Shown here: positions 1-64,000 of the stretch, in pieces | Position numbering within the stretch: position 1 is the first letter of the stretch | Layout of the letters: every line of letters begins with the position of its first letter | DNA from: Marinilabilia rubra | Lineage (GTDB): Bacteria; Bacteroidota; Bacteroidia; Bacteroidales; Marinilabiliaceae | Reading direction: 5' to 3' | Assembly: GCF_003121985.1 (NCBI RefSeq) | Contig: NZ_QEWP01000001.1 | Location: forward strand, 186,001 to 250,000 | DNA: 64,000 nucleotides | Made by a program: the position numbers and the translations under genes | Notes under the pieces: generated by a model | Database searches by the model: none | Seen by the model: only the letters and a program-made list of their open reading frames with translations | What the model was told of the DNA's origin: nothing

Positions 1-781
1 ACTCGGTAGTCGCATCCTCGTCTGCATATATGGTAACTTCGTCATGAAGTTGAAGGAATGACGCCGGGACCTTAGTAGTGACAGGTTCTTCTATCATTTT
101 CTTCAATATCACTGATTTATTTTTTCCCCATGCTGTCAGGATTATTTTTCTTGCATTAAGTATGGTGCTAATACCCATGGTGATAGCTCTTAAAGGAACC
201 GATTTTTCGCTCCCAAAGTCTTTTGCAGCATCGGCAATGGTTATGGGATCAAGTTTTACAATTCGGGTTGTTGAGTTGATGGCCGAGCCCGGCTCGTTAA
301 AACCAATGTGACCGGAACGCCCAATGCCCAACAGCTGGATGTCAATACCGCCTTGATCCTTGATTTTCTTCTCGTATTTTGAGCAGTACTTTTCAATTTT
401 ATTAATCGGTAGAGAGCCGTCGGGGATGTGTATATTATCCTTTGGGATATCAATATGGTCAAAAAGTTGTTCGTTCATAAACCGCACATAGCTGTTCTTA
501 TTCTCAGAAGACATGGGGTAATACTCATCCAGGTTAAATGTTACCACATTTTTGAAGCTGAGGTTGTCCTCGTTGTGCATCCTGATGAGCTCTTTGTAAA
601 CCATTACCGGAGATGAACCTGTTGCAAGTCCCAATACCGTTTTTTTGCCCTGAGCCTCTTTTTCTTTGATGAGATCGGCAATGATTGAGGCAATTTCTTT
701 GGCTCCTTCTTCTTTGCCTTCAACAATATTTAAGGGGAGCTTTTCTACCGGTTGATCTGTAAAGTGAATTGATTGAGTCAT
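1..781 (-). CDS. nagB: Glucosamine-6-phosphate deaminase, 3' part cut by window edge
   Basis: Converts glucosamine-6-phosphate to fructose-6-phosphate and ammonia, the step that feeds amino sugars into glycolysis. The visible 260 residues begin with MTQSIHFTD and carry the family landmarks LATGSSP, NLDEYYP, and the active-site block GHIGFNEPGS with its His, followed by TMGISTIL and AWGKNK. The sequence resembles the long Bacteroidota form (about 650 residues) in which a PIG-L deacetylase-like domain follows the deaminase; the C-terminal part lies outside the window, so this cannot be confirmed. It is divergent from the GntR gene, with two operator-like palindromes about 80-115 bp upstream of its start. 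With MurK and MurQ it would complete conversion of MurNAc, provided a GlcNAc-6-phosphate deacetylase is supplied from elsewhere or by the unseen domain. Confidence 0.9.
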   Translation of the reverse strand, partial: MTQSIHFTDQPVEKLPLNIVEGKEEGAKEIASIIADLIKEKEAQGKKTVLGLATGSSPVMVYKELIRMHNEDNLSFKNVVTFNLDEYYPMSSENKNSYVRFMNEQLFDHIDIPKDNIHIPDGSLPINKIEKYCSKYEKKIKDQGGIDIQLLGIGRSGHIGFNEPGSAINSTTRIVKLDPITIADAAKDFGSEKSVPLRAITMGISTILNARKIILTAWGKNKSVILKKMIEEPVTTKVPASFLQLHDEVTIYADEDATTE

Positions 782-857
782 AGCCTTACATTTTATTTTG
801 TTATTGATTGGTATTTTAAAGTGTTTTATTTCTGATTAATGAGTTTCGTTAAAATGA

Positions 858-896
858 GTGTATTACGAGAAGGTCATACAATCACATGTAATATAT
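858..896. promoter_or_regulatory. Two operator-like palindromes between nagB and the GntR gene
   Basis: GTGTATTACGA (858-868) and ATGTAATATAT (886-896) are degenerate matches to the ATGTAWTACAA palindrome found at other promoters of this island. They lie between the divergent nagB and gntR genes, which suggests regulation of nagB and/or autoregulation. Individually these two sites are weaker than those at namZ and the NlpC gene. Confidence 0.45.
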
Positions 897-947
897 CCTT
901 TAAAAGTAAAAGATTCACCATTCTCTTCAAAAACGGAAGAAAAAATC

Positions 948-955
948 TATATTTG
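948..955 (+). promoter_or_regulatory. Putative -7 element of the GntR gene promoter
   Basis: TATATTTG is an exact match to the Bacteroidota -7 consensus TAnnTTTG. No clear -33 TTTG is visible at the expected distance. It would give a leader of about 240 nt before the gntR start. The rest of 782-1202 is AT-rich non-coding DNA without further features that I can support. Confidence 0.35.
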
Positions 956-1202
956 TATGTTTTTAAGAGCGATTGGCATGTTCTCTTGTTATTGAAATTT
1001 CAAAATTGATTGATTGCCTTTTAACTTCCGGATGTTTGCCTTTCACGCTTTTATCCCCTATTTCCTTCCTTTTGTCAGGGAATCCCGGGGAACAAATGTG
1101 ATGTGGGATTTGAATAATTGGGGCAAACTAGTGGTTTGTTTTGCTGGTTTTTCGCCAATATTGTGTTGAAATTTGTTAGTGTATTCATTTTAATTGTTTT
1201 AG

Positions 1203-1931
1203 ATGGACGATATATTTGGAAAGATAGGAACCACTCAAACTCTGAGTCAGAAGATTGAGAGAAAGATAGAAGAAGCCATTCGGCAGAAAAAACTTCTTTC
1301 CGGGGCCAAGTTGCCTTCTGAAAAAGAACTTTGCGAACTGTTTGGTGTGAGTCGTACTGCTCTCCGTGAGGCATTGCGCCGCCTCAACGCCAGAGGCCTT
1401 ATTGAAATCCGGAAAGGTAGCGGAATGTATGTTTCCGAAATCAAAATAGAGGATGCTGTAAAGTCTCTCAATCTTTACTACGACTTGAGTTTTGATTCCA
1501 ATCTTATTTCTCAGATAATTGATGTTCGACGTATCTTCGAGCCTGAAATTTCCAGGCTTGCTGCCCGCAATCGGACTGATGAGGATTTGAAAATCTTGCA
1601 GGATGGCATCGAAGATCTTGAGAGTTGCGATCCGGATAACACCCAAAAAGAGGTGGATACCATTAACCGTTTTCATATGAGCCTTGCTAAGGCCACCGGT
1701 AATCCTATCATTATCATTAGCCTGGAGCCCATTTATTCTCTTTTGCCAAGAATGCGCAATTTTATTTATGCCAATGTGGAAGGGGAGAAGGAATTTACCA
1801 TCGATGCTCAGAAAAAAATATTGAAAGCGGTAGAAGCCCGGGATGAAGACGCTGCCTTCGCGGAAACTGAAAAGTTGGTTATTCGGAATCACGAGGTTTA
1901 TGACAGGTACCTTAAAAAGGTGCTTAAATAG
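1203..1931 (+). CDS. FadR-subfamily GntR transcriptional regulator (FCD domain)
   Basis: DNA-binding regulator of 242 residues. The N-terminal winged helix-turn-helix (about 12-80) has the typical GntR signature LPSEKELCELFGVSRTALREAL and the wing GLIEIRKGSGMYV. The C-terminal FCD ligand domain (about 95-230) shows RRIFEPEISRLAA and NRFHMSLAKATGNP. In many FCD domains a His precedes the helix at about residue 205 and helps bind metal; here the equivalent stretch reads DAQKKILKAVEARD with Gln, so the metal site may be altered. The gene sits between nagB and murQ. FadR-type regulators bind GT-N3-AC palindromes, and such palindromes lie before several salvage genes here, making this protein the likely local regulator, perhaps sensing a MurNAc derivative. 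The ligand is an inference. Confidence 0.9.
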   Translation: MDDIFGKIGTTQTLSQKIERKIEEAIRQKKLLSGAKLPSEKELCELFGVSRTALREALRRLNARGLIEIRKGSGMYVSEIKIEDAVKSLNLYYDLSFDSNLISQIIDVRRIFEPEISRLAARNRTDEDLKILQDGIEDLESCDPDNTQKEVDTINRFHMSLAKATGNPIIIISLEPIYSLLPRMRNFIYANVEGEKEFTIDAQKKILKAVEARDEDAAFAETEKLVIRNHEVYDRYLKKVLK

Positions 1932-1987
1932 ACCGGTAAAATTCATAATCCAAAGGAGTTTTCAAAATCAAATAAGCTTTTCTCCGT

Positions 1988-2015
1988 GGTCCTCATTTTT
2001 AGAGGACCTTGTTTT
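1988..2015 (+). terminator. Rho-independent terminator after the GntR gene
   Basis: GGTCCTC and GAGGACC form a 7-bp perfect stem with a 7-nt loop, followed by TTGTTTT. It lies 57 bp after the gntR stop codon. Confidence 0.7.
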
Positions 2016-2179
2016 ATTCTGAGTTTTGGGATTCTGTTATGGCGGGGGGGTATTCATGGGTTTAATACAGCCTTTTGTTATCCACAGGCTTAGGGGGCTT
2101 GCAGTTCTTTACAGGCTTTGATATGAAAAAACAAAGGATCTATTATTAAACGCATGCGGTTTCTTTCAAATTTTAATTT

Positions 2180-2316
2180 TGTGCCTGTCCATAAAGTCCC
2201 GGTTGTTTCGTTACGCTTGCCTGAAAATTACTCATCCCGAAGGATCGGGACTCCGTGTTTTCGAGCTTCGCTCCCGAAGCCTCGGGATTGCAACTGAAAA
2301 TTTCTGACCAGGCACA
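2180..2316. repeat. Dispersed MITE-like repeat, copy 1
   Basis: About 137 bp bounded by short inverted ends (TGTGCCTGTCC on the left, complement of TGTGCCTGGTC on the right). The interior holds the words TCCATAAAGTCCC, CGTTACGCTTGCC and GAAAATTACTCATCCCGAAGG. A second copy with the same order of words occurs at 19465-19613. It has no coding capacity of its own. It fills most of the gene-free stretch 1932-2354. Confidence 0.65.
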
Positions 2317-2354
2317 TGACAACTCAGTTTCAAAGCCGACTTTATAGACAAACA

Positions 2355-3185
2355 CTATTTAGATCTTTTGTAGGCATCGATGGCCTTTTTTACAGAGCCA
2401 TGCTGAATCAATAAGTCTTCGGCATCGTCTTTCTTTAGGCCCAGCTCTTCCATGAGCATTCTGGTTCCACGCTGAATTAATTTTTTGTTGGTCAGTTGCA
2501 TGTTTACCATTTTGTTGCCTTTTACTTTACCCAATTTGATCATTAATGTGGTCGTGATCATATTGAGAATCATTTTTTGGGCCGTTCCGGCTTTTAATCG
2601 TGTGCTTCCCGTAATGAATTCAGGACCGACAATAGCTTCAATGGGAAATTCTGCAGCTTTAGCAATCTCCGATCCCGGATTGCAGGTGATGCATCCGGTC
2701 AAAAGGCCATTAGTTCTGGCATTATCAATCCCCCCAATAACGTAAGGTGTAGTGCCTGAGGCAGCAATGCCGATGACCGTGTCCATCTTATTAATATTAT
2801 ACCCCTTTAGCTCCTCCCAGGCTCTTTGGGGATCATCTTCCGCATCTTCAACAGCTTTGCGTAAAGCAACATCTCCGCCGGCAATCATGCCAATTACCAA
2901 AGTATCAGGCACACCAAAAGTGGGTGGCAATTCAGAGGCATCCAGAACCCCAAGGCGACCACTGGTCCCTGCTCCCAGGTAAAAAACCCTTCCTCCTTTT
3001 TTCATCCTTTCTACAATGCGCACGATCAATTGCTCAATTTGGGGCAGGGCCTTGTTTACGGCTTGATGAACCTTAGCGTCTTCCTGATTGATGCTGTGAA
3101 TCAGGTCGGATACCTCCATCTTTTCAAGATTTTGGAATTTGGAAGGCGATTCAGTTATGCTTAGAGTAAATTTATTATCCGACAT
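2355..3185 (-). CDS. murQ: N-acetylmuramic acid 6-phosphate etherase
   Basis: Cleaves the D-lactyl ether of MurNAc-6-phosphate, giving GlcNAc-6-phosphate and D-lactate in the cytoplasm. The 276-residue protein is close to the usual length of about 300. The SIS sugar-phosphate fold is recognisable from FYLGAGTSGRLGVLDASELPPTFG (residues about 67-90, including the Glu used in catalysis) and from IAASGTTPYVIGG. The C-terminal helical part ends with a UBA-like segment (EELGLKKDDAEDLLIQHG). It is downstream of the kinase gene in the same direction with a 38-bp gap, so the two almost certainly form a murK-murQ operon. Its D-lactate product matches the D-lactate dehydrogenase-type gene at 39723-42566. 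Confidence 0.95.
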   Translation of the reverse strand: MSDNKFTLSITESPSKFQNLEKMEVSDLIHSINQEDAKVHQAVNKALPQIEQLIVRIVERMKKGGRVFYLGAGTSGRLGVLDASELPPTFGVPDTLVIGMIAGGDVALRKAVEDAEDDPQRAWEELKGYNINKMDTVIGIAASGTTPYVIGGIDNARTNGLLTGCITCNPGSEIAKAAEFPIEAIVGPEFITGSTRLKAGTAQKMILNMITTTLMIKLGKVKGNKMVNMQLTNKKLIQRGTRMLMEELGLKKDDAEDLLIQHGSVKKAIDAYKRSK

Positions 3186-3223
3186 TTTTTATTTTTTTAA
3201 AGTTCCTGTGTAATTAGAGGTGG

Positions 3224-4060
3224 TTATTTTAGATGGAAATTTATTAAACCATCCATAGGGTCTTTAATAATATTCCCAAGTTTTAATTTGTGCTTTTCCA
3301 GTGCCTTATCAAGCAGATCTCTGAAATAATAAGCAATGCTGCCTGTAAAATGAACCGGGAGTTCCTTTGCCTTCTTGTATTGGAGAACATTTCGTGTTAA
3401 AAAATCATCAAATGACTTTATCACCAGCTCCTGCAGTGCTTGTTCATCTTTGTGTTCAGAAATAAACTTTGTGAAACCTGCGGCATACCTGTTTGGAAAA
3501 GGCTTTTTGTAAATATTTTCCAGTATTTCGGCATAGCTTGTTTTGTATTGGTTGAAAAATGTCTCCTGTATATAGGGAGGCAGTTGGTTTTTAAGGACAT
3601 CGGCCAGCAGTTTTTTTCCTATTACTGCACCGCTGCCTTCATCCCCCAGTATAAAACCCAGAGGTGAAACACTTTCCACAATTTCTTTTCCATTATAATG
3701 ACAGGAATTTGAGCCGGTTCCCAAAATGCAGGCAATTCCTTCAGAGTTTCCGCAGAGGGCGTGAGCAGCAGCCATTAAATCGCTTTCTATTTCAAGTTTC
3801 CCGGTATTGAAAAACTGATCGAGAGCATTGAAGGCCACTTTGCTTATCTCAGGATTGGCGCATCCTGCACTGTAAAAATAAATTGCATCGAACGTTCGTT
3901 CCCCGAAGGTGAACTCATTTTTCAGAGCCTGTACAATGGTGACTTCATCCTGGTAGAAGGGGTTGATTCCGGCTGTTTGGATTATTTCTTTTTTCCCGGA
4001 TTCCTGATTTAAAAGACACCATGTTGTTTTCGTAGATCCACTGTCGGCTATTAAAATCAT
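3224..4060 (-). CDS. murK: N-acetylmuramate / N-acetylglucosamine kinase, BadF/BadG family
   Basis: ATP-dependent sugar kinase of the ASKHA fold, 278 residues. It begins MILIADSGSTKTTW (phosphate-1 loop), has ILGTGSNSCHYNG (phosphate-2 loop) and FILGDEGSGAVIGKKLL, all typical of the GlcNAc-kinase branch of this family. Characterised bacterial relatives called MurK phosphorylate MurNAc and, in some species, GlcNAc. Position directly before murQ favours MurNAc as the main substrate, supplying MurNAc-6-phosphate. A GATGTATTACAAA operator-like palindrome and a TAGCTTTG -7 box lie upstream on the minus strand. Substrate choice between MurNAc and GlcNAc cannot be decided from sequence alone. Confidence 0.85.
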   Translation of the reverse strand: MILIADSGSTKTTWCLLNQESGKKEIIQTAGINPFYQDEVTIVQALKNEFTFGERTFDAIYFYSAGCANPEISKVAFNALDQFFNTGKLEIESDLMAAAHALCGNSEGIACILGTGSNSCHYNGKEIVESVSPLGFILGDEGSGAVIGKKLLADVLKNQLPPYIQETFFNQYKTSYAEILENIYKKPFPNRYAAGFTKFISEHKDEQALQELVIKSFDDFLTRNVLQYKKAKELPVHFTGSIAYYFRDLLDKALEKHKLKLGNIIKDPMDGLINFHLK

Positions 4061-4186
4061 AAGGGAATGATGTATTATATGTTTGGTTTTTAATTTTTAT
4101 TAGTTTCCTGTCTCTGGGCTTTCTTATATTTGTTTTGGCAGATATTTGGGTTTAAAGCTCATGTGATTGCTTGTTTTTTGCCTGTG

Positions 4187-4239
4187 CAAAGCTACAAAAA
4201 AAAGTTTAGTTTTGATATCATATAAGATGTATTACAAAT
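4187..4239 (-). promoter_or_regulatory. Putative murKQ promoter and operator
   Basis: On the minus strand TAGCTTTG (4194-4187) matches the -7 consensus TAnnTTTG. The palindrome ATGTATTACAA (4227-4237 on the plus strand) lies about 32 bp further upstream. A weaker copy, ATGTATTATAT, lies at 4070-4080 close to the start codon. No convincing -33 element was seen at the right distance. Confidence 0.45.
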
Positions 4240-4377
4240 TTTTGTTTGTTGAAAAAATGTTTCTACTTTTGAAAACAGAAATTGACAGTTGTTTGTGATG
4301 AGTTGTTTTTTTGGTGGATAATTTATCATTGTTTTAATTTTATAATGAGTATCCGTTTTTATACCCAACTTGAAAGC

Positions 4378-4593
4378 AGACTCGCCGAAAAGGACGGCCT
4401 TGACCGGTGAGCCAAAAAAACAAGTGAAGATGGCGTTAAAAAATCTTTTCTGTTTGAGCCGATAGGCGAGTTTAAAAGATTTTAGCCATCAAACGCTGTT
4501 TTTTTGAGTGAAGCGGTCACAGCCTTGACTTTTTTTGATTACTTTTTTGTGTCAAGACAAAAAAGTAATTGGGGTTTAAGGGGCAAAGCCCCT
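4378..4593. repeat. Palindromic repeat region upstream of the amidase gene
   Basis: This gene-free block (part of the 845-bp gap 4061-4904) holds nested inverted repeats. GATGGC...AAATCTTTT pairs with AAAAGATTT...GCCATC around 4430-4490, and flanking GCCTTGACCGGTGAG pairs imperfectly with a complementary stretch near 4510-4530. Next comes a perfect 13-bp hairpin, ATTACTTTTTTGT / ACAAAAAAGTAAT (4538-4569), and then AGGGGC-AAA-GCCCCT (4579-4593). No ORF is supported. It looks like a non-autonomous repeat; the remainder of the gap holds nothing that I recognise. Confidence 0.5.
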
Positions 4594-4904
4594 CTATAAT
4601 TTCAATTAGGTAAATAACCGGATATTCCTATAATGGAGTTATTGACCGAAACCCAAATACCTTGTTTGTTAGTTGATTCTGATTTTTGGTTTTGTTTATT
4701 TCTTACTCGGGGATACACAGGCTACCCAACTCTAAACAAGTTACGAGGATGGCTTCTTTGAAGCAACTTTTTTGAGAGATATGTTACAGAGACTGGCTAT
4801 GAAATTAATTTTTTGGCTTTGTCTTTATAGGCAATATGGAGAATTTTATCTTTTTACCATTAAAATCCGCCTGTTAAACCAGGAGGGGTTAATACAAAAA
4901 ACAA

Positions 4905-7900
4905 ATGAAGAGGCTTTTACAGTTTAAGTTTATTTTGATCCTTGGTCTACTGACGATCTATGCAGGAGACGTGTTTTCTCAATCAGGGAAAAGAGATCTG
5001 AGAATTGCAAAAAAGGCCATGGATAAAATTCAGGATGGACCTGACTTATTTAGAAGTTGGCAATACATGGGACAGATGTATGTTGATTCTGTGGCAGCAG
5101 ATGTGACGAATGAAACACTTGCGGTTTTTCTTTCTCCTAATGTTGCGCGTGTTCCTATCCGTGAAGTCTGGATAAATTATATCGAACAATCAATAAAGAA
5201 TCAGATTGGGCGGCGTTTTCGAAAATACAATCTTCAAATGTTTTGTAACGGGAAACCTCTTGAGGAGTTTGTGCCTGTTTATTTTAGGGAATCGCTTCCC
5301 ACTGACACTTTAAGAATTAAAGGGACGGGACTTAGAAAGTCTCTTGTAAAAAGAGCTGATGAACCGTTTTTTGAATCAGGGCTAACCAATAATAATATAG
5401 CCATGTGGGCCAGTCATGGTTATTATTATGAATCGGAACTGGACCGTTGGGAGTGGCAGAGAGCGAGATTGTTTGGTACGGTTGAGGATATTTATCCGTT
5501 TTCATTTACACGCAACTTCCTGGTACCAATGCTTGAAGATGCAGGTGCTAGTGTTTTTCTGCCCCGCGAAAGAGATACACAGACCAATGAGGTTATCGTA
5601 GATAATGATGGATCTTCTGAAGGAAGTGAGTTAATAATAGAGAATGGAGTCCGTGAAATAGTGAGTTCTTCTGAAAAAGGATTCTGTATGAAGGATACTT
5701 TATTTAAAGGTGAAAATCCTTTTCAAATGGGAACCTTCCTGCAAGTCCATCCTTCTTCAGAAAATTCTTCAAATATCACCTATTTACCAAATATACCTGA
5801 AGATGGCGAGTATGCTGTTTATGTTTCCTATGGAAAAGTGGAGGGTGCCCTTAACAATGTGCCATACCGTGTGAATCATTCCGGAGGAACGACCCGTTAT
5901 TTTATTAATCAGCAAATGGGATATGGAACCTGGGTATACCTGGGAACCTTTTACTTTAAGAAGGGCAAGAATGCAAAGACGGGATCCTTAGAAATTGAGG
6001 TTCCGTACAAAGCATCAGGAATTGTCACCACCGATGCCGTTCGCTTTGGTGGTGGAATGGGCAATGTTGCCAGACGCCCGGAGGATTCCTATATTAAAAG
6101 AAAATGGTCTCTGAACGATCATCAGCAGCAGAACTCGGAAGTTGATTTAAGCGATTCTGTTACCTATACTCCTAAGTTGAGCGGAAAGCCACGCTGGATG
6201 GAAGCCGGCAGGTACCGGATGCAGTATGCAGGTGTACCTGATACCATCGTTTACAGTTTGAACGATAACAAAAATGATTACAACGACGATTATCAGTCAC
6301 GGGGGGAATGGGTGAACTATCTTATGGGCAATCCTAACGGGCCTTCAAAAGCACCTGGAACTCCCGGATTGAATATTCCTGTTGATCTTGCTTTTGCATT
6401 TCATACAGATGCCGGGACTACACCTGGTGATTCGGTTATCGGAACACTTGGTATATACAGCTCGGTTACCAACGATGGCCAATTTCCTGATGGAAAATCC
6501 CGCCTTGCCAGCCGGGATCTTACCGATGTGATTCAATCTCAGATTGTATCCGATGTCAGATTGACCTTCGACGATGAATGGACCCGCCGGGCTATGTGGG
6601 ACAAACAGTATTCAGAAGCGTATAGGCCAAATGTGCCCACCATGTTGTTGGAATTGTTGTCGCATCAAAATCTGGCTGATATGAAATACGGACTTGATCC
6701 GCGTTTTAAATTTACTGTGTCCAGAGCCATTTATAAAGGGATGGTGCGCTTCCTGTCAGCGCGTGAAGGGCGCCGGGCGGTTATAAAACCTCTGGCTCCC
6801 GATCATCTCTCTCTCATTCAGGTTGAAGGCAAAAAGCTGAGGTTAAGCTGGAACCCGGTGGAAGATCCCCTAGAGGAGAGCGCTGTGCCTTCAGGATATA
6901 AGGTGTATCAAAGAATTGAAGACAATGGTTTTGACAATGGCTTTTTTACTACTGATACCACAATGGTTATTGAACTCCCCGAATGGGGAACCATATACAG
7001 CTTCAAAGTGACCGCTCTGAACGATGGGGGCGAAAGCATGGCCGGAGAAACCCTGTCGGTATCTCTTCAGTCCGATTCTAATGATTTGGTGTTGGTAGTC
7101 AATGGCTTCGATCGTGTGGCCCCTCCTTCTTTTGTGGATGGAGAAACTGCCGGAGTAGCATGGTGGGATGATGAAGGAGTGCCATGGCACAGAGATATGA
7201 GCCACACGGGCAAACAATACGATTATGACCGTTCCTCCCCATGGCTTGATGATGATAGCCCGGGGCATGGAGCCAGTTATGCAGATATGGAAGGTAAAAT
7301 CATTCCCGGTAATAACTTCGACTTTGTGTTTACACACGGAAAAGCCATTCGCGATGCCGGTTATTCATTTGTTTCGGTAAGTGATGAAGTTTTTGCCTCC
7401 AATGGGTTTGAGGTTGAACCTTACAAGGCTGTTGATTTGCTTTATGGCGAAGAGAGAGGGACCGAACCTCTATTTCAATCAGGCGAAAAACAATACAGAC
7501 TTTTTAGCCCGGAAACAAGGGAGACATTGAAAAAATATCTTTTGTCCGGAGGAAATATTCTGGTTTCGGGAGCTTATATTGGTACCGATGCCGCAGAGAA
7601 CAAAGACACTGCCACAATTGAATTTTTAAAAGAATTTTTGCACTACCGGTGGATGACCAATCATGCTGACAATGTGGGAAATCTGAAAGTGACAGATGAA
7701 GCTTCTGCATTGTTCCTGCCATCGCTCAGCTATAATGTAGAATATCATCCCGATATTTATAAAGTTGAATCGCCCGACGGCATTGAGCCTGTGGGAGATG
7801 ATGCTTTCAGGATTTACAGGTACGAAAGCAACAATACCTGCGCAGGAGTTGGCTTTTCAGGCCATTATCAAAGTGTAATCCTTGGGTTTCCTTTTGAAGC

Positions 7901-7973
7901 CATTGCATCAGAAAAGGAGAGGGCTGAATTGATGAAACAGGTCTTACAGTTTTTTCAGAATGAGAATAAATAA
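4905..7973 (+). CDS. Exported Amidase_3-fold protein with golvesin/xanthan-lyase-like insertion and FnIII domain
   Basis: A 1022-residue protein with an N-terminal signal peptide (hydrophobic 8-20, GDVFSQ cleavage region). Homologues are usually labelled xanthan lyase after the golvesin-C-like beta domain seen here at about 265-385. That domain interrupts a zinc N-acetylmuramoyl-L-alanine amidase pattern: WASHGYYYE (H171), GASVFLPRERDT (matching the V-x-TR-x-D strand), FAFHTDAG (H500) and TMLLELLSHQN (E583, the catalytic Glu position). A fibronectin III domain follows (about 630-725), then a roughly 290-residue C-terminal domain of unknown role. The reading as amidase is from motif order and not from a search. 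It opens the plus-strand salvage operon and would free stem peptides from glycan strands, leaving denuded glycans that suit the SpoIID and GHL10 proteins downstream. Confidence 0.7.
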   Translation: MKRLLQFKFILILGLLTIYAGDVFSQSGKRDLRIAKKAMDKIQDGPDLFRSWQYMGQMYVDSVAADVTNETLAVFLSPNVARVPIREVWINYIEQSIKNQIGRRFRKYNLQMFCNGKPLEEFVPVYFRESLPTDTLRIKGTGLRKSLVKRADEPFFESGLTNNNIAMWASHGYYYESELDRWEWQRARLFGTVEDIYPFSFTRNFLVPMLEDAGASVFLPRERDTQTNEVIVDNDGSSEGSELIIENGVREIVSSSEKGFCMKDTLFKGENPFQMGTFLQVHPSSENSSNITYLPNIPEDGEYAVYVSYGKVEGALNNVPYRVNHSGGTTRYFINQQMGYGTWVYLGTFYFKKGKNAKTGSLEIEVPYKASGIVTTDAVRFGGGMGNVARRPEDSYIKRKWSLNDHQQQNSEVDLSDSVTYTPKLSGKPRWMEAGRYRMQYAGVPDTIVYSLNDNKNDYNDDYQSRGEWVNYLMGNPNGPSKAPGTPGLNIPVDLAFAFHTDAGTTPGDSVIGTLGIYSSVTNDGQFPDGKSRLASRDLTDVIQSQIVSDVRLTFDDEWTRRAMWDKQYSEAYRPNVPTMLLELLSHQNLADMKYGLDPRFKFTVSRAIYKGMVRFLSAREGRRAVIKPLAPDHLSLIQVEGKKLRLSWNPVEDPLEESAVPSGYKVYQRIEDNGFDNGFFTTDTTMVIELPEWGTIYSFKVTALNDGGESMAGETLSVSLQSDSNDLVLVVNGFDRVAPPSFVDGETAGVAWWDDEGVPWHRDMSHTGKQYDYDRSSPWLDDDSPGHGASYADMEGKIIPGNNFDFVFTHGKAIRDAGYSFVSVSDEVFASNGFEVEPYKAVDLLYGEERGTEPLFQSGEKQYRLFSPETRETLKKYLLSGGNILVSGAYIGTDAAENKDTATIEFLKEFLHYRWMTNHADNVGNLKVTDEASALFLPSLSYNVEYHPDIYKVESPDGIEPVGDDAFRIYRYESNNTCAGVGFSGHYQSVILGFPFEAIASEKERAELMKQVLQFFQNENK

Positions 7974-7993
7974 AAACGATAAAAAATCAGGAT

Positions 7994-9466
7994 ATGCATA
8001 ACAAAATTTCATGTTTTTTGCCGGTTGCCGAACCGGCCGATCTTAAGCAAACCATTGATGAACTAAAAGCAGTTGATCTGGTCGACGGAATTTATGTAAT
8101 GATCACCCCTGGAAGTAAGGGCGCAGAGTTGCCGGAAGGTGTTGACTCATTTGAAGTGCCGGCCCTTAACTCCACTCAGATGGTGAAAGAAATAGCAAAA
8201 AGGGGTGAGACATCCACGCATGTTTTGCTGTATACCAAATCGCTTCCTCTGAAATTGGGTGCATTGTCGTTGGAGCGCATGGTTCAGGCGGCTGAATATA
8301 CCGGGGCAGGAATGATTTACTCCGATTATTTTGCATTGAAGGAAGGTAAAATGATACAAAATCCGGTAATTGATTATCAGGACGGGAGTTTGAGAGACGA
8401 TTTCAACTTTGGTTCTTTGCTGTTTTTCCCTTCTGAAGCGGTTAAAGAAGCCGCAGGCAAAATGAAGGCCGATTATAAATTTGCGGGACTGTATGACCTT
8501 CGACTCAAAGTCTCTCAGAATCTTAAGCTCTTCCGTTTGCCGGAATTTCTATATACCGAAATGGAAACGGATACACGTAAATCAGGCGAAAAGATTTTCG
8601 ACTATGTGGACCCTAAAAACCGGGAGGTTCAGATTGAAATGGAAGTTGCCTGTACCGAGCATCTAAAAGCCATTGGCGGATATCTTAAGCCGGAATTTGA
8701 AGAAGTGAAATTTGATGAATCGGATTTTCCGGTGGAGGCCTCAGTCGTAGTTCCGGTGCGAAACCGTGCCAAAACCATCGAAGATGCGGTAAGGTCTGTT
8801 TTTAATCAGAATACTTCATTCAAATTCAATTTGATCATTGTCGACAACCACTCGGATGACGGAACTACAGAAATTTTGAAGAAACTGGCCGGTGAAGACA
8901 ATCGTTTGATTCATGTTATTCCCGATCGCAAAGACCTTGGCATTGGGGGCTGCTGGAATATGGCTATTATGAATGAATCCTGTGGTAAGTTTGCCATCCA
9001 ACTCGACAGCGACGATTTATATGCTGATGATTCAGTTGTTCAGACCATCGTCGATGCTTTCTATGAACAAAACTGTGCCATGGTGATCGGCTCTTATCAG
9101 ATGGTGAATTTCAAACTGGAAGAGATTCCTCCGGGATTGATCGACCACAAAGAATGGACGCCTGACAATGGGCGAAACAACGCTTTGCGCATCAATGGAT
9201 TGGGCGCTCCACGTGCATTCTACACACCTGTATTGAGAGAAATCCGGGTGCCTAACGTGAGCTATGGAGAAGACTACGCCGTAGGATTGGCCATTTCCAG
9301 AGATTATCAAATCGGACGGATTTACCAATCTTTATACATGTGCCGTCGTTGGGATGATAACTCAGATGCTTCTTTAGATATTGCAAAAATGAACAACCAT
9401 AATTTATACAAAGACAGGGTGAGAACCATGGAATTGTGGGCTCGCATTGCTAAAAACAAAAAGTAG
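7994..9466 (+). CDS. Cytoplasmic two-domain GT2-like glycosyltransferase
   Basis: 490 residues without signal peptide or membrane segment. The C-terminal half (about 250-490) is a GT-A family 2 domain: ASVVVPVRNRAKTIEDAVRSV, IIVDNHSDDGT, and the metal/nucleotide-binding IQLDSDD, followed by SYGEDYAVGLAI in the acceptor region. The N-terminal half (about 1-240) resembles a degenerate GT-A fold (MIYSDYF, FNFGSLLFF), so the protein may be a tandem of an inactive and an active domain. It lies 20 bp after the amidase gene and only 2 bp before the DUF4922 gene, so translation is probably coupled. Donor and acceptor are unknown. Its constant company with DUF4922 and SpoIID proteins here suggests work on cell-wall sugars, which is inference. 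Confidence 0.75.
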   Translation: MHNKISCFLPVAEPADLKQTIDELKAVDLVDGIYVMITPGSKGAELPEGVDSFEVPALNSTQMVKEIAKRGETSTHVLLYTKSLPLKLGALSLERMVQAAEYTGAGMIYSDYFALKEGKMIQNPVIDYQDGSLRDDFNFGSLLFFPSEAVKEAAGKMKADYKFAGLYDLRLKVSQNLKLFRLPEFLYTEMETDTRKSGEKIFDYVDPKNREVQIEMEVACTEHLKAIGGYLKPEFEEVKFDESDFPVEASVVVPVRNRAKTIEDAVRSVFNQNTSFKFNLIIVDNHSDDGTTEILKKLAGEDNRLIHVIPDRKDLGIGGCWNMAIMNESCGKFAIQLDSDDLYADDSVVQTIVDAFYEQNCAMVIGSYQMVNFKLEEIPPGLIDHKEWTPDNGRNNALRINGLGAPRAFYTPVLREIRVPNVSYGEDYAVGLAISRDYQIGRIYQSLYMCRRWDDNSDASLDIAKMNNHNLYKDRVRTMELWARIAKNKK

Positions 9467-9468
9467 TT

Positions 9469-10434
9469 ATGTCGAATGATGTTTCCATGAATACCTCTTT
9501 ACAGGAAAAAGTTGATCACCTGATTGATGAACAGGTGGTCAACTGGCCAATGGCTAAACCCAATTATGAAGGGCTTAAGCAGGTTAAAATCCGTTCCCTG
9601 GAGTTTGGGCCGGCCACCGAGATGAGAGTGCAGTTCAATCCTGCACGTATACGGTCTTCGGCTGCTAAAGTGGATGCAAAATCCATTCAGGAGCGGAAAT
9701 GTTTTCTGTGTGAAGATAATCTGCCTCAGGAACAAAAAAAGGTGCCGTTCCGGGATGATTATCTGATTTTGGTAAATCCTTTCCCAATATTTCCAAGGCA
9801 TCTCACCATCCCTCATGTGAGACATACCGATCAGCGGATCAAAGGGCGATTGTCCGATATGATGATGCTGGCCCGGGAGCTTCCTGAATTTGTTGTGTTT
9901 TACAATGGCCCCAGATGTGGTGCCAGTGCCCCCGATCATTTTCACTTTCAGGCCGGAAACAAAGGTTTTATGCCAATTGAGAAGGAGTTCCGGTTCCATC
10001 CGCGAAAGTCGTTATTGATTGATCACAAGGGTGTACGTGTTTTCTGTGTCGAAAACTACCTGCGCAAGACACTGGTGTTTGAAGGAGAGCAACCCGATGA
10101 AATCGAGTGCTGGTTCAACCGGGTATACCGTTTTCTGGATACCATTCAACGAAATGGAGAGGAACCGATGCTTAACATTTTGTGCTCATGGGAAAATGGC
10201 ACCTGGCGTTTGATTGTTTTTCCCCGTCAGGGACACCGTCCCCGTCAGTTTTTTGCTGAGGGCGAAGAAAAAATTGTGTTGAGTCCGGCTTCAGTAGATT
10301 TTGGAGGAGTACTGATAACCCCCAGAGAAGAAGATTTCAATAAACTCAATACCGATCTTGTAAAAGACATCTTTGACCAGGTTACACTGAATAAGCATGA
10401 TTGGGAATTGGTAAAGAAAATATTTCAAGAATAA
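9469..10434 (+). CDS. DUF4922 protein, HIT/GalT-superfamily nucleotidyltransferase or phosphorylase
   Basis: 321 residues, no signal peptide. A single CFLC pair (78-81) precedes LVNPFPIFPRHLTIP, then YNGPRCGASAPDHFHFQAG, where HFHFQ (157-161) is the H-x-H-x-Q active-site triad of the GalT/Ap4A-phosphorylase branch of the HIT superfamily. The HFHFQA form and the later pair RLIVFPRQ and GVLITPREEDF also recall plant VTC2 and animal GDPGP1, which phosphorolyse GDP-hexoses. A nucleotide-sugar phosphorylase or nucleotidyltransferase role is therefore likely, with unknown sugar. It is sandwiched by the glycosyltransferase (2 bp) and the SpoIID gene (12 bp). The domain is annotated only as DUF4922 as far as I know. 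Confidence 0.7.
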   Translation: MSNDVSMNTSLQEKVDHLIDEQVVNWPMAKPNYEGLKQVKIRSLEFGPATEMRVQFNPARIRSSAAKVDAKSIQERKCFLCEDNLPQEQKKVPFRDDYLILVNPFPIFPRHLTIPHVRHTDQRIKGRLSDMMMLARELPEFVVFYNGPRCGASAPDHFHFQAGNKGFMPIEKEFRFHPRKSLLIDHKGVRVFCVENYLRKTLVFEGEQPDEIECWFNRVYRFLDTIQRNGEEPMLNILCSWENGTWRLIVFPRQGHRPRQFFAEGEEKIVLSPASVDFGGVLITPREEDFNKLNTDLVKDIFDQVTLNKHDWELVKKIFQE

Positions 10435-10446
10435 AATCTGAATAGT

Positions 10447-11781
10447 ATGCAACCAAATATAGAAGTAGGGGTGCTTTTTGCTCCCGAATTTTCTTTTACT
10501 TTGAATGGGGCTTATAAATTAAAAGCTACAGGTGAGGTGGTTGAGGGCGAAGGAGAAGCTCTTCTGAAGGATGGGGTCATTGCGATTATGATTAATGGCC
10601 AGGCCATCTCATCTGATTTTCCGGTGGAATTTGAGCCTGTGAATTATGAAGAAGCCGGTTTTGAATTGAAAGATGTGGTGATTGGCATCAATTTTCACTG
10701 GGAGCGGAAAGAAGACCAGCGGTTCAAGGGAACACTAAGAATCATCAGTGAGGATGGGCACCTGACAGCTGTTAACCGTTTACCTCTGGAAGATTACTTA
10801 ATAAGTGTGATTTCATCGGAGATGAGTGCCACTTCTTCACCTCAGCTGCTGAGGGCCCATGCGGTGATCTCACGGAGCTGGTTGATGGCTCAGAAAGAAA
10901 AGGAGCAAAAACTGAAAGAAACAGGCAATTACGAAACCGTCATTGAAAGTGAGGGTGAAAAGATTAAGTGGTACGATCGTGAGGATCACATCAACTTCGA
11001 TGTGTGTGCCGATGATCACTGCCAAAGATATCAGGGTATTACTAGAGCCTCTACAAAAGAAGTGGAGGCGGCCATTGCTGACACGTTCGGAGAAGTTTTG
11101 ACCTACAATAATGAGATTTGTGATGCCCGGTTTTCAAAAGCTTGCGGTGGCATTGCAGAGGTTTTTGAGAATGTTTGGGAGCCGGTCAATCATCCCTACC
11201 TTACCAAGGTGATCGACAATGACTTTACACCGGAAGGATTCAGTTTGGATTTAAAGCAGGAGGATGCAGCGAATGACTGGATCACCGGAAATCCCCCGGC
11301 TTTCTGTAACACACAAGATAAAGAGGTGCTGGCACAGGTGCTCAACGACTACGATCAGGAAACTGCCGATTTTTACCGATGGAAAGTGACGTTGGAACAG
11401 GATGATGTGAAGCGACTATTGAAAAAGAAGATTGATTTGGAACTGGGCGATATCATCGATATGATTCCGGTTGAGCGAGGCGAATCCGGTCGTTTGATTC
11501 GTCTCAGGATTGTCGGAACCAAAGGAGGGCTGATCATCGGCAAAGAACTGGAAATCCGTAAAGCTCTGTCAGAATCTCACCTTTACAGTTCTGCTTTTGT
11601 GGTTGAAAAAGAAGCTGGTGAAGGAGATATTCCGAAGTCATTTACTCTGTTTGGTGCCGGTTGGGGCCATGGTGTTGGGTTATGCCAGATAGGAGCAGCC
11701 GTAATGGGAGCCAAAGGTTATTCTTATCAGGAGATTTTGAATCATTATTTCAGAGGGGCTGAATTGGAAAAACGTTATTGA
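10447..11781 (+). CDS. SpoIID/LytB-domain protein without signal peptide
   Basis: 444 residues. The SpoIID domain is clear: LPLEDYLISVISSEM (112-126, with the Glu that is catalytic in SpoIID) followed by RAHAVISRSWL, then FSKACGG, and the C-terminal GAGWGHGVGLCQIGAAVMGAKGY. SpoIID proteins cut glycan strands lacking stem peptides as lytic transglycosylases. Unusually, the protein starts MQPNIEVGVLFAPEF with no signal sequence, and the preceding stop codon is only 12 bp away, so a missed leader is unlikely. It contains an extra acidic segment between about 155 and 200 relative to the Bacillus enzyme. Either it acts in the cytoplasm on imported glycan pieces or it leaves the cell by a non-classical route. 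Confidence 0.85.
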   Translation: MQPNIEVGVLFAPEFSFTLNGAYKLKATGEVVEGEGEALLKDGVIAIMINGQAISSDFPVEFEPVNYEEAGFELKDVVIGINFHWERKEDQRFKGTLRIISEDGHLTAVNRLPLEDYLISVISSEMSATSSPQLLRAHAVISRSWLMAQKEKEQKLKETGNYETVIESEGEKIKWYDREDHINFDVCADDHCQRYQGITRASTKEVEAAIADTFGEVLTYNNEICDARFSKACGGIAEVFENVWEPVNHPYLTKVIDNDFTPEGFSLDLKQEDAANDWITGNPPAFCNTQDKEVLAQVLNDYDQETADFYRWKVTLEQDDVKRLLKKKIDLELGDIIDMIPVERGESGRLIRLRIVGTKGGLIIGKELEIRKALSESHLYSSAFVVEKEAGEGDIPKSFTLFGAGWGHGVGLCQIGAAVMGAKGYSYQEILNHYFRGAELEKRY

Positions 11782-11911
11782 ATTGACGAGCTTCCGCTGA
11801 TGCGGATTTAAAATTTGCATCTTTTTAATTCAGGATTTCTTTGAGATCAAAGCGACAGAGCCGAGCGGCAATCCTGTTTACAATAAATCAAAAAGATAAA
11901 TTTTAAATAAA

Positions 11912-11960
11912 AGTGGATTGCAAATCCACTGCAAAAAGGGTGCGGATTACAAATCCGCAC
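11912..11960. repeat. Pair of triloop palindromes
   Basis: Two neighbouring hairpins: AGTGGATT-GCA-AATCCACT (11912-11930) and GTGCGGATT-ACA-AATCCGCAC (11940-11960). Both have 3-nt loops and stems closing with TT/AA, the same design as the REP-like palindromes at 18443 and 21512. They lie in the 257-bp gap between the SpoIID and AmpG-like genes. Confidence 0.7.
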
Positions 11961-12038
11961 CAGGGAAGTTATCGTTTTGAGAAATTATAAATGTGCGATC
12001 ACAGTTATTGCTAACGTGACAGTTAAATTTTTTGTGCT

Positions 12039-13880
12039 ATGGGTTCAAAAAACCGTTCACCCTGGAGTTGGGTGCCTACTCTTTACTTTGCGCAAGGTAT
12101 TCCTTATGTAATTGTGATGACCGTTTCGGTCATTATGTATAAGCGATTAGGCATTTCAAATGCTGATATTGCTTTGTACACCAGCTGGCTTTATCTGCCA
12201 TGGGTCATTAAACCACTTTGGAGTCCCGTGGTAGATTTGCTTAAAACCAAACGTTGGTGGATTGTTGTAATGCAGATTTTGGTCGGTGCCGGACTGGCCG
12301 GTGTGGCTTTTTCGATACCGGTGCCCGATTTCTTTCAATACACACTGGCTTTTTTCTGGCTGCTTGCCTTCAGTTCGGCCACACACGATATTGCTGCTGA
12401 TGGGTTTTACATGTTGGCTCTTGATGAGCATAAGCAAGCCTATTTTATTGGCATTCGAAGTACCTTTTACAGGGTGGCGATGATTACAGGGCAGGGATTG
12501 CTCATTATTCTGGCCGGATTTTTTGAAACCCATACAGGGCTGGATCCCATCGAATTTTCAGTGCGTACCAGGCCCGATCAACCCGCAGAAATTAGGGTGC
12601 CCGAGTTTGAAAAGGACGTTAAAAGCGATGAAAAGAGTTTTGTGCTCACGACGGATGACCTTCAGATTCCCACAAAAAAAGCAGCCCCGGAGACCATCGA
12701 CAGCCTTATTCAATGGGCTGAGGATGAAAATCTTTCCAATGGCTTTGTTTTGCCTGAAAAAGCAAAAGAGGTTGAAGAGCCTGATGGATGGTTTTCCACC
12801 TATGTGTCCGGTCCGCTAAAAGAGACGCTGAAGTCAACCTTTGGACGGGATGAGGTCGTAGAATCTACCCTGAATCCCGGGAATATTGGAATTGTGGGTG
12901 TTCGGTTAACCAAAGCTCCTGAAACCGGTGAAAAGGTAATCCTGAATACCGGTATTCGAAAAGGTGATGAGAGTATTAAATTAATAGAGGGAGAGCGCAT
13001 TGAGGTGAGTCCTGCCAACTGGCAGAAGATGGCCTGGATAGTGGTTCAGCTCGACCCCAAACTTGAAGGCGCAACCAATGCGTGGTATGAAGGTCGTTCC
13101 GGGAATATTCCTTTGGCCTGGACCATTACTTTTGTTATTCTTGCGGGCATGTTTGTGGTGTTTTTCCTTTATCATCGGTTTATTCTGCCACGTCCCGATT
13201 CGGATAAAGCAACTGTTCAGGGAGAAGGTGAAAACCTTTTTTCTGAGTTTTTTGCCACTTTCAAATCCTTTTTCACTAAAGAAAACACCGGTCCGGCCTT
13301 GGCTTTCCTGTTGTTATTCCGGCTCGGAGAATCACAAATCGTAAAACTGGCTTCACCATTTATGCTGGATGCACGTGAAGTAGGCGGTTTGGGACTTACT
13401 ACCGGTGATGTTGGGCTTATTTACGGAACTATTGGTATTCTTGCCCTTACCCTGGGCGGAATTCTTGGCGGCCTGGTAGCCTCAAAGCATGGTCTTAAAT
13501 TCTGGCTTTGGCCCATGGCTTTTGCAATGAACCTTCCCAACCTGGTATTTGTGTATCTGTCGTATGTTACCCCTCAAAGCATGTGGCTCATCTCAGCATC
13601 AGTAGCCGTTGAGCAGTTTGGCTATGGATTTGGGTTTACCGCCTACATGCTTTATATGATCTATTTTGCAGCAGGCAACCATAAAACTGCACACTATGCT
13701 ATTTGTACCGGACTCATGGCTCTTGGTATGATGATTCCGGGAATGATTTCAGGTTGGATTCAGGAGATTGTGGGCTATGAGAATTTCTTTATCTGGGTGG
13801 TGATATGTACCATCCCCGGCTTCATTGTTCTTAAGTTTCTGAAAATTGATCCCACTTTTGGTATCAAAAAGAAAGAGTAA
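12039..13880 (+). CDS. AmpG-like MFS muropeptide transporter with large extra loop
   Basis: Inner-membrane carrier of 613 residues. The N-terminal half has TM segments near 11-33, 42-66, 73-93, 100-127 and 136-162, with YFAQGIPY and HDIAADGF resembling the AmpG family, which imports anhydro-muropeptides. An inserted soluble segment of about 190 residues (164-357) separates TM5 from TM6; by the usual MFS topology it faces the periplasm. The remaining TMs run from 358 to about 605. Classical AmpG proteins are about 430-490 residues and lack this loop. Downstream of SpoIID (which makes anhydro ends) and upstream of a DigH-like glycosidase, it probably imports peptidoglycan sugars or muropeptides. 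The cargo remains inferred. Confidence 0.8.
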   Translation: MGSKNRSPWSWVPTLYFAQGIPYVIVMTVSVIMYKRLGISNADIALYTSWLYLPWVIKPLWSPVVDLLKTKRWWIVVMQILVGAGLAGVAFSIPVPDFFQYTLAFFWLLAFSSATHDIAADGFYMLALDEHKQAYFIGIRSTFYRVAMITGQGLLIILAGFFETHTGLDPIEFSVRTRPDQPAEIRVPEFEKDVKSDEKSFVLTTDDLQIPTKKAAPETIDSLIQWAEDENLSNGFVLPEKAKEVEEPDGWFSTYVSGPLKETLKSTFGRDEVVESTLNPGNIGIVGVRLTKAPETGEKVILNTGIRKGDESIKLIEGERIEVSPANWQKMAWIVVQLDPKLEGATNAWYEGRSGNIPLAWTITFVILAGMFVVFFLYHRFILPRPDSDKATVQGEGENLFSEFFATFKSFFTKENTGPALAFLLLFRLGESQIVKLASPFMLDAREVGGLGLTTGDVGLIYGTIGILALTLGGILGGLVASKHGLKFWLWPMAFAMNLPNLVFVYLSYVTPQSMWLISASVAVEQFGYGFGFTAYMLYMIYFAAGNHKTAHYAICTGLMALGMMIPGMISGWIQEIVGYENFFIWVVICTIPGFIVLKFLKIDPTFGIKKKE

Positions 13881-13883
13881 TTT

Positions 13884-13945
13884 AAGGCTGAGACTGAGGT
13901 TAAGGCTAAGATAACTCTCGATCTTAATCTCAACCTCAGTCTCAA
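13884..13945. repeat. Intergenic inverted repeat
   Basis: GCTGAGACTGAGGTTAAG is followed about 25 bp later by its near complement (CTTAATCTCAACCTCAGTCTCAAC), giving an imperfect hairpin between the AmpG-like and GHL10 genes. Similar GAGGTT/AAGGTT-based low-complexity sequence recurs at 15508-15540 and 15650-15680. Confidence 0.55.
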
Positions 13946-13989
13946 CTTATCTGCCATCTTAAATCTAATAATCTTAGATCTAATACAAT

Positions 13990-15507
13990 ATGTTACGTAA
14001 ACTAACATTCCTATCCATCCTGTCGCTTTTTGTTGCTTCACTGCAAGCCAGAGAATACCCCAAGCGCGAGATGCGAGCCATCTGGATTGCTACAGTGGCC
14101 AATATCGACTGGCCTTCAAAGTCGGGGTTGTCGGTAGATATGCAGCAGGAAGAAATGCTTGAGCTTTTCGATCTGGCCAAAGAGTACAATCTTAACACCG
14201 TTATATTTCAGGTCAGACCATCTACAGATGCTTTTTTCCCTTCAGATTTGGAGCCATGGTCGCAGTGGCTTACCGGAGAGCAGGGTCAGGCACCGGATCC
14301 TTATTACGATCCTCTGGAGTTTGCGATCGAAGAAGGGAGAAAGAGGGGCCTTGAGATACATCTCTGGTTAAACCCTTACCGGGCAGTGGTGGATACTGCG
14401 AAAGCTTCAGTTGCTGATGATCATCCCGTAAATCAACATCCCGATTGGTTTGTAACCTATGGTAAGGCCCGGTATTTCAATCCCGGATTGCCCGATACCC
14501 GCAACCATGTGGCCACGGTGGTGGCTGATGTATTGAAACGATACGATGTGGACGCCCTCCATTTCGATGATTATTTTTACCCCTACCGAATTGCCGGGGA
14601 GGAATTCCCCGATCAGGAAGCATTTGAAATGTATCCCCGTGGTTTTTCGTCCGACCAAAAAGATGACTGGCGTCGCGATAATGTGGATCTGATAATTGAA
14701 CAATTACATGACACAATAGAAAGTGTTAATCCATCAGTAGCGTTTGGTATCAGTCCTTTTGGTGTTTGGCGGAATCAGTCGGTCGATCCGCGTGGATCAG
14801 CCACCCGTGCCGGACAAACCAATTATGATGATCTGTTTGCCAATATTCTTCGCTGGCAAGAGGAAGGGTGGATCGATTACATCACACCTCAAATATACTG
14901 GCACATTGGGAAGGAGGTGGCCGATTATGCGATTATAGCCGATTGGTGGAGTAAAAATGCCCTGGGATGCCGGCTATACATCGGACAGGCATTCTACCGC
15001 ATTAACCGCGATTCCAAAGATCGTGAATGGCGATCGTCCAGGCAGATTCTGAAGCAGATTAAACTGAATCGTACTTACCCTAATATTGATGGCAGTATGT
15101 TTTTTAGTGCCAAATCTCTTAGAAGTAATCCCCGCCGGTTGAAAGAAAAGCTGCTGAGAAAGGCATATCGTTATGAGGCTCTGCCCCCGGTCAACCCTAG
15201 GGTTGAACAGGAGACTCCCGAGGTTCCCCAAAATCCTGAAATCAAGTTGGCAGGAGACTCTATTCATATGACGTGGGAACCCGGAGAAAACAATGAAACG
15301 TTTGTAATCTATAAGTTTAAACGTGGAAAACAGGCCAACACCGAAGACCCTGAAAATATTTTTGCCGTAACCGGAATGAATGAAATCACTTTCGAAGTAG
15401 ACCGCAAAACGCATCCCCGAAAGTATTATTTTGTAATTTCGGCCATGAGCCATACCAATATTGAGTCGGTTACGGAGTTTTTTACCGATGTAAGTCTGGA
15501 GGATTAA
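13990..15507 (+). CDS. GHL10-family glycosidase (DigH/YngK-like), exported
   Basis: 505 residues with a signal peptide (LTFLSILSLFVASLQA). The TIM-barrel GHL10 domain (about 25-360) begins REMRAIWIATVANIDWP, contains FQVRPSTDAFFPS, HLWLNPYR and the hallmark HFDDYFYPY (191-199). A C-terminal fibronectin III/Ig-like domain follows (about 425-500). E. coli DigH (formerly YddW), of the same family, hydrolyses denuded peptidoglycan glycans. Its place after an amidase-like protein, a SpoIID protein and an AmpG-like carrier fits that activity in the periplasm or at the cell surface. It is part of the plus-strand run that began at the amidase gene. Confidence 0.88.
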   Translation: MLRKLTFLSILSLFVASLQAREYPKREMRAIWIATVANIDWPSKSGLSVDMQQEEMLELFDLAKEYNLNTVIFQVRPSTDAFFPSDLEPWSQWLTGEQGQAPDPYYDPLEFAIEEGRKRGLEIHLWLNPYRAVVDTAKASVADDHPVNQHPDWFVTYGKARYFNPGLPDTRNHVATVVADVLKRYDVDALHFDDYFYPYRIAGEEFPDQEAFEMYPRGFSSDQKDDWRRDNVDLIIEQLHDTIESVNPSVAFGISPFGVWRNQSVDPRGSATRAGQTNYDDLFANILRWQEEGWIDYITPQIYWHIGKEVADYAIIADWWSKNALGCRLYIGQAFYRINRDSKDREWRSSRQILKQIKLNRTYPNIDGSMFFSAKSLRSNPRRLKEKLLRKAYRYEALPPVNPRVEQETPEVPQNPEIKLAGDSIHMTWEPGENNETFVIYKFKRGKQANTEDPENIFAVTGMNEITFEVDRKTHPRKYYFVISAMSHTNIESVTEFFTDVSLED

Positions 15508-15687
15508 GGTTGAGACTAAGGTAAAGGTTTAGACTAAGGTTGAGTAGAGACGCGCCAAACTCGAGGTATCTTTTAAAGATTCACGGCTTCCGGAGAGGAT
15601 AGTAAAGACGCACGGCCGTGCGTCTCTACCCACACATCAGCCTCTACCTACACCTCACCCTTAACCTCACCCTCAATACTATAAACT
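15508..15687. repeat. Repeat-filled gap with a 20-bp perfect palindrome
   Basis: The gap between the GHL10 and symporter genes consists of AAGGTTGAG-type low-complexity words at both ends. In the middle is the perfect palindrome AGACGCACGGCCGTGCGTCT (15606-15625), inside the wider GTAGAGACGC...GCGTCTCTAC repeat word. A half copy (GTAGAGACGCG) lies at about 15543-15553. Confidence 0.6.
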
Positions 15688-17127
15688 ATGAGCACAACAC
15701 TTGTTTTACTGGTTATTCTGGGCTTTTTCACTGCCCTTTTTCTGATATCGTGGTTTTCATCGCGAAACAGCAACAGCGAAACTTTTTTTACGGGTAACCG
15801 CCAATCTCCATGGTATCTTGTTGCTTTTGGCATGATTGGCGCCACTATTTCAGGTGTCACATTTATATCTGTTCCGGGTGAAGTTGGCAACAGTGCGTGG
15901 AGCTATTTCCAGTTTATTCTTGGTAACTTTGTGGGCTACTGGATAATTGCTCTGGTGCTGTTGCCACTTTACTATAAACGTAACCTGGTATCCATTTATA
16001 CTTATCTCGATCAGCGTTTTGGTCTGAGATCTTATGAGACAGGATCTTTCTTTTTTCTGGTATCTCAAACCATTGGTGCTTCATTCAGGCTTTATCTGGT
16101 TGCCGGGGTTTTGCAGATTTCCTTTTTCGATGCGTTGGGTGTTCCGTTTTGGGTAACTGTGCTTGCTACCATAACGCTCATTTGGCTTTACACCTATAAA
16201 GCCGGCATTAAGACAGTCGTTTGGACCGATACATTGCAGACGTTCTTTATTCTGCTTTCTGTAGTTGTGACCATTATTGTTGTTCTTCAACAGCTGGATA
16301 TGAGTTTTGGGGAAATGATTCAGGCTATTGACAGCCATCCCCGAAGTAAAATTTTTGACTGGAACTGGCGTTCCGGAACCAACTTTTTCAAACAGTTTAT
16401 CGCTGGAATCGGAATTACTATTGTGATGACCGGGCTGGATCAGAATATGATGCAGAAGAGCCTGACGTGTAAAAATCAGAAAGAGGCCCAGAAGAACCTG
16501 TTTTGGTTCAGTCTGGCATTTGTGTTAACCAATCTGATGTTTCTGGGGCTGGGGGTGATGTTGTATCATTATGCCGCAGAAATGGGCATTGAATTGCCTC
16601 AACGAACGGATGATGTTTTTCCACTGCTGGCTATAAAATATTTTGGGACTGCTGTTGGTGTTTTCTTTCTTTTGGGGATTACGGCAGCTGCCTATTCGAG
16701 TGCAGACTCAGCACTTACAGCACTTACCACAGCCTTTTGCATCGACTTTCTCAAGGTTAACCCCAAACTACCGTCCACAGAAAAAACCAGAATTAAAGTC
16801 CACATAGCTTTTTCCTTTATTATGTTTTTGGTCATCGTGATTTTCCGCATTATCAATGACGAGAGTGTGGTTAACTCGGTGTTTACAGCTGCCGGATATA
16901 CTTATGGACCTTTGCTTGGGTTGTTTACTTTTGGTATCCTGACAAAACGCAGCACCAGAGACCGGTTTGTACCTTATATTAGCGTACTCTCACCCATATT
17001 GTGTTACATCATTAGCTCCAATTCGGAACAGTGGCTCGGAGGCTATAAGTTTGGTTTTGAACTATTGTTGCTTAACGGATTCCTGGTGTTTATGGGACTT
17101 TTGATGTTTTCAGGTAAGGAAAAGTAG
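15688..17127 (+). CDS. Sodium:solute symporter (SSS family)
   Basis: 479 residues with about 13 hydrophobic segments. SSS hallmarks are present: FFTGNRQSPWYLVAFGMIGATISGVTFISVPG at the N-terminus, VWTDTLQTFF in the TM5/6 area, TGLDQNMMQKSL, and AAAYSSADSALTALTTAF where SSS proteins coordinate sodium. It probably imports a sugar or sugar acid; SSS members serve sialic acid, galactose and others. Its location between a GHL10 glycosidase and a DUF5009 protein suggests an amino-sugar product of peptidoglycan breakdown. The substrate cannot be read from sequence. Confidence 0.88.
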   Translation: MSTTLVLLVILGFFTALFLISWFSSRNSNSETFFTGNRQSPWYLVAFGMIGATISGVTFISVPGEVGNSAWSYFQFILGNFVGYWIIALVLLPLYYKRNLVSIYTYLDQRFGLRSYETGSFFFLVSQTIGASFRLYLVAGVLQISFFDALGVPFWVTVLATITLIWLYTYKAGIKTVVWTDTLQTFFILLSVVVTIIVVLQQLDMSFGEMIQAIDSHPRSKIFDWNWRSGTNFFKQFIAGIGITIVMTGLDQNMMQKSLTCKNQKEAQKNLFWFSLAFVLTNLMFLGLGVMLYHYAAEMGIELPQRTDDVFPLLAIKYFGTAVGVFFLLGITAAAYSSADSALTALTTAFCIDFLKVNPKLPSTEKTRIKVHIAFSFIMFLVIVIFRIINDESVVNSVFTAAGYTYGPLLGLFTFGILTKRSTRDRFVPYISVLSPILCYIISSNSEQWLGGYKFGFELLLLNGFLVFMGLLMFSGKEK

Positions 17128-17278
17128 ACTCGTGGTCAGTAATCAGTGATCAGTCAGTGAACAGTTGAACAACCAACCCATCACCCAGCAACCAGAACCC
17201 CGAACCCCGCACCTTACACCCAGTACCTTATACCCAGCCCCAATAAAAAGTAGTCTAATGAGTAAATAATATCTACAA

Positions 17279-18388
17279 ATGAAGCAATCACAAAGATATC
17301 TGGCCCTCGATGTTCTGAGGGGGATGACCATCGCCTTAATGATTACGGTAAACACTCCCGGAAGCTGGCAGTATGTTTATGCGCCCTTGCGCCATGCCAG
17401 CTGGCATGGATGTACTCCGACTGATTTGGTTTTTCCGTTTTTTCTGTTTGTGGTAGGCGTTTCCATGTTTTTTTCATTCGGGAAATATGGAAGTACCTTA
17501 AACTCCGAATCACTTAAACGGCTGGGACGAAGAACCCTGTTAATCTTTGCCATCGGCCTGTTTTTGAACTCCTTTCCGCAATGGTCGCACGATTTTAGTA
17601 AGCTGCGCATAATGGGGGTACTTCAACGAATTGCACTGGCCTACGGAATTGGTTCGCTGATTGTGTTGTCTGCACCCCGCAAATATATCCCCTTCATCGG
17701 TGTTGGTATTTTGCTGGCCTACTGGGGTATCCTGGCCTGGTTTGGCGGTGCCGATCCTTACAGTTTGGAGGGCAATGCCGTCATTCCTTTCGATAAGGCG
17801 ATATTAGGTAAGCAACACCTCTACACCGGGTTTGGAATACCTTTTGATCCTGAAGGTCTGCTGAGCACCGTTCCAGCCATCGTCACCGTTTTATTGGGGT
17901 ACATGACAGGTGTGATTATTAAGAACACCGAACGTGTAAAAGTCCCTGGTCGTCTCGCATTATATGGTTTGATTGCTGCTGTGATTGGCCGTCTTTGGGG
18001 AGTCGTTTTCCCCATCAACAAACCATTATGGACAAGTTCGTATGTCCTTTACACAGCCGGATTGGCAGCTTTGTTTTTGGCACTTCTGGTGTTCATTATC
18101 GACATTAAGGGTTATAAAAAATGGACCTCCTTCTTCGTGGTATTCGGTATGAATCCTTTATTTATCTATGCACTTTCCGGGTTATGGGCCCGTACGTTAG
18201 GTGTCCTCATAAAAGTAGAAACAGCCGATGGCTCGGTAATGAGCGGAAGTGCATGGCTCTATCAGAATGTTTTTGTCCCCCTTGCCGGAAACATGAACGG
18301 TTCGTTGCTTTTTGCACTGACCCACATCTTCTTTTTCTGGTTAATCGGTTTTATACTCTATAAGAAACGAATTTTTATTAAAGTGTAA
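17279..18388 (+). CDS. DUF5009 membrane protein (HGSNAT-like; MurNAc transporter candidate)
   Basis: 369 residues, about 10-11 membrane segments. The N-terminus LALDVLRGMTIALMI and the block HASWHGCTPTDLVFPFFLFVVGVSM identify the family related to heparan-alpha-glucosaminide N-acetyltransferase, whose His in this block is used for acetyl transfer. As I recall, the MurNAc transporter MurT of Tannerella forsythia, encoded with murK and murQ, belongs to this family, so transport of MurNAc across the inner membrane is a serious possibility; transmembrane acetylation of amino sugars is the alternative. It ends the first plus-strand run. A longer paralogue lies at 59287-60705. Confidence 0.75.
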   Translation: MKQSQRYLALDVLRGMTIALMITVNTPGSWQYVYAPLRHASWHGCTPTDLVFPFFLFVVGVSMFFSFGKYGSTLNSESLKRLGRRTLLIFAIGLFLNSFPQWSHDFSKLRIMGVLQRIALAYGIGSLIVLSAPRKYIPFIGVGILLAYWGILAWFGGADPYSLEGNAVIPFDKAILGKQHLYTGFGIPFDPEGLLSTVPAIVTVLLGYMTGVIIKNTERVKVPGRLALYGLIAAVIGRLWGVVFPINKPLWTSSYVLYTAGLAALFLALLVFIIDIKGYKKWTSFFVVFGMNPLFIYALSGLWARTLGVLIKVETADGSVMSGSAWLYQNVFVPLAGNMNGSLLFALTHIFFFWLIGFILYKKRIFIKV

Positions 18389-18442
18389 TTCAATATTACA
18401 ATAGATCGTTAGATCTAAGATTTAAGAGGAATTCCACTCCCT

Positions 18443-18563
18443 CTCGTTTTCAACGAGTGGGTAATTAACCGTCGTCTGTGACGACATTAAGATGTTATAA
18501 GTCTTGTTTTTTAGTTCCTCGTCAAATACGAGAATGTGTTAACCCCTCGTTGCAAACGAGGGG
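18443..18563. repeat. REP-like array of four hairpins, copy 1
   Basis: Four successive palindromes: CTCGTT-TTC-AACGAG (18443-18457), GTCGTC-TGT-GACGAC (18471-18485), CTCGT-CAAAT-ACGAG (18518-18532) and CCCCTCGTT-GCA-AACGAGGGG (18543-18563). The same four-part module recurs at 21512-21632, and fragments occur at 19424-19460 and 22032-22073. It occupies most of the 305-bp gap before the pirin gene. The design resembles REP elements mobilised by RAYT transposases; no such transposase is in the window. Confidence 0.75.
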
Positions 18564-18693
18564 TAGGATGGTTATGAGGGCTGCCCCGCAATTATGGAGG
18601 CAGCCTTCTGTATATTCTGTTATCGTATTTGCTTGTGAACCTTTGTTTTTAACAAATGTTTCAGAGAAAACGAATATACCTGAAGGAGATAAG

Positions 18694-19413
18694 ATGAAAA
18701 AGACCATTCACAGAAACGATACTCGGGGACATGCAGCCCATGGATGGCTGGATACCTGTCACACATTTAGTTTTGCCAATTATTACGATCCCGAAAGATT
18801 ACAGTTTGGTGCCCTGAGGGTGTTGAATGACGATTCTGTACAACCGGGTATGGGATTTGGGAAACATCCCCATGACAATATGGAAATTATTACCATTCCA
18901 CTTTTTGGTGATCTTGAGCACAAGGACAGTATAGGAAATGAAGGTGTCATAAAAGAGGGTGATGTTCAGGTAATGAGTGCCGGAAAAGGAATATTTCACA
19001 GTGAGAAGAACCACAACAGGGATAAAGAGGTTAAGTTTTTGCAAATTTGGGTTTTACCAAATAAGCAAGACGTTGAACCCCGCTACGATCAAATTTCAAT
19101 ACGCGAATTATCTGTCCCCAATCAGTTTTATCAGATTCTTTCCCCTAATTCCGAGGATCAGGGAGTCTGGATTCATCAGTACGCCTGGTTTTTTATGGCT
19201 GATTTGGAAGCTGGTAAAAGTGCTTCGTACAAACTTAATGGTGACCACCACGGTGTTTACCTGTTTGTGATTGAGGGGCAAGTGAAGCTTGTCGGGGAGG
19301 TTTTAAATAAACGAGATGGAATAGGTTTAAGAGAAATTGAATCAGTTACGGTTGAGGCATCTGAAGATAGCTGCCTGCTGCTAATGGAAGTGCCGGTGTC
19401 AAAGAAAGACTGA
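18694..19413 (+). CDS. Pirin family protein
   Basis: 239 residues of the bicupin pirin family, cytoplasmic. The N-terminal cupin carries the metal-binding pattern KHPHDNMEIITIP and SAGKGIFHSEKN (three His plus a Glu), with TRGHAAHGWLDTCHTFSFANYYDPER before it. Bacterial pirins include quercetin dioxygenases and regulators of metabolism, so the exact role is open. I chose the ATG at 18694 because a strong Shine-Dalgarno-like GAAGGAG stands 6 bp upstream and family homology starts there; the upstream open frame crosses the REP array. The gene sits in a repeat-rich segment with no evident link to cell-wall salvage. Confidence 0.9.
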   Translation: MKKTIHRNDTRGHAAHGWLDTCHTFSFANYYDPERLQFGALRVLNDDSVQPGMGFGKHPHDNMEIITIPLFGDLEHKDSIGNEGVIKEGDVQVMSAGKGIFHSEKNHNRDKEVKFLQIWVLPNKQDVEPRYDQISIRELSVPNQFYQILSPNSEDQGVWIHQYAWFFMADLEAGKSASYKLNGDHHGVYLFVIEGQVKLVGEVLNKRDGIGLREIESVTVEASEDSCLLLMEVPVSKKD

Positions 19414-19464
19414 TTTTTATCTCTCCTCAAAAGCGAGGATGAATAACCCCCTCGTTTTAAATAG

Positions 19465-19613
19465 TGTGTGTCCATAAAGTCCCATTTGCCGCGTTACGCT
19501 TGCCCGAAAATTACTCATCCCGAAGGGTCGGGACTGCGTGTTTTCGGGCTTCGCAAGTCCCCGAAGAAAAATCGGGGCAGGCTTTGTAAATGAAACTTTC
19601 TCAACAGGCACAT
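19465..19613. repeat. Dispersed MITE-like repeat, copy 2
   Basis: About 149 bp sharing with 2180-2316 the word order TCCATAAAGTCCC, CGTTACGCTTGCC, GAAAATTACTCATCCCGAAGG and a terminal CAGGCACA. It is slightly longer in the middle (CCCCGAAGAAAAATCGGGG, itself a small hairpin). It lies in the gap between the pirin and NYN genes, just after a REP fragment at 19424-19460; 19614-19851 shows nothing else recognisable. Confidence 0.65.
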
Positions 19614-19851
19614 AAATTTTGGCACTGTTTGCTTAGTTTAAAGACGGGCTAAATAATGTCAGGTGAAATGGCATAATATTTTTTCAGTGGCCAATGATGA
19701 TTTATCGGGAAAGGGTGAAAACAGGATCTCTTTTTGCTTTCTGAAAGTCTGATATATTTCGTAGCTTAGAAGATAAAAGCAGCCGGGAAAATCTCTGGTT
19801 AAGTTTTTCCGGGTGAAAAATCTACCACAAAGTTCCATTAAAGTAAACCTT

Positions 19852-20610
19852 ATGAATATGAATTTTGCCGTTTTAATTGACGGAGATAACATCCCTTCTG
19901 CTCATGTAAAAGAGATGATGGAAGAGATCGCTAAATACGGAAATCCCACCATAAAGCGGATTTATGGGGACTGGACCAAGCCTCACCTGGGGAAGTGGAA
20001 GAGCATTTTACTTGAAAATGCCATTACTCCCATTCAGCAATATGGTTATACAACCGGTAAAAATGCCACTGATTCGGCCATGATTATTGATGCCATGGAC
20101 ATCCTCTATTCTGGAAAGGTTAATGGTTTTTGTCTGGTTTCGAGCGATAGTGATTTTACCCGTCTGGCTACCCGGTTACGGGAAGCCGGGATGCAGGTTC
20201 TCGGTATTGGCGAAAAGAAAACGCCCGATCCTTTTATTGTGGCTTGTGATAAATTTATTTATCTGGAGATATTAAAAGGTGAATCGGAACAAAAGGAAAC
20301 AAGTGAAGATAAGCTTAATGGGAAAGAATCGGTGGATAAACTTTCAATCAAAGAAATAAGGCTGATTGAATCCTCAATCGCTGCAACCTCAGATGAAGAT
20401 GGATGGGCATTTCTTGGGGATGTGGGTAGTTTGATACAGAAGAAACGTCCCAACTTTGATTCCAGAAACTATGGTTTTCAGAAATTAACCCCCCTTATTA
20501 AATCACTCGGGAATATTGAAATAGAGTTAAAAGAAAATCCCAGGAGTCAGCATAAATTGATTTATGTGAGAATCAAAGAGAAAAGCAAGACCAAGAGGAA
20601 AAAGGGATAA
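19852..20610 (+). CDS. NYN-domain (LabA/MARF1-like) protein with OST-HTH/LOTUS domain
   Basis: 252 residues from the ATG at 19852. The N-terminal NYN domain (about 1-140) shows the PIN-like nuclease acidic pattern: NFAVLIDGDNIPSAH, NATDSAMIIDAMDILYSG and FCLVSSDSDFTRLATRLRE. The C-terminal part (about 165-245), with LIESSIAATSDEDGWAFLGDVGSLIQKKRPNFDSRNYGFQKLTPLIKSL (shown only as its start and end landmarks), is an OST-HTH/LOTUS RNA-binding domain. Together this suggests an RNA-directed nuclease or RNA-binding protein in the cytoplasm. A Lys/Arg-rich tail ends the protein. It has no visible link with the salvage genes. Confidence 0.88.
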   Translation: MNMNFAVLIDGDNIPSAHVKEMMEEIAKYGNPTIKRIYGDWTKPHLGKWKSILLENAITPIQQYGYTTGKNATDSAMIIDAMDILYSGKVNGFCLVSSDSDFTRLATRLREAGMQVLGIGEKKTPDPFIVACDKFIYLEILKGESEQKETSEDKLNGKESVDKLSIKEIRLIESSIAATSDEDGWAFLGDVGSLIQKKRPNFDSRNYGFQKLTPLIKSLGNIEIELKENPRSQHKLIYVRIKEKSKTKRKKG

Positions 20611-20786
20611 TTTTAAGTCACAATAGCCCGTTATTCCGATGATTCTCGATTGTAATGTTTTGTTATTTAGTTATTTGAGGTCAATGCAGCTTGGCTATAA
20701 AAGTGCTAGTTATCAGAAATATTTGAAGTATCTTACATCTAACCTGACTGCTGTCAGGCAGGTATCTAAAAATCTAACGATCTATT

Positions 20787-21491
20787 GTGAAAATTAATAC
20801 CAATTTTGAAGTCATTGCCTTTGATGCTGATGACACCTTATGGATGAATGAACCCTATTTCAGAGGAATGGAAAGTGACTATTGCAGGTTGCTTTCCAAA
20901 TACGGCACAGAGGAAGAGATTTCCGCGGAGCTTTTGAAGACCGTTATTAAAAACCTTGAATTATATGGCTATGGCGTAAAAGGGTTTGTGCTCTCCATGA
21001 TAGAAACGGCACAAAAAAAGAGTAAAGGTGAAGTGGATCAGCAGGTGATTGCCCAAATACTGGAACTGGGCAAATCTCTTCTGCAAAAGCCTGTGGAGAT
21101 TTTGGACGGCGTGCATGAAGTACTGCAAGCCCTTTCGGAGGAACGGGTAAAGCTTATTGTGGCTACGAAGGGGGATTTGCTCGACCAGGAGAGGAAACTC
21201 GCTAAGTCGGGACTGGAGAAGTACTTCCACCATGTGGAGGTGATGAGCGATAAAAAAGAGGACAACTACCGCAAGCTTCTGGCTCATTTAGACATTGCTC
21301 CTGAAGATTTTCTAATGGTGGGTAATTCTCTGAAATCAGACATCGTTCCTGTTTTAAACATTGGAGCCCATGCGGTGTATGTTCCTTATCACGTTACGTG
21401 GACGCTCGAAGAGGTTGAAAAACCGGATAACCTGAAAAATTTTGAAGAGATTAGTCATCTGGTGGAGTTGCTGGATTTGTTGAGGGAATAA
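20787..21491 (+). CDS. HAD-superfamily phosphatase
   Basis: 234 residues, starting at a GTG codon. HAD motifs are complete: motif I DADDTLW (residues 12-18), motif II VATKGD with the Thr, and motif IV MVGNSLKSDI. The helical cap between motifs I and II (about 20-105) places it with the YjjG/phosphoglycolate-phosphatase-like class. It is likely a small-molecule phosphatase in the cytoplasm; the substrate is unknown. The start codon overlaps a 16-bp word (20772-20787) that recurs inverted at 18399-18414. A small hairpin CCTGAC-TGCT-GTCAGG (20743-20758) precedes the gene. Confidence 0.88.
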   Translation: MKINTNFEVIAFDADDTLWMNEPYFRGMESDYCRLLSKYGTEEEISAELLKTVIKNLELYGYGVKGFVLSMIETAQKKSKGEVDQQVIAQILELGKSLLQKPVEILDGVHEVLQALSEERVKLIVATKGDLLDQERKLAKSGLEKYFHHVEVMSDKKEDNYRKLLAHLDIAPEDFLMVGNSLKSDIVPVLNIGAHAVYVPYHVTWTLEEVEKPDNLKNFEEISHLVELLDLLRE

Positions 21492-21511
21492 AACTGAATT
21501 TGGCAAAATGC

Positions 21512-21632
21512 TTTCGTTTTCAAGGTATGGGTAACTTAATGTTGTTTGTGGCGACAAAGATTTCGGGATGACTTGTATTTTAATTTCCCGTCAAAGACGA
21601 GGGTGGGTGAACCCCTCGTTGCAAACGAAGGG
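21512..21632. repeat. REP-like hairpin array, copy 2
   Basis: Second, more diverged copy of the 18443-18563 module, in the same orientation: TTTCGTTTTCAAGG, GTTGTT-TGT-GGCGAC, CGTC-AAA-GACG and CCCCTCGTT-GCA-AACGAAGGG (21612-21632). It begins the 687-bp gene-free stretch between the HAD and namZ genes. Confidence 0.65.
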
Positions 21633-21760
21633 TAGGGCGGCAGGTAACTTCCACTCATAAATATAAAATATCGTTTTTAGCCACCGGATTTTTAGGCATT
21701 AAAAGGGAATAACGACCCCGGACAGACAACTTGAGGCCCTAAATTGATTTTTACAGTCCC

Positions 21761-21880
21761 CTGCAGCCTGCAGCCCGTTTCTGCCAAAATTTATTTCTTC
21801 CTGCAGACTGCAGCACGTTTTCTACAACGCCGGATGCTTCCTGCAGGCTGCTGCAGCCTTTAAATTGAAAATAACGACCC
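21761..21880. repeat. Three imperfect 40-bp tandem repeats rich in CTGCAG
   Basis: CTGCAG-based heads recur exactly 40 bp apart at 21761, 21801 and 21841. The first two units are similar through CTGCAGnCTGCAGCnCGTTT and end in CTTC; the third shares only the head. The word AATAACGACCC occurs both before (about 21709) and after (about 21870) the array. No ORF is supported here. Confidence 0.6.
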
Positions 21881-22031
21881 TGTGCAGCTAAATCTGGAAT
21901 CTTGTTTGGTTCTTACGACTTTCTGCAGCCTGCCAAGGCCTGTCGTTATAGTCGGGAGCTGGTTGTTGGTTGCAGGAGGCCATCGGAAGAAATTTACAGG
22001 GCAATGCAGACTGTCCTGCTATCTACTTCCT

Positions 22032-22073
22032 CTCGTTTTCAACGAGTGGGTGTTTCACCGTCATCTGCGACGA
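22032..22073. repeat. REP-like fragment, third copy
   Basis: CTCGTT-TTC-AACGAG (22032-22046), followed by GTGGGTG and a GTCATC-TGC-GACGAC hairpin, corresponds to the first half of the module at 18443-18563. It lies about 100 bp beyond the 3' end of namZ. Confidence 0.6.
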
Positions 22074-22178
22074 CAATGAAAGAGCAAGTGGCTTGTTATT
22101 CAAGTATACGTCAAAGAAGCAGGGGGAGGAGAATCTGCGAACATCGGTTCCGTCTGTGTCATCTGCGTTCTTAATCAA

Positions 22179-23402
22179 TTAATAGAGAAAACTCTTCTTA
22201 GCCGATTTTTTAAACTTCTCAATGTCCTGTGTCCAGAGCTTCATGATGTCTTTCACTTTGAAATTTTTCTCAAAAGCCTTTCTTACTTTATCGGTTCCAC
22301 ATACTTTGTCGAACATCCCCAAACGTGATGGCTCGCACATCTCGAAAACATTCTTTTCAGGATTCATCTTGTAAGCTTCCTGAAGCACATAAAACTGAAT
22401 AAGCGACAAAGGGGCTTTTTCAATCTCGGTGAGATGAACCTGAACGCCTTCAATTTCTTCGCCTTTATAAGTGCTGTAGTAAGGTTTGAAGTAGACCGGA
22501 CGAAACATAACGCCTGGTAATTCCAGTGCCTGTAGCTTTTTGGCAAGCTGGTTGGCATCCAGCCAGTCGGCTCCAAAGAGCTGAAAGGGCAGTGTGTAGC
22601 CCACGCCGATATTGTAAACATACAATTCGCCTAAAATACCCGATGCCGGATAGTAGTAAGCCGAATGAGCGTGTGGGATATGTGGAGAAGACATCACCCA
22701 GGGCAACCCTGTTTCTTCAAAATTCATGTCGCGTTTCCAACCCTCCATTTTGATGACTGTCAGGTCGCACTGTACTCCGTCTTTTAATAGTTTCTGTTTA
22801 TTCAGGTAAGTGGCCAGTTCTCCAACCGTAAAGCCGTGAACATAAGTTATCGGAAACTGACTTACGAATGAAGTGAATTCCGGCTCGGTTACAGCGCCCT
22901 CAAACTTGTTTCCGCCTAAAGGGTTGGGACGGTCTAACACCATGAATTCAATGTTGTTTTCTGCTGCGGCCTCCATGGCCAATCCAAGCGTACTTATAAA
23001 TGTGTAAGACCTTGATCCGATATCCTGAATGTCGTAAACCAGCACATCAATTCCTTCAAGCATTTTGGGTGTTGGTTTACGCGTTTTTCCGTATAGACTG
23101 AATACGGTGATGCCTGTGGCGGGGTCGGTGGCATTTTCAACCTTTTCGCCTGCTGCAATATTACCTCTAACTCCATGCTCCGGTCCGTACAATGCTACCA
23201 GTTCCACATTCTCTGCCTCATGCAGAATGTCAACGGTGGATTTCAGATTTGAATCAACACCTGTGGGGTTGGTTATTAAACCCACTTTTTTTCCTTCGAG
23301 ATAAGCAAAATTGTGATTCTTTAAGGTTTCAATGCCCGTTTTTACCTGGGCCGGGCTGTTGAAAAACATTCCCAGAAATAAAAAAGATAATATAAGTTTC
23401 AT
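22179..23402 (-). CDS. namZ: Exo-beta-N-acetylmuramidase NamZ (DUF1343, GH171), exported
   Basis: Releases MurNAc from the non-reducing end of peptidoglycan glycan fragments. 407 residues from the ATG at 23402, which gives a proper signal peptide (LILSFLFLGMFFNSPAQ); the upstream frame has no such start. DUF1343 landmarks: GLITNPTGVDSNL, VALYGPEHGVRG, VYDIQDIGSRSYTFISTLGLA, FMVLDRPNPLGG, THGFTVGELA-like VHGFTVGELATYLN, and MSSPHIPH. It is divergent from the transglutaminase-like gene, and the two promoters overlap around one palindrome. Its product MurNAc would be imported, then used by MurK and MurQ. NamZ was characterised in Bacillus and also in Tannerella. Confidence 0.93.
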   Translation of the reverse strand: MKLILSFLFLGMFFNSPAQVKTGIETLKNHNFAYLEGKKVGLITNPTGVDSNLKSTVDILHEAENVELVALYGPEHGVRGNIAAGEKVENATDPATGITVFSLYGKTRKPTPKMLEGIDVLVYDIQDIGSRSYTFISTLGLAMEAAAENNIEFMVLDRPNPLGGNKFEGAVTEPEFTSFVSQFPITYVHGFTVGELATYLNKQKLLKDGVQCDLTVIKMEGWKRDMNFEETGLPWVMSSPHIPHAHSAYYYPASGILGELYVYNIGVGYTLPFQLFGADWLDANQLAKKLQALELPGVMFRPVYFKPYYSTYKGEEIEGVQVHLTEIEKAPLSLIQFYVLQEAYKMNPEKNVFEMCEPSRLGMFDKVCGTDKVRKAFEKNFKVKDIMKLWTQDIEKFKKSAKKSFLY

Positions 23403-23492
23403 GTTTGTCTTTATTTTAAACGGGGGCTCTTTGGAAAAACATCCTGAAACTCCCGCTTGGATGTTAAAAGTAACCCCTGGTTCGAAAAATTC

Positions 23493-23577
23493 TTGTTTTT
23501 GTGACGAGTTCGTTGTAGGTTTGTAATATGTAATACAACAAACAAAAGTATGCAAAGTTTTTGAATTTTTAATACAA
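23493..23577. promoter_or_regulatory. Face-to-face promoters of namZ and the transglutaminase gene with shared operator
   Basis: Plus strand: TTG (23493-23495), 20-bp spacer, TAGGTTTG (23516-23523), leading to the gene at 23582. Minus strand: TTG (23577-23575), 24-bp spacer, TACTTTTG (23550-23543), leading to namZ. Both -7 boxes match TAnnTTTG. Exactly between them lies ATGTAATACAA (23528-23538), within the longer TTGTAATATGTAATACAA. A repressor bound there would cover both transcription starts. Confidence 0.65.
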
Positions 23578-23581
23578 TCGG

Positions 23582-25036
23582 ATGGCTGATCGTTTCAAAA
23601 AAATAATCAATCTGTTAATTACCATTTCTTTTTTATCCGGTTTATCCTGCAATAATATGAAATTTGAAAACGGTTTAAAAGAGCGGCTTACCTGTTTATT
23701 TGAAAGCGGCGAATTTGACAAAGTTGAATTCCTTCTGGATTCGATAAATGTTTCTGAGCATGAATACATCGTTTTTGCAGACAGTCTGAAGGATTATATG
23801 CACCGTTTTCGGCTTGAATACCCTGTATCTTCCTCCCAGCTCAAAAAAGCCATTGAGCAAAAGGGAGTGAAATGTTCTGAAGGGCTGATTCAGCAATGGG
23901 AGAAAAGAGGTATGCTGGAGTATAAGTTTATGAATGGGGTGAAATGGTATTTCAGGAATGCTGTTTACAATCTTTTTTTGCTTAACGATTCTCTCAGATC
24001 CCTGGCCGGTTATACGGGACTAAATGAAAAAGGGCTTGGCGAATTTTGCGTTAAACACATTCAAGAAGTACTGATGGCTTACGGGGATGAAGTGAATGGA
24101 GAGCCTGTATTGGATGCTTCGATGATGCTAAAATATTCGATGACCTTTATGCCGGGGGTTGTTCCCTCTGGAACTCTGATTTCAGCGTGGATGCCTTACG
24201 GCGCAAGAGATTGCGAACGTCAAACCGGGGTAAGACTTTTCCGGAGTCATCCTGCTGAACCCGGTATTAGTGGTATTAATTGCCCTCATCAATCGCTCTT
24301 TTTAAGTCAGGTCTCTGCTAAAGATTCGCCTGTTACATTCTCTTCAACTATTGGTATTACCGGGCATGCCAGTTATTTTTCGCCTTCTCTTTTATCTCCC
24401 ATCCGGTTTGGAGATGTTCCCGATTCCATTGGAAGGCATCTCGGGGAGAGGCATCCTCATATTGTATTTTCGAAAAAAATCAGGCATCTGGCAGATTCCC
24501 TTACTCATCCTGATATGACCCCCTATGAAGTTGTAAAGGCTTTTTATTATTGGATAGATTCAAATATCCCCTGGGCGTCCGCCGTAGAGTATGGTCTTAT
24601 TTCCAATATTCCTGAATATACGCTTGAACACATGCATGGGGACTGCGGCATGCAGACTTTATTGTTTATGACTCTGTGCAGGTATAAAGGAATTCCCGCG
24701 CGATGGCAAAGTGGCTGGATGTTACATCCAGGGTATGTCAATCTTCACGACTGGTGTGAAGTTTGGTACCCTACAGTTGGATGGGTGCCTGTTGATGTAT
24801 CTTTTAAGCTTCAGAAAAGCCGGAATATCAGAATTAGAGAATTTTATATATCCGGCATTGATGCTTACAGGTTTATTGTCAATAATGATTATGGCAGAGA
24901 ATTCTGCCCGCCTAAGAAATGGCTGCGTAGTGAACCATGGGATTTTCAGAGAGGGGAAGCCGAATGGGAGAGAGGAAATTTATACTTTAATCAGTGGTCA
25001 CGGGAAATGGAGGTCGAGTATCTTCCCGAAATGTAA
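23582..25036 (+). CDS. Transglutaminase-like lipoprotein
   Basis: 484 residues with a lipoprotein signal (LLITISFLSGLSC, C23). The C-terminal third is a transglutaminase/peptidase core: HGDCGMQTLLF (C355), NLHDWCEVWYP (H389) and WVPVDVSF (D405) form the Cys-His-Asp triad. The N-terminal 250 residues include a helical region and a strand-rich part (SAWMPYG, FSSTIGITGHASYF) and are not recognised. In bacteria such domains often act as cysteine peptidases or amidases and not as crosslinkers. Divergence from namZ and sharing its operator point to cleavage of peptidoglycan stem peptides in the periplasm, a role inferred from context. Confidence 0.82.
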   Translation: MADRFKKIINLLITISFLSGLSCNNMKFENGLKERLTCLFESGEFDKVEFLLDSINVSEHEYIVFADSLKDYMHRFRLEYPVSSSQLKKAIEQKGVKCSEGLIQQWEKRGMLEYKFMNGVKWYFRNAVYNLFLLNDSLRSLAGYTGLNEKGLGEFCVKHIQEVLMAYGDEVNGEPVLDASMMLKYSMTFMPGVVPSGTLISAWMPYGARDCERQTGVRLFRSHPAEPGISGINCPHQSLFLSQVSAKDSPVTFSSTIGITGHASYFSPSLLSPIRFGDVPDSIGRHLGERHPHIVFSKKIRHLADSLTHPDMTPYEVVKAFYYWIDSNIPWASAVEYGLISNIPEYTLEHMHGDCGMQTLLFMTLCRYKGIPARWQSGWMLHPGYVNLHDWCEVWYPTVGWVPVDVSFKLQKSRNIRIREFYISGIDAYRFIVNNDYGREFCPPKKWLRSEPWDFQRGEAEWERGNLYFNQWSREMEVEYLPEM

Positions 25037-25118
25037 AAAAATATAATTTTTTCAAGGTGGTCTGTAATTTTAAATGGACTATTAATAAAGGGCTAGCGGA
25101 ATTTTATGGGTGATTTTA

Positions 25119-25214
25119 AACATGTAATACATGTTATGTGGTATAAAAAGTTGAAAATTTGTTTGGATTTTGAAATCTTAACATTATTTTTGAAGTCTGT
25201 AAGATGTAATACAA
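25119..25214 (+). promoter_or_regulatory. Promoter and two operators of the NlpC-epimerase pair
   Basis: TTTG (25162-25165), a 19-bp spacer and TATTTTTG (25185-25192) form a textbook Bacteroidota promoter. ATGTAATACAA (25204-25214) lies just after the expected start site. A perfect 17-bp palindrome, AACATGTA-A-TACATGTT (25119-25135), lies about 70 bp upstream of the start site. Both share the ATGTAWTACAW core. Confidence 0.7.
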
Positions 25215-25241
25215 GAATATATACTAGTAGCAAAGTTCTGT

Positions 25242-26405
25242 ATGGATGTTTTAAAATTTGTAATAATTGTCTCCCTTTTATTTGCATTTACGCAATGCAA
25301 GAATGATGAGATAATGGATGATGAGATCTCCCGGTTTAGGGTTGAACATGTGGGAGACTTGCGGGAACAGGTTTTTAGCATCTCCCCTGAGCGGGTTGGA
25401 GGAATGACTTATATATTGCATGGAGAGCTGGATGACGATGCTTTAAAAGGGCGCTTGCTTTCCGAACTTAAGCAAAAAGGTTTTAAAATTCAGGACAGTA
25501 TCAAGGTTCTTCCGATGGGAGTGCCAGAACTTCATGCACTGGTTGAATTGAGTGTGACTACTATTAGATCTTCGCCTTCTCACACAAGTTCAATGCTGAG
25601 TCAGGCACTAATGGGAACGCCTGTAAAGGTTCTGAAAAAAGAGGGTGGCTGGGTTTTTATTCAGACTCCTGATAAATATCTGGGGTGGTGTGAAGCCGGT
25701 TCTATTCATTATATGAACAAGCAGGAATGGAACACCTGGAAAAGTGCCGGGAGGGTGATGGTAATTGAAAGGAGTAAAAACCTGAAAGATTTATCAGGCG
25801 AACATGTGGTAAGAGATCTTGTGGCCGGTAATATATTGGAAGTTATGGACAAAGCACCAGGTGGTTTTGTTGTGGAAACCCCTGATGGAAAGGTGGGTGT
25901 TGTTGAAGAAAGTCAGGTCGTTCCATTTAAGGAATCCACCTTCTCTGTTCCGGTAGATATTCAGAAGGTTAAGGCGGATGCCCTGGATTTATTGGGAACT
26001 CCTTACTTATGGGGAGGAACTTCTGTCAGGGCCCTTGACTGCAGCGGGTTTACAAAGACTGTTTATCAAATGAACGGGGTTATTTTAGCCAGAGATGCCT
26101 CCTTGCAGGCTCGTCATGGAGAGGCTGTGCAGGTTGATGAGGGGTGGCAAGGATTCGACATTGGTGATCTGCTTTTCTTCGCCCCCAATGAGAACAGTGA
26201 ACGGATTACTCATGTGGGGCTTTATATTGGAGACTCTGAGTTTATACATGAAGCCGGAAGGGTAAAAATAAACAGTCTTGATAGTACCAGAGCCAACTAC
26301 AGCGATTACAGAGAACGTACACTGAAACAGGTTCGACGCATCCGGGGCATGGAAGACTCTGAGGGAATAATACCCATGTTGGAACACCCCTGGTATGTTA
26401 ATTAA
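25242..26405 (+). CDS. NlpC/P60 endopeptidase with SH3 domains (YkfC-like lipoprotein)
   Basis: 387 residues with a short lipoprotein-type leader (FVIIVSLLFAFTQC). SH3b-like segments occupy about 100-230 (MGTPVKVLKKEGGWVFIQTPDKYLGW is one recognisable stretch, ending in a Trp-Cys-Glu motif). The NlpC/P60 domain (about 245-375) has LDCSGFT (C267), THVGLYIGD (H324) and FIHEAG (H336), the complete triad. Bacillus YkfC of this architecture cuts after gamma-D-Glu to release L-Ala-D-Glu. The next gene, a dipeptide epimerase, uses exactly that product; YkfC and the epimerase YkfB are also neighbours in Bacillus. Here the protein is likely anchored in the cell envelope. Confidence 0.9.
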   Translation: MDVLKFVIIVSLLFAFTQCKNDEIMDDEISRFRVEHVGDLREQVFSISPERVGGMTYILHGELDDDALKGRLLSELKQKGFKIQDSIKVLPMGVPELHALVELSVTTIRSSPSHTSSMLSQALMGTPVKVLKKEGGWVFIQTPDKYLGWCEAGSIHYMNKQEWNTWKSAGRVMVIERSKNLKDLSGEHVVRDLVAGNILEVMDKAPGGFVVETPDGKVGVVEESQVVPFKESTFSVPVDIQKVKADALDLLGTPYLWGGTSVRALDCSGFTKTVYQMNGVILARDASLQARHGEAVQVDEGWQGFDIGDLLFFAPNENSERITHVGLYIGDSEFIHEAGRVKINSLDSTRANYSDYRERTLKQVRRIRGMEDSEGIIPMLEHPWYVN

Positions 26406-26417
26406 AAAGCCGAGAGT

Positions 26418-27563
26418 ATGAAGCTTATTAAAAACAGAAGAGACTTTATTAAGGTGGCAGGGATGCTGGCCGGATCTGCTTTTATGGTACCCACGTTGGC
26501 AGGATGTCAGCAGACAGCAAATAAAAAAACAACAACAGGAGGGAAGTCAATGGTTCTAAGATTCAAGCCTTACGAATTGCAATTGAAACACGTTTTTACC
26601 GTAGCTGCCGGTAGCAGAACAACAACTCCGGTTATGCTTACCGAAATTGAGTATGACGGAATTATTGGTTACGGGGAAGCGTCTATGCCTCCATATCTGG
26701 GTGAGAGTCATGAATCGGTACGAAAATTTCTTTCAAAAGTTGATCTGTCCCGCTTTAAAGATCCGTTTTTAATGGAAGATATACTGAATTATGTGGATCA
26801 GATTGCTTCCGGGAATTATGCTGCCAAAGCTTCCGTGGATATTGCCCTTCACGATTTGGTCGGGAAACTGATGGGGCAGCCCTGGTACCGCATTTGGGGA
26901 CTGAATCCTGCCGAAACGCCCGATACTTCTTTCACTATTGGAATTGATAAGCCCGAAGTGGTAAAGGAGAAAACGCGGGAGGCTGCCCCATACAATATAT
27001 TAAAAGTCAAGCTTGGAGGTGGCAACGACCAGGAAATGATTCAGTCGGTAAGGTCGGTAACTGACAAACCCATTTGTGTGGATGTCAATCAGGGATGGAA
27101 AGATCGCCGTGAAGCCCTTGACCTGATTCACTGGCTTAAGGAAGAAGGTGTGGTGTTTGTGGAACAGCCCATGCCCAAAACCGCTATTGACGATCTGGCC
27201 TGGCTGGCCGCTGAAAGTCCGCTGCCAATAGTGGCTGATGAAGCACTTCAAACTGTTGACGATGTGCGTAAAGCATACGGACTCTACAATGGTATCAATA
27301 TAAAGCTAATGAAATGTGGCGGTATGAGGGCGGCCCATCAAATGGCGCTCACAGCCAAATCTCTTGGTATGAAAGTTATGTTTGGATGTATGACCGAAAC
27401 TTCCTGTGCCGTTACTGCTGCAGCCCAACTCTCCCCCATGGCCCATTGGGCCGATCTGGATGGAAATCTCCTGATTAGTAATGATGTTTTTAATGGTTTG
27501 AAAGTGGTGGATGGCAGAATTGTCTTGCCTGATCGGCCCGGTATTGGGGTGGTGGAAAGTTAA
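26418..27563 (+). CDS. Dipeptide (L-Ala-D/L-Glu) epimerase with Tat and lipoprotein signal
   Basis: Enolase-superfamily epimerase of 381 residues that converts L-Ala-D-Glu to L-Ala-L-Glu so that ordinary peptidases can finish it. Landmarks: ILKVKLGGG (K196-x-K198 catalytic pair), ICVDVNQGW, VFVEQPM, IVADEAL (metal ligands Asp, Glu, Asp), NIKLMKCGG (second catalytic Lys) and FGCMTETSC. The N-terminus NRRDFIKVAGMLAGSAFMVP with LAGC at 27-30 is a twin-arginine signal with lipobox, so the enzyme should be exported folded and membrane-anchored. Known relatives YcjG and YkfB are cytoplasmic. It lies 12 bp after the NlpC gene and shares its operator-controlled promoter. Confidence 0.9.
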   Translation: MKLIKNRRDFIKVAGMLAGSAFMVPTLAGCQQTANKKTTTGGKSMVLRFKPYELQLKHVFTVAAGSRTTTPVMLTEIEYDGIIGYGEASMPPYLGESHESVRKFLSKVDLSRFKDPFLMEDILNYVDQIASGNYAAKASVDIALHDLVGKLMGQPWYRIWGLNPAETPDTSFTIGIDKPEVVKEKTREAAPYNILKVKLGGGNDQEMIQSVRSVTDKPICVDVNQGWKDRREALDLIHWLKEEGVVFVEQPMPKTAIDDLAWLAAESPLPIVADEALQTVDDVRKAYGLYNGINIKLMKCGGMRAAHQMALTAKSLGMKVMFGCMTETSCAVTAAAQLSPMAHWADLDGNLLISNDVFNGLKVVDGRIVLPDRPGIGVVES

Positions 27564-27672
27564 GATTATCTATGGATGAAAAGGGTATGATTACTTGCAA
27601 GTTTTGAACTATAAATAATGATAATGAATAATTTATATAATAAATATAAATCAAATTATGAATCAATAAAAA

Positions 27673-27699
27673 AGACTTTCTCTGTTAATGAGAAAGTCT
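27673..27699 (-). terminator. Minus-strand terminator-like hairpin in the susC leader
   Basis: AGACTTTCTC and GAGAAAGTCT form a perfect 10-bp stem with a 7-nt loop. On the minus strand the hairpin is followed by TTTTTTATT, the layout of an intrinsic terminator, whereas on the plus strand no T-run follows. It lies 60 bp before the susC start. It could end an antisense RNA that overlaps the susC leader, as described for some Bacteroides loci, or simply be a leader structure. Confidence 0.45.
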
Positions 27700-27757
27700 G
27701 TGAAACAGATAGATTGTCTATGAAACTTACATTGTTAATTATTAAATCCTTATTTTT

Positions 27758-30700
27758 ATGAGAAGAATAATTTTTTCTTTGTTGTTGACCTTTTTGGTGG
27801 GTCATCTCGCTTCAGCTCAGGATATAAATGTTTCCGGAGTTGTTAAGGACCTGGAAGGGGAACCAATCCCCGGAGCCAACGTGTTTGTGAAAAGTCAACC
27901 TACATCGGGGACAATCACAGATATGGATGGACATTATGAAATATCTTTAGAACAGAACCAGACTCTCGTTTTCACATTTATAGGAATGAAAACTGTGGAA
28001 ATAAATGTTGAGAATCAGAGAGAAATTAACGTGGTTTTAGAGGAACAGTTGGTTAATCTCGATGAAGTGGTGGCGGTTGGTTATGGCGTGCAGAAAAAAA
28101 GTGATATCACCGGATCTGTCGCATCTGTTGATTTTTCGGAACTTGAAGATCAGCCTATTGCCAGCGTTGACCAAGCATTGCAGGGGCGTGTAGCCGGAGT
28201 TCAGATAGTATCTAATTCAGGCGCTCCGGGGGGATCTTTAGCTGTCCGGGTACGTGGTATCGGGACAATCAATAACGCAGATCCTTTATATGTTGTTGAC
28301 GGTATTCCTGTTTCTGATATTGACTTTTTGAATGCCAATGACATCGAATCTATTGAAATATTGAAAGACGCTTCAGCATCTGCTATTTATGGTTCAAGGG
28401 GTGCCAATGGGGTAGTGTTGATTACATCCAAAAAAGGTGGATTAAACGAGGAAGCCCGTGTGAATTTCAATGCTTACTATGGCACCCAACAGGTAATTAA
28501 TAACTGGGAAACCACCTCCGGGTCAGAATGGTACGGTATTCAGGAAGAACTGAATAATACCCGTACATCTGCTCTTGATCTTTCAATTGTGGATCCTAAT
28601 CAAAATACTGATTGGTTTGATGAGTTGACCAGGGTTGCTCCGATTTATGACGTTAATTTAAATGTTGCAGGAGGTTCTGAAAAACTCACCTATTCGTTAA
28701 GTGTAGGCGGTTTTGGTCAGGAAGGGACCATTAAGGGTAGTGAATTTCAGAGACGAACTTTGAAACTTAACTCCGACTATCATGTATCTGATAAATTCAC
28801 AATTGGATCTAATATTAACATTCAAACCAGTGAACAGGAATCAATACTTGAAGGATCGTATCATACCGGTGTTATAAATACAGCTATTAAGCTTGAACCT
28901 GTTGTGCCGGTATGGAATAATAAAGAAACTGGTGAGTATGGATACTCTGCTTTTACCGATTATCCAAATCCGGTTGCCCAGATTGCCTATGAAAATGCCC
29001 GTAATGAGAAATTGAATTTACTGGGTAATATTTATGCAGAATATGAGTTTATTTCTGGCCTGAGCTTCAAAACGACTTACAATCAAAACAGCTATAGGAA
29101 TGATTCCTATGATTTCGAACCTGTATATTATGTGAATGTAAATCAGCAGAATGTTGAAAATGAGGTTTCTCAAGGCTATAATAAAGGAGACTACTGGACT
29201 TGGGAAAATGTTCTGACCTTCAATAAATCGTTTAATCGTCACGAACTAGGTGTAATGGCTGGTTATACAATGGAAGAAGGTACTTACGAGTGGACAAGTG
29301 CTTCGAAGAAAAATATTCCCAACGAAGACGAGGCGTTATGGTATTTTAATGCCGCCGCAGATGGTGATTATGTTTCCGGAAATGCATCTGAAGTTGGACT
29401 TATGTCTTATCTGGGAAGGTTAAATTACAGCTTCGATAACAAATACCTTGTAACAGTTAACTTTCGTGCCGATGGTTCTTCACGGTTCCCTGAAGGCAAC
29501 AAGTGGGGCTATTTCCCTTCTTTGGCATTAGGATGGAAAATGTCTGAGGAGGCCTTTATGTCAAATATTGATTGGATTAGCTCTCTCAAGTTACGTGCAG
29601 GTTGGGGACAAATAGGGAACAATAATATTGGCTACTATCCTTACCAAACGACCATGAGTGGAAACGCGCAATACCGCTATCTTTTTGGTCCTGAAGAGAA
29701 TTTTGACCAGGGATATGTTGTAGTGAATATGAGGGATCAGGATATAAAATGGGAGACCGTTGAATCGTATAACCTTGGTTTAGACGCGCTTCTTTTTGAT
29801 GGTCGCTTACAGTCAACTATCGATTGGTATTTGAAGGATACCGAAGATATGTTGGTTGGCGTACCCATTCCTATGTATTATGGATATGAAGGTGGACCTG
29901 TTTCAAATGTTGGTTCGGTTCGTAATACTGGCCTGGAGTTATCTTTGAATTACAAAGAGAGAGTTAATGCAGATCTTCGCTATAATGTAGGGTTCAATAT
30001 ATCTACCTACAATAATGAAGTTTTATCTCTTGGTAACGGTCAACCTATTACAGGAGGTTCTTATTATGGCGGTTCTGCAACCCGAACTGAAGAAGGACAA
30101 CCCATTGGTTATTTCTACGGATATAAAACAGACGGTGTATTCCAGACTCAGGCCGAGATTGACAATCATGCCGCTCAGGTTGGAGCAGACAATGCAGGGC
30201 TTGAGCCCGGAGATCTAAAATTTGTGGATACCAACGAAGATGGTCTTATTAATGATGACGACCGCACATTCCTTGGAAGTCCCATTCCGGATTTTACTTA
30301 TGGACTTAATGGTGGTTTAAATTATAAGGGTGTTGAATTCTCTCTTTTCTTCCAGGGCTCGCAAGGGAATGAGATTTTTAATGCCATGAAGACGCACCTG
30401 TACAAGTTTGATGAAACCAATAAGCATAAAGATATGCTTAACTCATGGACTCCGCAGAACACCAATACCGATATGCCTCGTCTTGATGGAAATGATATCA
30501 ACAATACCAATCGTACATCGGACCGTTTTGTCGAAGATGGCAGTTACATCCGTCTTAAAAACCTGACTGTGGGATACAATATTCCTGAAAAGTTCCTTTC
30601 GCCTGTGGGGGTAAAAGCTCTTAAAGTTTATTTCTCAGGTCAGAATTTATGGACAAAAACCGATTACAGCGGAGCTGATCCTGAAATTGGTCAGAGGTCA

Positions 30701-30787
30701 TCAACCAACTACTTAAGCCGCGGAGTTGATATCGGTACTTATCCTCAGGCTCAGGTATATACTTTTGGTGTTAAAATGCAGTTTTAA
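27758..30787 (+). CDS. SusC/RagA-family TonB-linked outer-membrane transporter
   Basis: 1009 residues with signal peptide (IIFSLLLTFLVGHLASAQ). Domains in order: carboxypeptidase-D-regulatory-like domain (about 22-105, VSGVVKDLEGEPIPGANV), a plug with DEVVAVGYGVQKKSDITGSVASV and LYVVDGIPVSDIDFLNANDIESIEILKDASASAIYGSRGANGV-type features, then the 22-strand barrel ending in a terminal Phe. Together with the SusD protein 21 bp downstream it forms an energy-dependent import pair for an oligosaccharide or peptide-glycan. Location directly after the NlpC-epimerase genes suggests import of muropeptides or peptidoglycan fragments, which is inference. Confidence 0.93.
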   Translation: MRRIIFSLLLTFLVGHLASAQDINVSGVVKDLEGEPIPGANVFVKSQPTSGTITDMDGHYEISLEQNQTLVFTFIGMKTVEINVENQREINVVLEEQLVNLDEVVAVGYGVQKKSDITGSVASVDFSELEDQPIASVDQALQGRVAGVQIVSNSGAPGGSLAVRVRGIGTINNADPLYVVDGIPVSDIDFLNANDIESIEILKDASASAIYGSRGANGVVLITSKKGGLNEEARVNFNAYYGTQQVINNWETTSGSEWYGIQEELNNTRTSALDLSIVDPNQNTDWFDELTRVAPIYDVNLNVAGGSEKLTYSLSVGGFGQEGTIKGSEFQRRTLKLNSDYHVSDKFTIGSNINIQTSEQESILEGSYHTGVINTAIKLEPVVPVWNNKETGEYGYSAFTDYPNPVAQIAYENARNEKLNLLGNIYAEYEFISGLSFKTTYNQNSYRNDSYDFEPVYYVNVNQQNVENEVSQGYNKGDYWTWENVLTFNKSFNRHELGVMAGYTMEEGTYEWTSASKKNIPNEDEALWYFNAAADGDYVSGNASEVGLMSYLGRLNYSFDNKYLVTVNFRADGSSRFPEGNKWGYFPSLALGWKMSEEAFMSNIDWISSLKLRAGWGQIGNNNIGYYPYQTTMSGNAQYRYLFGPEENFDQGYVVVNMRDQDIKWETVESYNLGLDALLFDGRLQSTIDWYLKDTEDMLVGVPIPMYYGYEGGPVSNVGSVRNTGLELSLNYKERVNADLRYNVGFNISTYNNEVLSLGNGQPITGGSYYGGSATRTEEGQPIGYFYGYKTDGVFQTQAEIDNHAAQVGADNAGLEPGDLKFVDTNEDGLINDDDRTFLGSPIPDFTYGLNGGLNYKGVEFSLFFQGSQGNEIFNAMKTHLYKFDETNKHKDMLNSWTPQNTNTDMPRLDGNDINNTNRTSDRFVEDGSYIRLKNLTVGYNIPEKFLSPVGVKALKVYFSGQNLWTKTDYSGADPEIGQRSSTNYLSRGVDIGTYPQAQVYTFGVKMQF

Positions 30788-30808
30788 TCATTGTAATAAT
30801 TGAATATT

Positions 30809-32359
30809 ATGAGTAAGATAAATTATATAATTGGAATAATTCTCTTGCTTCTTGTGTCTTCGTGCGAAGACTTTCTGGAGAGAGAAAAGCTGGGTGAAGA
30901 AACTTTCGATGTGTATTACAACAGTGAAGAGAAAGCCATCCATAACGTAACGGCAGCCTATTCCGATCTTAAAGATTATCGGTTCGGATGGACACTTTGG
31001 GCTTTTGGTGAAACCTTAAGTGACAATGCTGTTTATAGTGGAAGTGATGGTGACAATGCCGGATTTGAACCATTGAAGAATTTTAATGGAACTCCCGATA
31101 TGCACTATGTTACCAACAAATGGAGACTTTGTTACCGCGGTATCAATAAAGCCTCCCAGGCGATGGAAGGTATCGAAAAAATGAATGACAATCTTTTTTC
31201 TTCTCTTGAGCTGAAGAACAGGTTGATTGCTGAAGCCCGTTTTCTGAGAGCTTTTTATCACTATGAGCTGACAAGAGCTTTTGGGGATGTTCCTATCGTT
31301 GATCATTGGGTTAAAACTGCTACCGAGAAGATTGGTCAGTCATCCAGAGAAGATGTTTTTGCATTCATTATTAGCGAACTGGAATTGGCTGCTGCTGATC
31401 TTCCGCTGAAGAGTGAATATGCAACAGAAGATTTGGGGCGTGTTACAAAAGGTGCTGCTCATGCCTATTTGGCCAAAGCAAATCTTTATATGGAAAACTG
31501 GACTGAAGCTCAGGATTGGGCATCCAAAATCATTACTTCCAATGAATATCAGTTAGACCCGGATTATGCACATGTGTTTAGTTTTGAGGGGGAACATGGA
31601 ATGGAGTCAATCATGGAGATCTCATATCATGAGTCAGAAACACAAACTTCTGCTTTCCGGAATAATGGAAATTTCCAGACATTGTTTATGTTGCCTCGTA
31701 ATATTACTTACGGATATGGGATTAATCAGCCAACAGAAGACTTAAATAATGCTTTTGTTGCTGCAAATGATGTTGTTCGAAGAGATGCCACTCTTTTGAC
31801 TACGGAGGAAGTTTTTGAAACAGAACTGACTGATCTTTACCAGGCATTGGAAGATGCTGAGGAGTCCGGAGATGCAACAGCGATTGCTGAAGCAGAAGCT
31901 GCTTTGGAGGAAGGAAAAGATGCTCTGACATTTAACCGCACAGGTTTCTACAACGAAAAAATGTATGTAAGTCCTGAAAACCGTGCTTTATCTATTAGGA
32001 ATAATGCCAATAATATTCGTCTGATGCGCTATGCTGAAGTTCTGCTTATTTATGCAGAAGCCAGTGCTCAATTGGGAGAAGATGCAGAAGCCAGAGATAA
32101 ATTAAATCTGGTTCGAAATCGTGCAGGTTTGGCTGATGCTACTGAGTCGGGGCAGGATTTATTAGAGGTTATTTACACTGAAAGACGTTTGGAATTAGCC
32201 GGTGAAAATGATCGCTACCATGATTTATTGAGACTTGGTAGAGCTGATACACTTCCGGGGTGGACTGACGCTAAGAAATACTGGCCGGTACCACAGGCTG
32301 AAATTGACCTGACAACAGGAGAAATAGAGCAAAATGACGGCTATGTAAGTTCAAATTAA
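30809..32359 (+). CDS. SusD/RagB-family substrate-binding lipoprotein
   Basis: 516 residues from the ATG at 30809, with lipoprotein signal (IIGIILLLLVSSCEDF). Typical SusD helical TPR features: RFLRAFYHYELTRAFGDVPIV, AHAYLAKANLYMENWTEAQDWASKII, and the C-terminal RLMRYAEVLLIYAEASAQLGEDAEARDKLNLVRNRAGL followed by ERRLELAGENDRYHDLLR. It is the surface lid of the preceding SusC transporter. A Glu/Ala-rich helix at about 345-375 is slightly unusual. Substrate unknown. Confidence 0.93.
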   Translation: MSKINYIIGIILLLLVSSCEDFLEREKLGEETFDVYYNSEEKAIHNVTAAYSDLKDYRFGWTLWAFGETLSDNAVYSGSDGDNAGFEPLKNFNGTPDMHYVTNKWRLCYRGINKASQAMEGIEKMNDNLFSSLELKNRLIAEARFLRAFYHYELTRAFGDVPIVDHWVKTATEKIGQSSREDVFAFIISELELAAADLPLKSEYATEDLGRVTKGAAHAYLAKANLYMENWTEAQDWASKIITSNEYQLDPDYAHVFSFEGEHGMESIMEISYHESETQTSAFRNNGNFQTLFMLPRNITYGYGINQPTEDLNNAFVAANDVVRRDATLLTTEEVFETELTDLYQALEDAEESGDATAIAEAEAALEEGKDALTFNRTGFYNEKMYVSPENRALSIRNNANNIRLMRYAEVLLIYAEASAQLGEDAEARDKLNLVRNRAGLADATESGQDLLEVIYTERRLELAGENDRYHDLLRLGRADTLPGWTDAKKYWPVPQAEIDLTTGEIEQNDGYVSSN

Positions 32360-32380
32360 TAGCGGTTTGTTTTATTTATT

Positions 32381-32416
32381 CCCCGGGGAGCTATCTGCAA
32401 AGTTGCCTCCCCGGGG
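32381..32416. terminator. Strong hairpin after the susD gene
   Basis: CCCCGGGGAG and CTCCCCGGGG form a perfect 10-bp GC-rich stem with a 16-nt loop, 22 bp after the susD stop. T-rich sequence precedes it and an A-run follows, so it does not fit a standard plus-strand terminator; it may work by the stem alone or as an RNA 3' stabiliser. Confidence 0.5.
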
Positions 32417-32489
32417 TTAAAAAAAACGGGAAATATTATTTCAAAATCCATAACTTTAATGGAGGATTATCTCAAACAGGCTTTTGGTG

Positions 32490-34412
32490 ATGAATAAAAT
32501 AGTGTTTCTTTTTTCTTTGATATTTCTTTTCCCTGGAAAACTTTTCCCCGTGGGATTCCGATATAGCCCGGAAGATACACTCACAATATCCCGACAAAAG
32601 AATTATGATGATGCGGGTCAGTTTTATATTTCTAATGACTCCGCTTCTTTAAAACCTCCCCATTTAATCCTCCTCAATAATAGTAACGAAACATTTCCTC
32701 TCAAAAACCTCGATCAATCCAACTTCCAATGCCTTCTTCAGGGTGATTTACCGGTTTTCAAAAACCGCCTTATGGATTATCTGGAAATGCCGGTGTTTAC
32801 GATTCCTTTAGACAGCATTGAAGAAAAAATATTGAAGCTAAAAAGCCGCGAGACAAAGACTCAGTTAATTGTAGGATTGAACGCCTCAGACTCTATTCTC
32901 GGAATCAGTCCGTTAATTAAGAAGCTAATGGACAAGCATTCTTCGGTAGTGGTCTTTTTTGGCAAGCCTGAGACGATGACTCAGTGGACCGGAATTGCTG
33001 ATGCTGATGGCGTTTTGTTGAGTGAAAAGAGTGACTCTGTAAGTCAGGATTTAGCCGCCCAGTCGCTTTTTGGCGGAATGGGTGTTCATGGAACATTGCA
33101 AAAGGAGATCCCCGGAATGTATGCCAAAGGCCATGGAATTGCATCTAAAGGTGGTCTCCGTTTTGAATATACGCATCCCGATTCTTTAGGGCTGAATGGA
33201 GATCGTCTGAATGAGCGAATTGATAGTGTGGTGAACAACGCCATTGATCAGGAGGCGTTCCCCGGGTGCCAGATTTTGATGGCCGTGAATGGAAAAGTCA
33301 TTCTCCGGAAATCTTATGGATATCATACTTATGACAAACGACAGAAGGTTCAAAATAGCGATTTGTACGATTTGGCCTCTGTGACAAAAATAAGCGGTCC
33401 TCTGCCACTGCTTATGCAACTAAACGGCAGCGGGGTACTTGATCTTGACCGGCCGTTTTCTGATTATTGGGCAGATTGGAAGAACGGGCTTTTTCATTGT
33501 TCCAATAAAGATACTCTGACATTGCGGCAAATACTCGCTCATCAGGCCAGATTAGTGCCCTATTTGGGGTTTTGGCGCGAGACCAAACGGGATGGGAGGT
33601 TTAAGCGAAATCTTTATCGTTTGGAAGCCTCTCCTGACTTTCCTTACCAGGTTGACGAGCATCTTTACTTAAAAGAAAGGTTTACAAAGAAGATCTATCG
33701 GATAATCCGTCGTTCAGATCTGCTTCCGGATACTGAATACCGTTACTCGGGGCTTTCTTTTTTGGTTTATCCTGAAATGATTTCTCAAATGACAGGCACT
33801 TCCTATGAAGAACTTCTCTATTCTGAGGTTTACAAACCTCTTGGGGCAGCCAGACTTGTTTACAATCCTTTGAACAAAGGCTTTACAAAAAGCGATATTC
33901 CACCCACCGAGGTAGATCTTTTTTACCGCGAAAGTCAGGTCCACGGTCGGGTGCATGATGAAGCTGCCGCTGTATTTGGGGGAGTGAGTGGCAATGCCGG
34001 CTTGTTTGGCAATGCCAATGATTTGGCCAAATTGATGCAAATGTATCTCAATAAAGGCAACTATGGCGGACAACAAATCATACCCCGGCAGGTGATGGAT
34101 GAGTTTACCCGGGTTCAATTTCCAGAAAACCAAAACCGGCGGGGGCTTGGATTTGATAAACCTTTGTTGGACAATGCTTCAAAAGATTTGGATGATGCTT
34201 ATCCCGCACCTGGAGTTTCGGCTTCCAGCTTCGGACATAGCGGATTTACCGGGACTTTCGTATGGATGGATCCGGAGTACAAAGTACTGTATGTTTTTCT
34301 TTCCAACCGGGTTTACCCTACACGAAGAAACGTTGCGCTGTTTGAGCTTAATGTGCGAACTTCCATTCAGCAATTTTTATATGATGAGTTAAGTACTTCC
34401 TCTTATTTCTGA
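32490..34412 (+). CDS. GH3-C/beta-lactamase-family serine hydrolase lacking the NagZ barrel
   Basis: 640 residues with signal peptide (IVFLFSLIFLFPGKLFP). Residues about 55-215 (LILLNNSNETFPLKNL, GVLLSEKSD, AAQSLFGGMGVHGTL) look like the alpha/beta C-terminal domain of NagZ-type GH3 enzymes. Residues about 235-635 form a class C beta-lactamase/esterase domain with DLASVTK (S297, K300), YSG (Y419) and GHSG (H583). In Bacteroidota a common protein of nearly 1000 residues fuses a whole GH3 NagZ, this linker domain and this serine hydrolase; here the catalytic GH3 barrel is absent. It could be a D-Ala-acting carboxypeptidase, an esterase or an AmpH-like enzyme. It follows the SusC/SusD pair. Confidence 0.8.
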   Translation: MNKIVFLFSLIFLFPGKLFPVGFRYSPEDTLTISRQKNYDDAGQFYISNDSASLKPPHLILLNNSNETFPLKNLDQSNFQCLLQGDLPVFKNRLMDYLEMPVFTIPLDSIEEKILKLKSRETKTQLIVGLNASDSILGISPLIKKLMDKHSSVVVFFGKPETMTQWTGIADADGVLLSEKSDSVSQDLAAQSLFGGMGVHGTLQKEIPGMYAKGHGIASKGGLRFEYTHPDSLGLNGDRLNERIDSVVNNAIDQEAFPGCQILMAVNGKVILRKSYGYHTYDKRQKVQNSDLYDLASVTKISGPLPLLMQLNGSGVLDLDRPFSDYWADWKNGLFHCSNKDTLTLRQILAHQARLVPYLGFWRETKRDGRFKRNLYRLEASPDFPYQVDEHLYLKERFTKKIYRIIRRSDLLPDTEYRYSGLSFLVYPEMISQMTGTSYEELLYSEVYKPLGAARLVYNPLNKGFTKSDIPPTEVDLFYRESQVHGRVHDEAAAVFGGVSGNAGLFGNANDLAKLMQMYLNKGNYGGQQIIPRQVMDEFTRVQFPENQNRRGLGFDKPLLDNASKDLDDAYPAPGVSASSFGHSGFTGTFVWMDPEYKVLYVFLSNRVYPTRRNVALFELNVRTSIQQFLYDELSTSSYF

Positions 34413-34716
34413 CCGGCAATTTTTGTCTTCCGCTTTAAAAGTCAGGTTATTATTAAGTTTCTGAAGGAGGAAACACTTGAATGAGGTTTTACTGTTTTTA
34501 TTAGGGCGAGGTTTTAGGTAGTAATAATTACAACAAGAAAGGACTTGGGGTTGGATAAAAAAACCCTTGTAAAAGTGCCACAAAGATCATTACTTTGTAA
34601 AAGTAAGTGAAAAAAGACAAATAAAGTCAAAAATAAACTTGTTAAAAACTGGATTTCCTACCCAAAAGGATTTAAATTGACTACTGCATTTTTCTCAAAC
34701 AATTAAATTCAGGTTT
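34413..34716. promoter_or_regulatory. Gap before the second susC gene with putative promoter
   Basis: The gap of 304 bp holds no gene. A possible promoter is TTG (34567-34569) with TTACTTTG (34590-34597), an imperfect match to TAnnTTTG. No ATGTAWTACAA palindrome is present, so this susC appears outside the proposed regulon. Confidence 0.4.
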
Positions 34717-37700
34717 ATGAAAAAGAAGCTTTTATTGAAAAAATGGCTTATTACAGCATTAATGTTGCTGTATGCCGGATTTATTGCTGCTCAGCAAATT
34801 GAAATTTCAGGAATAGTAACCGAGAGTTCCAATGGTTCACCTATTCCAGGGGTTTCTGTCGTTGAGAAGGGTACCACTAATGGTACTATTACCGATTTGG
34901 AAGGCAATTATTCGTTGAGTATTTCTGATGGAGCAACTGTTGTTTTTTCATTTGTAGGGTTTGCAACGCAGGAAATTGTTCCGGAAGCATCAGGCGCTTT
35001 GAATATCCAGATGGAACCCGCTGTTTTCGATGTAGATGAGGTCGTTGTCACTGCGCTTGGTGTTTCAAGAGAGAAAAAGGCTCTTGGTTACTCTGTTTCT
35101 GAACTAGGAGGAGATGAGCTAAATACCGTAAAGGATGCTAATGTTATGAATTCTCTTTCCGGAAAAGTAGCAGGTGTAGTTATTACTCAATCTACTTCAG
35201 GTCCCGGAGGTGGATCCAGGGTTTTAATTCGTGGAAATAACTCGCTAAGAGGAGAGAATCAGCCGCTTTATGTTGTAGATGGAGTGCCGATAGATAATTC
35301 TGGTATTGGATCTGCCGCCGGAGCTGGCACCGGTGAGTATTCTCGTGCCGATTATGGTACAGGTATTTCTGATATAAATCCGGACGATATTGAATCCGTA
35401 ACGGTTTTGAAAGGCCCAAATGCTGCAGCACTTTATGGCTCCAGAGCTGGTAATGGAGTGATCCTTATTACGACCAAAAAAGGACAGGCCAGGAAAGGAT
35501 TAGGGGTTTCTGTTTCATCTAGTTATACTGCCGAGAATCCAATGATTCTGCCGAAATTTCAGAACAAATACGGACAAGGAAGTCAAGGCAATATTCCCTC
35601 CGAACTTGATCAGTTAAAAGGGAACGGTTCATGGGGACCTGCTTTCGATGGTTCTGATCGGCTTTATTGGACCGGAGAAACGAAACCATATATTGCGCAG
35701 CCCAATAATGTTGAAGATTTCTTTGAAACTGGGTATCAATTAATAAATACGATTTCATTGGAAGGGGGTAATGAGGATGCCAATTTGAGGTTCTCATATA
35801 CGAATAATTCAACCAATGGTATTTTGCCTAATTCACATTTGGACAGGCATAATTTTAATTTTCGGGGTTTTTCCAACTTAACAGACAAATTAACACTTGA
35901 TGCTAAAGTTACATTCTTTAGTCAGGATATGAAAAACAGAGCTGTACAGGGAACCGAAGGTATTATGGCCTATGTTTATCCAATGCCCAGGAACACAAGG
36001 GTTGATGATTTGAAAAATTATCAGAACCCAGAAGAATCATTGGACGTTATTACTTATTCCTCATCCGGAGGGAACCCGTATTGGATTTTGAATCATGATA
36101 AGAATGAAGATAGCCGGCAAAGATGGACTGGTTTTGCTAAAGCGAACTATGAGTTTACATCCTGGCTTTCTGCATTTGCTAGGGTGGGAACTGATATCGT
36201 GAATACAAAGATCGAGACCGTTACAATGCCTGGACATCATTTTTTTGCTGATGGGCGGTTTAATTTCTCCAAACGAAAAAATACTGAGACCAATGTGGAT
36301 TTTCTTCTGAGTCTGAATAAAGATTTGTCAGACAGCTTTAACCTTAATGTTAATGTGGGTGGAAATCATTCCTACCGGACCTATGAATCAATCAATATCT
36401 TTGGTGAAAACTTTAAAATTCCCTCTAAAGCTACGGTAGACAATGCTTTTAGGACTGTGCCCGGGTATACCCCGCTGCAGGAAAAAATTGTTAATTCTCT
36501 TTATGGAGCCGCTTCGTTGTCTTTTCAAAATATGATCTATCTTGATGTAACGGGAAGGAACGATTGGTCCTCAACCCTCAGTTCAGAGAATTGGTCGTAT
36601 TTTTATCCCTCGGTGAGTCTTTCTGTATTGGCTGAGCAGCTGATTCCGGGAGCTGAGGATATTTTGGATATGGCTAAAGTAAGGGTCAGTCTGGCCCAGG
36701 TTGGTAACGATACTAATCCTTATCAACTTTACGAATACTACAACCTTGCGCAGGAAGGGTATTTGGGAACCGTTGTTGTTACCAGACCGAGTGTCCGGTT
36801 CAACGAAGATTTAAAAGCAGAATTAATTACTTCAACTGAAGCCGGTTTAGAATGGAGTCTTTTGAAGAATAGGTTGTACGGGGATTTTTCATGGTACAAT
36901 ATTAAAACTGAAGATCTGATTTTTGATGTCGAAGTCCCCGCTTCTACAGGCTATTCTTTTTTCAGGGAGAATGTTGGTGAACTGCAGAATACAGGTGTTG
37001 AACTCTTATTAGGAGGTCGCCCTTTGGATTTGGGAGACTTCAGCTGGGATGTCTCTTTTAATTATGCTAAGAATAAAAATGAGCTGATAAGCTTAATTGA
37101 GGATACAGAGGTGTTTCCATTCAGTACAACGAATTCTGGAAATTTAATTGTTCAAGCTACTGTGGGGGGTGGTTATGGAGATATTTATGGTACGACATTT
37201 AAATATAATGACAATGGTCGTATGGTTGTGGATAAACAAGGTCGTCCGCAAGCCTCTGATGAGAAAGTTTATTTAGGTAACTATCAACCCGATTGGAGTG
37301 GTGGATTTTCCAATACATTTAAGTACAAAAATTTGTCTTTGAGGTTTTTGATTGATGGACGTTTTGGAGGAGAACTTTATTCCGGAACTGACTCAGGTCT
37401 TGATGCTTCAGGTGTTACTGAGCGAACCCTGAAATACAGAGAGGATGGTGTTGTGGTTGATGGAGTATGGTTAGATGATGATGGTAGTTATGTAGAAAAT
37501 ACAACTCGGATCAGTTCAGGGGATTACTTTGGTGCAATTTCAAGTATTGCCTCCGAATATGTTTATGATGCCACTAATGTGCGGTTAAGAGAAGTAAGTT
37601 TAACGTATAATATCCCGAAGCGTATATTGGAGGAAACTTTTGTTCAGAATGCATCACTAAGTTTAATCGGAAGAAATCTCTTTTTTATTTACAAAGAGAT

Positions 37701-37815
37701 GGATAATTTCGATCCTGAATCTAGCTTTTCTACAAGTAACTTTTCACAGGGAGTTCTTTGGTACAACTTGCCAACAACGCGGAGTTTAGGTTTTAACTTG
37801 AATGTTAAATTTTAA
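34717..37815 (+). CDS. SusC/RagA-family TonB-linked outer-membrane transporter, second pair
   Basis: 1032 residues; signal peptide LITALMLLYAGFIAAQ. A regulatory-like domain (ISGIVTESSNGSPIPGVSVV) leads to the plug DEVVVTALGVSREKKALGYSV and LYVVDGVPIDNSGIGSAAG, then the barrel up to a C-terminal Phe. The DEVVVTALG type resembles the third SusC here (42911-46108) more than the first (27758-30787), which has DEVVAVGYG. It is coupled with the SusD_2-type lipoprotein 11 bp downstream. No degradative enzyme accompanies the pair, so the substrate cannot be guessed. Confidence 0.93.
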   Translation: MKKKLLLKKWLITALMLLYAGFIAAQQIEISGIVTESSNGSPIPGVSVVEKGTTNGTITDLEGNYSLSISDGATVVFSFVGFATQEIVPEASGALNIQMEPAVFDVDEVVVTALGVSREKKALGYSVSELGGDELNTVKDANVMNSLSGKVAGVVITQSTSGPGGGSRVLIRGNNSLRGENQPLYVVDGVPIDNSGIGSAAGAGTGEYSRADYGTGISDINPDDIESVTVLKGPNAAALYGSRAGNGVILITTKKGQARKGLGVSVSSSYTAENPMILPKFQNKYGQGSQGNIPSELDQLKGNGSWGPAFDGSDRLYWTGETKPYIAQPNNVEDFFETGYQLINTISLEGGNEDANLRFSYTNNSTNGILPNSHLDRHNFNFRGFSNLTDKLTLDAKVTFFSQDMKNRAVQGTEGIMAYVYPMPRNTRVDDLKNYQNPEESLDVITYSSSGGNPYWILNHDKNEDSRQRWTGFAKANYEFTSWLSAFARVGTDIVNTKIETVTMPGHHFFADGRFNFSKRKNTETNVDFLLSLNKDLSDSFNLNVNVGGNHSYRTYESINIFGENFKIPSKATVDNAFRTVPGYTPLQEKIVNSLYGAASLSFQNMIYLDVTGRNDWSSTLSSENWSYFYPSVSLSVLAEQLIPGAEDILDMAKVRVSLAQVGNDTNPYQLYEYYNLAQEGYLGTVVVTRPSVRFNEDLKAELITSTEAGLEWSLLKNRLYGDFSWYNIKTEDLIFDVEVPASTGYSFFRENVGELQNTGVELLLGGRPLDLGDFSWDVSFNYAKNKNELISLIEDTEVFPFSTTNSGNLIVQATVGGGYGDIYGTTFKYNDNGRMVVDKQGRPQASDEKVYLGNYQPDWSGGFSNTFKYKNLSLRFLIDGRFGGELYSGTDSGLDASGVTERTLKYREDGVVVDGVWLDDDGSYVENTTRISSGDYFGAISSIASEYVYDATNVRLREVSLTYNIPKRILEETFVQNASLSLIGRNLFFIYKEMDNFDPESSFSTSNFSQGVLWYNLPTTRSLGFNLNVKF

Positions 37816-37826
37816 ATGACACAATT

Positions 37827-39512
37827 ATGAAATTAAAATATTTTCTTTCGATATTCATTTTTATGGTCATCATTGTTGGGTGTACCGATAAATTTGAAAA
37901 AATAAACACCAGGCCTGATGTTTTCTATAGTGATGAGGTTAGTGGGAAGTTCTTTTTAACTAATCCTCAATATAGATTGTTTGCTCCTGATCGTTTTCCT
38001 TATTGGCGGGCTCATTTAATTCATGCTGATCGTTATGCAGGACATTTCACTTTCGGACACAACAGCAGTTGGTGGAGCGACGAACTCGGATATTCTTACA
38101 GCGCTGGTTATACCGATGCCGCGTGGGGTTGGCTGGAAGGCTACCTGGGGGGGCTTGATAATTTTATGAAGTTAACCGAAAACGGGGGTGAATTTGAAAA
38201 TGAACATATGTATGCAATGGGTCTTATAATGAAGGGCTTGTATTATCAGATGTTTACAGATGTTTTTGGCATGATCCCTTATTCTCAGGCAGCAGATCCG
38301 GATATAGTGACTCCTGAATTTGATTCCCAGAAGGTTATTTATAAAGGAATTATAGCAGATCTGGAAGAGGCTATGTCAATAATTGGAGATGCCGAAAGAA
38401 CAGGTGTTGGCGTTGATGATGTTGGTGATAATGATCTTTACTATAATGGAGATCTTCAAAAATGGAAAAAACTTGCAAATACACTAAAGCTTCGAATTGC
38501 TTTGCGAGCCTATGGTGCAGAGGGCGATGATTTTTCTGAAACCGCCATTAATGAGGCTTTAAGTGCACCTTTGCTGGCTACCGTGGATGATAATTGTTTA
38601 ATGGAGAAAGATGCCGAAATTTCTCAATGGGGTAGCGCAGCTTACGGAGATGTTTGGCATAGCTTTGGTGCCGGGTCAGATTGGACTGTCAGTAAGCCTT
38701 TGGTAGATTATCTTCGTAATGAGGACGATCCCAGACTATCAAAATATGTTAAGCCAGCTGAAGGGGGAACTGCCAAATTTGTAAAACCTGAAGGTTCTGA
38801 AGGAGATTTATTTTTGGACAGAGTGAATTTTATTTTGGATGAGCTAAATCAGGCCGGTGTAAGTTATGATCGCGAGGATATTGCCGATACCGTTACTGTC
38901 AATGTTGCTCCAGCAACTTATTACGTTGGCCAGCCGGTCCGGATTAATTCAAATACATATCCATATGTGGAGTATGATTTTTTCTCAACACCTGCGGATA
39001 TTGTCATTCAGCAAAAAAATCAGGGGGAAGATATTTTTCCGGAAATTGTTTTGCAAACAGCTGAATCTTACTTCCTTCAGGCCGAAGCTGCTGTCAGAGG
39101 GCTTGGTTCAGGGGATGCCAATTTCCTATATCAGGAAGGGATTCGTCAGGCAATGGCTGTTTGGGAAATCTCTTCAGCTCAGGCTGATACTTATATAGCA
39201 AATTCTGAGCTGGGATCTTTGACAGGATCTGTTGATGAGCAACTGGAGAAAATTGCCATTCAAAGGTGGATTGCAGCATATACCGATGGCTTTGAAGCAT
39301 GGGCTGTGGTGCGTGATTTTGGTTATCCTTCTTCTTTGGCTGATGGGGTATCTGATCCTGATATTTATGGGCTTGGAGATATTAACGGTCGTTACCCTCA
39401 GAGGATGAGATATGGAAATGATGCTTGGAATAAAAATGGAGCTAATACGCAAGCTGCCGTTGATATTCAGGGCCCCGACGTGCAAGACACCAAACTTTGG
39501 TGGGCTAAGTGA
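37827..39512 (+). CDS. SusD-like (SusD_2 type) lipoprotein
   Basis: 561 residues with lipoprotein signal (FIFMVIIVGC, Cys about 19). The start DKFEKINTRPDVF and features such as YQMFTDVFGMIPYSQA, NGDLQKWKKLANTLKLRIALRAYG and a C-terminal AAYTDGFEAWAVVRDFGYP mark the SusD_2 branch usually paired with DEVVVTALG-type SusC proteins. It should cap the 34717-37815 transporter at the cell surface. A long insertion around 325-375 (DRVNFILDELNQAGVSYDRE onward) is not typical of short family members. The transcription unit ends at a clear terminator. Confidence 0.92.
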   Translation: MKLKYFLSIFIFMVIIVGCTDKFEKINTRPDVFYSDEVSGKFFLTNPQYRLFAPDRFPYWRAHLIHADRYAGHFTFGHNSSWWSDELGYSYSAGYTDAAWGWLEGYLGGLDNFMKLTENGGEFENEHMYAMGLIMKGLYYQMFTDVFGMIPYSQAADPDIVTPEFDSQKVIYKGIIADLEEAMSIIGDAERTGVGVDDVGDNDLYYNGDLQKWKKLANTLKLRIALRAYGAEGDDFSETAINEALSAPLLATVDDNCLMEKDAEISQWGSAAYGDVWHSFGAGSDWTVSKPLVDYLRNEDDPRLSKYVKPAEGGTAKFVKPEGSEGDLFLDRVNFILDELNQAGVSYDREDIADTVTVNVAPATYYVGQPVRINSNTYPYVEYDFFSTPADIVIQQKNQGEDIFPEIVLQTAESYFLQAEAAVRGLGSGDANFLYQEGIRQAMAVWEISSAQADTYIANSELGSLTGSVDEQLEKIAIQRWIAAYTDGFEAWAVVRDFGYPSSLADGVSDPDIYGLGDINGRYPQRMRYGNDAWNKNGANTQAAVDIQGPDVQDTKLWWAK

Positions 39513-39536
39513 GTTAAAACAATAATTTATTTGATT

Positions 39537-39565
39537 GAGCTGTCCCCTGGGGCAGCTCTTTTTTT
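39537..39565 (+). terminator. Rho-independent terminator after the second susD
   Basis: GAGCTG-t-CCCC and GGGG-CAGCTC pair into a 10-bp stem with one bulged base, followed by seven T residues. Clear intrinsic terminator 25 bp after the stop codon. Confidence 0.85.
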
Positions 39566-39580
39566 GAAGTAGAAAATAAA

Positions 39581-39611
39581 TTGTATAGTTGTAATATGTA
39601 TTATATATTTG
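39581..39611 (+). promoter_or_regulatory. Promoter of the D-lactate dehydrogenase-type gene with operator-like site
   Basis: TTG (39581-39583), 20-bp spacer and TATATTTG (39604-39611) match the Bacteroidota consensus. ATGTATTATAT (39596-39606) overlaps the -7 box, and the longer TTGTAATATGTATTA shares 12 of its first 12 bases with the namZ operator region (TTGTAATATGTA). Confidence 0.55.
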
Positions 39612-39722
39612 CAAGACGGGTGATGATGAATAAAGAAAAGACTATTATAGGCTTTTGAAGGCATTCAAACTGCTGACTAATTTTTTAGATGCAGCATAGT
39701 TGACTTCTATTAACTTTTATCG

Positions 39723-42566
39723 ATGGGAAACGGAAACATTAAATCAAAAAAGTTCTGGCAACAATTGCGCACAATCCTGCCGGAGTCAGAGATCTTTACC
39801 GACACTCTTAACACCCTTGCCAAAGGCACCGATGCCGGTTTTTATCGACTTATACCTGAATTGGTTTTACGGGTTGAATCGGAACAACAAGTGGTAAAAG
39901 TGCTTGAGTTATGTGCGCTCTTTAATGTTTCTGTTACGTTTAAATCGGGAGGTACCAGTTTGAGCGGGCAAACCATAACCAACTCAGTCCTTATTGATAC
40001 GGGCGAAGGGTTTTCTGGTTATGAGATTTCCTCTGATGGAGGCAGTGCCCGTTTTCAAAGCGGAATAACCGGAGCCCTTGCAAATGCCCGTTTGGCACCC
40101 TATGGTAGAAAATTAGGGCCAAGTCCGGCTTCCATTAATTCGGCCCGTATAGGCGGTATTGTTTCTAATAATGCCAGTGGAGCCAGTTACGGTATACGCT
40201 ATAATAGTTATAACACAGTTGAGAGCATGCGCATCGTTCTGGCCGACGGTACGGTGCTCGATACCGGCGATCCTGAATCCCGGAGAAGCTTTGAGGAAAC
40301 CCACTCCGACATGTTAAGTCAGTTAACGGTTCTTAGTAAATCTGCCAAATTCAATGAAACAGTCAGACAAAAAATTCAGCATAAATTTGAATTAAAGAAC
40401 ACCTGTGGATATGGTGTAAACTCATTGATTGACTTTGAAGATCCCATTGACATCCTTCAGCATTTGATGGTTGGTTCCGAGGGAACGTTAGGGTTTATTT
40501 CTGAGGTGCGTTTCAATACTGTCAAAGAGTTTAATCTCAAGGCCACCTCAATGGTCTTTTTTAAAGATATCAAATCGGCTTGTGAAGCCATTGTGCCATT
40601 GCGGGGCTGTAGCGTAAGTGCAGCCGAACTGATGGACCGGAATGCTTTACGATCAGTGGAAAATAAACCAGGGATGCCTGCGGTTCTTAAAACACTGGAG
40701 GACGATGTAGTCGCTTTATTAATTGAGACTTCTGCGGATGAGATAGAGGTCCTTGAAAACCAGATGAAGTCAATTGAAAAAGCACTCACCCGTTTTGATG
40801 CGGTTTATCCTGTTGAGTTCACTACCGATAAGAATGAATATAACCGGCTCTGGAAAGTTCGAAAAGGCCTTTTTACTTCTGCTGCGGCAGCACGCCCCAA
40901 AGGAACAGCCTGTATTATTGAGGATTTGGCTTTCAGGGCAGAGGTGCTGGGTGATGCTTTGGTTGCCCTGAAAAAGCTGATAGAGGAGTTTGAATATGAA
41001 GGATATGTGATTTGGGGGCATCTTCTGGATGGCAATATCCATTTTGTAATGATGCCTGATTTTAACGACTGGGCCGGCGTGGAGAAGTATCGAAAGTTTA
41101 TGGAAGCTCTGGTGAAACTGGTAGTTCATGAGTTTGATGGCAGTCTGAAAGCCGAGCATGGAACCGGTCGCAACATGGCGCCTTTTGTGAAGGAAGAGTG
41201 GGGGGGTGAGATTTATGATCTGATGAAAAAGGTTAAGAATGTGATCGATCCCGGAGGTATTCTTAATCCGGGAGTCATAATAAATAATGACCCGGATGTT
41301 CATTTAAAAAATCTTAAGCCGCTTCCTGTTGCTCATGATCTTATTGACAATTGCATTGAGTGTGGGTTTTGTGAAATTAATTGTCCCTCGCGTGCGGTAA
41401 CACTTACCCCGCGACAGCGCATTGTTATTTATCGCGAAATACATCGATTGGCGCTGGAGGGTAGAGATAAAGAAAGGCTTTCAGAGCTGAAGAAGAGATA
41501 CAACTACGATGGCGAAGCTACCTGTGCCACCGATGGGCTTTGTGAACTGGCCTGCCCCGTGGATATCAATACCGGGAAATTAATTAAAGAACTCCGGTTT
41601 GATGGCAACTCTTCTGCCGGCAATAGTGTTGCCTCCTGGATCGCAGATCATATGGGCTCAGTTACCTCCTCAGGACGATTTGTTCTGGGAACGGTTGGTG
41701 GTGTGCATAGGGTTTTGGGAACCCCGGTAATGTCTGGTATCTCCGGGTTTTTATTTAAAGCGTCGGGGCATCGCATCCCTTTGTGGAATCCGAATATGCC
41801 CCATGGAGGGCCTTCATCTTCGGTTTATAAGTCAAATGGGCGGGACTCAGAGAAGGATACAGTGGTTTATTTCCCGACCTGCATCAATCGCACTATGGGA
41901 AAGTCTGCCGATTATGGGAACGAAATGGCAGTGGTGGAAAAGACTCGTCTGTTACTGGAGAAAGCCGGTTTTAATGTTGTTTTCCCCGATGGTTTGAAGA
42001 ATCTATGCTGCGGAATGGCCTTCGATAGTAAAGGTTTTAAAGAGCAGGGTCTGCGAAAAGCCAAAGAACTCAATGAGGCGCTGCTGGTTGTTTCTGAAAA
42101 TGGGAAATATCCTGTGTATTGCGATATGAGCCCCTGTTTGTTGAGAATGAAGGAAACGCTTTCTTCAGAGTTGGATTTATACGAGCCGGTTGAATTTATT
42201 TTAAAATACTTCCCTGACAGACTTCAATTTAAGAGACTAAATAAAAAAATTGCTATACACACCACTTGCAGCAGTACCAAAATGGGGCTGGAAGATGAGT
42301 TACTTCAGTTAGCCAGGATGTGCGCGGCAGAGGTGATTGTTCCCGATGAAGTAGGGTGTTGTGGCTGGGCAGGTGACCGCGGTTTTACTCATCCCGAGCT
42401 GAATGCCTCTGCGCTTAAACCCCTAAAACGTCAATTGCCCGATGGGGTTGAGAGTGGTTATTCCACCAGTCGTACCTGCGAAATAGGTTTGTCATTACAC
42501 AGCGGCGTTTCCTATAAGTCGATTGTCTATTTGGTGGATGAGGCCACTCATGAAAAAAGTAAATAA
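39723..42566 (+). CDS. FAD- and Fe-S-binding D-2-hydroxyacid (probably D-lactate) dehydrogenase
   Basis: 947-residue fusion. Domains: FAD_binding_4 (about 45-190; FKSGGTSLSGQT, RIGGIVSNNASGASYG, GSEGTLGFISEV), FAD-oxidase C domain (about 280-525; WGHLLDGNIHF, EHGTGRNMAPFV), two 4Fe-4S motifs (CIECGFCEINCPS from C544 and CATDGLCELACPV), and two cysteine-rich CCG modules (CCGMAF, CGWAGDRGF). Enzymes of this architecture oxidise D-lactate or D-2-hydroxyglutarate and pass electrons to the respiratory chain, at the inner face of the membrane. D-lactate is released by MurQ, and the promoter carries a palindrome like those of the salvage genes, so D-lactate is my preferred substrate. Confidence 0.83.
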   Translation: MGNGNIKSKKFWQQLRTILPESEIFTDTLNTLAKGTDAGFYRLIPELVLRVESEQQVVKVLELCALFNVSVTFKSGGTSLSGQTITNSVLIDTGEGFSGYEISSDGGSARFQSGITGALANARLAPYGRKLGPSPASINSARIGGIVSNNASGASYGIRYNSYNTVESMRIVLADGTVLDTGDPESRRSFEETHSDMLSQLTVLSKSAKFNETVRQKIQHKFELKNTCGYGVNSLIDFEDPIDILQHLMVGSEGTLGFISEVRFNTVKEFNLKATSMVFFKDIKSACEAIVPLRGCSVSAAELMDRNALRSVENKPGMPAVLKTLEDDVVALLIETSADEIEVLENQMKSIEKALTRFDAVYPVEFTTDKNEYNRLWKVRKGLFTSAAAARPKGTACIIEDLAFRAEVLGDALVALKKLIEEFEYEGYVIWGHLLDGNIHFVMMPDFNDWAGVEKYRKFMEALVKLVVHEFDGSLKAEHGTGRNMAPFVKEEWGGEIYDLMKKVKNVIDPGGILNPGVIINNDPDVHLKNLKPLPVAHDLIDNCIECGFCEINCPSRAVTLTPRQRIVIYREIHRLALEGRDKERLSELKKRYNYDGEATCATDGLCELACPVDINTGKLIKELRFDGNSSAGNSVASWIADHMGSVTSSGRFVLGTVGGVHRVLGTPVMSGISGFLFKASGHRIPLWNPNMPHGGPSSSVYKSNGRDSEKDTVVYFPTCINRTMGKSADYGNEMAVVEKTRLLLEKAGFNVVFPDGLKNLCCGMAFDSKGFKEQGLRKAKELNEALLVVSENGKYPVYCDMSPCLLRMKETLSSELDLYEPVEFILKYFPDRLQFKRLNKKIAIHTTCSSTKMGLEDELLQLARMCAAEVIVPDEVGCCGWAGDRGFTHPELNASALKPLKRQLPDGVESGYSTSRTCEIGLSLHSGVSYKSIVYLVDEATHEKSK

Positions 42567-42610
42567 AAAAAATTAAAAACCAATCTGGCTTTTAGTTATT
42601 ATTTCTTAAT

Positions 42611-42646
42611 AAGTCCGTTGCTTCTCAATAAGTGCGGACTTTTCTT
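42611..42646 (+). terminator. Terminator after the dehydrogenase gene
   Basis: AAGTCCG (42611-42617) pairs with CGGACTT (42635-42641) around a 17-nt loop, followed by TTCTTTT. It separates the dehydrogenase from the third Sus locus. Confidence 0.6.
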
Positions 42647-42789
42647 TTGCTTTCTGCTTCTTAAATATTTTCTGATTGCTGTTTCCTGTTCTTTATTTTC
42701 CGTATGAAATAGTAGAGGCTGTCTCACGCTTTAACTGCGGTCTGGAGGTAGGTGGTTAATTTTTTCTTGTAAAAAAGTATTAAAAAAAC

Positions 42790-42820
42790 TTGTTAATAAA
42801 AATTTTAAGAAATAGATTTG
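42790..42820 (+). promoter_or_regulatory. Promoter of the third Sus locus
   Basis: TTG (42790-42792), 20-bp spacer, TAGATTTG (42813-42820), an exact TAnnTTTG match. It predicts a leader of about 85 nt before the susC start. This is the only clear promoter found ahead of the long gene run 42911-63003. Confidence 0.65.
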
Positions 42821-42910
42821 CAGAAAGAAAATAAAAAAATGAAAACATTCTTTGGTGAGAATTTTTTAAAAAGAACGCTTTGTTGATTAATTCATAAAAA
42901 TCAAACCGTA

Positions 42911-45900
42911 ATGAAGGCAAGTTTTTTAGTGATTTTGGTTTTAAGTATTTTCTCTTTATCGGTTTTCGGTCAGGAAACTGTGGTAAGGGGGAAAGTTGTT
43001 GATGAAAATGGTGGTCCTTTACCGGGGGCCAGTGTGGTTGCCAGGGGGACCTCGGCAGGTACCATTACAGATATGAATGGCAACTTTGAGTTAAATGTTC
43101 CGGAAACAGCAGAGGTTTTAACATTTAGCTTCATCGGTTTTGAAAGTGTTGAGCTTCCCCTGGATGGAAGGGCTTTTTACGATGTGGTATTGCAACCCAC
43201 CGTCACCGATCTGGATGAAGTCGTGGTTACCGCTCTTGGAATAAAGCGTGATGCCAAGGCTCTGGGTTACGCTGTCCAGCAAGTTGGTGGTGAAGAAATG
43301 GAAGATGCTTCGGGTATTGCTCCCTTGTCCGGCTTAAGTGGAAAAGTCTCCGGGCTAAACATCTCCGGCTCCGGTAATGGTCCTGCAGGATCTACCAAGG
43401 TGCTGATTCGCGGGGTTAATTCATTGACCGGATCCAATGATCCTCTTTACGTGGTGGATGGTGTACCCATGGATAATTCAGGAGGAGCCTCGGGATCAGA
43501 ATGGGGTGGTTTTGATTATGGTAATGCTGCCAACAATATCAATCCTTCCGATATTGAATCCATTTCTGTCCTTAAGGGTGGAGCTGCAGCTGCTTTGTAT
43601 GGTGCCCGCGGACAAAACGGAGTGATCATGATTACCACCAAAAGCGGATCGGAACAAAAAGGGCTTGGCATTTCAGTTAGCTCGTCATATGAAATTGCCA
43701 ATCCGCTTGTGAAGCCCGATTTTCAGAATAACTACTCTCAGGGTGCGGCTGGGAAATTTGAGCCCTTAAGCTACAGAAGCTGGGGAGCTAAAATGAATGG
43801 ACAAAGTGTTACCAACTTTTTGAATGAAGAACAGCAACTCCGTTCTCCTGCAGAGCATCCATATGATACATTTTTTCAGACGGGAACTACTTTAACAAAT
43901 ACGGTAAGCTTGAATAACCGTAATGAAAAAAATGGTGTTTATTTCTCTGCCAGTCAGATGAATAATGAAAACCTTCAGCCTGGAAGTACTTACGATAAAA
44001 GTTCTTTCACCATTCGGTTCGATACCAAACCAGCCGAATATTTTAAGTTGGATACCAAACTGAATTATGTGTATACCGAGGCTGAGAATCGTCCCAACCT
44101 GGCAGGGTCCCCTGATAATCCTGTGTATTTGATGACTGTAATGCCTCGCTCGGTTGGGTTCGACCAGTTGAAGCCTTATCGCACAGTAGACGGATATCCG
44201 GTTGTATGGACCAGTCAGTATCAAAGAAATAATGACGGAACAATTGCCTGGCGTAATGCCCCTCCCGAATTTGCAAGTTCACCGCTGCTTCAGAATCCAT
44301 ACTGGGCCATCAATGAAAACAGGAATGAAGACAGTCGTAACCGGTTAATTGGATTTGCTGAGGCTACCATTGACTTCAAAGAACTCCTGAATCTGGGCTT
44401 TAAGTTAGAATTCAAAGGAAAAGCAGGTGTCGATTATTACTCTGAAAACCGGAAACGCATAACTGCTCACAATACTTATTATAAAGCCGACGGTAAAGCT
44501 ACCATCAATGATACCAGACTGGAGGTAAGGGAAGAAAACTACGATTTTCTTTTGAATGCCGAACAATCCTGGGGACAGTTTAGGGCCAACGGATCTTTGG
44601 GCGGAAACCTGATGCGTCATACCTATAAAAGTGTTGCTTCAACGTCTGAGTCCGGGCTTATCAATGAAGTGGGACCCTATGTGATTCAGAACTTTATGAA
44701 CCCTGTTACTTCTGAAGGCATTTCAGAAAGAGAAATCCAGTCTTTATATGGCTTGTTTTCTTTTGATTATGCAAGTAAGGTGTTTTTGGATGTGACTCTG
44801 CGTAACGACTGGACTTCTGTTCTCTCTCCCGAAAACTGGTCTTACCTGTATCCTTCGGTTAGTGCCAGCTGGATTGCCAGTGAATCCCTGACGATGCCGG
44901 ATTGGGTCAATTTCCTGAAAATCCGTGGATCGTGGGCCAGTGTTGGTAATGGCGGGCAATATGCTTCGTACAGATACATGAACTATGGAACCAATGCCAA
45001 TCAGTTTCATGGGTTGCCCTATGGCTTTGTTCCCGGTGTTCGTCCTGAGGAAGACCTGAAGAGTGAGTTAACCATTTCTAAGGAGGTGGGTATCAATGCT
45101 TCTTTATTTGATAATCGCCTAAGCATTGATGCGGCTGTTTATCAGTCTGGCACCGAGGATCAGATATTTAAAGCCCCTATGGCGCCTTCATCAGGCTATA
45201 ACTCGGGAATTGTGAATGCTGGCTATATCAATAACTCAGGTGTGGAATTGAGTATTTCTGGCGATGTTATTAAAAATGCCGACCTGACCTGGAATCTTGG
45301 TGCCAACATTACCCGCCAGTGGAGTGAGGTTGAAGAACTGGACGATGAAGTAGATGTACTGAATCTTGGTGGTGCAGGGGGTGTGATCATCGCTGCCCGT
45401 AAAGGAGATCCTGTTGGTATTATGCTGGGAAGTGCGTATGCCCGCGACGAATCGGGCCGGATTATGCTTGACGATGAGAATCTGCCTATGCTGAAAACCA
45501 CTGAGGAGGGAGCTATTGATACCGAACAAACCATCGGCAATGCTTATCCCGACTGGTTACTCGGACTGAAATCGGGGCTTCGTTACAAGGGGGCTTTCCT
45601 GAACGTGCAGATTGATTCCAAACTGGGGCATGATATTTTCTCAATGACCAATATGCGTGGTGGTCTTTACGGAACCCTCGCGTTTACAGAAGAAGGTCGC
45701 GATGAGTGGGAAAAAGCCAAAGAAATTTCACAGGTTACCGGCGTGGCACCTAATGATGGCTATATGGTAGAAGGTGTAAAGAATGGTGTTGAAGGGAAAT
45801 ACCCTGTAGACCCTCAGAAATATTGGGATCGTTTGGCCCGCATTAATGAGGCTTTCGTCGATGATGCTTCTTTTATTCGTCTGAAGCAGGTCTCCGTTGG

Positions 45901-46108
45901 TTACCAGTTCAGCAATGATTTCTTAAAAACTTCTCCATTTAAAAAGCTATCGGTCAGTTTGGTTGCCAACAACCTGGCCTACCTGATGCGAAATACCAGG
46001 AATATTTCTCCTGAATCATCTTTCGGAACTGGCAATGCCGTGGGTTATGAGATGTTCTCTTTCCCTGAAACGAGGACGGTTGCTCTCAACTTAAAACTTG
46101 ATTTTTAA
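42911..46108 (+). CDS. SusC/RagA-family TonB-linked transporter, third pair
   Basis: 1065 residues; signal peptide LVILVLSIFSLSVFGQ. It shows a regulatory-like domain (VRGKVVDENGGPLPGASVV), a plug (DEVVVTALGIKRDAKALGYAV, LYVVDGVPMDNSGGASG) and the barrel, finishing with NLKLDF. It is paired with the SusD_2-type lipoprotein 24 bp downstream and heads a run of about 12 same-strand genes with glycosidases, symporter, epimerase and oxidoreductase. It would import the oligosaccharide released at the surface by the GHL10 lipoproteins or other enzymes of this locus. Confidence 0.93.
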   Translation: MKASFLVILVLSIFSLSVFGQETVVRGKVVDENGGPLPGASVVARGTSAGTITDMNGNFELNVPETAEVLTFSFIGFESVELPLDGRAFYDVVLQPTVTDLDEVVVTALGIKRDAKALGYAVQQVGGEEMEDASGIAPLSGLSGKVSGLNISGSGNGPAGSTKVLIRGVNSLTGSNDPLYVVDGVPMDNSGGASGSEWGGFDYGNAANNINPSDIESISVLKGGAAAALYGARGQNGVIMITTKSGSEQKGLGISVSSSYEIANPLVKPDFQNNYSQGAAGKFEPLSYRSWGAKMNGQSVTNFLNEEQQLRSPAEHPYDTFFQTGTTLTNTVSLNNRNEKNGVYFSASQMNNENLQPGSTYDKSSFTIRFDTKPAEYFKLDTKLNYVYTEAENRPNLAGSPDNPVYLMTVMPRSVGFDQLKPYRTVDGYPVVWTSQYQRNNDGTIAWRNAPPEFASSPLLQNPYWAINENRNEDSRNRLIGFAEATIDFKELLNLGFKLEFKGKAGVDYYSENRKRITAHNTYYKADGKATINDTRLEVREENYDFLLNAEQSWGQFRANGSLGGNLMRHTYKSVASTSESGLINEVGPYVIQNFMNPVTSEGISEREIQSLYGLFSFDYASKVFLDVTLRNDWTSVLSPENWSYLYPSVSASWIASESLTMPDWVNFLKIRGSWASVGNGGQYASYRYMNYGTNANQFHGLPYGFVPGVRPEEDLKSELTISKEVGINASLFDNRLSIDAAVYQSGTEDQIFKAPMAPSSGYNSGIVNAGYINNSGVELSISGDVIKNADLTWNLGANITRQWSEVEELDDEVDVLNLGGAGGVIIAARKGDPVGIMLGSAYARDESGRIMLDDENLPMLKTTEEGAIDTEQTIGNAYPDWLLGLKSGLRYKGAFLNVQIDSKLGHDIFSMTNMRGGLYGTLAFTEEGRDEWEKAKEISQVTGVAPNDGYMVEGVKNGVEGKYPVDPQKYWDRLARINEAFVDDASFIRLKQVSVGYQFSNDFLKTSPFKKLSVSLVANNLAYLMRNTRNISPESSFGTGNAVGYEMFSFPETRTVALNLKLDF

Positions 46109-46132
46109 AAGTAAACGGAAAAAAGTATCGCA

Positions 46133-47599
46133 ATGAGAACGAATATAATTTATACACTATTGCTGGGACTGGTTCTGGGATTCACCGGATGTACCGATGA
46201 TTTCGAGGAGATGGATCGTCCCAAAACCACTTCCGATAAAATTCAGCCCGATTATTTGTTTACCAGGGCTTTGGTTACTGGTTCGGGCTTGTCTGTCGGT
46301 GTATGGCAGTTGGTTCATCAAACCGCCGGATCGGTTTATGCCCAGCACTGGGCCAATATTAATCCCAGTTTTACTTCTGATAATTATGAACCTGGTCCGG
46401 GCAATGTGGTATGGGATTGGTATTATGCCCGGCCACATTTTGCACCGCTAAATGTAAATAACCAGACAATCGGGTTGGCTGTTGAGCTTAAGAATCCAAT
46501 TAAAGAGGCTTGTGCCCGCATTTGGCAGGTATACATGTATCAGTTGCTGACCGATATGTACGGCGACATTCCATATACCGAAGCTTTGGAGTCGGTTAAG
46601 CCGGCTTACGATTCACAGGAATCTGTTTATAATAGTCTTTTTGAAGAATTAGAAGCTTCAGTGGCTCTTATCAAAGAAAACCGCGATAAAGGGTATCCCG
46701 GTTATGGAAATGCCGACGTGCTTTACAACGGCAATCTTGATCAATGGATAAAATTTGCCAACACTCTTGGCATGCGCATGGCGCTGAGAGTTTCAGATGC
46801 AGATGAGAATCTGACCCGGTCATTTTTCGAAGGCCTGGATCTTTCCGAAACCATGACTTCTCCTGAAGATATGGCCCTGGTTATTCCAGATGAAGATGGC
46901 CCCACCTATCATGTGAAAAATCCGCTTTCTTATGTCTATAACTGGCATGAGGTCCGGATCAGTGAGAATCTGATGGGGCATATGCAGTCTGCTAATGACC
47001 CGCGCATTTCAGTCTTTGCCGAGCCTAATACCAACGGAGAGTTTGTAGGGCTTCGCAATGGTCAGCCTCAGGATTCACTGAGTCTGAAGTACAACAACTA
47101 TTACAAACCTGAATTCTGTAACATCGGGTCTTTCTTTACACAACCCGAAACGCCTCATTACCTCATTACTTATGCCGAAGCCTGCTTCTTGAAAGCTGAA
47201 GCTGCAGAGCGTGGTTTCATTGCCGGCGACCCCGCAGGGTTTTACCGTCAGGCTATCGAAGCATCTCTACATCAATTTGAAATAAATGACCAGCAGGTAA
47301 TAGATGATTTCTATTCAGAGGTGGCTTATCTGTCTGCCACAGGACTGGAACAAATCTATACACAACGCTGGATTGCATTGTACCCCAATGGACAGGAAGC
47401 ATGGAGTTTGGTTCGACGAACCGGATTTCCTCAGATGCAGGAGCCTGTTTACACCTGGCCCGGCAATGACGAAATGCCCCGCAGAGTGCCATACCCTGTG
47501 AATGAGAGAAGGTACAATGCTGAAAATTACGATGCTGCTGTCAGTCAAATGGGAGGCGACAGCCAGTACACCCGTATGTGGTGGGACGTTGAGAACTAA
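46133..47599 (+). CDS. SusD-like (SusD_2 type) lipoprotein, third pair
   Basis: 488 residues with lipoprotein signal (IIYTLLLGLVLGFTGC). SusD_2 landmarks are DDFEEMDRPKTTSDKIQPDYLFTRAL, YQLLTDMYGDIPYTEAL, LYNGNLDQWIKFANTLGMRMALRV, ITYAEACFLKAEAAERG and IYTQRWIALYPNGQEAWSLVRRTGFP (positions about 60-440). It is the surface glycan-binding partner of the transporter just upstream. Confidence 0.93.
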   Translation: MRTNIIYTLLLGLVLGFTGCTDDFEEMDRPKTTSDKIQPDYLFTRALVTGSGLSVGVWQLVHQTAGSVYAQHWANINPSFTSDNYEPGPGNVVWDWYYARPHFAPLNVNNQTIGLAVELKNPIKEACARIWQVYMYQLLTDMYGDIPYTEALESVKPAYDSQESVYNSLFEELEASVALIKENRDKGYPGYGNADVLYNGNLDQWIKFANTLGMRMALRVSDADENLTRSFFEGLDLSETMTSPEDMALVIPDEDGPTYHVKNPLSYVYNWHEVRISENLMGHMQSANDPRISVFAEPNTNGEFVGLRNGQPQDSLSLKYNNYYKPEFCNIGSFFTQPETPHYLITYAEACFLKAEAAERGFIAGDPAGFYRQAIEASLHQFEINDQQVIDDFYSEVAYLSATGLEQIYTQRWIALYPNGQEAWSLVRRTGFPQMQEPVYTWPGNDEMPRRVPYPVNERRYNAENYDAAVSQMGGDSQYTRMWWDVEN

Positions 47600-47650
47600 C
47601 ATGTAAAACGACCATTTAATAATTCCCTTTAAATTTTAAAAACTGTTCTT

Positions 47651-49324
47651 ATGAAAAAAAGAAGTTTATTTGAAAAGGCAATGAAAGCTGTCTTTATGGT
47701 TGCTTTATTGTCAGGGGTAACATTTTTTACCTCATGTGAAGACGATGAAGATGATCCTCTGAAAGCCGAGATTACCGGATTTTCAATTGTGGATGCGGGG
47801 CCCGACCAGGCTACTGCAGTTGAAGGAGCTATTGAAGGAACCAATATAACAGTGGCTGTTCCTTTTGAATCAGACCTTATGGCTTTGACTCCAGAAATTA
47901 CCTTGTCTAAAGGGGCTATGGTAACTCCTCAGTCTGGTACTACTCTGGACTTTTCCGAGCCAAGAAATTTTGTTGTAGAAAACGGAGAACTTCAAAATAC
48001 TTATTCTGTAACGGTAACTAAGGCAGAACCTACCGGCCCTGTTCTGAAGGGATTGGAGCTTGCCAGTGCCAATACCGATGAGGTATACGAAACAGAAGTT
48101 GACCTGTTGCAAGATCAGATTAATGTAACTTACAATGAGTTGCAGTCTCACCTGGTTTATATCTCTGCTATTGAAGTAGGTCCCGAAGGTGCTACTTATG
48201 AAACATCAACCGGTAAAGACACTTTGGATCTTTCTGTAGATGCTTCTCTTACGGTTAATTATGCTGGTGAGTCTAAACAGTATACGCTTGTTCCTGAAGT
48301 AACTACTGCCGGATTTGATGTGGAAACAGCAACTGTTTTGATCGACAAATCGGCTTCTTCTCAGGCTGTTCCTACCGAAATTTCGGACGATAAATCACGT
48401 GGTGCCGATTTTAACGGTCAGTACGTATTTGTTGCTTCTCGTCTCAATGGTAATTTCATTCATTATTGGGACATCAATCCCACTGTTGATGAAGTGAAAA
48501 ATCTTAGCATGGAAGGTGTTGAAGGAGGTTCATGGGTGATCTCTGATGTTAAGTGTGCAGGTGATGCCATCTATGCCTGTAATATGGTGATGGCTACTCA
48601 GGGGGCTGAATTTAAAGTTTACAAATGGGCCAATGTTGATGCTACACCTGAGGTAGTCTTGACTTATACTACAACTGCTGACAATCAGCGTTTGGGTGAT
48701 GCTCTTTCAATTGTTGGTGATCCTTCAACCAACGGTAAAATCATCGCATCCAATTTCCCCGGATGGGGTGGTAATCCTGATGCCAATGAGTTCTATGTAT
48801 TCCAGGCTGATGGTGGCGAATTTGGCGCTCCTGTAGTATGGGATCTTGCTCTTGAGGAAGCAGTAAAAGTTGGTCAGTATGGCCGTGTAAATGAAATTCC
48901 CGGTGCAGAGGGTCTTTACCTGGCTTCAGGTGCTGAGATGGGAATTACTCTTCTCGATGATCAGGGCAATGTGGTTTATGAAGTACCAGAAAGTGTAGTC
49001 CAGTTCCGCTCTTTTGATCCTCATGTATTTGAGTACAATGGTGGACGTTACCTTTCATTCACCATTAACCGCGAATGGGAGGCTTCAGGTGCTTTTTCTC
49101 AAATCGTTAACATCACTGAAGGAGCTGATATCGAAGCTGCCTTACGTGCACTTACTGATGAGAACATCGGGCAAAAGCTGATTTACACCAATGTTTTCAG
49201 TGGCGGAAGCAATGACCCATGGGTAAATGCAAACAATGCTGTTGTAAAAGATGAAGAAGGAAATCCAATGATTTTCAGTTTCTCTGTACTGAACGGCTTC
49301 ATGGTTGAAGAATTTACTCGATAA
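47651..49324 (+). CDS. DUF5018/DUF4623 surface lipoprotein
   Basis: 557 residues; long positively charged leader and lipobox near FFTSC (about 29). An Ig-like DUF5018 domain (about 35-120: ITGFSIVDAGPDQATAVEGAI, ITVAVPF, TYSVTVTK) and a second Ig-like stretch (about 125-215) precede a beta-propeller-like DUF4623 region (about 225-555: GADFNGQYVFVASRL, HYWDINP, GDALSIVGDPSTNGKIIASN). It stands where Sus loci encode SusE/SusF-like binding proteins, so a surface glycan-binding role is likely. The next gene carries the same kind of DUF5018 domains fused to a GHL10 glycosidase. A clear terminator follows. Confidence 0.8.
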   Translation: MKKRSLFEKAMKAVFMVALLSGVTFFTSCEDDEDDPLKAEITGFSIVDAGPDQATAVEGAIEGTNITVAVPFESDLMALTPEITLSKGAMVTPQSGTTLDFSEPRNFVVENGELQNTYSVTVTKAEPTGPVLKGLELASANTDEVYETEVDLLQDQINVTYNELQSHLVYISAIEVGPEGATYETSTGKDTLDLSVDASLTVNYAGESKQYTLVPEVTTAGFDVETATVLIDKSASSQAVPTEISDDKSRGADFNGQYVFVASRLNGNFIHYWDINPTVDEVKNLSMEGVEGGSWVISDVKCAGDAIYACNMVMATQGAEFKVYKWANVDATPEVVLTYTTTADNQRLGDALSIVGDPSTNGKIIASNFPGWGGNPDANEFYVFQADGGEFGAPVVWDLALEEAVKVGQYGRVNEIPGAEGLYLASGAEMGITLLDDQGNVVYEVPESVVQFRSFDPHVFEYNGGRYLSFTINREWEASGAFSQIVNITEGADIEAALRALTDENIGQKLIYTNVFSGGSNDPWVNANNAVVKDEEGNPMIFSFSVLNGFMVEEFTR

Positions 49325-49333
49325 ACATCTTTT

Positions 49334-49369
49334 CCCCGGGCCGGAAACGGTCCGGGGATTTTCTCTTTA
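49334..49369 (+). terminator. Terminator or attenuator inside the third locus
   Basis: CCCCGGGCCG-GAAA-CGGTCCGGGG is a 10-bp stem (one G-T pair) with a GAAA tetraloop, followed by ATTTTCTCTTT. It sits 9 bp after the DUF4623 stop. It probably lowers expression of the downstream enzyme genes relative to the Sus proteins, because no strong new promoter is seen before 49439. Confidence 0.8.
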
Positions 49370-49438
49370 ATTTTTCACTTTGCTGAATACCCTGGAGCTG
49401 TTATTCAACTCTGTTACTCCGGGAATAAATGATCTGTC

Positions 49439-51160
49439 ATGAAGAAATTACATTATTACCTGCTTGTTTTTATAGCATTGATGACATTTGGTTGTGAGGA
49501 AGACATAAACACTGAGATTCCTGAAGAAGAAGAGTTGCAGATTACTTCATTTGTCTTTCAGAACCTTGATCCCGCTGCAGAAGGGGTAATAGACCAGGAA
49601 AACCTGACCATTGATGTAAAAGTACCCCGGGGAACGGATATTAAGGCTTTGGTTCCTGCCGTGACCTACAACCAGGATGCAGAATTAATACCTGCTCCCG
49701 GATATGCTTATGACTTTACCAGCCCATTAAGTTTTAAACTTAGCAAAGATGTCCGTGAGGTGGTTTACACGGTGTCTGTTACTTTTTCCAAAAGTGATGA
49801 TAACTCTTTAGAGGGAGTTTCATTTCCCGCCCTTTTTCGGGATGGAACTATCGCCGAAGATAAAATTGAACTGGACGTTCCTTACGGAACCGATTTAAGC
49901 GAGGTTGAAGTTAGCTTTGATCTCCCGGCTTATGCTGAGGTTGAACCAGCCAGCGGAAGCCTTATTAACTTAGAAAATTCTGTAAGCGTTGCCGTTACAG
50001 CCGAAAACGGTGACGTTAAAACATATACACTAACAGCCAATGAACTACCACAGGATGTCGGGGTGCGGGCATTTTGGATTCCTGCGCCCTGGCATTCACC
50101 TTTTTTGAGGAGTTATGAAGAAATTCAGAAAGGGGTAGACCTGGCTGTTGAGCTCAACTTTAATACTTTATTTGTAGGAACCTGGGCACAAACCCGCATA
50201 TTGTACCCAAGCCAGACGCTGGCGGATAATTCTTCTTACAACACTCCTGAAGATGGACTCTTCTACGATTATCAGGGTGGATCGGGAGATCCCCTTGCCG
50301 ACCTGGTGGAGGTGGCGCATGCCAATGGTTTGAAAGTAATTCTTTGGTATGAGTATGGATTTATGTCCCGGACTGCTACGCCTCCCACTCCTGATAATGA
50401 CAAAATACTGGCTGTCCACCCCGATTGGGTGGGCATTAACAGTTACGGGCAGCCTTGCAACTACAATGAATCGGACTACTATTACAATGCCTACAATCCA
50501 GAGGTGCAGCGTTTCATGCTGGATATGATGCTTGAAGCAGTTAATAAATATGATGTGGATGGGATTCAGGGAGACGACCGCTTGCCAGCTATGCCTCGTA
50601 ACTCCGGGTACGACGATTACACTGTTGCCCGCTATAAGGAGGAACACAACGGAGAAGAGCCTCCGTCCAATTTTAATAACAGTGCCTGGGTAAGATGGCG
50701 GGCTGATATTCTGAATGACTTTGCGGTTCAGATGTATGATGAGATTAAAGCAGCCGATCCCGAATGTATTATCGCTTTTTCTCCCAATCCATATCCCTGG
50801 GCTTTTAATAACCTGATGCAGGAATGGCCGGTGTGGCTCGATGATGGTGTCATTGAAATGCTTTCAGTGCAGTGTTATCGCTCTTCAGTCACCAGCTACG
50901 AATATACCATAGATGAGGTTTTATCTTATTACACCACTCACGGACATGGTAATCTTGAATTGCTGAGTCCCGGTCTTATCCTTTACGGAAGCAGTGGTTT
51001 GAGTGATCCCGAAGTTTTGGCAGGTCAGATCCTGGCTAATAGGGAGCGTGGTATTTATGGTGAATCTTTCTTCTATGATGTGCCTCTTAACAATGAAAAA
51101 ATCCAGGCAGTCATCAAAGCTTTTTATCCGGCTCCGGCTAAATACCCTGAATTGCCCTGA
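49439..51160 (+). CDS. GHL10-type glycosidase lipoprotein with two Ig-like DUF5018 domains
   Basis: 573 residues; lipobox MTFGC (C19). Two DUF5018 Ig-like repeats (about 32-118 and 122-203; each has a pattern of ITSF/LEGVSF, then DVPYGTDLS or KVPRGTDIK, then VYTVSVTF or TYTLTAN). The catalytic GHL10 barrel covers about 205-565: VRAFWIPAPW, ILWYEYGFMSR, DVDGIQGDDRLP (372-383) and SVQCYRS. The Asp-rich motif differs from HFDDYFYPY of the periplasmic GHL10 at 13990-15507, so this is a distinct subgroup. It is probably surface-exposed and acts on the glycan bound by the Sus proteins. The following gene is its paralogue. Confidence 0.83.
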   Translation: MKKLHYYLLVFIALMTFGCEEDINTEIPEEEELQITSFVFQNLDPAAEGVIDQENLTIDVKVPRGTDIKALVPAVTYNQDAELIPAPGYAYDFTSPLSFKLSKDVREVVYTVSVTFSKSDDNSLEGVSFPALFRDGTIAEDKIELDVPYGTDLSEVEVSFDLPAYAEVEPASGSLINLENSVSVAVTAENGDVKTYTLTANELPQDVGVRAFWIPAPWHSPFLRSYEEIQKGVDLAVELNFNTLFVGTWAQTRILYPSQTLADNSSYNTPEDGLFYDYQGGSGDPLADLVEVAHANGLKVILWYEYGFMSRTATPPTPDNDKILAVHPDWVGINSYGQPCNYNESDYYYNAYNPEVQRFMLDMMLEAVNKYDVDGIQGDDRLPAMPRNSGYDDYTVARYKEEHNGEEPPSNFNNSAWVRWRADILNDFAVQMYDEIKAADPECIIAFSPNPYPWAFNNLMQEWPVWLDDGVIEMLSVQCYRSSVTSYEYTIDEVLSYYTTHGHGNLELLSPGLILYGSSGLSDPEVLAGQILANRERGIYGESFFYDVPLNNEKIQAVIKAFYPAPAKYPELP

Positions 51161-51191
51161 TGTTTTCAAGTGTTTCAACCCATTACAGATA

Positions 51192-52382
51192 ATGAAAAAA
51201 GATAAAAATATAAGGTTAGGTCTTAAGATGTCTCTCATGAAGCAATCGTTTTTTATTCTCATAGCACTATTGATGATGGCTGGGTGCAGTTCCCAATCAT
51301 CCCAATCTGATGAAGGAACTGCACCCAACTTCGTTCCCGGTTACGATGAGCCGGTTCGGGGCGTTTGGCTGACCAATGTGGCCAGTGATGCACTTTATAC
51401 CAAAAAAAAGGTGGTTCAGGCAGTGGAAAAGTGTGACAGCCTTGGGATTAATACCATATTTGTGGTAACCTGGAACAAAGCCATGACCATGTATCGCAGT
51501 CAGATCATGAAAGATTTTACCGGTGTGGAAATCGATCCGGTGCTGGATCCGGATAATTCAGGACGCGATCCGTTAAAGGAGTTAATTGAAGAGTCTCATA
51601 AGAGAGATATTAAAGTCTTTGCCTGGTTTGAATTCGGCTTTTCTTCTTCCTATAACAAAGATGGTGGTGTGCTGGTTAAGCTAAAGCCTGAATGGGCTTC
51701 TCTTACAAGTGACGGAGAACTCTGCACCAAGAATAATTTTGATTGGCTAAATGCTTTGGATCCCGAGGTTCAGGATTTTGTCATGTCGCTCATTCTTGAG
51801 GTGGTTAATAACTACGATGTGGATGGCATCCAGGGAGATGATCGTTTGCCTGCCATGCCTTCCAAAGGGGGGTATAATCCCGGTGTGATTGAAGAATATA
51901 AAGCTGAACATTTCGGCCAGGAACCGCCCGAATACTACAAAGATTTTGAATGGGTAAACTGGCGGGCTGAAAAACTTAATGAGTTTATGAAGCGACTTTA
52001 CCACGCGGTGAAAAGTGCAGATCCTGAATGCATTGTTTCGATGGCTCCCAGTGTATTTCCCTGGAGCAAGGAAGAGTATCTTCAGGACTGGCCCACCTGG
52101 ATCAATTTCGGATATGTTGATATGATCTGCCCTCAGGTTTACCGTAAGGATTCCACTTCTTATCTAAACACACTAAAAGCAACGGTTGATTATGTCCTGC
52201 CTGAAAAACGGCATTTGCTTTATCCCGGAATTCTAATTCGTGTCAATGGCGAGCAACCTTCCAATGAGCTTTTCAAATTTATGATTGAGAGCAACCGAAA
52301 GCTGGGAATGGATGGAGAAGTACACTTCTTTTATGAAGGCCTTAGCCAATACTCGGAAGAACTAAAAGAGATGTATAATTAA
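51192..52382 (+). CDS. GHL10-type glycosidase lipoprotein, tandem paralogue
   Basis: 396 residues if started at the ATG at 51192; ATGs at 51228 and 51237 are alternatives that give a tidier lipoprotein leader (SFFILIALLMMAGC). The GHL10 barrel begins VRGVWLTNVASDALY and contains KVFAWFEFGFSSSYN, DVDGIQGDDRLPAMP, NWRAEKLNEFMKRLY and ICPQVYRKD. It shares DGIQGDDRLPAMP and the whole domain layout with the preceding gene but lacks the Ig-like domains, so the pair looks like an old tandem duplication. Likely envelope-anchored glycosidase acting in series with its neighbour. Confidence 0.83.
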   Translation: MKKDKNIRLGLKMSLMKQSFFILIALLMMAGCSSQSSQSDEGTAPNFVPGYDEPVRGVWLTNVASDALYTKKKVVQAVEKCDSLGINTIFVVTWNKAMTMYRSQIMKDFTGVEIDPVLDPDNSGRDPLKELIEESHKRDIKVFAWFEFGFSSSYNKDGGVLVKLKPEWASLTSDGELCTKNNFDWLNALDPEVQDFVMSLILEVVNNYDVDGIQGDDRLPAMPSKGGYNPGVIEEYKAEHFGQEPPEYYKDFEWVNWRAEKLNEFMKRLYHAVKSADPECIVSMAPSVFPWSKEEYLQDWPTWINFGYVDMICPQVYRKDSTSYLNTLKATVDYVLPEKRHLLYPGILIRVNGEQPSNELFKFMIESNRKLGMDGEVHFFYEGLSQYSEELKEMYN

Positions 52383-52433
52383 CAGGCAATAGCCTGGTGT
52401 AATTGTGAATTTTAATAAAACGAAAAGAATACA

Positions 52434-54272
52434 ATGAATTTGTCCCTTGTTGATGTTGGAATTGTTATGGCCTATCTGGTCCTGACATTGTTTATCGGAT
52501 TTTGGTTGTCGAAGCGGGCATCAAAGGATCTGGAGGCTTATTTTCTGGGTGGAAACAAGATCAAATGGTACTTTCTGGGTTTATCTAATGCCTCCGGGAT
52601 GTTTGATATTTCAGGTACTATGTGGACGGTGACCATCGTCTTTGTTTATGGACTCAAGAGTGCCTGGATCCCCTGGTTATGGCCGGTCTGGAATCAGATA
52701 TTTGTAATGGTTTTCCTCGCCATCTGGATGCGACGATCCAATACTATGACGGGGGCCCAGTGGATTACTTTCCGCTTTGGGGATGGCCGTGGCGGAAGAC
52801 TCTCACACATCATCGTGGTGGTTTTTGCGGTGGTCAGTGTGATTGGTTTTATCGCCTATTTTGTTGAGGGAATTGGAAAATTTGCTACCACATTCTTCAC
52901 ATGGGACCTTTCCACCACCATAATGGGACTGCATTTAACCTCCGAGCAGGTTTATGCTTTGATCATTATCGCCATTACTACTGTCTATACTATGAAAGGC
53001 GGCATGTACAGTGTGGTTAGTACCGAGGTGTTGCAGTTTCTCATTATGACGGTGGCATGTGTATCAATCGGCATCATTGCTTACAATCAGGTTACGCCTG
53101 AGCAGGTTGCTGCCGTTGTACCTGAAGGATGGACCGATTTGTGGCCCGGGTGGGAACTGGATCTCGACTGGTCCGGGCTATTCCCCGAGTTGAATGATAA
53201 AATAGGAACCGATGGCTACGAAATGTTTGGGATGTTGCTGATGATGATGCTGCTGAAAGGGATTTTTGCAAGTCTGGCAGGACCGGTACCAAGTTATGAT
53301 ATGCAACGAATTTTGAGTACCCGTACCCCTTCCGAAGCTGCTAAAATGAGTGGACTTACTTCTTTGGTGTTGTTTATTCCACGTTATCTGATGATTGGTG
53401 GTTTTGCAGTTCTGGGATTGGTGTATCTGAAGCCTGAACTCATGAAGATGGGCGCCGATATTGATTTTGAAATGGTATTGCCTTTGGCCATCCGTCAGTT
53501 TGTGCCAGTGGGTATTAAAGGATTGTTGCTGGCAGGTCTTTTGGCAGCTTTTATGGGTACCTTTGCAGCCTTCATTAATGCTGCTCCGGCCTACCTGGTC
53601 AACGATTTGTATAAAAAGTATGTAAACCCTCAGGCTTCTAATAAAAAACTGGTTCGTTACAGCTACATGTCAAGTCTTATTTTGGTTGTAGTAGGTATTG
53701 CCTTTGGTCTTTTTGCAAAATCCCTGAATAGCCTTACGCTATGGATTACCTCTTCACTTTACGGTGGATATGCAGCTGCCAATGTATTGAAGTGGATTTG
53801 GTGGCGATTCAACGGTATGGGCTATTTCTATGGGATGCTTGGAGGACTGATTGCTTCTGTGGTAGTTCCACCCTCGGTGCGAATCTTTGTTCCCGGAGCT
53901 ATCGATATCTACATTTTTCCTTTGATATTACTGGTGTCAATGACTGCTTCAGTATTGGGTACTCTTTTTACTAAGCCTGAAGATATGAGGACGCTCAAAA
54001 TATTTTATAAGCAAACCCGTCCCTGGGGTTTTTGGAAGCCTGTAAAAGAAGAGGTGATGAAAGAGGACCCTTCATTTGTGCCTAATAAGGATTTCAAAAG
54101 GGATGCATTTAATGTGGCGGTTGGTATTACCTGGCAAATGTCGATGGTGGTTTTACCCCTCTATTTCCTTTCGGGAGAGTATTCTTCGGCCTGGGTCTCT
54201 CTGGGAGTGTTTATTGGTACATCCGTGCTTCTGAAATTCTTCTGGTACGATCATATTAAGAATATGGACTAA
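52434..54272 (+). CDS. Sodium:solute symporter (SSS family), long form
   Basis: 612 residues, about 13-15 membrane segments. Landmarks: DVGIVMAYLVLTLFIGFWLSKR with RASKDLEAYFLGGNKIKWYFLGLSNASGMFD (45-75 region), TVYTMKGGMYSVVSTEVLQFLIM, PSYDMQRILSTRTPSEA and LLAGLLAAFMGTFAAFINAAPAYLVNDLY, where SSS proteins bind sodium. The extra length over the 479-residue symporter at 15688 is in a mid-protein loop (about 220-255) and the C-terminus. It likely imports the monosaccharide or small glycan made by this locus into the cytoplasm, before the epimerase. Stop codon overlaps the next start by 1 bp. Confidence 0.9.
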   Translation: MNLSLVDVGIVMAYLVLTLFIGFWLSKRASKDLEAYFLGGNKIKWYFLGLSNASGMFDISGTMWTVTIVFVYGLKSAWIPWLWPVWNQIFVMVFLAIWMRRSNTMTGAQWITFRFGDGRGGRLSHIIVVVFAVVSVIGFIAYFVEGIGKFATTFFTWDLSTTIMGLHLTSEQVYALIIIAITTVYTMKGGMYSVVSTEVLQFLIMTVACVSIGIIAYNQVTPEQVAAVVPEGWTDLWPGWELDLDWSGLFPELNDKIGTDGYEMFGMLLMMMLLKGIFASLAGPVPSYDMQRILSTRTPSEAAKMSGLTSLVLFIPRYLMIGGFAVLGLVYLKPELMKMGADIDFEMVLPLAIRQFVPVGIKGLLLAGLLAAFMGTFAAFINAAPAYLVNDLYKKYVNPQASNKKLVRYSYMSSLILVVVGIAFGLFAKSLNSLTLWITSSLYGGYAAANVLKWIWWRFNGMGYFYGMLGGLIASVVVPPSVRIFVPGAIDIYIFPLILLVSMTASVLGTLFTKPEDMRTLKIFYKQTRPWGFWKPVKEEVMKEDPSFVPNKDFKRDAFNVAVGITWQMSMVVLPLYFLSGEYSSAWVSLGVFIGTSVLLKFFWYDHIKNMD

Positions 54273-54982
54273 TGATGAAAAGAAGTGGTTTTGACATAAA
54301 CGTAAAACGGACTCTGATTTTCCTTGCATGTTCCTTTGGTCTTCTGTCGGGGATTTATGCGCAGGAAGCACCAGTGGATACCTCCTATGCAAATAGTTAC
54401 TACTTGTATAAAAAAGGAATGCATGAATCTGTTCCGGTTAATTCCTGGAATGTCGTTTTTGTAGGGAACAGCATAACTGAGCGTGGCCTTTGGGGAGAAT
54501 GGTTTCCTGAAATACCGGTGTTGAACCGAGGAATTGGGGGCGATAACTGCTGGGGTGTGGATGCCCGCCTTGGCACCCTGTTGGAAGCCAAACCCACCGT
54601 CATTTTTTTACTCATCGGCATTAATGATTTGGGCAGGGGGCTACCTCCAGATTTGATTTCCACTAAATATGAGCAAATCATCCGCCGGATAAAAAATGAA
54701 AGCCGGAATACCCGGTTGGTGCTTCATACGGTTTTGCCCATTAATGAGACGAACATAACGTTTGAGTACATGAAAGGTAAGACTCCGAAAATCCTGGAAT
54801 TGAATAAAAGAATAAGGCAGTTGGCTAAGAAATATAATGTAAAGTTAATCGATCTGCATCAGGTTTTTGCTGATGGTCAGAATCAAATGCCGGATAAACT
54901 GGTTATTGATGGGCTGCACCTTAACAATGCCGGTTATCAGCGATGGATAAAGGCTCTGAACGAGTCTAATGTTCTTCGGTAA
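54272..54982 (+). CDS. SGNH/GDSL-family hydrolase, exported
   Basis: 236 residues with signal peptide (TLIFLACSFGLLSGIYAQ). SGNH blocks: VFVGNSITERG (block I Ser), NRGIGGDNCWG (block II Gly), LIGINDLGRG (block III Asn) and DGLHLNNAGYQRW (block V Asp-His). Such enzymes remove O-acetyl or similar esters from carbohydrates. It probably deacetylates the substrate of the locus in the periplasm. Start overlaps the symporter stop codon, so translation is coupled. Confidence 0.88.
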   Translation: MMKRSGFDINVKRTLIFLACSFGLLSGIYAQEAPVDTSYANSYYLYKKGMHESVPVNSWNVVFVGNSITERGLWGEWFPEIPVLNRGIGGDNCWGVDARLGTLLEAKPTVIFLLIGINDLGRGLPPDLISTKYEQIIRRIKNESRNTRLVLHTVLPINETNITFEYMKGKTPKILELNKRIRQLAKKYNVKLIDLHQVFADGQNQMPDKLVIDGLHLNNAGYQRWIKALNESNVLR

Positions 54983-55014
54983 ATTGAATATAACAACGCT
55001 AAAGAGATATTTGG

Positions 55015-55989
55015 ATGAGAATTAAAGGTACTTTTTTAGATGAGATAAGTCACGATATACCCCATCAGAACTGGGGGCGCGATGAGTGGGACAGAGATTT
55101 CGGGTATATGAAAAAAGCCGGAATTGATACTGTTATTCTCATTCGTTCGGGATATCGAAAGTGGCAGACTTTTCCCTCGGAAGTTTTGATGAAAAGCGAA
55201 GGGACGTACCGTCCTCCCGTTGATTTGGTTCAAATGTATCTTGAACTGGCGGAGAAGTATGGCATGTCTTTTTATTTTGGACTTTACGATTCCGGTAAAT
55301 ACTGGACTGAAGGGAAGTTTTCTCAGGAGGTGGATCTGAATAAGCGGGTGATTGATGAGGTGTGGACGAAATATGGGCACATGCCCGCCTTTAAGGGGTG
55401 GTATGTGTCGCAGGAGATCAGCCGTAAAACAGGTCAGATTATTGATCTTTACGCCAGTCTGGCACGCCATTGCAAAGATGTTTCAGAGGGGTTGCCGGTT
55501 CTTATATCTCCTTACATTGATGGCATCAAGAACGTGAGTCAGTATGTTAATGATACAACCAAAGCTAAAGGGATTTCATTGCAGCAACATGAAAACGACT
55601 GGCGTGAGATTTTTGATGGTATCAAAAATGCTGTTGACATTGTAGCCTTCCAGGATGGACATGTTGACTATGATGACCTGACCGGATTTCTTCAACTCAA
55701 TAAATCTCTGGCCGATGAATATGGTTTGGAATGTTGGACCAATTCTGAAACTTTTGACAGAGATATGCCCATTAAATTTATGCCCATCAAATGGGAAAAA
55801 CTATTACTTAAGCTTCAGATGGCTGAGAGAGCAGGTATTCATAATGCCATTACTTTTGAATTTTCCCACTTTATGAGTCCACAATCTGCTTACTTGCAGG
55901 CAGGACATCTGTATAACCGTTATCTCGAGTATTTGGAGTTAATAAAATCAAAGAACAATGGATTTTCAAAAACTGGCTTTACAGTATAA
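55015..55989 (+). CDS. DUF4434 TIM-barrel protein
   Basis: 324 residues, no signal peptide. The start IKGTFLDEISHDIPHQNWGRDEWDRDF with VILIRSGYR, FYFGLYDSGKYW, FKGWYVSQEIS and NAITFEFSHFMSPQ fits the DUF4434 family, a predicted (beta/alpha)8 glycosidase-like fold. EIS near residue 136 and EF in the last strand are plausible acid residues. Lack of a leader suggests a cytoplasmic enzyme acting on an imported glycoside, unless a start was missed. The 3' end overlaps the epimerase gene by 32 bp in another frame. Confidence 0.72.
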   Translation: MRIKGTFLDEISHDIPHQNWGRDEWDRDFGYMKKAGIDTVILIRSGYRKWQTFPSEVLMKSEGTYRPPVDLVQMYLELAEKYGMSFYFGLYDSGKYWTEGKFSQEVDLNKRVIDEVWTKYGHMPAFKGWYVSQEISRKTGQIIDLYASLARHCKDVSEGLPVLISPYIDGIKNVSQYVNDTTKAKGISLQQHENDWREIFDGIKNAVDIVAFQDGHVDYDDLTGFLQLNKSLADEYGLECWTNSETFDRDMPIKFMPIKWEKLLLKLQMAERAGIHNAITFEFSHFMSPQSAYLQAGHLYNRYLEYLELIKSKNNGFSKTGFTV

Positions 55990-57124
55990 GCAGGAACTGC
56001 TCGAAAATGTTGTGCCTTTCTGGCTGAATAAATCACAGGATGAGCAGTTTGGAGGCTACTTTTCGTGCCTCGACCGTGAAGGCAATGTTTTCGATACCGA
56101 TAAATTTATCTGGCTTCAGGCCCGTGAAGTGTGGATGTTCTCAATGCTCTATAACCGGGTTGAGCAAAAACCTGAATGGCTCGAATGTGCCCGTCAGGGA
56201 GGGGAGTTCCTGAAAAAATACGGGCACGATGGTTTTGGTAACTGGTACTTTAGCCTTACTCGAGAGGGGAAACCACTGATTCAACCCTATAACATATTTT
56301 CGTACACTTTTGCTGCTATGGCTTTTGCCCAACTGGGGCTCGCCACAGGCAATCAGGAATACACCAACCTGGCAAAAACAACTTACGATCGTATTCTGGA
56401 ACGTCAGGAGAATCCCAAAGGCCGTTACAATAAAGCTTATCCAGGTACGCGGCATCTGAAGAATTTTGCATTGCCCATGATTATGTGTAACCTCAACCTG
56501 GAGATGGAGCACATACTGGGGGCTGACTATGTGAAAGAATCCGCGACAAAACTGATGGATGAGGTTTTGAATGTTTTCTATCGGCCTGAATGTGGTCTTG
56601 TGGTGGAGAATGTGAATGAAGATGGTTCCTTGTCGGATACCTTCGACGGAAGATTATTAAATCCGGGTCACGCCATTGAAGCCATGTGGTTTATCATGGA
56701 TCTGGCCGAGAGAATGGACAAAAAGGATATCATTGAACAAGCACAGCAAATTACCCTCCAAACACTGAAGCATGGATGGGACGAAAAATATGGCGGAATC
56801 TTTTATTTCATGGATGCCAAAAACCGTCCACCCCAACAATTGGAGTGGGATCAGAAGCTTTGGTGGGTGCATATAGAATCGCTTATTTCCCTCCTCAAAG
56901 GATACCGCCTTACCGGTTCAAAAGAGAGTCTGGAATGGTTTGAAAAAGTCCATCAGTATACCTGGGCCTATTTTAAGGATGAGCAGTATCCCGAGTGGTA
57001 TGGTTACCTCAACCGGCAGGGCGATGTATCACTTAATCTTAAAGGTGGTAAGTGGAAAGGATGCTTTCATGTACCCCGCGGCCTTTACCAATGCTGGCAA
57101 ACGTTGGAAAGTATTGCAAAATAA
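55958..57124 (+). CDS. N-acylglucosamine 2-epimerase (AGE family)
   Basis: 388 residues, cytoplasmic (alpha/alpha)6 barrel. It interconverts N-acylglucosamine and N-acylmannosamine. Similarity to mammalian renin-binding protein/AGE is visible along the whole length: WLNKSQDEQFGGYFSCLDREG, KFIWLQAREVWMFSMLYNR, LLNPGHAIEAMWF, QLEWDQKLWWVHIESLI and KGGKWKGCFHVPRGLYQC. The conserved His residues of the barrel (in NPGH, WVHIE and CFHVPR) are kept, which favours true AGE over cellobiose 2-epimerase, though the latter is a relative. Start overlaps DUF4434 by 32 bp. It suggests that the locus handles ManNAc or GlcNAc; no sialate lyase is nearby. Confidence 0.88.
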   Translation: MDFQKLALQYKQELLENVVPFWLNKSQDEQFGGYFSCLDREGNVFDTDKFIWLQAREVWMFSMLYNRVEQKPEWLECARQGGEFLKKYGHDGFGNWYFSLTREGKPLIQPYNIFSYTFAAMAFAQLGLATGNQEYTNLAKTTYDRILERQENPKGRYNKAYPGTRHLKNFALPMIMCNLNLEMEHILGADYVKESATKLMDEVLNVFYRPECGLVVENVNEDGSLSDTFDGRLLNPGHAIEAMWFIMDLAERMDKKDIIEQAQQITLQTLKHGWDEKYGGIFYFMDAKNRPPQQLEWDQKLWWVHIESLISLLKGYRLTGSKESLEWFEKVHQYTWAYFKDEQYPEWYGYLNRQGDVSLNLKGGKWKGCFHVPRGLYQCWQTLESIAK

Positions 57125-57132
57125 GGGGCAGG

Positions 57133-57262
57133 CATGAGGTTGTCTCAAAAGTCCAAGTTTGATGTCATTCTGAGCTTGTCGAAGAATCTATTCCTTTGGT
57201 AACAGACGTTTCGACTAAGCTCAACATGACTCGCTTTTGGGGTTCATTCTTTTTTGACAAAT
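57133..57262. repeat. Imperfect inverted-repeat element between the epimerase and oxidoreductase genes
   Basis: GTCATTCTGAGCTTGTCGAAG (about 57162-57182) pairs with the complement of a CGACTAAGCTCAACATGACT stretch (about 57210-57229). The outer ends TTGTCTCAAAA and TTTTTTGACAA are also inverted. It is a common kind of Bacteroidota intergenic palindrome. The following gene could be read from an upstream TTG within this element, but the ATG at 57344 is preferred. Confidence 0.6.
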
Positions 57263-57343
57263 CCATTGAAAATCAAACAAACCTCGTTCCGGATGGGGAA
57301 CCAAATATATAAATCACACCAACATAGTTTTAATCGCATAAAT

Positions 57344-59287
57344 ATGAAAATTACCTGGTTTTTCTTTTTGTCGTTGTTGTTTGCCTTGGGGGCTTGCAGA
57401 GGACCTCAATCCTCCAATACCAAGGAAGTAGATGTTTTGATAATCGGAGGAGGTGCCAGTGGTAGTATGGCCGGTATTCAATCAGCGCGTATGGGGGCTG
57501 AAACGCTTATTGCTGAGAAAGGTCCCTGGCTTGGGGGTATGCTTACTTCGGCGGGGGTAAGTGCCATTGATGGTAACCATAAATTACCCTCCGGTTTGTG
57601 GGCTGAGTTTCGCCAGAAGCTTTATGATTATTATGGAGGTCCCGATTCTGTCAGTACCGGATGGGTCAGTCATGTTCTTTTTGAACCTTCGGTGGGAGCC
57701 AACATATTAAAGTCAATGGCGGATGCTGAACCCAAACTTGAATTAAGCTTTAACACTAGTCTGGTGTCTCTGGAAAAGAACGAGGAAGGCTGGACGGTTT
57801 TGGTAGATGGTCCTCGCGGCAGCCAAACGATCCAGACCAAAGTAATCATTGATGGAACCGAGTTGGGTGATGTGGCTGCAATGGCAGGTATTCCTTACGA
57901 TGTTGGTATGGATTCGCGTTATGAAACCGGGGAGGAAATAGCACCGGAGGAGGGCAATGATATTGTGCAGGACTTAACTTATGTAGCAGTATTAAAAGAC
58001 TACGGTGAGGGTAGGGATAAGACCATTAAAAAGCCCGAAAACTATGATCCTTCTCCATTCTTTTGTACTTGTGCCCATGAATGTGATGAAGATACTGCCG
58101 GTAACAAGCTTTGGGATTGTGATTATATGATGGAGTACGGTCGGCTTCCGAAGGACAAATTCATGATCAACTGGCCCATCCGTGGCAATGATTACTATGT
58201 AAATGTAGTTGAGATGGGACCGGAAGAACGAGCTGAAGCTTTAGCTAATGCAAAATGGTTTACAAGGTGTTACATTTATTATCTTCAAACCGAGTTGGGT
58301 TTTACCAATCTGGGCATTGCTGATGATGAATTCCCCACCTCTGACGGATTTCCGCTCATTGCTTATCATCGCGAATCGAGGCGGATAAAAGGGAAAGTCC
58401 GTTTTACAGTTAACGATCTGGCACGTCCTTTTAGTCAGGAAACGGCACTTTACAGAACCGGAATTGCTGTGGGAGATTATCCCATCGATCATCACCATTC
58501 GCGTTATCCGGATCAGTCACAGGTGCCCTATCTTCATTTTTATCCGGTTCCCTCTTACACCCTGCCTCTTGGAGCGCTTATTCCAAAGGATACTGAAAAT
58601 TTCATTGTTGCAGAAAAATCTATTTCTGTTACCAATATAGTGAATGGGACGACCCGCCTTCAACCGGTTTGTATGCTTATAGGACAGGCGGCCGGAACTC
58701 TGGCATCTCTTGCCGTACAACAAGGGGTTACCCCTGCCGATGTCCCGGTGCGGCAGGTTCAGAGCCACTTGATTGCCGATGGAGCTTACATTATGCCCTA
58801 TTCGGATGTTAACGTTGAAAAAAAATATTGGGAGGATGTTCAAAAAATTGGAGCTACAGGAATACTTAAAGGAGAGGGGAAAAACATTGGCTGGTCCAAC
58901 GTTACTTTGTTTTACCCCGACTCGGTGATGACTGCAAATGCTTTAAGAGATGGTCTGAAGGATATTGCACCCGGTTTTAATTTTAATTCACATGAAGAAA
59001 TTCTGACCATTGAGGAAGGTGTCAATACGGCCTTTTCTTTGTCACGGTATATGAATCCGAATATTCAACCTGAAATTTCAAACGAGGATATCTCAATGAT
59101 TTGGCAAGAAATGGGATGGGGAGAAATGCAACCTCATGTTTCTATAACCCGGGCTCAGATGGCAGTGTTGCTAAATCGAATTGTGGAGCCATTTTCTTCT
59201 GTAGAAGTAGATCTACAGGGCCTGTATAAAAAAGAAAAAAAGAATCTGTCTTTTAATAAGTCGTTAGCTTTAAGAAGGTTTATCTGA
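57344..59287 (+). CDS. FAD-dependent oxidoreductase lipoprotein (FAD_oxidored family)
   Basis: 647 residues from the ATG at 57344, giving a lipoprotein leader (FFFLSLLFALGAC). The Rossmann motif VLIIGGGASGSMAGIQSARMG follows at once, then EKGPWLGGMLTSAGVSAIDG, a substrate region with CTCAHECDED, and the closing FIVAEKSISVTNIVNGTTRLQPVCMLIGQAAGTLA. A C-terminal extension (about 515-645) includes a helical part ALRDGLKDI and may be an S-layer-homology-like or binding module. Members of this family occur widely in Bacteroidota glycan loci with undefined substrate; some are thought to oxidise sugars. An exported flavoprotein usually needs folded export, yet no twin-Arg motif is seen. Confidence 0.82.
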   Translation: MKITWFFFLSLLFALGACRGPQSSNTKEVDVLIIGGGASGSMAGIQSARMGAETLIAEKGPWLGGMLTSAGVSAIDGNHKLPSGLWAEFRQKLYDYYGGPDSVSTGWVSHVLFEPSVGANILKSMADAEPKLELSFNTSLVSLEKNEEGWTVLVDGPRGSQTIQTKVIIDGTELGDVAAMAGIPYDVGMDSRYETGEEIAPEEGNDIVQDLTYVAVLKDYGEGRDKTIKKPENYDPSPFFCTCAHECDEDTAGNKLWDCDYMMEYGRLPKDKFMINWPIRGNDYYVNVVEMGPEERAEALANAKWFTRCYIYYLQTELGFTNLGIADDEFPTSDGFPLIAYHRESRRIKGKVRFTVNDLARPFSQETALYRTGIAVGDYPIDHHHSRYPDQSQVPYLHFYPVPSYTLPLGALIPKDTENFIVAEKSISVTNIVNGTTRLQPVCMLIGQAAGTLASLAVQQGVTPADVPVRQVQSHLIADGAYIMPYSDVNVEKKYWEDVQKIGATGILKGEGKNIGWSNVTLFYPDSVMTANALRDGLKDIAPGFNFNSHEEILTIEEGVNTAFSLSRYMNPNIQPEISNEDISMIWQEMGWGEMQPHVSITRAQMAVLLNRIVEPFSSVEVDLQGLYKKEKKNLSFNKSLALRRFI

Positions 59288-60705
59288 TGTCAACCGGCAA
59301 AGTTCGTTTTGAAGCACTGGATGCCTTGCGTGGTCTGGCTATTTTAATGATGGTTTTGTCAGGCACTATCCCTTTTGAAGGGGCTTTGCCCGGATGGATG
59401 TATCATGCACAACTGCCTCCGCCGCAGCATGTTTTTAATCCCGACTGGCCTGGTCTCACCTGGGTTGATCTGGTATTTCCCATGTTCTTGTTTTCGATGG
59501 GGGCAGCCATCCCGTTTTCTTTTGGAGGGAGAATGGATCGTGGAACAACACATGCAAAAATAGCTGGTCACCTTATTTGGAGGTTCCTGGGGCTGGCTGT
59601 TTTTGCAGTTGTTTCGCAACATCTTCGCCCGTGGGGGATGGATGCACCTGATTTTGTGAAATGGTTACTGGCATTACTGGGCATGGCGCTGATGCTATTG
59701 GTGTTTGCTTCACCTGCAAAGGGGTGGGCCGTTAAATATTCTTTCCTTATTCCTCTCACAGGGCTGGTGCTTACAATTGTTTTTCTTGGGTTAATGGGTA
59801 TTGAAGGGGTTCGTGATTTTTCCTTAAAATCTTTCGACATCATAATTATGGTTCTTGCCAATACCGCTTTAGGTGGCGGGATTCTATATCTAATGTTTCG
59901 CAAATGGCATCAAGCACTTTGGGTATCGTTTGCTTTGTTGACTGCCTTTTTTCTAAGTGCCCGCGATGGCAATAACTGGATGAGCAACATCTATGACTGG
60001 TCGCCTGTTCCCTGGTTGGTTTCCTGGAATTATCTCAAATATTTGCTTGTATTAATTCCCGGAATTTATACCGGTATTGTTTGTCGGAATGCACTTCAAA
60101 ACCCCGATATTGGGTCAAGACAGGAGAAAACCGGCAACGCTCGTATTGCTTTCGGAATACTTTTAGCAGGAATAGCTCTTGTGGTTGTTTCTCTATTGGG
60201 TCTTTATGCCCGAAAAATGGAGCTTTCCTTTGCTATTACCATTGTTCTGACAGTGGGATTGTTTTTATTGTTAAAAGAGTGGAGGAGTTTTTGGAGACCT
60301 GTATTTGTTAAATTATTTCCGGTTATTGTAGTATTGATTATAGGGGGTTACCTTCTGGAGCCTCTGCATGGGGGGATAAAAAAAGACCCGGCCACACTGA
60401 GTTACCTGATCCTTACAGCAGGTCTTTCAATGGTTTTGTTACTTGCTTTTGTTGTACTTAATGAAGAATTTGGCCTCAAAGGATTAATGTTTATTCTTAT
60501 CGGCTCGGGGAAAAACCCCATGATGGCTTATGTTGCCGGAAGCAATCTGGTTATTCCGGTTTTAGCGCTTACGGGAATGGAAAGTTTGCTTTACTTCGAT
60601 GAAATGCCGGTTGTTTCAGGAATGGTTAAAGCCATAATAATTACCTTAATGGTAGGAATAATAAGTGCTCTGGCGGCACAAAAAAAGTTCTTTATGAGGG
60701 TGTAA
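59287..60705 (+). CDS. DUF5009 membrane protein, longer paralogue
   Basis: 472 residues with about 12 membrane segments. Family start: FEALDALRGLAILMMVLSGTIPF, then the block PQHVFNPDWPGLTWVDLVFPMFLFSMGAAIPFSFG, equivalent to the HASWHGCTPTDLVFP block of the 17279-18388 protein, although the His positions differ. The chain ends with a short charged tail FFMRV. As for its paralogue, it may be a transporter of an amino sugar or a transmembrane acyltransferase. It is coupled to the oxidoreductase gene (stop and start share one base). Confidence 0.75.
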   Translation: MSTGKVRFEALDALRGLAILMMVLSGTIPFEGALPGWMYHAQLPPPQHVFNPDWPGLTWVDLVFPMFLFSMGAAIPFSFGGRMDRGTTHAKIAGHLIWRFLGLAVFAVVSQHLRPWGMDAPDFVKWLLALLGMALMLLVFASPAKGWAVKYSFLIPLTGLVLTIVFLGLMGIEGVRDFSLKSFDIIIMVLANTALGGGILYLMFRKWHQALWVSFALLTAFFLSARDGNNWMSNIYDWSPVPWLVSWNYLKYLLVLIPGIYTGIVCRNALQNPDIGSRQEKTGNARIAFGILLAGIALVVVSLLGLYARKMELSFAITIVLTVGLFLLLKEWRSFWRPVFVKLFPVIVVLIIGGYLLEPLHGGIKKDPATLSYLILTAGLSMVLLLAFVVLNEEFGLKGLMFILIGSGKNPMMAYVAGSNLVIPVLALTGMESLLYFDEMPVVSGMVKAIIITLMVGIISALAAQKKFFMRV

Positions 60706-60750
60706 GCCGGGATGCAAACACAAATTATGCTGATATTTAAAAGAAAAAAT

Positions 60751-63003
60751 ATGAAGATTTTCCGTTTTTCACTGATTGGATTGATTACTGTCGGAATACT
60801 GATGGGATGCTCAACCGGGCAGACTGCTTCCGAGAAAGAAAAAGATTTAACCGGGTATGTTGATCCGTTTATCGGTACGGGTTTTCATGGGCATACCTAT
60901 CCCGGGGCTGTGTTACCTTTTGGAAGAGTGCAGTTAAGTCCTGATACTCGTCTCAATGGTTGGGATGCTTGCAGCGGGTACCATTACTCGGATAGTACCA
61001 TTTATGGATTCAGTCACACACACCTAAGTGGTACCGGTATTGGCGATATGGGCGATGTCCTTTTTCTGCCCTATACCGGAGAAGTGGATGAGGCTCCCCT
61101 GGCTACTTTTTCTCATAGCGAAGAGCAGGCATCCCCTGGTTATTATCAGGTGACCCTTAAACCATGGGATGTGAAATGTGAATTGAGTGCCACTTTGCGA
61201 ACCGGCTGGCATAGATATACCTATCCGCAAGGTAGTAAACCCGGTTTGATGATTGACCTGGCCCATATTCTTCAGGAAACCTGGGGCAATAGTGTGCTTG
61301 AGGCTTCCCTGAAGGTGATTGACGATCGTACCATTGAGGGATACCGGATGACCAAAGGCTGGGCTGCTAAAGATCCTGTTTGGTTTCGTGCAGAATTTAA
61401 TGAGCCGTTTTTAGTAGAAAAGATCGTAAAGGACGGAGAAAGTCTGGAGGGGGTAAACAGTGCTGAGGGAACCAACTTAAAAATATTTTTATCCTTTGAA
61501 AAGCTGGATGCGCCTTTGACAGCCAAAGTTGGAATATCTGCTGTGGATGAAGCAGGTCCTGGCATCAACCTGAAGGAAGTCCAGGCTCTTCAGTCCTTTG
61601 ATGAAGTGGTTGCAGAAGCCCGGAAAAACTGGAATGAAACTTTAGAAGCCATCGAGATAAAGAGTGACGATGAAGATGTGCTGACCAATTTCTATACTTC
61701 TCTTTATCATTCGCATCTGGCACCGATGGTTTTTAGTGATGCCGACGGTCGTTACAGAGGAATGGATCACGAAATTTACAACACCAACGGAAAGGGGGAA
61801 GCTTACACTGTCTTTTCCCTGTGGGATACCTTCAGGGCCTGGTATCCGTTGATGACCATTATCGAACCTTCACTGTCTTCTCAATGGGTTTACTCTTTAT
61901 ATGAGGGAAGTCAGCAGGGAGGATTGTTGCCCAAGTGGCCGCTTGTTGCCAATTACACCGGTACGATGGTGGGTTATCCGGCCCTTTCGTTGATGGCTGA
62001 TGCTTCAACAAAAGAGCTTATTGATTCGATACCCGATAAGCTGATTGCTGCAGCAGAGAAGTCTGCAACCTGGCAGCCCGAATGGCATGAGCAGGCTAAA
62101 GGTACCCGGGCTGAAATGGTCATGCCTTTGCACATCAAATACAAAGAATCCAACGGGTTTGTACCGGTTGACAAGGTTCAGGGGGCTGTTTCATGGGGCC
62201 TCGAAATGGCTTATTACGACTGGTGTCTGGCCACCCTGATGGAAAATGAGGGGCACGCCGGTGCTGCAGAGAAATGGTATGCCAAAGGACAATATTATAA
62301 ACATTATTTCGATCCTTCAACCGGCTTTATGCGCGGGAAAAATCTGGGCGGAGATTGGTATGCCGATTTTAACCCCAATTACTCCAGCCATATGAAAAGT
62401 GAGTATGTTGAAGGCAACGCATGGCAATGGTCACCTTTTGTTCCTCACGACCTTGAAGGTTTTCGGAAACTCCTTGGAGGTAAAGAGGCCATGGGAGAAT
62501 GGCTCGATAATTTATTTACTACAACCAGCAAAGTGGAAGGGGAAAATGCCAGTGCCGATATAACGGGCCTCATTGGTCAGTATGCACACGGAAATGAACC
62601 CAGCCATCATGTCGCTTATATGTATCAGTACACGGATAGGCCCTGGCGTACTCAGGAAATTGTGGATACCGTTCTCTATAATTTCTACAAACCGGAGCCG
62701 GCAGGCATCATTGGTAATGAAGATTGTGGACAAATGTCTGCCTGGTACATTATGAGCGCTCTTGGGTTTTACCAGATTAATCCGGGAGAACCGGTATATA
62801 CTCTGGGACGACCCATCGTTGATGAAGCTCGTATCCGGGTGAATGAGGGATGGTTTGAAATTATAGTACATAACAATTCTCCTCAGAATAAATATGTAAA
62901 GGCGGTGAAGCTAAATGGAGAAAAACTTCAATCCAACCAGTTTAAACATAAGGATATTCAAAACGGTGGAAAGCTGGAATTCTTTATGTCTGATAAACCT
63001 TGA
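60751..63003 (+). CDS. GH92 alpha-mannosidase lipoprotein
   Basis: 750 residues from the ATG at 60751, with lipoprotein leader (LIGLITVGILMGC). GH92 enzymes are calcium-dependent exo-alpha-mannosidases with an inverting mechanism. Landmarks: YVDPFIGTGFHGHTYPGAVLPFGRVQLSPDT, GFSHTHLSGTG, YTVFSLWDTFRAWYPL, YVEGNAWQWSPFVPHD, GQYAHGNEPSHHVAYMY and IGNEDCGQMSAWYIMSALGFY (last two carry catalytic and calcium-binding residues). The presence of an alpha-mannosidase shows that the glycan has alpha-linked mannose (or a related sugar), as in N-glycans, yeast mannan or some bacterial wall polymers. It ends the run and is followed by a terminator. Confidence 0.93.
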   Translation: MKIFRFSLIGLITVGILMGCSTGQTASEKEKDLTGYVDPFIGTGFHGHTYPGAVLPFGRVQLSPDTRLNGWDACSGYHYSDSTIYGFSHTHLSGTGIGDMGDVLFLPYTGEVDEAPLATFSHSEEQASPGYYQVTLKPWDVKCELSATLRTGWHRYTYPQGSKPGLMIDLAHILQETWGNSVLEASLKVIDDRTIEGYRMTKGWAAKDPVWFRAEFNEPFLVEKIVKDGESLEGVNSAEGTNLKIFLSFEKLDAPLTAKVGISAVDEAGPGINLKEVQALQSFDEVVAEARKNWNETLEAIEIKSDDEDVLTNFYTSLYHSHLAPMVFSDADGRYRGMDHEIYNTNGKGEAYTVFSLWDTFRAWYPLMTIIEPSLSSQWVYSLYEGSQQGGLLPKWPLVANYTGTMVGYPALSLMADASTKELIDSIPDKLIAAAEKSATWQPEWHEQAKGTRAEMVMPLHIKYKESNGFVPVDKVQGAVSWGLEMAYYDWCLATLMENEGHAGAAEKWYAKGQYYKHYFDPSTGFMRGKNLGGDWYADFNPNYSSHMKSEYVEGNAWQWSPFVPHDLEGFRKLLGGKEAMGEWLDNLFTTTSKVEGENASADITGLIGQYAHGNEPSHHVAYMYQYTDRPWRTQEIVDTVLYNFYKPEPAGIIGNEDCGQMSAWYIMSALGFYQINPGEPVYTLGRPIVDEARIRVNEGWFEIIVHNNSPQNKYVKAVKLNGEKLQSNQFKHKDIQNGGKLEFFMSDKP

Positions 63004-63072
63004 TTTTGTTTGGCTGGAGTACCGTTGAAAATTTTGGGTTTTGATATAGTTAATAGAAAAACTATAATGCAC

Positions 63073-63099
63073 AGAGTCGGCAATAAATTTGCCGGCTCT
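63073..63099 (+). terminator. Terminator-like hairpin after GH92
   Basis: AGAGTCGGCAA and TTGCCGGCTCT form an 11-bp stem (one G-T pair) with a 5-nt loop, followed by ACTGGTTTTAAT. It lies 70 bp after the stop. Confidence 0.65.
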
Positions 63100-63150
63100 A
63101 CTGGTTTTAATAGGGCCCGCTGAAAAAGTCAAAAGGGCATAATTTACAAG

Positions 63151-63194
63151 CCGACAAATCGAAGATGTATTGGAATACTTCAAGATTTTGTCGG
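63151..63194. repeat. 44-bp imperfect palindrome
   Basis: CCGACAAATCGAAG...GTATT pairs with AATACTTC...GATTTTGTCGG around a GG centre. It lies in the 565-bp gene-free stretch 63004-63568, next to the MITE-like element at 63217-63386. Confidence 0.55.
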
Positions 63195-63216
63195 TGAAGT
63201 AAATTTTGTTCTTTTG

Positions 63217-63386
63217 GCTAGTGTGACATTTATTAAATTGGTTTACTTGAATTTTAAGTGATTTTTTTCTTTGTGCAAGGCGGGGCTTGCCAAGCATAGC
63301 CTTAGCTACGGTTAAAAGCCCCAACGAAGCAGAATGGAAAAAAGGGCTTGAAATTAGTGAAGGAATTTAGTAATTGTCACACTAGC
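63217..63386. repeat. MITE-like element with 22-bp terminal inverted repeats
   Basis: The left end GCTAGTGTGACATTTATTAA is matched on the complement of the right end by GCTAGTGTGACAATTACTAA (about 20 of 22 positions). The 170-bp interior has GCAAGGCGGGGCTTGCC and AAGCCCCAACGAAGC and no coding capacity. It looks like a non-autonomous transposon remnant. The rest of the gap (63387-63568) shows only CTTGCAC-based inverted words (CAAGTGCAAGG / CCTTGCACCTG). Confidence 0.7.
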
Positions 63387-63568
63387 TAATTGTCTGTCTC
63401 AAGTGCAAGGTTATTTGTCTGTTGCGTCAAAAAACCTTGCACCTGAATTATTATTTATTGCTGTAATGAGTTGTTATTCAATGTTTTTTGAGTTTTTAGC
63501 TGGTCCTAAAATAGGTTGTATCTTTACCCCCTCACGAATCAAAGTAGTTTCCAGTAATACGTTGAACG

Positions 63569-64000
63569 ATGAAGAATAGAGTATTTTTTTTTATTGCATT
63601 AATGTTTTCCATGTCGGTAAATCTTTTCTCACAGAAAAGTGATCATTTTTTTCCTGCCACCCATGAACACTTCAATTACATGGGGCGGGTGGATTTTTCA
63701 GATAACCAGGTAGCACGTTACGATTGGCCGGGAGTAATGGTGCGATTTCGGTTTACCGGTAACGAATTAAAGTTGCATTTTAGGGGAGGAGAACGAAATT
63801 ATTTTGATCTCATGGTTGATGGTGAACGTCTGAAGGTTTTACATGCCAAAGGGGACACCGTTGCCGCGATTGAGGTTATAGAGGGGAATGGACCACATGT
63901 TGCCAGTTTTTTTAAGCGTACAGAAGGCGAAATGGGAGAGACCCGTTTCTTTGGCCTTGAATTAGGCAAAAAAGGGAATTTGCTGCCATGGGAAAAAGAG
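63569..64000 (+). CDS. CE2-like SGNH esterase, 5' part cut by window edge
   Basis: First 144 codons. Signal peptide FFFIALMFSMSVNLFSQ, then a jelly-roll domain: FNYMGRVDFSDNQVARYDWPG, VRFRFTGNELKLHF, YFDLMVDGERLKVL, and the TEGEMGETRFFGLEL segment. This matches the N-terminal beta domain of carbohydrate esterase family 2 acetyl-esterases, in which an SGNH domain follows; that domain lies outside the window. It may deacetylate hemicellulose or other sugars. It is separated from the GH92 gene by a terminator and repeats, so it probably starts a new unit. Confidence 0.75.
   Translation, partial: MKNRVFFFIALMFSMSVNLFSQKSDHFFPATHEHFNYMGRVDFSDNQVARYDWPGVMVRFRFTGNELKLHFRGGERNYFDLMVDGERLKVLHAKGDTVAAIEVIEGNGPHVASFFKRTEGEMGETRFFGLELGKKGNLLPWEKE

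Follow-up and report, generated by a model that had tools for sequence, protein, structure and literature searches.

MurR is an RpiR/SIS-type regulator, and LldR is a lactate-responsive member of the FadR subfamily. In E. coli, MurR represses murQP in the absence of MurNAc-6-phosphate (PMC5061867), and NanR, an FCD-type GntR repressor of sialic-acid genes, uses (GGTATA)3 direct repeats and holds a Zn ion at Asp172, His176, His222 and His244 (PMC8012715); 2di3 is the LldR of C. glutamicum (PMC4494728). Controls of glycan use described in Bacteroidota include AusR of Zobellia galactanivorans, a GntR repressor of alginate genes (PMC8286568), and the hybrid two-component system GppX, which controls the murT/murK/murQ/ampG peptidoglycan operon of T. 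forsythia (PMC7670621). A 2015 survey of FadR-subfamily regulons counted none from Bacteroidetes (PMC4494728). A literature search that had most subscription papers outside its coverage found no peptidoglycan-salvage regulon under a GntR protein in Bacteroidota, and the accessible parts of PMC5507952, PMC13204101, PMC6448482 and PMC3878776 describe none. The preliminary description of the present locus had known of no such regulator for this pathway in the phylum; GppX narrows that statement, which stands for GntR regulons in the literature covered.

Our study concerns a regulator gene in a 64,000-nucleotide stretch of Marinilabilia rubra DNA, referred to as the window, where its neighbours are murQ, murK and nagB. 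By its domain content the protein is a FadR-subfamily GntR member, as had been recognised: an N-terminal GntR winged helix (Pfam PF00392, 77.2 bits, cut-off 27) is followed by a C-terminal all-helical FCD/FadR_C effector domain (PF07729, 67.1 bits, cut-off 24.3), and Pfam finds no SIS domain. The best NCBIfam profile is the NanR subfamily, at 123.5 bits under a cut-off of 260. Arg109 aligns with the ligand-binding Arg128 of NanR and is invariant in all rows read, while the counterparts of the NanR Zn site are Ile154, His158, Gln203 and a fourth position without His, so that three of the four ligand positions are replaced. We consider it very probable that this protein governs a peptidoglycan-salvage regulon through a palindromic operator, because the operator is conserved, tracks the regulator and recurs at a homologue in Calditrichia; conservation is the main evidence for the regulon.

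Table 1. Predicted genes and candidate operators in the window. Operator scores are from the first and the retrained weight matrix, in that order.
Feature	Position	Strand	Basis or remarks
nagB-like glucosamine-6-phosphate deaminase, gene start (continues beyond window)	1..781	-	identity by eye
Weak nagB operator	883..899	.	scores 7.4, 8.2; centre about +3 of predicted start
GntR/FCD (FadR-subfamily) regulator, 242 aa	1203..1931	+	Pfam GntR, FCD
murQ, MurNAc-6-phosphate etherase	2355..3185	-	TIGR00274, 319 bits, cut-off 302
murK-like BadF-family kinase	3224..4060	-	Pfam BcrAD_BadFG, 36 bits; precedes murQ in relatives
murK-proximal operator	4067..4083	.	scores 13.2, 15.3; immediately before murK start codon
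Second palindrome TTATATGATATC..., adjoining distal murK/golvN operator	4211..4225	-	
Operator common to divergent murK and golvN promoters	4224..4240	.	scores 20.0, 21.8
Golvesin-C/fn3 protein (golvN), first in divergent operon	4905..7973	+	Pfam Golvesin_C; conserved gene order
GT2, DUF4922 and SpoIID genes, same putative operon as golvN	7994..11781	+	Pfam; order kept in relatives
namZ, exo-beta-N-acetylmuramidase	22179..23402	-	Pfam NamZ_N 289 bits, NamZ_C 138.5 bits
Operator between face-to-face namZ and transglutaminase promoters	23525..23541	.	scores 16.5, 18.4; about +3 of both
Transglutaminase-like protein	23582..25036	+	Pfam Transglut_core
NlpC distal operator, perfect palindrome	25119..25135	.	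scores 18.8, 22.3; about -72
Second palindrome TTATGTGGTATAAAA, adjoining NlpC distal operator	25134..25148	+	
NlpC proximal operator	25201..25217	.	scores 16.3, 18.8; about +10
NlpC/P60 peptidase	25242..26405	+	Pfam NLPC_P60, 75 bits
Dipeptide-epimerase-type enolase-superfamily protein	26418..27563	+	Pfam MR_MLE_C; NCBIfam DgcA and Ala-Glu epimerase matches, under cut-offs
dld operator, overlaps -7 box TATATTTG	39593..39609	.	scores 14.6, 15.7
FAD/Fe-S D-lactate-dehydrogenase-type oxidoreductase (dld), 947 aa	39723..42566	+	Pfam FAD_binding_4, FAD-oxidase_C, 4Fe-4S, CCG; no NCBIfam cut-off reached

The consensus operator would be an A/T-rich palindrome, roughly AANATGTAWTACATNTT. Its core ATGTAWTACAT, with GT and AC separated by 3 nt, fits the FadR-subfamily palindrome type NyGTM-N0-1-KACNy (PMC4494728), in agreement with the operator class first assigned to it. 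Exact copies of ATGTAWTACAA stand at 4227, 23528 and 25204, and positions 25119-25135 form a perfect 8+1+8 palindrome, all at places given in the preliminary description, which also listed weaker forms at 858, 886, 4070 and 39596; these have two mismatches each, the last three are retained, that at 886 being weak alone, and the site at 858-868 was rejected, its best score with the retrained matrix being -5.7. Allowing two mismatches, ATGTAWTACAA matches the window 72 times, against 46.3 +/- 6.1 in shuffles (shuffle maximum 60), and the 17-mer operator with up to three mismatches gives five matches at four places where 0.20 are expected. The 5.38-Mb genome holds 11 copies of ATGTAWTACAA, three of them in the window, and three of the reversed control pattern. 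Four of the 18 genomic copies of ATGTAWTACAW fall in the window, which makes up 1.2% of the genome (binomial p 5e-5, for a pattern picked after inspection of the window). With mechanical frames of at least 100 aa these four are all intergenic, against 4 of 14 outside; at a limit of 90 aa the 4224 operator falls inside a presumably spurious 98-aa frame located between murK and golvN. Overall, the palindrome did not prove equally common in unrelated intergenic DNA. Looser patterns discriminate poorly: WTRTMWKAYAW, with 328 genomic matches against 240 for its reversed control, is of little use, and TTGTMWKACAA gives 17 against 13. A search of positions 1-43000 for RNA elements returned no Rfam family at the gathering threshold.

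The weight-matrix scan suggested with the motif has been run on the window, a genome sample and relatives, and ranks the salvage promoters at the top. A first matrix, with the window left out, was trained on five distinct murK operators from relatives, to which the 12 sites found had collapsed (L057, the same record as L040, and L039, L042 and L043 were omitted from the search). Its five best sites in the window (4224, 25119, 23525, 25201 and 39593, from 20.0 down to 14.6) all precede genes for salvage, and the site at 4067 shares sixth place with a score of 13.2. In 240 kb sampled from the M. rubra genome as 12 hand-chosen stretches, of which contig C1 supplied 11 and C12 one, a single match reaches 14 or more. 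A matrix retrained on 29 17-mers from relatives, two of them reverse complements of each other, places six window sites at 15.3 or above, against a best score of 14.7 in the same sample. The test is partly circular at murK because the first matrix was built from those same murK sites; the letters at 4224 are identical to a training site of relatives, as are those at 25119 in the second matrix. Column-permuted matrices matched the window count in 2 of 60 cases when the threshold was 10 and in 5 of 60 when it was 8. Since noise dominates at thresholds this low, they are a poor control, and only high-scoring sites were used. Two candidates before a GHL10 gene, at 13944 and 13975, score 11.1 and 8.9 under the first matrix and 6.7 and 6.1 under the second; they are not counted.

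That the operator is kept at orthologous promoters of regulator-bearing relatives is borne out overall, with exceptions. At the NlpC promoter it scores at least 13 in 10 of 12 genomes with the GntR orthologue and in one of eight without (Fisher p 0.0045, uncorrected for kinship; 20 of the 29 relatives' loci, those with better protein matches), a comparison confounded by distance because the NlpC proteins of the regulator-less genomes, other than that of G162, are only 34-40% identical. Among near-full-length transglutaminase orthologues in regulator-bearing genomes, four of six have an operator of at least 14.3 (a count that excludes the gene fragments in G151, G152 and G177). Before the nagB-type gene the operator is stronger in relatives than in the window, reaching 15.4 in Thermophagus, 15.1 in Anaerophaga and 11.1 in Marinilabilia sp. 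L045; the loci with the stronger form include L047 and L048. The neighbouring gene of this type in Thermophagus L047 matches the glucosamine-6-phosphate deaminase-like profile NF002557 at 1008 bits. None of 18 murQ loci without a regulator orthologue, scanned out of 24 such same-order genomes with murQ, has a site of at least 10 in the intergenic DNA beside murK or murQ; one control murK (L104) has a 10.3 match inside its reading frame. The exceptions run both ways. Among regulator-bearing genomes, G007 and G010 lack the operator at NlpC, G164 and G010 at transglutaminase and G072 at murK. Outside this group, G162 has the NlpC, transglutaminase and murK operators without a GntR orthologue. The murQ contig of G162 stops 385 bp past murQ, and an assembly gap is only possible as the explanation, because the regulator of the congeneric G177 does not lie beside murQ. 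Farther away, a homologue from Calditrichia, whose gene neighbours those for alginate use, carries the operator at 19.5 before its own gene and at 20.1 before kduI, which links the protein family to the motif outside the peptidoglycan pathway; at more distant homologue loci the site is absent from 6 of 11, including two beside KDG-kinase-like and SDR genes. The entry L060 (33%, 87 residues) was left out of the analysis.

These distributions also bear on the idea that another regulator, such as the FadR-type GntR paralogue on contig C23, reads the operators, the local protein being a mere neighbour. Upstream of its own start, where a susC-like gene diverges from it, the paralogue carries a similar palindrome, CTTATGTATGACATAAT, so that cross-binding is possible; however, it is only 32% identical to the local regulator, its site differs at the centre, and both the NlpC counts and the Calditrichia homologue tie the operator to the local GntR, which makes the idea improbable. 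More improbable still is the view that the palindrome serves the promoter itself or the DNA structure and is no operator. Most sites are indeed no more than 20 nt from a predicted start, but their position relative to predicted starts ranges from -72 to +105, they are absent from orthologous promoters in most genomes without the regulator, and the palindrome stands at the gene of a regulator homologue in another phylum.

How the regulator would act appears to differ among its promoters, and the preliminary reading of a repressor released by a MurNAc-derived ligand is supported in part: family, operator type and conservation bear it out, and repression and ligand are putative. It would bind the palindrome as a dimer and probably represses nagB, namZ, transglutaminase, NlpC and dld, where the operator overlaps either a predicted start or a -7 box. 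At NlpC the two operators are exactly 82 bp apart in all seven genomes with two strong sites (M. rubra and six relatives); of the 12 genomes bearing an NlpC operator, five show a single strong one. The pair bounds a conserved 99-bp block, mean identity being 0.81 in the stretch from one operator to the other and 0.36 and 0.38 in the DNA outside, and its placement around the promoter suggests two-operator repression. The arrangement at murK and golvN, judged from predicted starts, does not simply fit repression: the 4224 operator lies at -46 of the golvN-direction and -52 of the murK-direction start, and plain repressor operators are not usually placed there. FadR itself activates at fabA. A dual regulator, repressing the five promoters above and activating golvN and murK, is conceivable though doubtful. 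In its favour, all 12 golvN-bearing loci examined, window included, keep the operator at -46 of a TAnnTTTG promoter (in 11 loci TTTG stands 19 nt upstream, and L051 has ATTG at 20 nt); toward murK the same operator lies at -52 to -57. Yet looped repression might arise through the second operator, close to the murK start codon, another perfect -7 box in the window would put the 4224 operator at +11, and the constant spacing may merely reflect how little room so short a distance leaves for insertions. No phase rule is claimed for a loop at murK, because in loci that have both of its operators their spacing ranges between 136 and 157 bp.

Under GntR control, the regulon we propose would begin with extracytoplasmic breakdown (NamZ, NlpC/P60, transglutaminase and the golvN operon), continue through the peptide epimerase, MurNAc kinase, etherase and glucosamine-6-phosphate deaminase, and end with an oxidase that could consume the D-lactate that MurQ releases. 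The dld product, whose putative substrate is this D-lactate, could burn it. As counted, its family is present in 13 of 16 genomes with the regulator and 4 of 44 without; 14 of 16 is fairer, as G158 was scored absent though its gene is split over two contigs. The G015 copy was scored present though it contains stops. The operator reaches at least 10.5 before dld in 5 of the 13, three of these at only 10.7-11.1, near background (the sequence of G164, one of the 13, is truncated and gave no reading), and a second, poorer -7 box in the window would place the operator at +3. Release of the regulator by a carboxylated MurNAc derivative is our guess: MurNAc-6-phosphate is the leading candidate, with about an even chance, free or anhydro-MurNAc is rather unlikely, and D-lactate unlikelier again. 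We also entertain, as an improbable scheme, that in this Bacteroidota lineage an alginate-type, metal-dependent FCD regulator became a metal-free MurNAc-6-phosphate sensor with dual control and composite operators. Such a sensor would govern the whole pathway that starts with cutting of the cell wall and ends with oxidation of D-lactate. It would repress through operators at start sites and through the fixed 82-bp pair and activate murK and golvN from -46/-52, and the composite operators would consist of two palindromes 13 bp apart.

If the regulon is real, Bacteroidota have a defined one-component system for peptidoglycan use, GppX being the described regulator found otherwise in the sources accessible to us, and the D-lactate of MurQ is tied to a co-occurring, partly co-controlled dehydrogenase family; exact operators and one regulator are now defined for bench work. 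The family is known; the regulon would be new. AusR is likewise a Bacteroidota GntR repressor for a glycan-use pathway, and its type is probably represented here by homologues 37-43% identical to our protein, which have the recognition-helix core SRT..RE in common with it; two of them lie between KDG-kinase-like and SDR genes, and we infer that these are AusR orthologues, AusR's own sequence being outside the comparison. The M. rubra protein differs in targeting peptidoglycan rather than alginate genes, in having lost metal-site residues, and in falling, in a midpoint-rooted tree, into a clade separate from the alginate/KDG-linked homologues with support 100/99 (the tree omits L274, L278 and L279, whose correct frame was not read, and the near copies L046 and L055); the two KDG-linked loci have no such operator. 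NanR has the same domains and the aligned ligand arginine, and the ligand in either case would be an N-acetylated sugar acid, but the operator here is a palindrome of 11-17 nt instead of a GGTATA direct repeat, and the Zn site is largely replaced. LldR belongs to the same subfamily, and D-lactate is a product of the present pathway, although the target genes are other and lactate is only a candidate ligand here. GppX resembles the present case in controlling a murK/murQ-type operon in a Bacteroidota bacterium, but is a hybrid two-component system rather than a one-component GntR protein. As with MurR, murQ would be under a pathway-specific one-component regulator, here of the GntR/FCD rather than the RpiR/SIS type and with a wider putative regulon.

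The comparison supports a real and conserved regulon around the regulator, a protein with a GntR helix-turn-helix and an FCD domain whose nearest named relatives, at 92 to 88% identity, belong to Marinilabilia, Thermophagus and Anaerophaga. The window contains a peptidoglycan-salvage cluster, for which the preliminary description had proposed GntR/FadR-type control through a palindrome at five promoters. The stretch at 4320-4620 is a long intergenic region and carries, near 4539-4573, an inverted repeat (ATTACTTTTTTG...CAAAAAAGTAAT) that by eye resembles a dispersed repeat element.

Genes of the salvage cluster, putative operators (start positions) and the second palindrome
Feature	Position in the window	Remarks
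nagB-like gene		
GntR regulator gene	1203-1931 (+)	FadR subfamily
murQ		
murK-like kinase gene		
golvN (working name)	4905..7973 (+)	golvesin-C-domain protein, first gene of the divergent operon
AmpG-like transporter gene		174 bits, below its cut-off
GHL10, namZ, transglutaminase-like, NlpC/P60 and epimerase genes		
SusC/SusD-like pairs		named by eye
dld (working name)	39723..42566 (+)	947-aa FAD/Fe-S oxidoreductase
Operator, nagB	883	second matrix 8.2
Operator, murK/golvN	4067	first matrix 13.2, as at 36322 within a susC-like gene
Operator, murK/golvN	4224	first matrix 20.0, letters identical to one training site
Operator, namZ/transglutaminase	23525	first matrix 16.5
Operator, NlpC	25119	first matrix 18.8
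Operator, NlpC	25201	first matrix 16.3
Operator, dld	39593	first matrix 14.6
Second palindrome TTATRTGRTATMAAA	4211-4225 and 25134-25148	adjoins the distal operators at murK/golvN and NlpC

Of the 11 exact copies of ATGTAWTACAA in the 5.38-Mb genome, three lie in the window; the same motif read backwards, as a control, has three copies genome-wide. For ATGTAWTACAW, 4 of 18 genomic sites fall in the window (p 5e-5, for a pattern picked after the fact), and all four are intergenic, against 4 of 14 elsewhere (frames of at least 100 aa). So that the window would not be tested against itself, a symmetric 17-nt matrix was trained on the murK promoters of relatives only (12 loci, 5 distinct sites). 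The proposed palindromes at 4224, 25119, 23525, 25201 and 39593 gave its highest scores in the window, and one match of at least 14 came up in 240 kb sampled from this genome. By a second matrix, built from 29 sites of relatives, six window sites score 15.3 to 22.3 and the next 9.5, the best match in the 240-kb sample being 14.7; a further site claimed at 858 scored -5.7 and was dropped.

An orthologue of the regulator (at least 58% identity) is present in 16 of 60 relatives. The order GntR-murQ-murK with divergent golvN is found at 10 of the 16 loci analysed (L044-L059), and also at L051 with three genes inserted; the operator at murK/golvN is retained wherever the region is whole. No site of at least 10 was found in intergenic DNA beside murK or murQ in the 18 control genomes scanned, out of 24 of the same order with murQ and without the orthologue; one control locus (L104) has a 10.3 match inside the murK frame. 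One genome with the regulator, G072, has no operator at murK; there (L039) a SusC/SusD-like pair, with a susC operator of 16.5 (position 3994), precedes the regulator gene, and the target of the regulon may have shifted. Two same-order genomes encode MurK-like and MurQ parts fused in a protein of 553-554 aa (L040, 4130-5794; L041, 11333-12994).

For NlpC, the 20 better-matching of 29 fetched loci were compared, and the operator is present in 10 of 12 genomes with the regulator versus 1 of 8 without; this comparison is confounded by distance, since the NlpC proteins of genomes without the regulator, G162 excepted, are only 34-40% identical. The expected conservation alongside the regulator held at NlpC in ten genomes and failed in G007 and G010. 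The one genome with the NlpC operator but no regulator, G162, has operators at transglutaminase and murK too, and also a dld site. Its murQ contig stops 385 bp beyond murQ, and an assembly gap could possibly account for the missing regulator, a reading tempered by its location away from murQ in G177, of the same genus. Two strong NlpC operators occur in seven genomes including our own, always 82 bp apart, and bound a block of 81% identity against 36 and 38% outside; five other genomes have a single strong site. The transglutaminase operator is found in 4 of 6 orthologues from genomes with the regulator and is absent from those of G164 and G010. Sites at dld are weaker, reaching at least 10.5 in 5 of 13 genomes with the regulator, one of the 13 being unreadable (G151, G152, G167, G007 and G010, the last at 20.0). 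The dld family itself co-occurs with the regulator (13 of 16 genomes with it versus 4 of 44 without, as counted). G010 also has, at the end of a contig, a PorP/SprF gene preceded by an operator-like site of 16.6 (L092, position 7948). As targets presumably bound by the regulator, murK/golvN, NlpC and namZ/transglutaminase are strongly supported, nagB and dld fairly; the sign of control and the ligand are putative.

The Bacteroidota promoter is given as TTTG/TAnnTTTG (PMC7366714), and we took transcription to start some 6 nt downstream of the -7 box. The geometry is predicted, as the namZ and murK promoters lack a clear -33 box and dld and, in the window, golvN have an alternative second -7 box. 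On these starts, the operator is centred at about +3 at nagB, namZ and transglutaminase and at about +10 and -72 at NlpC, and coincides with a -7 box at dld, all predicted repressor positions. In all 12 golvN-bearing loci examined, the murK/golvN operator stands at -46 relative to golvN and at -52 to -57 relative to murK, an arrangement that fits activation; with the additional operator close to the murK start codon it also fits looped repression. The second palindrome, TTATRTGRTATMAAA, is centred 13 bp from the operator; its only two copies in 0.80 Mb of our genome both abut distal operators, and a scan of 26 relative loci found it in eight.

In NanR, Arg128 forms a salt bridge with the ligand, which is also bound with a Zn ion on Asp172, His176, His222 and His244 (PMC8012715). 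The Arg128 counterpart, R109, is invariant in all rows read, but as these include the paralogue it hints only weakly at an acid ligand. All nine outer homologues read have the full Zn set, as do 5 of 20 peptidoglycan-clade rows; the window protein and 14 others have lost it. The Zn-lost rows included in the tree make up a single group (support 100/99), and the metal site thus seems to have been lost once. Being pathway-specific and acidic, MurNAc-6-P is our first guess for the ligand. D-lactate is a pathway product and a ligand of LldR-type regulators, but it would be an ambiguous signal if other sources also supplied the cell with lactate.

A paralogous FadR-type GntR protein in the same genome (L147, contig C23, ~216169-216785) has ATGTATGACAT before its own gene and a divergent susC-like gene, and perhaps governs a second local regulon through a similar operator. 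A strong operator-like site (16.5; C16:6328-6344, L125) is flanked by genes for a LamG-domain protein and for an oxidoreductase of the Gfo/Idh/MocA type; another GntR gene lies 5 kb away. Of 394 other genomes of the phylum, 30 carry homologues of the local regulator at 31-43% identity (E 1e-20). A site of at least 14 is present at 5 of 11 such loci read (upstream of the regulator gene at one, at its start in another and just past it in three) and at the other six there is none; the motif is therefore shared among these homologues without being universal. Both loci flanked by KDG-kinase-like and SDR genes, AusR-like to the eye, are among those six. In Calditrichia, a homologue (42%) adjoins kduI and an oligoalginate-lyase-like gene, with operators of 20.1 before kduI and 19.5 before its own gene; this cluster (L059, ~9971-10812) also includes SDR genes. 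The same operator with other targets links the motif to the protein family rather than to the pathway. The family is known, and its probable job in peptidoglycan salvage is new.
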